A stretch of 28,105 nucleotides of DNA from a virus. The notes below the pieces were generated by a model. That model ran no database searches and was not told where the DNA came from. It saw only the letters and a list, made by a program, of their open reading frames with translations. The first letter of the stretch is position 1, and every line of letters starts with the position of its first letter. The stretch is taken from the IMG/VR virus record IMGVR_UViG_3300042898_000678, positions 1-28,105 of that record, one strand, 5' to 3'. Shown piece after piece: positions 1 through 28,105 of this stretch. The translations under genes and the position numbers were made by a program.

Positions 1-557
1 CCACTTGGGATTTGGCTGCCCATCTGGGAGGTAGAATCTCTTGAAGATCCAGTGGGACTTCTGAGTCGGATTGAACAGCAGGAAAATCTTTCTGTCTGAC
101 CCTTTCTGTCTGAAGGAGTCTATGAGCTTTAGATATTCTTCTTCTGAGTTTAATTCTGTTGCTTCGTCTATCAGTAGATGAGTTACCCGAGCAAGTCCTT
201 TCGACTTTGCAGTCATCGTGCCCTCTGCCAACTTCATGGCATGGGTAATGATCATATTCCCGTTCTTCTTGTTCTGAATTTCATCTCCCTTGATTTCTAA
301 AAAAGAATTAAGTCCCCACTGATCTATCAAATCTAAGATGTCTCTGTAGATCGAATTGGTCAGGGCCTTCGTAGTATACCTGGAAATTACACCACGGAAG
401 TAGTCTTGGCCCATCAGGGCAACCAGGAAATATGCTGCAATGTTGGTGGATTTTCCGCTTGCTCGTTTATTTATCGCCCCCCGCTTACGATCCAATAAGT
501 CTTCTGTTCGTAGAAGATTGGAGCATACGCAGGGAGGAATTCAAATTTATTTGTCAT
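1..557 (-). CDS. terL: Terminase large subunit (TerL), N-terminal part, reading frame interrupted
   Basis: This is the ATPase end of the DNA-packaging motor, which docks on the portal. The ATG (557-555) overlaps the terS stop as TAATG. The first 28 codons read like a TerL N-terminus and end YWIVSGGR, then meet TAA at 473-471. From 465 to the window edge, 155 codons are open in the -1 frame. They start RASGKST and continue with a Walker B segment (THLLIDEATEL) and a C-motif-like stretch (FLLFNPTQKSHW). Joining the pieces at the two CGA codons gives a normal Walker A, GGRASGKST. The nuclease domain lies beyond the window. The family call is firm. Whether the gene is functional depends on how the 11-nt interruption is handled: bypass, frameshift, mutation or assembly error. 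Confidence 0.85.
463..476 (-). other. 11-nt frame-breaking insertion in the terL Walker A codons
   Basis: On the minus strand the sequence reads GGGGGG CGA TAAATAAA CGA GCAAGC. A CGA codon is followed at once by a UAA stop, then five more bases, then a second CGA from which the TerL frame resumes. Deleting TAAATAAACGA restores the expected motif exactly. The insert is flanked by a 3-bp direct repeat and preceded by a G6 run. Confidence 0.75.
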
Positions 558-853
558 TAGTCTTCTTTAGCTGGTGGAGGAGGCAGAACAATCTGGACGG
601 GTTCTATGTTGCTACCGTCTGCGTTCTGTAAAGCAGTCACGGTTAGATCCGGGAGAAACTTAGCCGAGAGCTTAGTCATCACCTGGACATAGTCCTTCGG
701 GCTTTCCTGACGCAGTTGCTCTAAGGCAGCCTTGAAATTCTCCTGTTCGTCTTCTAAGATGGTCGCAAACAAATTACGGACCATCTGTGTGGTCTTATTG
801 GGTAGACCTGGTGGTCTGCCCGGTCCTCCTGGGTTTCCTACTTCAAATGCCAT
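557..853 (-). CDS. terS: Terminase small subunit-like protein
   Basis: This 98-residue protein begins with a Gly/Pro/Arg-rich segment (GNPGGPGRPPGLPNKTTQMVR, residues 6-26). Such segments are typical of small terminase-like DNA-binding proteins of Bacteroidota phages ('GRPKGxPNKxT'). A helical middle and a conserved-looking PKDYVQVMTKLSAKFLPDL segment follow, then an acidic Pro-rich tail. It would recognise phage DNA and regulate TerL. Its stop overlaps the terL ATG as TAATG, the usual S-L order. The call rests on motif resemblance and position. An accessory DNA-binding protein is the alternative. Confidence 0.7.
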   Translation of the reverse strand: MAFEVGNPGGPGRPPGLPNKTTQMVRNLFATILEDEQENFKAALEQLRQESPKDYVQVMTKLSAKFLPDLTVTALQNADGSNIEPVQIVLPPPPAKED

Positions 854-903
854 TCCTGTTTTTTCCTGTTTTTATTTCTACCACTTTACAAATTAGCAAG
901 GTT

Positions 904-1110
904 TCACTTGACATAATTCTTGAACATCTTCTTTACTCTGTTCACCACTGCTCTTCTGCACGAACCGCAGCCCGTGTCTACTCTGTTTTCTCCTGTGGAC
1001 TTATTGAAGATTAGGTAGGCAACTGCAAGTTCCTCTGGCTGCCAGATCTTCTTGTCCGACTCGAACCAGCTTCTATGCTGGTCGAATAATGCTTTTATCT
1101 CCTCGTTCAT
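904..1110 (-). CDS. Small conserved phage protein with a GCGSC motif
   Basis: This is a 68-residue protein of unknown function. It has an acidic/aromatic start, a segment YLIFNKSTGENRVDTGCGSCRR at residues 32-53 and a basic helical tail (VVNRVKKMFKNY). Short proteins with a 'TGE...GCGSC' core recur in Bacteroidota phages, often near terminase or small-gene clusters. The two Cys could form a redox or metal site but this is not shown. The ATG overlaps the stop of the upstream membrane protein gene (TAATG at 1112-1108), supporting this start and co-translation. About 50 bases separate it from terS. Confidence 0.65.
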   Translation of the reverse strand: MNEEIKALFDQHRSWFESDKKIWQPEELAVAYLIFNKSTGENRVDTGCGSCRRAVVNRVKKMFKNYVK

Positions 1111-1382
1111 TAGAATACTTTAGTGTGAATCTTGTCCGCCTCTTCACAGAGCCAGCCGGTCATTAACGCCAGAGGTATCGCTGCCGTCCAGGTCGTCTTC
1201 AGAATCAGCAGGTGCATCGCTAAACTGATCCAGAAGCCTAAACATGTCGCGCATGTCATCGGGGGTCGGTCCAACTTCAGCTTCTTCAGCGTCCATCTGT
1301 AGGGGAGCGAGTTCAGGACTGGCGGTATTGCTGTTGCAAGAACTGCAGCCTGTAGAATAAAGTTCAGGAGTAAAAAATTCAT
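1110..1382 (-). CDS. Small inner-membrane protein with a CATCLGFW motif (DUF1360-like)
   Basis: This is a 90-residue protein with a hydrophobic N-terminus (about 1-25), a basic stretch (RWTLKKLKLDRPP, 29-41) and a hydrophobic segment opening with MTCATCLGFWISLAMHLLIL. A further hydrophobic stretch (AAIPLALMTGWL) follows. The Cys-x-x-Cys-Leu-Gly-Phe-Trp motif at a membrane edge resembles DUF1360-type small membrane proteins. A lysis or host-membrane role is possible but not supported directly. The ATG overlaps the TGA of the sigma-like gene (ATGA), which suggests coupling. It shares 239 bases with a second minus-strand frame (1144-1518), so one may be spurious or the region may code twice. Confidence 0.65.
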   Translation of the reverse strand: MNFLLLNFILQAAVLATAIPPVLNSLPYRWTLKKLKLDRPPMTCATCLGFWISLAMHLLILKTTWTAAIPLALMTGWLCEEADKIHTKVF

Positions 1383-1518
1383 TGATTATCTCTATTTTGG
1401 TTGTTGACTTGATTCCCAGACGCTCTCTCTGTCTCATCACGTCTCTGGTCATCTTCTTCTCTTCCGTCACGAAGTAGATCTCCGTGCCCTTGAATTTCCA
1501 TTTGATTTGTTTGTTCAT
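1144..1518 (-). CDS. Hypothetical protein overlapping two neighbours
   Basis: This is a 124-residue ORF of unknown function. Residues 1-52 look like genuine protein (IKWKFKGTEIYFVTEEKK, then STTKIEIINEFFTPEL). They are followed by TGCSSCNSN, a Cys pair like that in the downstream 68-residue protein, and then an acidic, probably disordered C-terminus rich in Asp/Glu/Ser. An A-rich leader (CCAAAACAAA) before the ATG suits a Bacteroidota start. The ORF overlaps the last 140 bases of the sigma-like gene and the first 239 of the membrane protein gene in other frames. The N-terminal half is more convincing than the acidic tail. Confidence 0.5.
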   Translation of the reverse strand: MNKQIKWKFKGTEIYFVTEEKKMTRDVMRQRERLGIKSTTKIEIINEFFTPELYSTGCSSCNSNTASPELAPLQMDAEEAEVGPTPDDMRDMFRLLDQFSDAPADSEDDLDGSDTSGVNDRLAL

Positions 1519-2017
1519 TTTGTTTTGGTGTTATTTCTATTGCAGACCTAATATGTCTCCGAATCCTGTTGATGGTGAGGGAGACTGAGGTTCTGGGTAT
1601 CTCAGTTGCCCGAGCCAACGACGAAACTGTGTGGTTTTCGCTAACGAAGGTTTCAAATAGTTTCCTGTCGTACCATGGAAGTCTTGCAAGTTCTTCTCGA
1701 ACTCGGTCGGCTCGCTCCATGAAGGCTGGATCTTCTTCGTAGGTCTCGTCTGCAAATTCGTCCGTGATTTCATCGTTGTGTTTTCTATAAGTATGAAAAA
1801 ACTCAGAAGTGGTAGACTTCCACTGGTTCAGCATAATCCGAACTATGTAGAATCTACCTCCTCCTGAGGAGACTATCGCTGCGCAGTCCTTCTTCTTCAG
1901 AAACTCCTCTATGCAGAAGTGGAGCAGTTCTTCAGACAGAGCATCGTTGGAGGAAATCCTGGATGCTGCAGTCTTTAGTTCCCCGTAGTTCTCCTGCATA
2001 AATTGGTCTACCGTCAC
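1379..2017 (-). CDS. RNA polymerase sigma factor-like protein
   Basis: This is a 212-residue protein with a GTG start (2017-2015), six bases after the previous stop. Residues 1-80 resemble sigma region 2 of the small phage/ECF-like type (EELLHFCIEEFLKKK, then FYIVRIMLNQWKSTTSEFFHTYRK). Residues 106-158 resemble region 4 with a helix-turn-helix (LPWYDRKLFETF, then TVSSLARATEIPRTSVSLTINRIRRHIR). The last ~50 residues are a polar Asn/Gln/Arg/Asp-rich tail, coded where another frame (1144-1518) overlaps. It would redirect host RNA polymerase. The repeated element before the structural operons is a plausible target, by inference only. A non-sigma HTH regulator is the alternative. Confidence 0.65.
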   Translation of the reverse strand: MTVDQFMQENYGELKTAASRISSNDALSEELLHFCIEEFLKKKDCAAIVSSGGGRFYIVRIMLNQWKSTTSEFFHTYRKHNDEITDEFADETYEEDPAFMERADRVREELARLPWYDRKLFETFVSENHTVSSLARATEIPRTSVSLTINRIRRHIRSAIEITPKQNEQTNQMEIQGHGDLLRDGREEDDQRRDETERASGNQVNNQNRDNQ

Positions 2018-2023
2018 GCACCT

Positions 2024-2365
2024 TTAGTCTATTTGAAAAATGTCCTCTGGACCTGTTGAACCTTCGCACACATCTTGAACGTCCGAGAAGGTAAAGGAAA
2101 GCGATCTAGCCCCACCTTGAAATGCACGATTGATCTTGATATAACCTTTCATCTGTAGTAGATTCAAAGTTGTGAAAATCTCATCGGGCCGGAAGTTGAG
2201 TTTGTATGCAAGCCACTCGTCGCTGGAGAAGCAACATCTGTTCTGGATCGACCAGCTGAACACGTAGTTCAGGAGCATCTTCTCTAAAAGGGAAAGTCCT
2301 TCTTCTCTGAAGATCCATGGATCTATTCTCCAGAGGATTGCTGCTTCGGTTCTATCGTCTGCCAT
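2024..2365 (-). CDS. Winged-helix DNA-binding protein
   Basis: This is a 113-residue protein. Residues 22-80 have the pattern of a winged helix-turn-helix like those of replication initiators and HTH_36-type proteins: a helix (GLSLLEKMLLNYVFSW), a 'CFSSDEWLAYKLNFRPDEIFTTLNLLQMKGYI' HTH, then a wing. The C-terminus is short and acidic. It lies just upstream of the sigma-like gene (6-base gap) and its ATG overlaps the previous gene's stop, so the two regulators are probably co-expressed. It could be a transcription regulator or an origin-binding protein; the sequence alone does not decide. Confidence 0.6.
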   Translation of the reverse strand: MADDRTEAAILWRIDPWIFREEGLSLLEKMLLNYVFSWSIQNRCCFSSDEWLAYKLNFRPDEIFTTLNLLQMKGYIKINRAFQGGARSLSFTFSDVQDVCEGSTGPEDIFQID

Positions 2366-2577
2366 TATTCTGCTCCTATCATTTTACCTAACGTGTCCAG
2401 GGTGCAAGCTGTCCAGATCTGGTTTTCCAGCCTAACTGGATCGTGTCCGACAACAACCACATTACCTGAAGGGGTTAGCTTTACTTCTTGAATCAGCCAC
2501 TCACGTCCATCGACTGTGAGGTAGATTCCATCGGGCTTTTCCAGCCTCTGCTTTTGGGTCCTTACTACAAATGCCAT
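2365..2577 (-). CDS. Small hypothetical protein
   Basis: This is a 70-residue protein of unknown function. The pattern (GIYLTVDGREWLIQEVKLTPSGNVVVVGHDPVRLENQIWTACTLDTL) suggests a compact beta-rich fold. No signal peptide, membrane segment or catalytic motif is seen. It is tightly packed: its stop overlaps the ATG of the winged-helix gene and one base separates it from the gene upstream, so it is probably a real member of the operon. Confidence 0.55.
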   Translation of the reverse strand: MAFVVRTQKQRLEKPDGIYLTVDGREWLIQEVKLTPSGNVVVVGHDPVRLENQIWTACTLDTLGKMIGAE

Positions 2578-2578
2578 T

Positions 2579-2788
2579 TTATTCTTTCTCCTTTATTATA
2601 GTAAGTCGGTCCCTCTTTGTTCCCTCAAGAATGAGGTCGTCGAAGTGGCCCATGTTGACGTTCATCCAGACGCCTCTCTGCTCGTGGTAGAAGGAAGTCA
2701 TTAGATAGCCTAAATCTGAAATGTAGGTTCTATCGAGCGTCCAGACGCCTTCATAACCATCGATTGTGTACTTTAGTTTATTTTCCAT
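2579..2788 (-). CDS. Small hypothetical protein
   Basis: This is a 69-residue protein, first in the cluster leading to the sigma-like gene. It has alternating hydrophobic and polar residues (LKYTIDGYEGVWTLDRTYISDLGYLMTSFYHEQRGVWMNV) like a small beta-sheet protein, ending in a charged tail (KRDRLTIIKEKE). Function is unknown. The DNA before its ATG is A/T-rich and must carry any promoter for this cluster. Confidence 0.55.
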   Translation of the reverse strand: MENKLKYTIDGYEGVWTLDRTYISDLGYLMTSFYHEQRGVWMNVNMGHFDDLILEGTKRDRLTIIKEKE

Positions 2789-2874
2789 AGTTTATATATC
2801 TGCTTTTGTTTTGGTAAATTTATTGCTTTTTCTGGACACACGGACACGCAGAAACTAATCCTGTACCCCTATAC

Positions 2875-2927
2875 TATACAAAAAAATATTTTTTTTTTTC
2901 GTTTTTTTATTTTTTTTTTTTTGTATA
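2875..2927 (-). terminator. A/T inverted repeat after the DUF3223-HNH gene, possible terminator
   Basis: A perfect 12-base inverted repeat (TATACAAAAAAA at 2875-2886, TTTTTTTGTATA at 2916-2927) encloses 29 bases made almost only of T and A on the plus strand. It lies 15 bases past the stop of the gene at 2942-3703. Transcribed leftward it would form an A/U hairpin whose 3' arm is a U run. The rest of the non-coding stretch (2789-2941) contains CTATAC/GTATAG arms just outside the repeat and no ORF. It could end replication-gene transcripts, but an origin or unwinding element is also possible. Confidence 0.4.
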
Positions 2928-2941
2928 TACGATGTATAGAT

Positions 2942-3703
2942 TTAGTTCTGTGTGTCCTGTGTGTCCACTCTTTTAGAAGCATTATGCTCTTTCTTGGAGG
3001 TAGATAAGTTGCAGAAAGCACACAAATAGCGCAGTACGGATTGGTTTTCATGGTAATCTTGCCATTCCTTTTCGACTACAGGGTCCAATATTCTCCTTCC
3101 AGACAGACCGTCTACAGAGTATGTGTCGATAATCCCTCTGTGATAGACTTTGTTTTCCCCTTGAGATTCTTCAAGAGAGGTTTGAGAAGGCTTGTTTTTT
3201 CTCATTTTGATGAATCTCTCAGCTATTTCCTCGAATGTATTGGGAGGAACATGATCAACGTGCTCAGCAAGTTTTTTGTTACACAGACAACAGAGTTGAC
3301 CCTTGTGAGTGTGAGTTTTGACCCACTTGATAATCTGGTAATCCACAGCTTTTCTCATAGCTTTTACCATGGACTGCTCTTCTGGAGTTGCATTTAAACA
3401 CTCTCTCCAACTAAAGTCAGTGCGGGATCCATCTAATCTGGTAAGATAGAGGCAGTAGTTATTATAGACTGTTCTAACAATCTCAAAGGATTTTATACCA
3501 CAGCCTATTTTGTTGTCGGAATAGGGGTGCCTCCTCACTAAATTCATCAAAAATTCAAAGTCTTTGTTCTTCGTCAAGAAGAAGTCTACCTCTTCGATGG
3601 GCATTTGATCTTTTCTGCTGGCAACAAACTCTTGCATAAATGTCGTTGCTTCTTTCAGGGACTGGAATGTGTGCTCCCCAACTTGTATAGTTTTTGTTTT
3701 CAT
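2942..3703 (-). CDS. DUF3223 (DCL)-type protein with an HNH nuclease domain
   Basis: This is a 253-residue protein. Residues 66-103 (IGCGIKSFEIVRTVYNNY, then LYLTRLDGSRTDFSWRECL) match the DUF3223/DCL pattern, an RNA- or nucleic-acid-associated domain also fused to other phage and plant proteins. Residues 135-235 form an HNH zinc-finger nuclease: C138-x2-C141, H148-V-D150-H151, then C228-x2-C231-N232. It probably cuts or nicks nucleic acid; the target is unknown. It is the last gene of the helicase-primase-nuclease set, overlapping the primase stop by 4 bases. Possible roles include replication-intermediate processing or homing; the tight gene fit argues for a resident function. Confidence 0.75.
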   Translation of the reverse strand: MKTKTIQVGEHTFQSLKEATTFMQEFVASRKDQMPIEEVDFFLTKNKDFEFLMNLVRRHPYSDNKIGCGIKSFEIVRTVYNNYCLYLTRLDGSRTDFSWRECLNATPEEQSMVKAMRKAVDYQIIKWVKTHTHKGQLCCLCNKKLAEHVDHVPPNTFEEIAERFIKMRKNKPSQTSLEESQGENKVYHRGIIDTYSVDGLSGRRILDPVVEKEWQDYHENQSVLRYLCAFCNLSTSKKEHNASKRVDTQDTQN

Positions 3704-4743
3704 AAATTATTTTGTCCTTTGATTCTCCATTTTGTCTTTGAATAGACTTTGAACTGAGCCAAAGTCATTGGAATAATGTCTTTTGTTTCTTTGAGATAGT
3801 TCGAGTATTCTTCTTCCTTTTTTTCTTCTAACCACTCGGCAGTTGTTTTAACTCGGATGGCATCTACAGTCTTTTTATAGGCAGAAGAAATTGCCCCCCT
3901 TTTATCGATGGGACCAAAGTTCTGTCGGATAAATTCAGTTGCAACAGCTTCGCTTAGTCCAACTGATTTACACACACAGGCAGCCTTGAATTGGAAGTTG
4001 TTGATGTTTCCCTTGACGCACTGATCCCCTTTCATAAATCGCTTTACCACTTCAAATCTTTCCGCATCGGTAGCATTAGAAGCAACACCAGGAGCATTGT
4101 CCATGATGTTTTCAAAGATCACCTGTCTTTTGAAATCAGGGGGGTAAACCCCATGGCTCTTAAACCAAGATGCCATAACTTCATTTTTTACTCTCGCATT
4201 TACCTTCAGAAGATGTTGGATCTGGTCCTTGTCTTCTCTGTAGGCATTTGGACACCTGGAAAACGAAGATGGGTTGACCGTAGACTTGTCCAGACCTGCT
4301 CCACGATTTCCCATGATTTTGAAGATTGCCTTCCACCAGCATCTGTATTCTTCTTCGGATTCCAGAGGAGTTTCTAAAGAAATGATAAAGTGCAGAGACT
4401 TTCCACCAGAGAAAACACAGGTCGAATAGGGCATCTTGGATTCTTTGATGTGCACCTTCTGTTCTGGAATAGAACAGCTGTCCATTTCTATCATGATATT
4501 TCTGTACTTTATCACATTACAGTCTGCTCTCCTTGGTTTACCTTTAGCATGATAAGACTCAGTTGGCTTTCGATCTTCTTTTGAATCTAAAGCATTAATC
4601 GTAAACCACCTTCTGGTTCTGCCGTATGGAAATCTGTGGTGGTTGACTGCTGTTGATTTTAACGTTTCGCCAAAGCAGATGTAGTCGTCTTCGTCGAACA
4701 GCAGATTGTAAAAGTCGTCTAGGGTTAAATTAGAATAATCCAT
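3700..4743 (-). CDS. DNA primase, archaeo-eukaryotic (AEP/PrimPol-like)
   Basis: This 347-residue protein would make primers, or act as primase-polymerase, for phage DNA replication. It shows AEP-type motifs: a metal-binding pair E86-x-D88 in NIMIEMD, the nucleotide-binding S116-x-H118 in SGGKSLHF, and a third acidic position near D152 (GAGLDKSTV). A conserved FSRCPNAYR segment follows at 161-169. Residues about 245-330 (KGNINNFQFKAACVCKSVGLSEAVATEFIRQNFG) resemble a PriCT-like helical domain that links primases to helicases. It overlaps the helicase gene by 14 bases and the nuclease gene by 4, a standard primase-helicase module. Polymerase activity cannot be judged from sequence. Confidence 0.8.
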   Translation of the reverse strand: MDYSNLTLDDFYNLLFDEDDYICFGETLKSTAVNHHRFPYGRTRRWFTINALDSKEDRKPTESYHAKGKPRRADCNVIKYRNIMIEMDSCSIPEQKVHIKESKMPYSTCVFSGGKSLHFIISLETPLESEEEYRCWWKAIFKIMGNRGAGLDKSTVNPSSFSRCPNAYREDKDQIQHLLKVNARVKNEVMASWFKSHGVYPPDFKRQVIFENIMDNAPGVASNATDAERFEVVKRFMKGDQCVKGNINNFQFKAACVCKSVGLSEAVATEFIRQNFGPIDKRGAISSAYKKTVDAIRVKTTAEWLEEKKEEEYSNYLKETKDIIPMTLAQFKVYSKTKWRIKGQNNL

Positions 4744-6217
4744 CGTTTAGAGTTTTTTCCACCAGAGTATCGATTATCACTGTCGAATTTTTTGGTATCC
4801 TATAGACTGTGCATTTTTTTCCGTCTAACTCCTGTCTTCTAGAATCTTTAATTTTAACCTTCATGGAAAGTTTTTTACCGAAGTCCTGGAGAGATCCTCC
4901 TGTCCATTCGTAGTGATTCATCTCCATCCACCTTGAGTAGTCTTTGTACAGAGATTCAATGTCGCACCACTTAGTCAATTGGGTGGTCGGATTGATGATT
5001 CCTCTTTCTTCTCCCCAAAGTAGAATAGGCATTTTAAGCGCCAGAGTTCCTTGGTGTTTAGTTAGATCCGTGAGATTTTCGTTGAAGTATTTGTTGTTTG
5101 CATTTTCGTCTACGCACTGCCAGATCTTCAGAGCATCTATTTTGTCCATGATTTCATATTGCTCAGGAGTTCTTTTGACAGAAGTTATTTCTATAAATCT
5201 CCTCATTTCATCGTCCTTGATTATATCTTCGATCGGTAAGTTGGAAGCTCCGATGAAAGAACAGTTCTGCTTTATCTTTTCTACCGTTGCACCGTAGGGC
5301 GGACGAGCAGATATTTCTTTTGCTGAGATCATTCTTTTTAGAAGATTGATGTCTGCTTTGGCAGCCTTGCCCATTTCGTCGAAAAATACTGCTGCGTTAT
5401 CTTGCAGACTCCCCATCAGAGTTGTGTCTGTTATCTGAACCAAATCATAGTCGAGCGTAAGACCCTTTAGAGGTTGCAGAAGTTTCCAGATCGACTTTGT
5501 TTTACCGTCTCCCTGAGAACCGTAGATAACAATAAAAATGTGATTTTCCACTTCAAGACCCTTTAGCTTTCTTTTAACCATCTGAATCCAATGCTTGACA
5601 GCAGAAACTTCGTATTCTTTTATTTTGCCAGTCGTTAACTTCAGCCATTCTCTAAGAGTTTCGTCCGAAACATCTTCTTTGTATTTAATGGATTCTAAGC
5701 ACTTCAGTCTGTGCTTCTTCATTTCTTTGAAGTACCATTTTTGAGCTTCTGCCATCAAAACCGAAGACGAAATTTTATGAATTTTGGGGGGAAGATCCCA
5801 GTTTTCTCTCGTCATACTTTCGTAGTTAATAATGGTTTTATTGTAGGCTGTGATGAATTCAGCTTTGAAAGCAACATGGCTGATATCTTCTCCATCAAAA
5901 GAAATTCCACCAGTATCGGATACTGATACAGAATGTTTATCGATAAAATTTTGAAGCCAAAATTCAGAGTCAGAAACCATTCTTATCTCTTCGTTAATAA
6001 CTCTTTGAATTATATGTTCATTGGGATCAGGATCTGAAACTTTAAGAACAGGTTTTTTTAACTCCTTATTTAGTGTTTTAATTTCTTGTTCAAGAGAAGT
6101 TATTTCAATTAATAAGTTTGCTTTTTCCTCAGAAGATAGTGCTTTATTTTTTACTTCTTTTTTTAAGTCAAGCAGAGAAATTGTTTTCTCTTTTATTTCT
6201 TTTTTTATCTCTTCCAT
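4730..6217 (-). CDS. Replicative helicase, SF3 / VirE-like P-loop ATPase
   Basis: This is a 495-residue protein. Residues 1-56 form a Lys/Glu-rich coiled coil. The ATPase core has Walker A G233-SQGDGKT-240, Walker B AVFFDE (276-281), and a sensor segment FIGASN (321-326) followed by a D-x3-RRF arginine pair (339-340). This layout fits the virulence-associated-E/D5-like superfamily 3 helicases that work with AEP primases. It would unwind the template for the adjacent primase. Its ATG overlaps the previous stop as TAATG. The C-terminal ~110 residues look like a winged helix (DYSRWMEMNHYEWTGGSLQDFGKKLS). The call is firm for the ATPase class and good for a replication role. Confidence 0.8.
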   Translation of the reverse strand: MEEIKKEIKEKTISLLDLKKEVKNKALSSEEKANLLIEITSLEQEIKTLNKELKKPVLKVSDPDPNEHIIQRVINEEIRMVSDSEFWLQNFIDKHSVSVSDTGGISFDGEDISHVAFKAEFITAYNKTIINYESMTRENWDLPPKIHKISSSVLMAEAQKWYFKEMKKHRLKCLESIKYKEDVSDETLREWLKLTTGKIKEYEVSAVKHWIQMVKRKLKGLEVENHIFIVIYGSQGDGKTKSIWKLLQPLKGLTLDYDLVQITDTTLMGSLQDNAAVFFDEMGKAAKADINLLKRMISAKEISARPPYGATVEKIKQNCSFIGASNLPIEDIIKDDEMRRFIEITSVKRTPEQYEIMDKIDALKIWQCVDENANNKYFNENLTDLTKHQGTLALKMPILLWGEERGIINPTTQLTKWCDIESLYKDYSRWMEMNHYEWTGGSLQDFGKKLSMKVKIKDSRRQELDGKKCTVYRIPKNSTVIIDTLVEKTLNDGLF

Positions 6218-6417
6218 TATCTTACTTTTTCTTCTTTGTCTTGCTCTAACCAGGATTCGATTTCAACCTCTTCTTCTGGAGTTGGCTGGTACTGGGGTTC
6301 TTCTAATTTTAGATTGTCCAGAGTTTTAAGAGAAGTAATAAGTTCCTCTAGGATTTCTGAAACTCCTGTCGATTGTGGTGTGAATACCACCGGTTGGGAT
6401 TTGATTATTTTTTTCAT
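6217..6417 (-). CDS. Small acidic hypothetical protein
   Basis: This is a 66-residue protein with a basic start (MKKIIKSQ) and a Glu-rich helical remainder (ILEELITSLKTLDNLKLEEPQ, then EEEVEIESWLEQDKEEKVR). It has no recognised family. It is translationally coupled to the helicase gene through TAATG and may be a helicase partner or accessory factor; that is inferred from position alone. Confidence 0.5.
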   Translation of the reverse strand: MKKIIKSQPVVFTPQSTGVSEILEELITSLKTLDNLKLEEPQYQPTPEEEVEIESWLEQDKEEKVR

Positions 6418-6434
6418 TTTTATTTTCTATTTAA

Positions 6435-6758
6435 TTAAGTGTCTAAGAAAGGAAATTCTTCTTCTGCTGCTTCTTGTCCATCTTCCATGAGGGTCAAGAC
6501 GTATCTCATACCGGCGAGCATACCAGAGTTAAATCCATGTTGCCAGTTGTCTTCGTCTTCCATTAATTCTTGGACGTCTTTCGGATAGAGAGAAGCAATT
6601 CTCTGAACTGCTGCATGAGCTTCTTTGTGTGGCACAACGCCTTCTTCTGTCAAGACGAGCATAGCGTCTTCGGATCTTCTTGCAAACCACACAAGGTCAA
6701 AATACTTTTCTTCCATTTCGATAACTGCGGTTTCAATTTGTTTTTTAGTTGTTTTCAT
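6435..6758 (-). CDS. Hypothetical protein, first gene of the replication cluster
   Basis: This is a 107-residue, mainly helical, acidic protein. It carries a segment WQHGFNSGMLAGMRYVLTLM (68-87) of a type seen in small phage proteins of unknown function, and ends in an acidic EEEFPFLDT tail. No catalytic motif is visible. It opens the run of genes leading to helicase, primase and nuclease. Its leader, about 25 bases upstream, holds a strong hairpin followed by a U run, so its expression may be controlled by attenuation. Confidence 0.55.
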   Translation of the reverse strand: MKTTKKQIETAVIEMEEKYFDLVWFARRSEDAMLVLTEEGVVPHKEAHAAVQRIASLYPKDVQELMEDEDNWQHGFNSGMLAGMRYVLTLMEDGQEAAEEEFPFLDT

Positions 6759-6783
6759 TATATTGTTGTTTAGTTTATTGCAT

Positions 6784-6834
6784 AAAAAAAACCAGACTTA
6801 CAAGGAGGTTAAGGGCTCTCCAAGTAAGCTGGTT
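6784..6834 (-). terminator. Hairpin plus U8 in the leader of the replication cluster
   Basis: The minus-strand RNA can pair AACCAG/CUUAC/GGAG (plus-strand arms 6790-6807 and 6818-6834) with one bulged A and a 2x2 internal loop, followed by a run of eight U. That is a typical intrinsic terminator. It lies between a candidate promoter and the ATG at 6758, so it may act as an attenuator or as the end of a short RNA. Confidence 0.6.
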
Positions 6835-6847
6835 AAGAAGTTCTTCG

Positions 6848-6875
6848 TTTATATTCCCCCTTAAAGAATAGTAAA
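6848..6875 (-). promoter_or_regulatory. Possible sigma70-like promoter before the leader hairpin
   Basis: On the minus strand TTTACT and TATAAA are separated by 16 bases, downstream of the terminator at 6919-6940 and upstream of the leader hairpin. The rest of 6841-6918 holds no ORF. This is a weak, position-based call. Confidence 0.3.
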
Positions 6876-6918
6876 CTGTTATTGATTATACTTGCTATAT
6901 ATCAAAAAGTTTCTTTAG

Positions 6919-6940
6919 AAAAAAATCCCCCGAAGGGGAT
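6919..6940 (-). terminator. Intrinsic terminator after the gene ending at 6945
   Basis: A perfect 6-bp stem ATCCCC/GGGGAT with a UUCG-type loop on the minus-strand RNA is followed by seven U. It starts four bases past the stop codon. This is a textbook terminator and marks the end of the 8.4-6.9 kb operon. Confidence 0.85.
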
Positions 6941-6944
6941 AAAG

Positions 6945-7340
6945 TTAGTTGGTTTGGATAAGTTTGAAGTTTGCACCTGCTGGGATTGAAGCGTCGGTCT
7001 GAACCATTTTGTTATAGGTTAGTAAATCCTGCAAATTATGGAAAGTTAGCCCTGGGTAGTCTTGGAATATCAATGCAATGTTTTCTTCGTATTTAGCAAA
7101 GAAGTCTGCTGCAGTGTCATCGTCGGATAAGTTGGCTTTGATGTTGTGCTGGGTCATGATTTCTTTAGCACGCTTTTCCATAACCTTGAACCAGTTCCTG
7201 GTAATTACTGGACGCTCGTCGCCGTAGTTGTCTTCCATGAAATCAATCTTAGTAAACGCTGGTGCGAAGTAAGGGTGAGCAGAAATTGAACTTACGATTT
7301 CTGATTTGTCTTTGGCGGATAATTTTGTCTTAGTTGTCAT
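6945..7340 (-). CDS. Hypothetical protein
   Basis: This is a 131-residue protein of unknown function, starting MTTKTKLSAKDKSEIV. A longer in-frame version (to 7454) overlaps the upstream gene, so the ATG at 7340 is preferred. The middle has a segment FMEDNYGDERPVITRNWFKVMEKRAKEIMTQ, and the C-terminus LTFHNLQDLLTYNKMVQTDASIPAGANF. It looks like a soluble alpha-rich protein. The gene is followed at once by an intrinsic terminator. A 15-base element shared with the gene upstream lies 17 bases before its ATG. Confidence 0.6.
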   Translation of the reverse strand: MTTKTKLSAKDKSEIVSSISAHPYFAPAFTKIDFMEDNYGDERPVITRNWFKVMEKRAKEIMTQHNIKANLSDDDTAADFFAKYEENIALIFQDYPGLTFHNLQDLLTYNKMVQTDASIPAGANFKLIQTN

Positions 7341-7357
7341 AGTCTTTTTGTTATATG

Positions 7358-7372
7358 ATAATATACGGTCTT
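7358..7372 (-). repeat. 15-bp repeat AAGACCGTATATTAT, copy 1
   Basis: This is identical on the minus strand to the copy at 7662-7676. Each lies just before a start codon (17 and 5 bases away). It contains a TATATTAT box and could be a promoter -10 region or an operator. Confidence 0.6.
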
Positions 7373-7374
7373 GA

Positions 7375-7656
7375 TTAGAAGTAGCTGCACATTTCTTCGA
7401 AACTTTCATTTTCGATAGCCTTGTTGATTTCGTAAGTTGCAATGATTTCTGCAATTTCTGGATCAGTTTGGTCAGCTTGGAAAAATGCTGTAGGGTAGTT
7501 GATAGCTTCCCAAGGAAAGAAAGCAGATTGGCCTGTTTTTCTGGAAGCTCTTTCTAAGATAAGCCCTTTGTTAGAAACTTCTTTTACACAGAAAATCTTC
7601 TTTAGAGATTTAGTTGCTTGAACGTAATCGCCGGTTTGAAAAGATGTGTTTGTCAT
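7375..7656 (-). CDS. Hypothetical protein with SH3/KOW-like N-terminus
   Basis: This is a 93-residue protein. Residues 5-50 (FQTGDYVQATKSLKKIFCVKEVSNKGLILERASR, then FFPWEAI) have the spacing of a small beta-barrel of SH3/KOW type. Residues 60-93 form an acidic helix (DPEIAEIIATYEINKAIENESFEEM). No function is assigned. It lies between the HNH-like gene and the hypothetical gene at 6945-7340, with the 15-base repeat on both sides, so it may be separately regulated. Confidence 0.55.
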   Translation of the reverse strand: MTNTSFQTGDYVQATKSLKKIFCVKEVSNKGLILERASRKTGQSAFFPWEAINYPTAFFQADQTDPEIAEIIATYEINKAIENESFEEMCSYF

Positions 7657-7661
7657 ATACC

Positions 7662-7676
7662 ATAATATACGGTCTT
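7662..7676 (-). repeat. 15-bp repeat AAGACCGTATATTAT, copy 2
   Basis: This is the second perfect copy of the element at 7358-7372. It overlaps the stop codon of the HNH-like gene and lies 5 bases before the next ATG. Confidence 0.6.
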
Positions 7677-8247
7677 AGACTAACCTTCCGCCAACTTTTT
7701 TTTCTCTGGTTCTCATCTTCGCCTTGAGCCAGTTTGGGAATTCCCCAAAGAGTTCCCAGTAGTGATCTGGGTCCCCTCCATTTCTCAAAACCCACTTGTT
7801 GCGTTTGTCTATATAGTCTAGGGTGTTTTCTGCGAAAATTTTATTGGCCCGGATCACTTTTACATACAAAGCATAGCCTTCTGGATCTTTCCACTTGGCA
7901 GGAGGAGCACCCGCGAGCATAATGTTTTCTATGCTGCAGTTTAGCGGGTTGCCGTCGATGAAGTAGGTGTGCTTGCCCTCACACAGAATGTTGTGGTAGC
8001 ACTCGTAGCAGACTCTGGGCTTTGGACCAATCCCGTAGTAGGCGGAATGCTTTTCTTTCCCCCGATTGCGGATCCGAAAGTTGTTATCGGGTCCGTATAT
8101 GACTTCGTCTTCATCGTCGAAGAAGATGATGCCAATCTGGTTTACCTTCAGCGGCCACTTTGGATGTCGGAAGAAAATCTCTTCCTCCCCGTCTTCCAGC
8201 TCGGGTAGCTTGGCCTCGAAGAAGTGCTTGGCTGGGTGGACGATCAT
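7675..8247 (-). CDS. HNH-like protein, probably without the catalytic His
   Basis: This is a 190-residue protein. Residues 32-60 resemble the start of HNH homing-type proteins (LKVNQIGIIFFDDEDEVIYG). Residues 77-109 carry C80-x2-C83 and then YFIDGNPLNCSIENI, close to the HNH_3 pattern 'VDHIDGNPLNNRIENL'. The metal/catalytic His of that pattern is Phe here (F96), so nuclease activity is doubtful. It may bind DNA only. The ATG overlaps the stop of the small HTH gene upstream (ATGA), as though a two-domain HTH-HNH protein were split. A free-standing HNH endonuclease using other residues is possible. Confidence 0.6.
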   Translation of the reverse strand: MIVHPAKHFFEAKLPELEDGEEEIFFRHPKWPLKVNQIGIIFFDDEDEVIYGPDNNFRIRNRGKEKHSAYYGIGPKPRVCYECYHNILCEGKHTYFIDGNPLNCSIENIMLAGAPPAKWKDPEGYALYVKVIRANKIFAENTLDYIDKRNKWVLRNGGDPDHYWELFGEFPNWLKAKMRTREKKVGGRLV

Positions 8248-8435
8248 GCCCAGGAAAGGTTGTTGATGATCCTGTGTGCGTGTGTTTTAGAAATGCCGAA
8301 CTGAGAGGCTAAAGTCCTTTCAGTCATCCCGCCCTTCTTGTGCAGGTCCCTAAGCTCAAGAACTTGTTCCTGGGTTAGCTTGGCGTTGCCATTATTTTCT
8401 TTGCTGAAGTTGCAGTTTATTTTTTTCATATACAT
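8244..8435 (-). CDS. Small helix-turn-helix protein
   Basis: This is a 63-residue protein. Residues 19-60 (LTQEQVLELRDLHKKGGMTERTLASQFGISKTHAHRIINNLSW) form a clear resolvase/HNH-associated type helix-turn-helix. This module is often found fused to HNH endonucleases. Here it is a separate polypeptide coupled to the HNH-like gene by an ATGA overlap. The start could be the first (8435) or third codon, both Met. It probably binds DNA as a regulator or as a targeting partner of its neighbour. Confidence 0.65.
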   Translation of the reverse strand: MYMKKINCNFSKENNGNAKLTQEQVLELRDLHKKGGMTERTLASQFGISKTHAHRIINNLSWA

Positions 8436-8464
8436 TTTACGGGCTGATGGACCATTTGTTTCAC

Positions 8465-8499
8465 AAAAAACCCCCTGGAAGATATGAGAAACCAGAGGG
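8465..8499 (-). terminator. Intrinsic terminator after the portal/connector operon
   Basis: On the minus-strand RNA, CCCUCUGG pairs with CCAGGGGG (8 bp with one G-U pair, 13-nt loop), followed by six U. It closes the operon that begins at the portal gene and separates it from the HTH/HNH genes. Confidence 0.8.
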
Positions 8500-8512
8500 T
8501 AATTTTGTTATG

Positions 8513-8582
8513 CAATTAGAAAAATGGGGTCAATAAAAAATAAAAATGTAGAAATATGACAACCACCCCCATTTTCTAATTG
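8513..8582 (-). repeat. Long inverted repeat directly after the last codon of the portal operon
   Basis: The arms CAATTAGAAAAATGGGG (8513-8529) and CCCCATTTTCTAATTG (8567-8582) are complementary over 16 bp apart from one extra A, with a 37-base A/T-rich spacer. The right arm touches the stop codon of the 39-residue ORF. An intrinsic terminator follows 14 bases beyond the left arm. It probably forms a 3'-UTR stem that stabilises, processes or helps terminate the mRNA. Confidence 0.75.
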
Positions 8583-8702
8583 TTATAGTTTCCTGTCGGG
8601 GGAAAGTTTCTTCTTGGAAAAGAGATAACTCTTCAACTTCTCCTCATTGGCGAGAGAAGACTTATACACCTTTGCCAGTTTTATTTCGGTCTGCTTTAGC
8701 AT
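8583..8702 (-). CDS. Very small basic protein (39 residues)
   Basis: The ATG lies two bases after the connector stop codon. The product begins MLKQTEIKLAKVYKSSLANE and is mostly Lys/Ser/Leu with a helical character; no family is recognised. A longer upstream in-frame extension (to 8942) reads as an Arg-rich shadow of the connector gene and is rejected. The tight position after the connector and before the inverted repeat supports it as the operon's last gene, but it is too short to be sure. Confidence 0.45.
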   Translation of the reverse strand: MLKQTEIKLAKVYKSSLANEEKLKSYLFSKKKLSPDRKL

Positions 8703-8704
8703 GC

Positions 8705-9346
8705 TTAGTTTGTAGGTGCCTGATAGAAGTTCATGCCGTAGGGCTCGCAGCCTTCTACGCCGCCATACCAACCGACGTTTGCTGCATCTCTGGTTCCAAC
8801 CAAAGTGCGCTTCTTCCATGCATAGGGTTGCTTGGGAGTAACCAAAGATCCAAAGTAGGGATTTCCTCTTTCTGGAAGCTGGCCGTCCAGAACCTGGGGA
8901 GCCACGTAGGCCTGGTAAGCCCCGGGATGTAGGACCATCCACTCGATCATTCTCTTGATGTAGGTTTCTCCTGCAGAGCGAACCTGCTCCATGAGGAACT
9001 TTAGCTCTTCCAGAGTAATGGAGTCTGAATTTTCAGAGGTTGGGGAAACCACCGACTTGTTGAAGATTTTATACTTCAAGAACGGGAGAGCGTAGAATAG
9101 TCCCCAGTTGCACATTGCGTTGCCGATGTAGTTGTCCAAGAGAAACTGGTTGTCGGAGGAGACCGTGCCGGTCACTACCTCGTTCTTCAGTTGGATATAG
9201 TAGGTTGCCCCGATGTAGTTTTGAAGGACTATATCTTGCGCCTGCAGGATGTAGGGAATTAGATCCGCCGGTGAGACGTTTTGGTTGATGGAAGTAAATG
9301 CCTTGAGCTTTTCTTCGGAAACCAGGAGTGCTAGTTTTTGTGCCAT
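8705..9346 (-). CDS. Head-tail connector / adaptor protein (DUF6712-like)
   Basis: This is a 213-residue protein. The N-terminal half is helical with the pattern of phage adaptor proteins of this group: SPADLIPYILQAQDIVLQNYIGATYYIQLKNEV, then LLDNYIGNAMCNWGLFYALPFLKYKIFNKSV. A second helical block follows (LEELKFLMEQVRSAGETYIKRMIEWMV). The C-terminus is Gly/Tyr/Pro-rich. Such proteins bind the portal and form the neck. It lies three bases after the portal gene, the expected neighbour. The family-level call is inferred from the pattern and position. Confidence 0.65.
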   Translation of the reverse strand: MAQKLALLVSEEKLKAFTSINQNVSPADLIPYILQAQDIVLQNYIGATYYIQLKNEVVTGTVSSDNQFLLDNYIGNAMCNWGLFYALPFLKYKIFNKSVVSPTSENSDSITLEELKFLMEQVRSAGETYIKRMIEWMVLHPGAYQAYVAPQVLDGQLPERGNPYFGSLVTPKQPYAWKKRTLVGTRDAANVGWYGGVEGCEPYGMNFYQAPTN

Positions 9347-9349
9347 GTG

Positions 9350-10525
9350 TTATTCGATTGCTGTGGTTACTTCTTGACCAGCTACCTGCTGACCTTCTTC
9401 GTTGAAAATCTTCTTCGGCTGGATGTACAGTTCCGTGTCGTACCCGTAGTAGTACATCAGACGGTCGAAGACCTTTAGAAGAGTCGCCTGATCTGGCTGG
9501 ATAACTGTGGAAACAAAATGCTGGTAGGAAACTGTAATTTCGTCCGCGTTGTTCGTGAACCCATTAGAACCTAAGTCCTTGATTCCAAGTAGGAGGGGTG
9601 ATGTAATTCTGTGTCCCGTCAAGATTCTAGAGGTAATTCTATTTTCCAGCGTGATGTAGTAATCGTCGTTGGCCGAGTCTAAGGCTGTCACTTCTAAGTT
9701 GTGGTCTTTGTCGTCTGCAAAAGAAAGGAAAAACTTGCCGGCTCCGTCTACTCCGCTGAAGTTGGAAGCAATTTCCTGGTAGATGTCCTGGCGTTCTTCT
9801 GGTGAAGGTATTCCATTGTGAAACTGGAGAACGAGACTCGGGTTCAGTCCGTTCATCAAATTCCAGTAGTGGAAAGAAGATATAGAAACGTCGACTTGAA
9901 TATCGGTAAGAGAGCCAGAATAAGAAGGCATTGGGTAGTACTTCTGCCCAGGATTGTGTTTGAAGAAGTACAGGATTTGGTTGGGGTAGAGTGCTGCATG
10001 TGCCGGGTCGAAAGACTTGTAGCCCTTAGGTTTGTAGGCGTCTTTTTTATATTTGGTCCAGTCTGCAGAGTAGTAGTACCACTCTACACGGTCTGTGTCG
10101 TAGTCGATGTGGCCAGAACGGATATCGTTGAAGTCCATGTTGAACATGTCGATAATTTTGTCTCCTGTTTGGTTCCAAATTATATTCAGAGCCGCACCAC
10201 CGTAGATGATGTAGTCCAACGCAAATCTGTCGAACACGTCGTTCCAGGACTGCATGTAGTTTGCTCTCTTGAGCACGTAATTTAGATCTGGATCTACGGT
10301 CTTAAGACCTTCCCCGATCGTTGCAATGTGCTTAGACACGATGCACGACCGGTTCATGGCCGAGCCGTTATACAAAGGGGTAATCAGAGCGTTGGGATAC
10401 AGATTGTCTGCACCGTAGTTTATCCATGACTGACCTTTGACTTCAAAAACTCTCGCCAGCGTAGGATCTGGGACCTGCTGAGAAAATTGTTGAAAAGAAG
10501 CTTTTGGTTTGTTTTCTTTGTTCAT
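9350..10525 (-). CDS. Portal protein
   Basis: This is a 391-residue protein forming the dodecameric vertex through which DNA is packaged and released. It has features of small portals of Bacteroidota phages: INYGADNLYPNALITPLYNGSAMNRSCI near residues 36-63, an 'FDRFALDYIIYGGAALNIIWN' wing segment (about 98-118), and a stem/crown region with LENRITSRILTGHRITSPLLLGI around 290-312. The ATG lies six bases downstream of the CATACTTA promoter element, giving a nearly leaderless transcript. The gene is over 5 kb from the protease and capsid genes that usually follow a portal. Its position beside the connector supports the call. Confidence 0.8.
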   Translation of the reverse strand: MNKENKPKASFQQFSQQVPDPTLARVFEVKGQSWINYGADNLYPNALITPLYNGSAMNRSCIVSKHIATIGEGLKTVDPDLNYVLKRANYMQSWNDVFDRFALDYIIYGGAALNIIWNQTGDKIIDMFNMDFNDIRSGHIDYDTDRVEWYYYSADWTKYKKDAYKPKGYKSFDPAHAALYPNQILYFFKHNPGQKYYPMPSYSGSLTDIQVDVSISSFHYWNLMNGLNPSLVLQFHNGIPSPEERQDIYQEIASNFSGVDGAGKFFLSFADDKDHNLEVTALDSANDDYYITLENRITSRILTGHRITSPLLLGIKDLGSNGFTNNADEITVSYQHFVSTVIQPDQATLLKVFDRLMYYYGYDTELYIQPKKIFNEEGQQVAGQEVTTAIE

Positions 10526-10531
10526 CGTCTA

Positions 10532-10558
10532 TAAGTATGAAATCCCCTAAAACTGACA
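10532..10558 (-). promoter_or_regulatory. Late promoter-like element for portal operon (TGTCA-N14-CATACTTA)
   Basis: This is an exact copy of the conserved pair. The 8-base box ends six bases before the portal ATG. The box and spacing match the elements at 15108 and 17431, while the spacer sequence differs. Confidence 0.75.
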
Positions 10559-10603
10559 TAGGAAACAATTTTTTTGTGCTTTTCTATAATGAATATATAC
10601 AAT

Positions 10604-11608
10604 ATGACAAAGAAATCAAATAATCTTCTCCTTCACATCAACGGCGGCCTTGGCAAATGCATCATGGCTACCGCAGTTATTGCGTCTTACAAAAGGACTT
10701 TTCCCAATTCAAAAGTGATAGTCGTGTCCGGGTATCCCGAGGTTTTTCTCAACAACCCATACGTTTACAAAAACTTCCCCTTCTCCACGCCTTACCTCTG
10801 GCAGGACTACTACGGCCATGCGGACTGGAAAGTTTCTGCCCACGACCCCTACATGGAGGAAAGCTGGATTAAAAATGAAAATCTTCATCTCATAGATATC
10901 TGGTGTCGCATGTTGGGTGTCGATTCAGTTCAGAAGAGTCCCTTGCTTTATTTCTCGGGTCCGGAAGTAGACGAACTGAACGCCATGATTAAGGTCGATA
11001 AACCCCTGCTGGTCGTGCAATCGACTGGTGGTGCTCATGCAGCAGCCAGATCGTGGACCAGAAACCCGCCGACGGGTGAGTTCGACGAGTTCCTAGTAAA
11101 ATATAAAGACACACACTTTGTTGTGCATCTGTGTCTGCCTGAAACTCCAGTGTTAACCAACGTGCATCAGCGTGTCGACAACTTAAACCGCAGACAAGCT
11201 CTTTGTTTGGTCTACTTTGCTCAGGAAGTTGTTGGGATTGATTCGTATGCTATGCATGCAAGATCAGCCAATCCTGAAGCTGGGCCTACTACAATTTTCT
11301 TCCCGCTTGCCGAGTCAGTAGATAGACTGGGGTACTCAAAAACGGCATGGACAAACATAGTCCCTACTGCTCGTATTCAAGAAATGCTGAAAGACCACAC
11401 TGACTACTTTGCAACTGTGTTTAAGTTGTCCATCGAGAATGTCTCTGACAACTGTCCTGTACCTGCTGGTATGAAATGGTTTAATTTCTCAGTTGGTGAA
11501 GCTCCCCAGGTAAAACACATTTACGGAGACAAATATGGGATTAGTGCTCCAGAAAAATTTGGAACTAGTGGATTACAGAAAGATCACAAAAAAGATCCAC
11601 TATATTAA
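10604..11608 (+). CDS. GT9/heptosyltransferase-like glycosyltransferase
   Basis: This is a 334-residue protein, the only plus-strand gene. It has the GT-B pattern of ADP-heptose:LPS heptosyltransferase-like (GT9) enzymes: HINGGLGKCIMATAVIASYKRTFPNSKVIVVSGYPEVFLNNPYV at residues 11-54. A second Rossmann half starts LLVVQSTGG near 145 and includes the WTRNPP segment. GT9 enzymes use nucleotide sugars; the substrate here is unknown. It could modify host surface glycans or virion proteins. The start at 10604 is chosen because upstream Met codons overlap the likely promoter (TATAAT at 10585). Opposite strand and lone position suggest a separately expressed, acquired gene. Confidence 0.65.
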   Translation: MTKKSNNLLLHINGGLGKCIMATAVIASYKRTFPNSKVIVVSGYPEVFLNNPYVYKNFPFSTPYLWQDYYGHADWKVSAHDPYMEESWIKNENLHLIDIWCRMLGVDSVQKSPLLYFSGPEVDELNAMIKVDKPLLVVQSTGGAHAAARSWTRNPPTGEFDEFLVKYKDTHFVVHLCLPETPVLTNVHQRVDNLNRRQALCLVYFAQEVVGIDSYAMHARSANPEAGPTTIFFPLAESVDRLGYSKTAWTNIVPTARIQEMLKDHTDYFATVFKLSIENVSDNCPVPAGMKWFNFSVGEAPQVKHIYGDKYGISAPEKFGTSGLQKDHKKDPLY

Positions 11609-11745
11609 CCCTGGCCCCGAGAAAGTTTAACGTAGTTGTGGGCAGTCTTAGACTTAGAAGTCTTTGTTTTTGCATGAATGCCCTTACGCTTGCGCTTAGG
11701 CTTAGCCATAAAGGCTGCTATGCTGGAAACTTTAGCTTTAGCCAT
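11605..11745 (-). CDS. Small Lys/Arg-rich conserved phage protein (46 residues)
   Basis: The ATG overlaps the stop of the Gly-rich gene as TAATG, and the stop overlaps the stop of the glycosyltransferase gene on the other strand by three bases. The product is strongly basic (KPKRKRKGIHAKTKTSKSKTAHNY) and ends KLSRGQG. Short proteins with 'HAKTKTS...RGQG' are common near structural genes of Bacteroidota phages; their role is unknown. Nucleic-acid binding or virion association is a guess from charge. Codon phase and the overlap make it a convincing gene despite its size. Confidence 0.7.
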   Translation of the reverse strand: MAKAKVSSIAAFMAKPKRKRKGIHAKTKTSKSKTAHNYVKLSRGQG

Positions 11746-12641
11746 TAGATTTGGTATCTAATAATTAATATCCCACTTCCTCCATTACCCCCTGCAGTGT
11801 TATTTCCACCGCCTCCGCCTCCTGATCCTGTGTTTGCTTCGCCAGATTGTGCAAGAATAAGTGGATCAAAAGAATAACCATTTCCACCTCCACCAGTTCC
11901 ACCAATTCCTGGAATATTTCCAGGAACATCATCCCAAACAGTTCCACCCCCACCACCAGCATAATAACGGGATGTTCCATTCAGATTTATTAATACCCCC
12001 GGACCTCCATTACCTGCGCTTTGTTCATTGCCTGCTGTTGGTCTGGCTCCTGTTCCCCCTGCTCCTCCTCCTCCTGCTCCTGCTGGATTTGAATTAGAAT
12101 TTCTGTTATCTCCTCCAGGGAATCCTTGCCCAGGTGCTGCAGTTCCACCTACCTCATCTCCTCCACCAGATCCAGCAGATGCTCCTCCCCCGCTACCTCC
12201 AAATTTACCGTCTCTATTAAGAGCGGCTGCTCCTCCACCCCCTCCAATAGAAGTTAATCCATTCCAAGTAGAATTACCTCCATTACTTCCTCCATCATTA
12301 GTATCATCAGCAGTTCCAGTTCCTCCGTATCCAATAACAACAGGATAAGTTCCTATAGAAGTTAAAGAAAGAGAAGAGTTCAGTAGACCTCCTGCTCCTC
12401 CTCCTGCTCCTCCTGCTCTAATTGTTAAAAAACTTCCTCCCCCTCCACCGCCACCTGCAATTAATAAATAATCGGCGGAAACTGGAGAGCCGATAGAAGA
12501 TACTACAAAATCACCAGAAGTGGTAAATGTGTGAACTTTATAGTTTATTCCACCATCACTATAGGTGGTAATAGTTCCTCCCGATGCAACAAAGCCTCCG
12601 CCCGCCGGGGCCGCCATAAAAGCAAATGGTGTAGTAAACAT
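11745..12641 (-). CDS. Glycine-rich tail fibre / tip adhesin-like protein
   Basis: This is a 298-residue protein with about a dozen poly-Gly runs (GGGGGGG, GGGGAGGTG and similar) across residues 68-285. They are framed by a start domain (YKVHTFTTSGDFVVSS, then SADYLLIAGGGGGGG) and the C-terminal GGSGILIIRYQI. Such Gly-rich sandwich domains occur at the receptor-binding tips of tail fibres and in marine phage structural proteins. It probably binds the host surface at the fibre end. It lies one base downstream of the long fibre gene and is probably its partner. The poly-Gly runs are coded by diverged, not identical, repeats. Confidence 0.7.
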   Translation of the reverse strand: MFTTPFAFMAAPAGGGFVASGGTITTYSDGGINYKVHTFTTSGDFVVSSIGSPVSADYLLIAGGGGGGGSFLTIRAGGAGGGAGGLLNSSLSLTSIGTYPVVIGYGGTGTADDTNDGGSNGGNSTWNGLTSIGGGGGAAALNRDGKFGGSGGGASAGSGGGDEVGGTAAPGQGFPGGDNRNSNSNPAGAGGGGAGGTGARPTAGNEQSAGNGGPGVLINLNGTSRYYAGGGGGTVWDDVPGNIPGIGGTGGGGNGYSFDPLILAQSGEANTGSGGGGGGNNTAGGNGGSGILIIRYQI

Positions 12642-12642
12642 C

Positions 12643-14490
12643 TTAAGAGAAGTTTAGATTAGCGTTTCCGTAGTAGCCAGTTACACCTGCGATGTAAACC
12701 AAAGAAACTGCGTCCGTTGCTCCAGCTGCGGTAGACAGAGTTGGTGGTGTTCCACCCGGCCAGTCAACATCTGCTCCCCATGAAACCGTCTTGCCTCCTG
12801 TTCCTCCCTGAGTTAGGAAGAGGGTGTAGACTGCCCCGTCGATCGGGTTAGACTTAGTTAGTGTGGTGATGCTGGAAGTTAGAGTTAGCGTCTGGATGTT
12901 AGAGTTGTTCCAGTTCAGAGTTACTGAACCTCCGGTAGAACCAACTGCGTTGGTTAAAGATGCCGCCTGACCAAAAGCAACTAAAGAATCAACGTGCGTT
13001 GTATTTGATCTAACTGAAGTTAGACTATTTCCTAAGACAACTGCATTTTGTATGCCTGTTGCTCCGATAGAAGAGTTTCCTAAGACTATAGTGCCGGTTG
13101 CTCCTGGGAAGATAGTATTTGTATTTCCAATCGCTGTTGAACAAGCTGCTGAAACTAAAGGTGCATTTCCAAAAGCAATAGAATTACATGAATTGTTTCC
13201 AATAATAGCGCAATATCCTAATGCTACAGATTTAGTTGAATTACAACCTACAGTAGAAAAAGTTCCTATTCCTATAGAACCTGTAGAATTACAACAGATA
13301 TCAACAAGAGATCCAACTGCTACTGAAAGATCTGAATTCTCATATATTTCTGATCTAAATCCAGCTACAACAGAATTGTTAGAACTTGAACAAATAAAAC
13401 TAACAGTTCCTATAACAACTCCGTTTAGTGCAGTAGTTGATCCAGCCCCAATAACAACCCCTGAAGTTGTGGGTGCGCAAGAAAGAAATCCAATTGCCGT
13501 AGAAACTCTTTCTACTAAATAACCAGAGGATGACTGAGCATAAGAGCAAGCCCCAATTGCTATAGTTCCACCGTCGAAAATTGTAGTTGCCTGAGCTCCT
13601 ATAACAACATTAAAACCACCACCTGCTTCACACTGTGTGCAAGCATCTGCTCCAATAATAACGTTTTTATTAGCAACCCCTGAATTTGCAGCAACGTTTG
13701 CTCTTGGCCCTATAATAACATGATCATTACCATTATTTAGGTTTCCTGCAGTTGCCCCAATGATAATGTTATTATTACCTGCAGTTCCTGCTGTTGCTCC
13801 AACTTCATTAGAAACTAAAGTATTAGAATAAATTTCTGTAATTGGTGAAATAGTACCAGTACCAGCGGGTCCCGTTGCTCCGTTAATCCCGGATGTTCCC
13901 GATGTGCCGTTTACCCCCGAAGTTCCATTAACTCCCGAAGTTCCATTAACTCCCGAAGTTCCATTAACTCCCGAAGTTCCATTAACTCCCGAAGTTCCAT
14001 TAACTCCAGAAGTTCCCGCAGTTCCCGCAGTTCCCGATGTTCCGCTAGAACCAGCTATTGCCACATACTCCCAAGACGCGTTGATGTCTGGTGGGTTTCC
14101 CCCTGGTGAGATAGTTGTCAAAGCAACATAAGATGATCCGTTGTAGTAAACTACATCGTTCTCGAAGTAGATTGAAACTGAAGACCATCCGCCCTGCCAG
14201 TTAAAGCCAAGCCCAGATGTTCCTGAAGTTCCCGAAGTTCCCGAAGTACCAGACGTTCCGTTACTACCAGCTGCTCCGTTGGTACCCGAAGTCCCCGAAG
14301 TGCCAGAAGTTCCTGCAGTTCCACCAGCTCCCTGAATTATGTTTGCACCAGTTGAATTGATAGCATATAGAGCTGCTCCGTCAGTGTACATCGTGACGAA
14401 TCCAGCAGATGGATTGGAAGGAGTAGAAGGAACTACTGAAAAGTCTATTTGACCGCCGGTTTGACCGACTACGAATTTAGCATTTGCCAT
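12643..14490 (-). CDS. Tail fibre with collagen-like and YadA-head-like repeats
   Basis: This is a 615-residue protein. Residues 1-50 are a probable attachment domain. Residues 57-94 and 148-210 are collagen-like GTSG/GVNGTS triplet runs, which would trimerise. Between them lies a W-rich module (96-144, [24 protein letters not shown]) resembling CBM5/12-type carbohydrate-binding modules. Residues about 238-500 are a series of 'N-x-V-x-I-G-x(n)-A' repeats like the YadA/Hep_Hag trimeric adhesin head. A C-terminal domain (510-615) resembles those of many phage fibres. It should recognise the host cell surface. Cys residues are frequent in the head repeats, which is unusual for this fold. Confidence 0.75.
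13907..14014 (-). repeat. Six 18-bp tandem repeats encoding GVNGTS
   Basis: Four units are identical, a fifth has one substitution and the first is diverged. Each encodes the hexapeptide GVNGTS, so copy-number change keeps the frame and alters the fibre shaft length. Near-identity of units suggests recent expansion by slippage or recombination. Confidence 0.9.
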
Positions 14491-14515
14491 ATTTTAATTT
14501 TTTGTTCTATAATTA

Positions 14516-15100
14516 TTAACAAGTTTCATAAGGACTGAACTGTTGTTGTAAAGTTATACCCTGATCTATGACCAAGATTGCGTTGTTCTCGACCGTGATG
14601 ATTGGACAGTAGGTTGTGGTGTTGTTCTCGACCGTGAAAGTTGTGTATGCCTGAATTGTACAAGGAAATTGGAAAGGAAGAACTCCAGTAACGTAGACGA
14701 TGTTGCGAAGAAATTCGTTGTCTGAAACATATGGGACAAATTCAACTTCTCTTTCGCATGGAATTTCTGCGTATAGAAAAGCCTGTCCTCTGTCAATCTC
14801 AGTTCCCCCGGTCGGTGCAAGAGTCAAACTTGGAATGTTGGTGACTACATAGTCGAAATCGCCATCTGGATAAAGATAAATGTCTCCAGCCAAAGGAAGA
14901 TCCTGACCGTCTACCCCAACTAAAGTTATTTCCAATTCTACGAATCTGGTGTTTCTTCTAACTACAGAAGGAATAACAAGAAAAGGTTCTCTGGAATATG
15001 CGTTAGTAAATTCCATCAAAAAATAATCTCCCGCCGACTGGGTTACCGTGTCAGCGTAGATCACTAAATTGTTTGGGGAATTAGGTGTTAGATTTAACAT
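14516..15100 (-). CDS. Putative virion structural protein of unknown role
   Basis: This is a 194-residue, beta-rich protein. Its first half reads LVIYADTVTQSAGDYFLMEFTNAYSREPFLVIPSVV, a pattern of conserved proteins found beside tail genes in Bacteroidota phages. The C-terminus contains repeated 'TVENN' segments. No catalytic motif is seen. It is the first gene of the adhesion operon, with its ATG seven bases after a CATACTTA promoter element, and it precedes the fibre genes. A tail accessory or fibre-attachment role is plausible from position only. Confidence 0.55.
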   Translation of the reverse strand: MLNLTPNSPNNLVIYADTVTQSAGDYFLMEFTNAYSREPFLVIPSVVRRNTRFVELEITLVGVDGQDLPLAGDIYLYPDGDFDYVVTNIPSLTLAPTGGTEIDRGQAFLYAEIPCEREVEFVPYVSDNEFLRNIVYVTGVLPFQFPCTIQAYTTFTVENNTTTYCPIITVENNAILVIDQGITLQQQFSPYETC

Positions 15101-15107
15101 TCTACAC

Positions 15108-15134
15108 TAAGTATGAAAGTTCAAAAAACTGACA
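15108..15134 (-). promoter_or_regulatory. Late promoter-like element for the fibre operon
   Basis: This is an exact TGTCA-N14-CATACTTA. The box ends seven bases before the ATG at 15100 and follows a terminator-like hairpin. Confidence 0.75.
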
Positions 15135-15148
15135 CATCCCACACAACA

Positions 15149-15179
15149 AACCCCGAGGAAATATCAAAACCCCGGGGTT
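15149..15179 (-). terminator. GC-rich hairpin between the tube gene and the fibre-operon promoter
   Basis: The arms AACCCCGAGG and CCCCGGGGTT pair over 10 positions with one mismatch and an 11-base loop. The minus-strand tail is only moderately U-rich (UUUGUUGUG). It lies downstream of the tube protein stop and just before the next promoter, which suits a terminator. Confidence 0.55.
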
Positions 15180-15222
15180 GTCTGGGAAAATAGATGGCGT
15201 CCCTTTTGTGTGTGAGGACGTG

Positions 15223-15756
15223 TTATGCGTTTACGAACGATGTTCCAGTCAAACTTGCAAGTGTTGAAACTTGATAAGTCATTGCTGGTTCCATTGCCTG
15301 TAGAACGAAAGAGTACTGGGTAGCATCTCCAGGAGCGGTACCAGTTGTGGTAGTTCCTGTTGAAATTACGCAGCCTCGAGTTGCACCAACCAACCAGTAA
15401 AGGCCGTTGTTGTCTTCGAATACTACTCTTGACGCTCTGTTGTAAGCAAGTAGTTGGATTTGTGCTCTCTTCGCAGAAGAAAGGTGTTGAACTGGGATTG
15501 TTACTTCTTGAGTGAAGAATGCGGTTCCGTTGGTGTTAGAGATATTGAAAGTCTCTGTGAACGAAGCTACATCTTTTGCTACTTCGATTTGGTAGAATGT
15601 TCCGGTTGCACCAGACAAGGAAGTAATTCCTGCAGTTGCACCAGCGGTGATTGTACCTGGCTCGAAGTCAGAAGAAACCCACAGTGTCTTGATGCCACCG
15701 ATTGCGTCTAAACAATCTAGGGCTATCGCTGCAGTTAAATTACATGTAGTTGACAT
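15223..15756 (-). CDS. Major tail (tube) protein
   Basis: This is a 177-residue protein that would polymerise into the tail tube. The signature CNLTAAIALDCLDAIGGIKTLWVS (5-28) is typical of tail tube proteins of Bacteroidota phages. So are a strand-rich middle (FTETFNISNTNGTAFFTQEVTIPVQ) and the stretch LVFEDNNGLYW-like at 113-122 (VVFEDNNGLYWLVGATRG), followed by a final MEP segment. The gene stands alone between two hairpins and directly follows the capsid gene, so it is probably highly expressed from the same promoter. Family recognition is by pattern. Confidence 0.75.
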   Translation of the reverse strand: MSTTCNLTAAIALDCLDAIGGIKTLWVSSDFEPGTITAGATAGITSLSGATGTFYQIEVAKDVASFTETFNISNTNGTAFFTQEVTIPVQHLSSAKRAQIQLLAYNRASRVVFEDNNGLYWLVGATRGCVISTGTTTTGTAPGDATQYSFVLQAMEPAMTYQVSTLASLTGTSFVNA

Positions 15757-15783
15757 TGGTTTCTTTTATTTTTTTGTTGGGTT

Positions 15784-15817
15784 AAAAAATTTGGTGGGGC
15801 TAGATTGCTCTAACCCC
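15784..15817 (-). terminator. Hairpin plus U6 between capsid and tube genes
   Basis: The minus-strand RNA GGGGUUAGA pairs with UCUAGCCCC around a GCAA tetraloop, followed by ACCAAAUUUUUU. No promoter element is seen before the tube gene at 15756, so the hairpin is likely a leaky terminator or a message-stabilising stem. Confidence 0.65.
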
Positions 15818-15824
15818 GACCGAA

Positions 15825-16769
15825 TTAGATGGTAGAGACGAACTGAGAGGTGTAAACCGCAGTACCCATTCTAAACGCCGCTAATACATTGACGATATCT
15901 TGAGACGGGTCATAATACATCTTCAATTTGTCTGCGTCGTCGATCAAACCGGTTCCGAAGAAGATGTACTTCTTAGGTCCAAGGATGATGTGGGAATTGC
16001 TAGAAAGTCCTGGCGCACCGAAAATAGTTACGTTTGTACCTGGCCAAATAAATGAAGCAGGAGCGTCACCAGTGTAGTTTGTGATGTTAGGGTATTGGCT
16101 GATTAGAGCGTTACCTTTAGCCATCAAAGCTTGAACTGCGATCGCGTAGTTTGTCATTGAAAGGTACATCACTAGGTCTCTTTCTTGCTTAAGAGCGTTA
16201 GAAAGTTTGTTGATGATTCCCCAGATAGAATCGAATGCAGTTCCAACTGCCAAAGGTACAGTGATACCAGCACCTGTTCCGCCGATACATCCGTTAGCTA
16301 CAGTAGCTTGTGCAAGAAGACCGTCTAGAGAACCACCGTCTCCAGCCCAAATAGTATTTTCAACATATTGAGAAATGTTGTCTACTTTGTTCTGAGCGAT
16401 TCTAGCTTCGAAAGGAACTGACTCAAGGTAAGCAGTTGGGCTAAGCTGTGAAGACAACCAGTATTGGCGTAGATCTTCTGGGCAAAGTTGTTCCTTAAGC
16501 ATTTTGGTTTGTACTACAAGATCAATTTGATCGAATACAGTTGAGTTACCCGTTGCACCACCTGGTCCTACAGTTGAAGCGTTGAAGCCACAAGCGTAAT
16601 CGATGATGTAAGGATTTGAGTTTAGCAAGTTGATTGCAGAAGTACCTGCTGTCTTACCTGCCTGAACAGTCAAGAACTGAACAGAGTAAGGCTTCAAAAG
16701 AGCCTTAGAGATTAGGTCGGTTGATAGCTGGTCCGTATAAGGAGCCAAGCCGGTTAAATCGAATGACAT
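15825..16769 (-). CDS. Major capsid protein
   Basis: This is a 314-residue protein likely to adopt the HK97 fold. The pattern fits capsid proteins of Bacteroidota siphophages: MSFDLTGLAPYTDQLSTDLISKALLKPYSVQFLTVQAG at the start, then INLLNSNPYIIDYACGF. An E-loop-like region (VFDQIDLVVQTKMLKEQLCPEDLRQYWLSSQ, 82-112) follows, and then a C-terminal domain ending VNVLAAFRMGTAVYTSQFVSTI. It lies 22 bases after a scaffold-like gene and close to the protease gene, the usual head set. No cleavable delta domain is fused at the N-terminus, consistent with a separate scaffold. Confidence 0.8.
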   Translation of the reverse strand: MSFDLTGLAPYTDQLSTDLISKALLKPYSVQFLTVQAGKTAGTSAINLLNSNPYIIDYACGFNASTVGPGGATGNSTVFDQIDLVVQTKMLKEQLCPEDLRQYWLSSQLSPTAYLESVPFEARIAQNKVDNISQYVENTIWAGDGGSLDGLLAQATVANGCIGGTGAGITVPLAVGTAFDSIWGIINKLSNALKQERDLVMYLSMTNYAIAVQALMAKGNALISQYPNITNYTGDAPASFIWPGTNVTIFGAPGLSSNSHIILGPKKYIFFGTGLIDDADKLKMYYDPSQDIVNVLAAFRMGTAVYTSQFVSTI

Positions 16770-16791
16770 GGTTTTTTAGTTTTTTATTTTA

Positions 16792-17397
16792 TTAGAATCT
16801 TTTGTTGGTTTTGAAAGATGCTTTAAGAGCTCTCAAGTGATCTACTCTTGCATCTAACGGACTTTCTTTCTCTTCTGCTGGGTTAGCATTGAAGGTAGAA
16901 ATTTTGGTTGCTGCAGGAGTAGCAGACATTTTCTCCATCTTCTCTTTGTAGGAAGCCATTTCTTCTTTGACGATAGCAACTTCTTTAGCAACTTCTTCAA
17001 CTGCTTCCATGCATTGCATAATCATTTTCTTCATGTCTTCTTTCATGATGTCTCCTTCTGTCTTTACTGGCTCGTTTACAGCGTCTCCAGTTGGCGGGAT
17101 GATGTCTCCCTCTTTTGCCGCTTCGATTTCAACTTCGACCTTTGGTTCTGGTTTTTCTACTGCGGTGATTGTTCCGTTGGCGTCAACAGTAACTTTAGTG
17201 CCATCTTCGGTGGTGTGGATACCTTCAGGAGCTGGTCCTTTATCGCCAGTTTCAGATACAACAAAGATCTTCTTTCCTGGTTCAAAAGCTTCCGCTTCCA
17301 CTTTGGTCACACCGTCCTCCAACATAGCTTCAGCCATTTTAACTTCCATTCCCAGAGCAATTCTGATTTGGTTTAATTTTTGTTCGTAAAAATTCAT
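16792..17397 (-). CDS. Head scaffolding-like protein
   Basis: This is a 201-residue, highly charged protein. Residues 1-100 are an acidic region with a small beta module (KIFVVSETGDKGPAPEGIHTTEDGTKVTVDANG) that looks like a degraded processing or lipoyl-like domain. Residues 105-160 form a Met/Glu/Lys-rich coiled coil (IMKEDMKKMIMQCMEAVEEVAKEVAIVKEEM). The C-terminus is basic (KASFKTNKRF). A coiled coil plus basic tail just before the capsid gene is typical of scaffolds. It is first in its operon, 33 bases past a promoter element, the only unit here with a real leader. Confidence 0.65.
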   Translation of the reverse strand: MNFYEQKLNQIRIALGMEVKMAEAMLEDGVTKVEAEAFEPGKKIFVVSETGDKGPAPEGIHTTEDGTKVTVDANGTITAVEKPEPKVEVEIEAAKEGDIIPPTGDAVNEPVKTEGDIMKEDMKKMIMQCMEAVEEVAKEVAIVKEEMASYKEKMEKMSATPAATKISTFNANPAEEKESPLDARVDHLRALKASFKTNKRF

Positions 17398-17430
17398 GGT
17401 TAAACTTATTTTAGATTTGGTTTATGTCTC

Positions 17431-17457
17431 TAAGTATGAATTAAAAACTAATTGACA
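17431..17457 (-). promoter_or_regulatory. Late promoter-like element for scaffold/capsid/tube genes
   Basis: This is an exact TGTCA-N14-CATACTTA. The start codon is 33 bases downstream, unlike the other copies. Confidence 0.75.
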
Positions 17458-17461
17458 TTTC

Positions 17462-19453
17462 TTAGATTGACTTCAGGATCCGAACGACTCTGTCGTACAT
17501 CTCCTTGTCTTTTTTGTACTGCTCGTAGTCTTCCCTGGACATAAAGTTTCCTTCGATAGAAAAGCCGTTGAGCTGGCCAGCCTTGATCTGCTTCCAGACT
17601 GCTGGGTCCTGAACACGCATTGCCACCATCCAGGTTCCTACTGGAACGTCCAGACCATATTTGGTGTTTGCCTTGTCGTCTTCTGTTTCTACTATCCAGG
17701 TTTCCTTGACGTAGGAGTTGGCCTCGTTAGCCCCGTTGTGTTCTACGTTGGTTGATCCGTTGCGAAGTTCACGCATGAACTTTTCTGCAATCTTGGCAAT
17801 TGTTTCTGCAGAAAATTTAACTGCATACCTTTCCTTAGTCTTCTCGTCCACTCTAGGAATCACCATGTCTGGAATCATAGCCGGTCCAATCACGATGCGT
17901 TGATCTTCGGAAGCGAAGAATTGCTTTGACATTTTTGCTTCCGAATGTTTCGGGTGTCCTTTAGGAAGTAGGTCGTTGTCCTGCTTGTAGTCTTTGTCGT
18001 AGCCAGAGCGGTTGCCGGCCAGAATGTTCAAGAAGGAGTTTACTCTTGCCATCGCCCACTGTGATCTTGTCATTCCTCTTTTGCCAGGAGTTCCGACCGA
18101 ATATGCACCAGCTCCTCTCCTCCATACAGCCTTGAGCATACCCAAAGTTGCTTTCTGGGACTCCTGTGGATTTGCTTCGTTGTGCTTCTCAATCTTATCC
18201 TTTAGGGTGGATTCTACTTCTTGAGAAACTTCGATCCCTCCTCTTGTTGTTTTGGTGTCTCCAGGTTCGTTCTTAGCCGAACCAGTTCTGCCTCTTTCCT
18301 CTTTGGGAATTCTTGCCAGAGGTCTGTCGCCCTTGTTTCCAGAAGCAGGTGCTGCAAACTTCTCCATTGCTTCTACAGAAGCCACCCATGCGTCGCAGGT
18401 TCTTGCTGCCGCACACTTGAAGTCAAAAGCTTCGCAGTAGCCTAACTGACCAGCTTCGATTGCGTCGTAAGGATCTTCTCCCTCTGTTCCAATTCCTTCT
18501 GCTATGCAGTCCAACATAGACTCTGAAGTAATAAAGAAAGCACAGTTTCCGCACAGTGCAGTCTTTGCATCTTCTACAGAATCGTTGAACATTCTCGCCT
18601 TAGCCTTCCAGTATCCCTCCGATGGACGGTTGGGATTTAGTGGACCATAGTTTGCTATGTCGATTGCTTCCTGTCTGTGTGCTAAATTAACTGATATGTC
18701 CTGGGTTGCTTCTGGACACTCTTCGGCCATCTTCATCTTCCGCTTTGGTATTTCGTCCACATACACGGGAAGAGCAGAAACATCATATGACATTTCCTCT
18801 TTGTCGATCTGCTTTAGCTTTCTTTCTGCCCATGCAATCCCCGCATCTCCACCCCAAGCATCCCACATCAGCTTGCCACAGCCTTCGCCGTAGGGTGTAT
18901 CAGAGTTCTGCCTGTGTCTTTGGAATGCAGACATGCGTGCAATAGTTTCTCTGGAGATGGGTTCCCGATTTGCCAGCTGGTTTGCACGTGCTTTGCCTGG
19001 ACCCATTCCGCAGTCTCCCCATCCGTTCTCCTCAGCCCAAGCCAAGGCTCTCTTTGCTGCATTTACTGCTGCCTCTGGGTAGTCGGTGTAAGTTTCTGCA
19101 AACTTTTCAGCTGCAGATTTAACTGGGATGCAGTTTGGTGCCCCGTTCTCATTTAGCCCATAGGGTTCGTAACCTTCCCAGCATGGATTTTCTATGTCCA
19201 TCTTTTCTCTGTATGTGCTATAGCAGATTGCTGCAGCCTGGTCGGTTTCATACCCTTCGTCTCCTACTAATTTAGCAATGCAACGGGGAATGAATTCGTC
19301 TTCTGATTCTCCTGCAGAGGGCTCGACAAATTCTTCACGTTTGAAGGCTAGCCAATTTCTCTCTATGGCCGGTACTTCCACTAAGGAAATAGCAGAGACC
19401 CCGGACTGTTCCAGGTCGTCTATAATTTCTAAATCGATAATTTTGTTTTCCAT
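17462..19453 (-). CDS. Multidomain prohead protease (XkdF-like, Peptidase_S78_2)
   Basis: This is a 663-residue protein, much longer than a simple prohead protease. Residues 511-640 match the XkdF type: IVIGPAMIPDMVIPR, then VKFSAETIAKIAEKFM, H572 in NVEHNG, ETWIVE, VPVGTWMVAM and S632 in GFSIEG. H572 and S632 are the likely catalytic pair. Upstream lie a DEF...C-I-A...DQAAAIC module (51-78) and a helical domain with YPEAAVNAAKRALAWAEENGWGDCG. A Cys-rich module follows near 300-360 (CGNCAFFITSE, then GYCEAFDFKC), and then a DUF5824-like GKRGMTRSQWAMARVNSFL segment. It would mature the capsid; the other modules are unexplained. Confidence 0.8.
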   Translation of the reverse strand: MENKIIDLEIIDDLEQSGVSAISLVEVPAIERNWLAFKREEFVEPSAGESEDEFIPRCIAKLVGDEGYETDQAAAICYSTYREKMDIENPCWEGYEPYGLNENGAPNCIPVKSAAEKFAETYTDYPEAAVNAAKRALAWAEENGWGDCGMGPGKARANQLANREPISRETIARMSAFQRHRQNSDTPYGEGCGKLMWDAWGGDAGIAWAERKLKQIDKEEMSYDVSALPVYVDEIPKRKMKMAEECPEATQDISVNLAHRQEAIDIANYGPLNPNRPSEGYWKAKARMFNDSVEDAKTALCGNCAFFITSESMLDCIAEGIGTEGEDPYDAIEAGQLGYCEAFDFKCAAARTCDAWVASVEAMEKFAAPASGNKGDRPLARIPKEERGRTGSAKNEPGDTKTTRGGIEVSQEVESTLKDKIEKHNEANPQESQKATLGMLKAVWRRGAGAYSVGTPGKRGMTRSQWAMARVNSFLNILAGNRSGYDKDYKQDNDLLPKGHPKHSEAKMSKQFFASEDQRIVIGPAMIPDMVIPRVDEKTKERYAVKFSAETIAKIAEKFMRELRNGSTNVEHNGANEANSYVKETWIVETEDDKANTKYGLDVPVGTWMVAMRVQDPAVWKQIKAGQLNGFSIEGNFMSREDYEQYKKDKEMYDRVVRILKSI

Positions 19454-19459
19454 TCTTAC

Positions 19460-19486
19460 TAAGTATGTTTTTCTTACAATCTGGCA
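19460..19486 (-). promoter_or_regulatory. Late promoter-like element for the protease gene (one mismatch)
   Basis: This is TGCCA-N14-CATACTTA, with the box six bases before the protease ATG. The upstream half lies inside the last codons of the tape measure gene, so a coding constraint may explain the mismatch. Confidence 0.6.
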
Positions 19487-21678
19487 AGAGCATTTAGTCT
19501 TGCGTTTGCTTCTTGTTGGGAAGTCATGTCGGTTGCTACAACGTAGGTTTTGACGATTGGTGTCTGTGCTGCAGTTGCAACCTGTGGTCCTGGAGTATTT
19601 CCCAGAGAGTTAATGGACTCCAGGAGGGGTAGGAAGTTGGCTGTTGCCCTGCGGTTGATAACAAATTCTCCACCTTCAAGTTCTCCCATGGTGGTTCTAA
19701 TACCCCCCATGTCGTGGGAATTGCCCATCAGAAGTCCACCTTCTGCATAAGTAGACGGGGTTGACTGGGTTCTGCTGTTACTTGTGGAAGTGCTTGCAGA
19801 AGAAACATATTGGGAATTAGCAATCGCTGCCAGCTGGATCCCTGTGGTTGTTGCAGAAAGAGCAAGGAACAAAGCTGCCAGTGGTGGACCTCCGATTGTC
19901 ATTCCCTGAGCAAATGCTGCAACCCCCGCCTGGATACCTGCTATAGTAGCTTTAGCGTATTGGAAATTCTTATCCTTCTCAAAATACTCTTGTTTAATCT
20001 GCTCCTGCTTTTCTGCGTTGTCTCCTGCTGCCGCAAGTTCTTCCGACATTCTAGATTTGGATAAAGTGGAAAGTGCATCAGTTAGCTGGTTGGCAGAAGA
20101 GATTGCAAAATCAAAAGCTTGCTGTCTTTGGGACTTTGCAAATTCTGCATCTCCTTCGGCAATGGCTCTATTCTGCTTAGATATTTCTGCATCAATTGCA
20201 CTTGTGTCTTTTTTATACTGGATAGCATCTCTTCTCTCCCTCTGAAGTCGATCTAAGTTTAACTGTTCCTGTGCTTTCTGAAACTCCCTTCCTTTAAGGG
20301 TAGAATTGTTAAGATCAGTTTGTTCTTGATTGTAGAATTTCTGGGTTTTCTGTCCTGCTTCTGTGTACTTCTCTTCCTGAGTTTTAAGAAAGTCATCTGC
20401 AGCTTTTTTGTTTGCTGCTTCTACTTCTTTGTTTCCCTTTTCTGTTAGGGTCAGAACCAAATTGTTGTATTCGATCAGCAGAGTTTCTGCATCTACTTTA
20501 TATCTTTCCCTGATGTTTGCTTTAGCCTGCTCGGTTAAATTTTCTGCTTTTAACTCTTTTGCTTTTGCTTCTTGAAGTCTAACTAGATCGTTGTCGTACT
20601 TGACCTTCGCCTTCTCCAGTTCGTCTGCGGCTGCAGCTTCTGCTTTCTTTCTTCTGGCTTCGTTCAGAGCAGTCAGAGCATCAAGTTCATTTTTTGCTCT
20701 TGCTTCTCTTGCCTTTTTAGCTTTCTCCTGTTCTTCTGCAATCTTTGCATTTATCTCCTGCTCAGTTCGGATGGTAGCAATCTTTCTTTCGTTGTCAAGA
20801 TCGTAAAGTCTTTCGTTGAATGCCTTTCTTTCTTTCTCGTAGTCTGCTTCTGCCTTTCTTTTTGCTTCTGAAACACTCTTGCCCTCTTCTTTGGCTGCAA
20901 GCTGGGCAGCTTTTATTCTTGTCGCAAGATTGTTTTTTAACTCTTCCATCTGGACTGTGACAAGTCTTGACTCCTCATTGGAAGCGTCTTCCCTTATCTG
21001 GGCAATCTCCTTGATGGATTTCTTTTCTTTCTCAGCTTCAGCAACAGCTAAATCTGTTGACCTTTTAAGATCAGCAGAAGAAGCATTGATGGCTGCTTTT
21101 ACCTTTTCATATGCTTCCGCAAGATCTTCAAGGTCTTTCTTCTGTTTCTTTTCTGCTTCACCTGCTTCTTGGAAGGCAGAAACTAACTGCTGCACAGCAA
21201 CACCTATTGCAACAATCAGTAGCCCAACTCCAGTAGATCCGATTGCTGCCTTGATGCCGTTGAAAGATTCAACTGCAACAGACTTCAGAGTCTTGAATGC
21301 TCTGCCTACATCTTCTAAGGCTGCAAGTCCTTGAGTTAAAGCAAGTGCAGACTGAACCTTGACCAAGGTCTTCTGTAGATCCTGAGATTCGGAACCAAGT
21401 AGTCCCATTGCACCCTGGATGGCTGTGAATCCCCCTGCTACTCCCTGAATTGCTTTACCTATCGCTTGGAATTTACCAGCACCAGTAAACGCAGAGACTG
21501 CATCGTTTGCATCGTCGATCTGGTCTTTTAGTTCTGCCGCCTTCTGGGCTGCCGCTGCAACTTGGGGAGACGCTTCCCCAAAGAGGGAAACCATCTTTTG
21601 GACTTCCATGTTCGCCTCTTTTAACTGAGAGCGGAGGGACTGAAAGCCTACTATTTCAATTTCGATTTGTTCTGCCAT
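19474..21678 (-). CDS. Tail tape measure protein
   Basis: This 734-residue protein would set tail length and help form the DNA channel through the host envelope. The start resembles tape measures (MAEQIEIEIVGFQSLRSQLKEAN). Residues 146-168 are hydrophobic (IGSTGVGLLIVAIGVAVQQLV). About 170-560 is long Ala/Glu/Lys coiled coil. A second hydrophobic block lies near 600-640 (PPLAALFLALSATTTGIQLAAIA). The C-terminus has the classic YAEGGLLMGNSHDMGGIRTTMGELEGGEFVINRRA segment. It comes after two large tail genes rather than directly after the chaperone, an unusual order. Length predicts a tail of roughly 110 nm by the common 1.5 Å per residue rule. Confidence 0.85.
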   Translation of the reverse strand: MAEQIEIEIVGFQSLRSQLKEANMEVQKMVSLFGEASPQVAAAAQKAAELKDQIDDANDAVSAFTGAGKFQAIGKAIQGVAGGFTAIQGAMGLLGSESQDLQKTLVKVQSALALTQGLAALEDVGRAFKTLKSVAVESFNGIKAAIGSTGVGLLIVAIGVAVQQLVSAFQEAGEAEKKQKKDLEDLAEAYEKVKAAINASSADLKRSTDLAVAEAEKEKKSIKEIAQIREDASNEESRLVTVQMEELKNNLATRIKAAQLAAKEEGKSVSEAKRKAEADYEKERKAFNERLYDLDNERKIATIRTEQEINAKIAEEQEKAKKAREARAKNELDALTALNEARRKKAEAAAADELEKAKVKYDNDLVRLQEAKAKELKAENLTEQAKANIRERYKVDAETLLIEYNNLVLTLTEKGNKEVEAANKKAADDFLKTQEEKYTEAGQKTQKFYNQEQTDLNNSTLKGREFQKAQEQLNLDRLQRERRDAIQYKKDTSAIDAEISKQNRAIAEGDAEFAKSQRQQAFDFAISSANQLTDALSTLSKSRMSEELAAAGDNAEKQEQIKQEYFEKDKNFQYAKATIAGIQAGVAAFAQGMTIGGPPLAALFLALSATTTGIQLAAIANSQYVSSASTSTSNSRTQSTPSTYAEGGLLMGNSHDMGGIRTTMGELEGGEFVINRRATANFLPLLESINSLGNTPGPQVATAAQTPIVKTYVVATDMTSQQEANARLNALARL

Positions 21679-21684
21679 GTGTGT

Positions 21685-24489
21685 TTAGTATGTGATGTTG
21701 ACGTATGCTGTATAAGTATCAGAAGGGTTGATTACTGCCGGAAAGATTGCTGAAATTGGTTGGTAAGTTCCAGACCTTCCTGCTGTTGCTCCAGTTACCC
21801 CGTTAGTTGCTAATGAAATTTCTTGAGAGACTAATGCTGTTCCTGGTGCATAAGAACTTGACAGAACAACTTTTATCCCAAAGCCTGTCGGAACATTAGG
21901 AACAAGTGCAAAGAAATTTTGATCTTGCTCTCCGTTGAATGTAAAGTTCTGGATTGTTGTGTAGGTTCCACCCGTGCCTCCTGATGCTCCTTGAACTTCT
22001 ACCGTAGTTATTGCAGATTCTATGAGAATAGACTGAACATCATTTACAATTTCTAGGGTCAATGATGCTCCCGTTACTCCACATGGTCCGATGTCTGCTG
22101 CAGTAAATCCTGAAGGAAGAGCATTGATTAGAGGAAAGAGCATACACAAAGGTGCTGCGCAAGAAGAGTCTACCAAGGTGACAGACCGAAGGTTATTTTC
22201 GCAGTCCACGTAGGTGTAGGTGGCTTGGCCTGTTTCAGATGCAACGTTGTTGTTGCACAGTGAAATTGTTCTACAGGTAGTTCCCTCTGTTCCTCCTGTT
22301 GCAGCCAGAGGAATTGGTCCTGGGATAGCCACCAGTGGAACTTTAACTAAGTCAACTCTGACCAAAGCAGTTTCTCCTAAAACATAGTCAGAGATCTTCT
22401 GAATGAAATACCAGGTGTCCTTGATCCAGATGCGGTCGTTGAATCCAAGTTCTAAAATGTCTGCCGGATCTAATCTTAGAGTCAAGGAGACTTTTCTGTT
22501 GTAAGGGTCGTAAAGCCAGTCCACATATTCACCCCAGTAGACTGTGTATAAATCCTGGGAGGTGTTGCCCACCAAAGTAGAATCTGCCGACCAAGGCTGT
22601 TCTTTAGATAAGAAATTTAAGTTTACCGTAGAAAACAAATTCGGAGGCCAAGATGAGTATGGAGAAACTAACGGATAAGAGTTCTGGGCCTGCCCAGTTC
22701 CTGATCCAGAAACCCCGTTGTATAGATACCATGGGATTGGATTAGATTGTAGTCCGTTGTAGTGGTACAGTCTTGGTCTTGGAACGATGGGTTCTATCCT
22801 TGCAGAGTTGGGTTGGTTTTGGTTTCCCGGCTGAAGTCTGCCCAGAGTTGGAAAAACCCAGTTAGGATAAGAAGTTGTTCTGGACGGAATGGACTGGAGA
22901 GGATTAGCTCCAAACTGCACGTCGATCGGCTGTTCGTCCCGAATAAGTTTGATGCCTGAGTCGAACTGACGATACCAGTAGTCGGCTTTGTTCTGTTCTT
23001 GATACTGTTTGTTCAGCCAGTCTTCGTCTTCTTGTGCTCCGAACTTTAGAATTCTCTGTTGCTCAGCAAAGACGGGGGAAGACTGTAGATCTGCAGACCC
23101 GTCGTAGAGTCTGGTCCAGTCTCGGATTTCTCCTGCTTGAACCCAGTCGATCCAGGGTTCTATGACAAAAGTCTTCTGGGTCACCCTAGAAGGTTCGAAC
23201 ACCAAATTGAACATGCGAACCAGAGAACGAATAAAGTCTATCTTCTTGAGGATTGTTTCGTCCGGAAGGAAAGAAGACATCACGACCTGGTTTGGTCCGC
23301 TGATGCAGTTGAACGCAGAATCAAAGAAGACCGAAAAGGGATTTCCAAAAGACAAGTTTTGAATTCTAACATCTACTGTGTCCCCTTTATTTAGAGAGAT
23401 AGAACCAGAAGTCCAGTTCCAGTTTCTTAGTGCTGCCCCAAAAGTTGTCAGCACTCCTGAATCATAAACCAAGATGTTGTTGATGTAGGCCTTGACTCTA
23501 AATGCTGTATTTTGCTGATCCTCCTGGTTGGGTCCTCTTGCACTTCCTGACGCCACAAATTCATAGGATCCGTTTGTCGGTGCAGTCCAGACGTGTGTTC
23601 TGGTGTTGAATGCTTGGTCTAAGTTGTTGAACGTTGTGGAGAAAGGAATAATAACTTCTGCAGACAGATCAACTGTAAATGTCCCAGCAGTTACCTGACA
23701 AGTTCCGGATGGGTTTAGAAAGTAGGGTCTTGCCACAGAATCCGACACAAAGTAGAGAGACTGAAAGTAGTCCGATTCTAAAAACGTAGATGTGTAGGTG
23801 TAGTCAGCGTCGGAGAGAATCTTGTCGAACAACCACTTCACTCGGATTGCAGGTTTCATCTGCTCCATCCTAATTGCCGCAGTTGCACCGATGGTGAAAG
23901 ACTGTGCATAAGCATTGGATAGGGTGGCCTGCAGAGGAACACCTTCGTTAGGTCCTGTTCCGTAGGTGTAGCCCCACTCGCAAAGGGGATACAGAACGTT
24001 GCCATCTTTTAGTCCTGCAGTTGCTCCTCCAGTTGCCGCCCAAGATCCAGTTACATTCGCATAGGACAGGACGTGATTTAGTTCAGAAGCGTCGATGGTG
24101 TTCATTCCATCTTCTCCGATCTGAGTAGACAAGTTTGAAGTGTCCCCCAGGAAGTAAACGTCATATTCTATGTTGCCGGTAAGGTCATTGGTGACAACAG
24201 ACTGCAAATTTAGATTGCCCAGGGAAAAAAGAGTTCCGTCCGATAGGATCCAAGCCTGTGCTGCTGCAGCCGGATTGAATGTGCTCCCGTTGACTGAGTA
24301 GACGTCCTGAAAGAATTGGGTGTTTGGTCCAATGCCGGGAAGTCTAAATGTTTGCGAGAAGAAAGAAGATGGGGTGAACGGATTTATCTCCGCCACTGAG
24401 AGGTTCATCTTCACGGGAGAATCTTCTGACAGTTGCAGAAGAACTGTTTCCCCCTGTGGGTTTACTGCATATAGTTGGACTTTTGACAT
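21685..24489 (-). CDS. Large tail / baseplate-type structural protein
   Basis: This is a 934-residue, beta-rich protein beginning MSKVQLYAVNPQGETVLLQL, with the segment INPFTPSSFFSQTFRLPGIGPNTQFFQDVY at 35-64. This N-terminal pattern is shared by large virion proteins of Bacteroidota phages. Central parts include a beta-sandwich-like stretch (WTAPTNGSYEFVASGSARG, then LNKGDTVDVRI, about 300-375). Cys-containing C-terminal segments follow. A role at the tail tip, as hub or baseplate, is inferred from size and its place between the tail chaperone and tape measure. No enzymatic motif is apparent. The ATG is one base from the previous stop. Confidence 0.6.
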   Translation of the reverse strand: MSKVQLYAVNPQGETVLLQLSEDSPVKMNLSVAEINPFTPSSFFSQTFRLPGIGPNTQFFQDVYSVNGSTFNPAAAAQAWILSDGTLFSLGNLNLQSVVTNDLTGNIEYDVYFLGDTSNLSTQIGEDGMNTIDASELNHVLSYANVTGSWAATGGATAGLKDGNVLYPLCEWGYTYGTGPNEGVPLQATLSNAYAQSFTIGATAAIRMEQMKPAIRVKWLFDKILSDADYTYTSTFLESDYFQSLYFVSDSVARPYFLNPSGTCQVTAGTFTVDLSAEVIIPFSTTFNNLDQAFNTRTHVWTAPTNGSYEFVASGSARGPNQEDQQNTAFRVKAYINNILVYDSGVLTTFGAALRNWNWTSGSISLNKGDTVDVRIQNLSFGNPFSVFFDSAFNCISGPNQVVMSSFLPDETILKKIDFIRSLVRMFNLVFEPSRVTQKTFVIEPWIDWVQAGEIRDWTRLYDGSADLQSSPVFAEQQRILKFGAQEDEDWLNKQYQEQNKADYWYRQFDSGIKLIRDEQPIDVQFGANPLQSIPSRTTSYPNWVFPTLGRLQPGNQNQPNSARIEPIVPRPRLYHYNGLQSNPIPWYLYNGVSGSGTGQAQNSYPLVSPYSSWPPNLFSTVNLNFLSKEQPWSADSTLVGNTSQDLYTVYWGEYVDWLYDPYNRKVSLTLRLDPADILELGFNDRIWIKDTWYFIQKISDYVLGETALVRVDLVKVPLVAIPGPIPLAATGGTEGTTCRTISLCNNNVASETGQATYTYVDCENNLRSVTLVDSSCAAPLCMLFPLINALPSGFTAADIGPCGVTGASLTLEIVNDVQSILIESAITTVEVQGASGGTGGTYTTIQNFTFNGEQDQNFFALVPNVPTGFGIKVVLSSSYAPGTALVSQEISLATNGVTGATAGRSGTYQPISAIFPAVINPSDTYTAYVNITY

Positions 24490-24490
24490 C

Positions 24491-26422
24491 TTAGTAGCTT
24501 TGGGTATTTGCTGGTAGAGATTCTATGAAGGAGACAAAGTATTGGAAGAGATTCTCTCTGCGGATGGTCTGCACTGCATATTCTGCATCTTGAATTACAA
24601 CTGCCACTGGCTGGGTTCTGCCAGGTAGGTAGGCTATCACAGACGGAGAAGCGAACATGTCTCTCAACCAAGCAGATTGAGCTTCGGTTAGCCAGTCCGT
24701 CGAAGCAGTCCAAGTGTTAGTTAGATCGTTCCTGAACACTGTTGTTCCAAAACGTGCAGGCTGGTTGTCCTTGACGGAGTAGCTTGCTGCGGACCAGTAG
24801 CCTGGGAGTTTATATAGGGTAGATCTGCTGGCCTGCTGAACAAAAGTGTTTCGCTTGATGAACGTGTACCAATCTCTGCCGCCCAGTGGATTAATCCAGG
24901 TAAACCTGATCGGCTCGAAGCCCCAACAGTTTGTGTCGTCTATGGTCAGACAAATTTCTTCGGACATTGCATCTTCTCCAAGTGCACAAGTTCCTGCGTT
25001 CGCCCATGGGTACAGGGCTAAACAGATTTGGTCGAACTCAGAAGGTAGGATTGCCCGTGTGATATTCCAGAAGTTGCTAAAGCAGCCAAACTTACCACAA
25101 GAAACTGTGGTGGCCGAGAACCAACGTAAACCTAGAGCAGTATAGTTCTTAGTGGAAGTGTGTGTGATGTTGTAGAGATTGTAGCCCCCAGAGTTGGACA
25201 CAGTGAATGTGCCGATGATTTCAAAGTGTGCTGGGTTGTTAGATCCACCTACTGAACCCCAAAGTTGCATAGCAGGATAAGAACCACCAAAGGTGTTCTC
25301 AGATGGGATCTGGATTGCTATTTGGTCTCCAGTCTTTACCTGCATGTTTCGGTAGACAAGTTCAGAAGAACCTGTGTAGCCTGTTCCAAAACCTGTTGTA
25401 CAGTTGCTGTTGAACTGCGGAGTTATGAAAGCATCGTCGTTTGGAAGAACCACAATCAGAGGGTTGGCAGCTGGGGTTAATCCAGTATCGTGATAACCAG
25501 GGAAGACATCTGGAATAGACTGGGCTGTGCAGCCGAAGTTTCCTGGACCGAACAGAACTTCCTGATCCCTAGTGATGCTGGTGATGTCTGCTGGGTTGAT
25601 CTTGAACGAGTACAGATAGTTTACCGGTCCAGATGCACCAGTTGCCAATGGCGGCAGAGTAGAACAGTTTGGCCAGATTCCCCCGTTGGCTGTGGTAGCC
25701 ACGTAGTCTGTGTGTCCAACAGGATTTCCGTCCAAAGACACAGAAGCCTTCATTGCGTAGGGAAACACGTAGCCGGTTACCCCAGTGTCGAAGTTCCGGT
25801 TGAGCCAGGTCAACGTGAAGTCTTCGTCGGATCTAATTGTCTGTGGTGAGTCCGGACAGTTGGTTAGAAACTTTCCTTCTGTGTCGGGGGTAATTCCACC
25901 AAGACCCATTTCATACTTTAGAACCCCCTCTCCTCCAAGAGCAAGCCAAGTGTAGTAGTCTTCTGGAGACTGAGCAGCCGCCCAAGCTATCACGGGTGTC
26001 GTGTAGTTCGGTGCTGGTCTAAAGTTTCCATCTGCGTACAGACCATATGCTGGTTCTCCAACAGAACCAGATCCGTTGTAGATAACAGGAGTTCCTGTGG
26101 GAGTTGTAGAATATTCTTCCCCAGCCAAAATGTAGACGTTGGTCGCCAGATAATCTCCTGAGTAGAATGGGTTGTCCGAGAGCATTGGAAGATTCAAGGG
26201 AATTTCCAGCTCTGCCGCCACCAGCGCATTGACGTCGATTAGACCCTTTCCTTCTGGATTGGGCGGCACCTTGAAACGCACTTTAGTCTTCCCGTAGACA
26301 TACACGTCAAAGACATACCTGAACTTATATTGGGTGGTCTGGTCAGACTCTATCATCCAGATGATTGGATTGTAGGCTGCCGACCAGAGCGGTGGAGATT
26401 GGAGAGTATTGGTGATTGCCAT
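24491..26422 (-). CDS. Large tail-associated structural protein
   Basis: This is a 643-residue, beta-rich protein. Its N-terminus (SAAYNPIIWMIESDQTTQYKFRYVFDVYVYGKTKVRFKVPPNPEGKGLIDV, 14-64) is a recurrent pattern of Bacteroidota phage virion proteins next to the tail hub gene. The C-terminus (WINPLGGRDWYTFIKRNTF, about 508-526, then LTNTWTASTDWLTEAQSAWLRDMFASPSV) is also characteristic. Function is unknown; a baseplate or tail-tip component is likely. The ATG overlaps the stop of the chaperone's -1 frame as TAATG, which supports that frame as biologically used. Confidence 0.6.
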   Translation of the reverse strand: MAITNTLQSPPLWSAAYNPIIWMIESDQTTQYKFRYVFDVYVYGKTKVRFKVPPNPEGKGLIDVNALVAAELEIPLNLPMLSDNPFYSGDYLATNVYILAGEEYSTTPTGTPVIYNGSGSVGEPAYGLYADGNFRPAPNYTTPVIAWAAAQSPEDYYTWLALGGEGVLKYEMGLGGITPDTEGKFLTNCPDSPQTIRSDEDFTLTWLNRNFDTGVTGYVFPYAMKASVSLDGNPVGHTDYVATTANGGIWPNCSTLPPLATGASGPVNYLYSFKINPADITSITRDQEVLFGPGNFGCTAQSIPDVFPGYHDTGLTPAANPLIVVLPNDDAFITPQFNSNCTTGFGTGYTGSSELVYRNMQVKTGDQIAIQIPSENTFGGSYPAMQLWGSVGGSNNPAHFEIIGTFTVSNSGGYNLYNITHTSTKNYTALGLRWFSATTVSCGKFGCFSNFWNITRAILPSEFDQICLALYPWANAGTCALGEDAMSEEICLTIDDTNCWGFEPIRFTWINPLGGRDWYTFIKRNTFVQQASRSTLYKLPGYWSAASYSVKDNQPARFGTTVFRNDLTNTWTASTDWLTEAQSAWLRDMFASPSVIAYLPGRTQPVAVVIQDAEYAVQTIRRENLFQYFVSFIESLPANTQSY

Positions 26423-27221
26423 TATCTTACTTGATGCTTAGTTTGTTTTTGAATTTCAAGATTGCGTTTTGTAATCTCGTTTTTTCTATTGGCAAGCCAG
26501 TTGAAGGCTTGGCGAACTTTGAGCTTCGCTGATTCTGTAAATCTAAGAGGATCGTCTCCAGATAGGGTATTGAGTAGTCCCCACCAAGATCTAGCCGTGT
26601 TAGGGATTGAAGGCGATCCCGGTCTTCTTGGGAAATCCAATTCATCCTCTCGCTCTTGGACAAATAGTCCAGCGTATTCCTTAAAGAGGAGTGTGCGGAC
26701 TGCAAAAAAAAAGCATTGGCAGAACGGATTGCAGACACGGGCAGATCTAAGAATTCTTGAGCCCTCTCTGCTGATTTAACAGTGTCATAGTCTTCTAAGA
26801 TCATAAATTCTCCACTTTGTTTTACAATTGGTCTGTAGAGAATTGCTGCAGCCTCGTGCATTCTGGACTGAGAATCTTTAGAGGAAAAGAAAACTTCTAA
26901 GTCAGCAAATTCTCCTACTGTTAACTCCTCGATTTTAGGTAGTCCATACTTTACTCCTTTGAATTCTAGGATGGGCTGGATAACATCTGTGTTTCCCTTC
27001 AGGGCGTCTATTTTTAGCAGGGCTTCTTCCCAGATGATCAACCAGTCTTGAAACTTTATTTTCTTGAGTAGTTCTATCGGACATCCTGTTAACACCTCTA
27101 CAATAAAGAATTCTTTGTCTTTGTCCTCGGCTGCAAGAGTTGCCTGTAGGTCGTAGTATCTTCTGATGGTTATGTCTTCGAAGAAGTAGGTCTTGCCTTG
27201 TATCTTAAAATTTGGTTTCAT
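26422..27221 (-). CDS. Tail assembly chaperone, predicted -1 frameshift product (G-T type)
   Basis: A -1 slip at 26706-26712 would join the first 172 residues to a 94-residue extension in the other frame, about 266 residues in all. The extension begins FAVRTLLFKEYAGLFVQERE and contains ARSWWGLLNTLSGDDPLRF, then KVRQAFNWLANRKNEITKRNLEIQK. This resembles T-type extensions ('GW...LA.GD..K......L......L....'). It ends in TAA overlapping the next ATG as TAATG, matching other junctions in this genome. No separate start is needed: the -1 frame is open back through the slippery site. A homopolymer sequencing error (T9 for T10) is the main alternative. Confidence 0.6.
26427..27221 (-). CDS. Tail assembly chaperone, 0-frame product
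   Basis: This is a 264-residue protein starting MKPNFKIQGKTYFFEDITIRRYYDLQATL, the pattern of the G-type tail assembly chaperones of Bacteroidota phages (a KL-x-DW-like FQDWLIIWEEALLKIDAL segment at about 57-75). It would coat the tape measure during tail assembly. At codons 170-173 (GCT TTT TTT TTG) there is a slippery U run. The 0 frame continues open for another ~91 codons (SSLRNTLDYLSKSERMNW, then YLETILLDLQNQ), unlike lambda G, which stops soon after the site. The ATG overlaps the previous stop (ATGA). Confidence 0.7.
   Translation of the reverse strand: MKPNFKIQGKTYFFEDITIRRYYDLQATLAAEDKDKEFFIVEVLTGCPIELLKKIKFQDWLIIWEEALLKIDALKGNTDVIQPILEFKGVKYGLPKIEELTVGEFADLEVFFSSKDSQSRMHEAAAILYRPIVKQSGEFMILEDYDTVKSAERAQEFLDLPVSAIRSANAFFLQSAHSSLRNTLDYLSKSERMNWISQEDRDRLQSLTRLDLGGDYSIPYLETILLDLQNQRSSKFAKPSTGLPIEKTRLQNAILKFKNKLSIK
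26706..26712 (-). promoter_or_regulatory. Candidate -1 frameshift slippery site U_UUU_UUU
   Basis: A perfect X_XXY_YYZ heptamer in the reading frame lies inside a T9 run. Four bases downstream, AGTCC/GGACT and an inner UCCU-CUUUA-AGGA could form a nested stem that stimulates slippage, though it is weak. Confidence 0.6.
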
Positions 27222-27613
27222 TTTCTGTTGGTAATTGCCTTTGCTAATTGCTTAGTGGTTTCTTTTGCTATGAGTTTACTAATTTGCTGTAGGGTTGCTT
27301 TGTCTAAGTTGGTCCAGTATCTCGGCTTTATTCCTCTTTTGCCTGGTCCTGGTCTTGGATTCCATTTCTTGTTTGGCTGCTCTCCCTTATAGTAGGGCTT
27401 TGTTCCTTTGTCGGTAAACTTTCCATATTCCAGGAAAGAAGATTTGAACTGAACAGCCCCTTTACTCTCATACACTTTTACGTCTATGGAGGCTTTTAGT
27501 TCCCCGCCGGGCTTCTTCTTGGTTCCCTTTGCAACAGGAACTTGAAACCTTAATCTGTTCTTGATTAGTGTTTCTATTCTTTTGAAAATCCCATCTAATT
27601 TTACTTCTGCCAT
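27218..27613 (-). CDS. Neck / tail completion protein, HK97 gp10-like
   Basis: This is a 131-residue basic protein. It starts with an amphipathic helix (GIFKRIETLIKNRLRF). It carries the gp10-type core: a strand pair (LKASIDVKVYESKGAVQFKSSFLEYGKFTDKGTKPYYKG, about 39-77) and then KRGIKPRYWTNLDKATLQQISKLIAKE, where gp10 proteins have '..RPFL.PAL'. Such proteins join head and tail. It lies between the tail terminator-like gene and the chaperone, the usual place. Its ATG overlaps the previous stop (TAATG). Confidence 0.65.
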   Translation of the reverse strand: MAEVKLDGIFKRIETLIKNRLRFQVPVAKGTKKKPGGELKASIDVKVYESKGAVQFKSSFLEYGKFTDKGTKPYYKGEQPNKKWNPRPGPGKRGIKPRYWTNLDKATLQQISKLIAKETTKQLAKAITNRK

Positions 27614-28083
27614 TAGAATGCTGCGTCACATAAGTTGAACGGAGAATTGATCTGCACGTCAAAGATCGCCGCCCATCCTGTTAGATTGTTGTTGTAAGCT
27701 TCGACGAACGGGGTGATAGAAGCTATCGGTGTTTGTATTTCGTAGGGAACACTTGCACCCGAAGACATGATGACCTTAGAGAAAATATCTTGCATGATCA
27801 TCAGGGTTTCGTTGTGTGTGTTCACCTGGAGATCCTCTTCGTTCTTGGCTATATCTGCCACGATGAACGTGAAGGTCAGAACGAACTTACCGAACCTGTC
27901 CATCTCTGCATTCTCAGGAACTAAGAAGCAGAAAGGGTACCGTTGGAAAGTCTCTACGTTCGTCTGCATGTCTATGTCGCTGGGTTGCCCAACTTGAAAA
28001 TGGCGAACGCCAAGGTGCGAAAGACATAGCTCACCGAAGGTCTCGACGAACTGTTTGTATGTGGTAGGATTAGTTAGTGCCAT
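27613..28083 (-). CDS. Tail terminator / neck protein-like
   Basis: This is a 156-residue protein, first gene of the tail operon. The C-terminus (EAYNNNLTGWAAIFDVQINSPFNLCDAAF) and the segment DLQVNTHNETLMIMQDIFSKV are typical of a conserved Bacteroidota phage protein placed between the neck and tail genes. By position and size (the tail terminator group is usually 120-160 residues) it may cap the tail tube. Direct evidence for this role is lacking. The ATG is six bases past a CATACTTA box, implying a nearly leaderless message. Confidence 0.6.
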   Translation of the reverse strand: MALTNPTTYKQFVETFGELCLSHLGVRHFQVGQPSDIDMQTNVETFQRYPFCFLVPENAEMDRFGKFVLTFTFIVADIAKNEEDLQVNTHNETLMIMQDIFSKVIMSSGASVPYEIQTPIASITPFVEAYNNNLTGWAAIFDVQINSPFNLCDAAF

Positions 28084-28089
28084 TTGCTA

Positions 28090-28105
28090 TAAGTATGATT
28101 TGCTC
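28090..28105 (-). promoter_or_regulatory. Late promoter-like box for the tail operon, cut by the window end
   Basis: CATACTTA lies on the minus strand six bases before the ATG at 28083. The expected TGTCA would fall beyond the last base of the window. Confidence 0.6.

Follow-up and report, generated by a model that had tools for sequence, protein, structure and literature searches.

The 28.1-kb IMG/VR virus record that we analysed as a whole (here called the window) carries, in front of its structural genes, a family of paired sequence boxes that probably serve a small tailed phage as late promoters. Their probable reader is an ECF-like sigma factor of the phage itself, and most of the resulting mRNAs are predicted to be leaderless or nearly so. 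The upstream box has the consensus TGTCA (N-G-N-C-A), the downstream box the consensus (C/T)ATACTTA, and the spacing between them is fixed at 14 nt. The paired boxes, the strict spacing, the orientation relative to the genes, the restriction to structural units and a hairpin at the end of the capsid unit together argue for late promoters.

Along the minus strand, from position 28105 downward, the tail operon is followed by a protease gene (Peptidase_S78_2), a scaffold-like gene, the capsid gene, a gene for a 194-aa protein, a collagen-like fibre gene, the portal gene, genes for a VapE-like helicase and a primase, a sigma-like gene, a small gene positioned like one for the small terminase subunit, and the large terminase gene. 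The portal gene (9350..10525, minus strand, as all genes named here unless stated otherwise) matches phrog_33693 with an E value of 3e-35, and the portal protein has relatives in the Nonlabens (Persicivirga) phages P12024S/L, a kinship that points to a Bacteroidota host. The window is probably a small uncultured tailed phage of Bacteroidota; a capsid-based search of bacterial genomes for hosts or prophages found none. The second gene of the portal operon (8705..9346) belongs to DUF6712 and the head maturation protease (17462..19453) is XkdF-like, both according to Pfam. In case of the scaffold-like gene (16792..17397), which lies upstream of the capsid gene and is recognized by position and size, family searches including Pfam and phrog gave no convincing match, and the probable major capsid gene (15825..16769), recognized by position and by its conservation in 134 viral loci, matches phrog_11320, a family without known function; scaffold and capsid are thus probable names that rest on position, and the scaffold, capsid and tail roles are assigned partly by position and size. 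The 194-aa gene (14516..15100), an open frame without a family match in the family search, is the first of the fibre operon, and the collagen-like part of the fibre gene contains short tandem repeats (GGAACTTCGGGAGTTAAT) at 13880-14060 (minus strand). Between the fibre and portal units lies the lone plus-strand gene (10574-11608), which is divergent from the portal promoter and without a match in Pfam. Two hairpins (8460..8585, minus strand, z -5.0), the second followed by a T run, mark the end of the portal operon and separate it from the replication genes. The frame of the large terminase is broken within the P-loop at 450-510 (minus strand), where SGGR and RASGKS, beside a run of six G, do not share a frame, and in most relatives this gene is a single open frame of about 414 codons; the break may stem from an error of sequencing or assembly, or the frameshift may be real.

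All paired sites of the window lie on the minus strand. The pair TGTCA-N14-CATACTTA is exact at the three positions at which a first, sequence-only reading had seen it, namely before the portal operon (10532-10558, 6 nt to the ATG at 10525), before the 194-aa and fibre genes (15108-15134, 7 nt to the ATG at 15100) and before the scaffold-like/capsid operon (17431-17457, 33 nt to the ATG at 17397, the sole long leader among the window sites). The second of these stands behind a terminator-like hairpin at the end of the capsid operon (15140..15195, minus strand, -19.2 kcal/mol, z -2.6), which is placed just upstream of it. A TGCCA variant with one mismatch is found before the protease gene (19460-19486, 6 nt to the ATG at 19453), where it shares sequence with the 3' end of the tape-measure gene. 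The portal and protease sites are present at the same place in 9 relatives each, the fibre site in 10. At the window edge, the downstream box CATACTTA (28090-28097) stands 6 nt before the ATG (28083) of the first gene of the tail operon, an open frame (27613..28083) whose orthologues stand behind a paired site in 8 relatives. Its upstream box is past the contig end; relatives have CGGCA-N14-CATACTTA at this place, with the upstream box within the 3' end of the terminase gene or immediately behind it, a region that falls outside the contig here, and it is likely that the 28090 site is a full pair as well. The downstream genes are those that had been named for these sites, i.e. portal, fibre, scaffold/capsid, XkdF-type protease and tail, with the 194-aa gene standing first behind the fibre site.

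The exact pair does not occur in dinucleotide-shuffled window sequence, and CATACTTA alone is found six times, with 0.55 occurrences expected from shuffles. A general scan for E. coli-type promoters gave hits no more numerous than in shuffles. The pair is also unlike the Bacteroidota consensus TTTG/TAnnTTTG, as had been stated, since the invariant bases of its weight matrix differ from that consensus as quoted in PMC6847099. The expectation that the replication half is free of the motif holds for the starts of the replication genes; the downstream box occurs in this half once, as the sixth CATACTTA (1788-1795) lies within the sigma-like gene. There it encodes His-Thr-Tyr and forms part of TACCA-N14-CATACTTA (1788-1814, minus strand), and relative G003 has an exact TGTCA-N14-CATACTTA at this place; the arrangement probably reflects coding constraint. 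An autoregulatory promoter at this position was considered and rejected, as the box is coding sequence for these three residues and is lost in G004, G006, G008 and G009.

Relatives were gathered by protein similarity. The capsid protein led to 134 viral loci (100% to about 52% identity among those kept) and the sigma-like gene to 107 loci; twenty records were examined whole, and ten near-complete relatives with capsids 74-97% identical form the core set. The site statistics below refer to the 11 core genomes (the window and these ten), which include close relatives, so that the sites are not all independent. A scan with the exact pattern across all viral contigs gave 79 hits, which were left out of the evidence because a collection of this size should yield many matches by chance; the contigs used were restricted to those found through proteins.

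Absence of the pair at the corresponding places of related phages, or equal frequency inside genes, would speak against promoters, and neither is seen. The pair precedes the same structural genes in ten relatives, and 49 of the 51 paired sites in the 11 core genomes precede a gene start, with a gap of at most 10 nt to the ATG in 39 of these 49. When the genome under test was left out of the weight matrix, each core genome still yielded 3 to 8 sites above the threshold, most of them ahead of the portal, protease and scaffold genes, the 14516-type gene and the first tail gene. The reversed pattern, used as a control in the core relatives, gave no site. As had been claimed, it is the pair that is conserved and not the spacer: a comparison of genomes at five orthologous sites gives identities of 86-96% for the boxes and of 39-66% for the central part of the spacer. 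In the protease promoter and, in several relatives, the tail promoter, the upstream box falls into the last part of the gene ahead of it and is kept nevertheless. YATACTTA occurs 75 times in the 11 core genomes, 43 times at 3-9 nt before an ATG (counted if the ATG opens a frame of 90 codons or more), and 100 permuted octamers occur there 0.33 times on average, the sole permutation with 14 occurrences being the same motif shifted. The upstream box stands at spacing 14 in 49 of the 75 occurrences, and any other spacing is represented at most 3 times. When the octamers adjoining start codons in these genomes are listed without bias, CATACTTA ranks first. The proposal of a phage-specific late promoter family is thus supported by the conserved boxes, their position before structural operons, the diverged spacer and the non-host consensus.

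The candidate reader is encoded in the replication-terminase operon, which is without the motif. The gene (1379..2017, minus strand) codes for a protein with two helical domains and an HTH in region 4. Its match to Sigma70 region 4 is weak (E 0.007) and under the curated Pfam cut-off; within the family, 10 of 18 members match Sigma70_r4_2, with a best E value of 2e-5. Sigma70 region 2 was not detected by sequence in these 18 members, and a PDB sequence search with the sigma alignment gave no match. The AlphaFold2 model has helices within residues 3-78 and 97-160, joined by a linker (82-96) of low confidence or disorder, and the best solved structures in Foldseek are ECF sigma factors, aligned over both domains with a probability of about 1.0 and E values of 2e-3 and weaker. 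The model thus has sigma2 and sigma4 domains and no sigma3, which is the ECF architecture, and its region 4 superimposes on the E. coli sigma-E/-35 DNA complex with a TM score of 0.78 and 1.7 A. All ten core relatives have the gene, as do most of the more distant records, and the records without a match are shorter; the motif and the sigma-like gene occur together. By fold and context, the protein is probably a phage ECF-like sigma factor, and it is the most likely candidate for the reader of the late promoters.

The sigma family tree splits in two with an SH-aLRT support of 99. In the first clade, the members in which a portal promoter was found have YATACTTA, usually 3-7 nt from the ATG. In the second clade, TGTCA-N14 is kept, and the members with a recognisable portal promoter mostly have TATATTTA at 22-25 nt from the ATG (L249, L239, L254, L253, L256 and L258), other members TATATCTA before another late gene. 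G011 is mixed and has TATACTTA 18 nt before the portal ATG. The downstream box thus changes along with the sigma clade, as would be expected if sigma factor and promoter change together, but the link rests largely on one deep split and may reflect shared descent instead.

The following mechanism would account for these observations. The replication-terminase operon is probably transcribed first, by a host sigma factor, and would yield the phage sigma factor. This protein would then redirect the host RNA polymerase to the paired sites, with TGTCA (N-G-N-C-A) serving as the -35 element and (C/T)ATACTTA as the -10 element at spacing 14, and would thereby activate the tail, protease, scaffold-capsid, fibre and portal units, five late units in all. 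Transcription would begin at the AUG or 0-2 nt before it at most sites, and the scaffold-capsid unit would retain a leader of about 20-35 nt. Some of the sites could be read by a host sigma factor as well.

Which other explanations are conceivable? Phage activators such as P2 Ogr or T4 MotA offer a different logic, according to which the sites would still be late promoters, the upstream box would bind a phage activator, and host sigma-A would read a degenerate -7 element in CATACTTA. A fixed distance between site and box is also possible with an activator, and a small HTH protein is encoded at 8244-8435. Nevertheless, such an arrangement appears unlikely, as the upstream box is neither a palindrome nor a repeat, a sigma-like two-domain protein is conserved together with the motif, and the downstream box itself differs between the sigma clades. 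As for the host consensus, TATACTTA agrees with TAnnTTTG (PMC6847099) at some positions, but the invariant C and the final A of the box do not fit it. It is very improbable that CATACTTA is a translation-start element of a ribosome-binding or Kozak-like kind, its proximity to the ATG then being due to ribosome binding. Most sites do lie 6-8 nt before the ATG, and A-rich upstream nucleotides are used in Bacteroidota (PMC6847099), but the box stands 25-36 nt upstream of the scaffold gene, and in the second sigma clade its gap to the ATG is 22-25 nt; it precedes the first genes of late units and not the many internal gene starts, and a translation signal would leave the TGTCA box, with its constant spacing of 14 nt, unexplained. 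Least credible are phage repressor operators or packaging or recombination signals, roles that often use repeated conserved boxes but fit poorly with the strict gene orientation, the strict place relative to start codons, the restriction to structural units and the diverged spacer.

For the proposed sigma-dependent late promoters, the distance between the -10 box and the ATG is of special interest. The sequence-only reading had located and described the sites correctly and had missed both the sigma gene and this fixed distance, which is 6-8 nt at most sites, as is expected for leaderless transcripts. In the scaffold/capsid operon it is 25-36 nt, which is kept in relatives, and longer gaps are also found at two tail-gene sites (G004, G010). 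If TACTTA occupies -12 to -7, transcription would start at the A of the ATG with a gap of 6 nt and 1-2 nt before it with gaps of 7-8 nt; if the box is placed like the host -7 element, a leader of 2-4 nt would result. The geometry predicts that most late mRNAs are leaderless or nearly so. This would be unusual in F. johnsoniae, where 87% of the mRNAs with a probable promoter have predicted leaders of more than 10 nt (PMC6847099). In PMC3160421, leaderless genes are recognized by a -10-like signal situated about 12 bp ahead of the start codon. We tentatively suggest, with somewhat more doubt than confidence, that a family of Bacteroidota phages makes its whole late program, except for the scaffold-capsid unit, leaderless by placing the start codons directly behind the promoter of its own ECF-like sigma factor. 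In the sister sigma clade, neither the -10 box nor the predicted leader length is the same. If true, leaderless late mRNAs could part phage translation from that of the host, whose phylum ignores Shine-Dalgarno sequences, and the system would be a clean test case for whether Bacteroidota ribosomes start well on leaderless mRNAs.

With respect to early genes, two copies of GACCGTATATTAT, each with TATA and ACAAA behind it, stand ahead of small early genes (7358-7370 and 7662-7674, minus strand) and perhaps represent an early promoter type; a search for the repeated GTATATTAT early-promoter family in relatives with a loose pattern gave no clear result.

Late promoters served by a sigma factor of the phage are an already known kind of system. 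In the literature searched, which covers few subscription journals, we found no description of the motif, of late promoters or of their reader in such phages, and as far as found this box pair and its geometry are new. The analysis yields a concrete candidate sigma-promoter pair together with two diverged versions for recognition studies, and a compact candidate for an orthogonal expression switch in Bacteroidota.

How does this system compare with known ones? In T4, gp55 reads TATAAATA at late promoters that have no -35 box, and gp33 and gp45 are needed. The candidate sigma factor of the window would likewise direct the host polymerase to late genes, and the -10 octamer is similarly A/T rich; unlike the T4 sites, which consist of TATAAATA alone, the sites here have a conserved -35 box at spacing 14, and no partners like gp33 or gp45 were identified in the window phage. 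The Bacillus phage SPO1 uses a sigma cascade of gp28 and gp33-34 with middle and late promoters that have -35 and -10 boxes; a phage-made sigma factor replacing that of the host, and the presence of both boxes, would be shared, whereas the boxes and the sigma family are other ones. With the ECF sigma factors of solved structure (sigma-E, SigH, SigL), the model of the window protein shares the two-domain sigma2-sigma4 architecture, but it is too diverged for Pfam cut-offs, and its presumed promoter is not of the GGAAC / CGTC kind known for ECF factors. Bacteroidota housekeeping promoters also have an A/T-rich -10/-7 element near the start, but neither box fits TTTG / TAnnTTTG and the invariant positions differ (PMC6847099). 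In TA-led leaderless bacterial genes, the -10 element likewise lies about 10-12 nt before the start codon (PMC3160421); that survey concerned host genes, whereas here the geometry is that of a phage late regulon.

Among cultured phages, the flavobacterial Nonlabens phage P12024S (NC_018271; L284 in our collection) encodes a Sigma70 region 2 protein, gp33, shortly before the terminase, and has CGTTAMTA exactly 4 nt (N4) before the ATG of six genes, including the portal operon (167-179, 3019-3031, 5400-5412, 23949-23961, 25189-25201 and 26790-26802). These sites often have AAAACAAA about 15-20 nt further upstream. The motif would represent another phage promoter family that is coupled to start codons and distinct from that of the window. 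Two other cultured phages of marine or Arctic Flavobacteriia, Polaribacter phage P12002L and Flavobacterium phage 11b, have no comparable start-codon motif, and the layout is therefore not general. Homology of P12024S gp33 to the window sigma factor is unsupported, the hhalign probability being 1.3. What the window phage and P12024S have in common is a sigma-type protein encoded shortly before the terminase and a motif of their own whose distance to the ATG is fixed, and what sets them apart is the motif itself.
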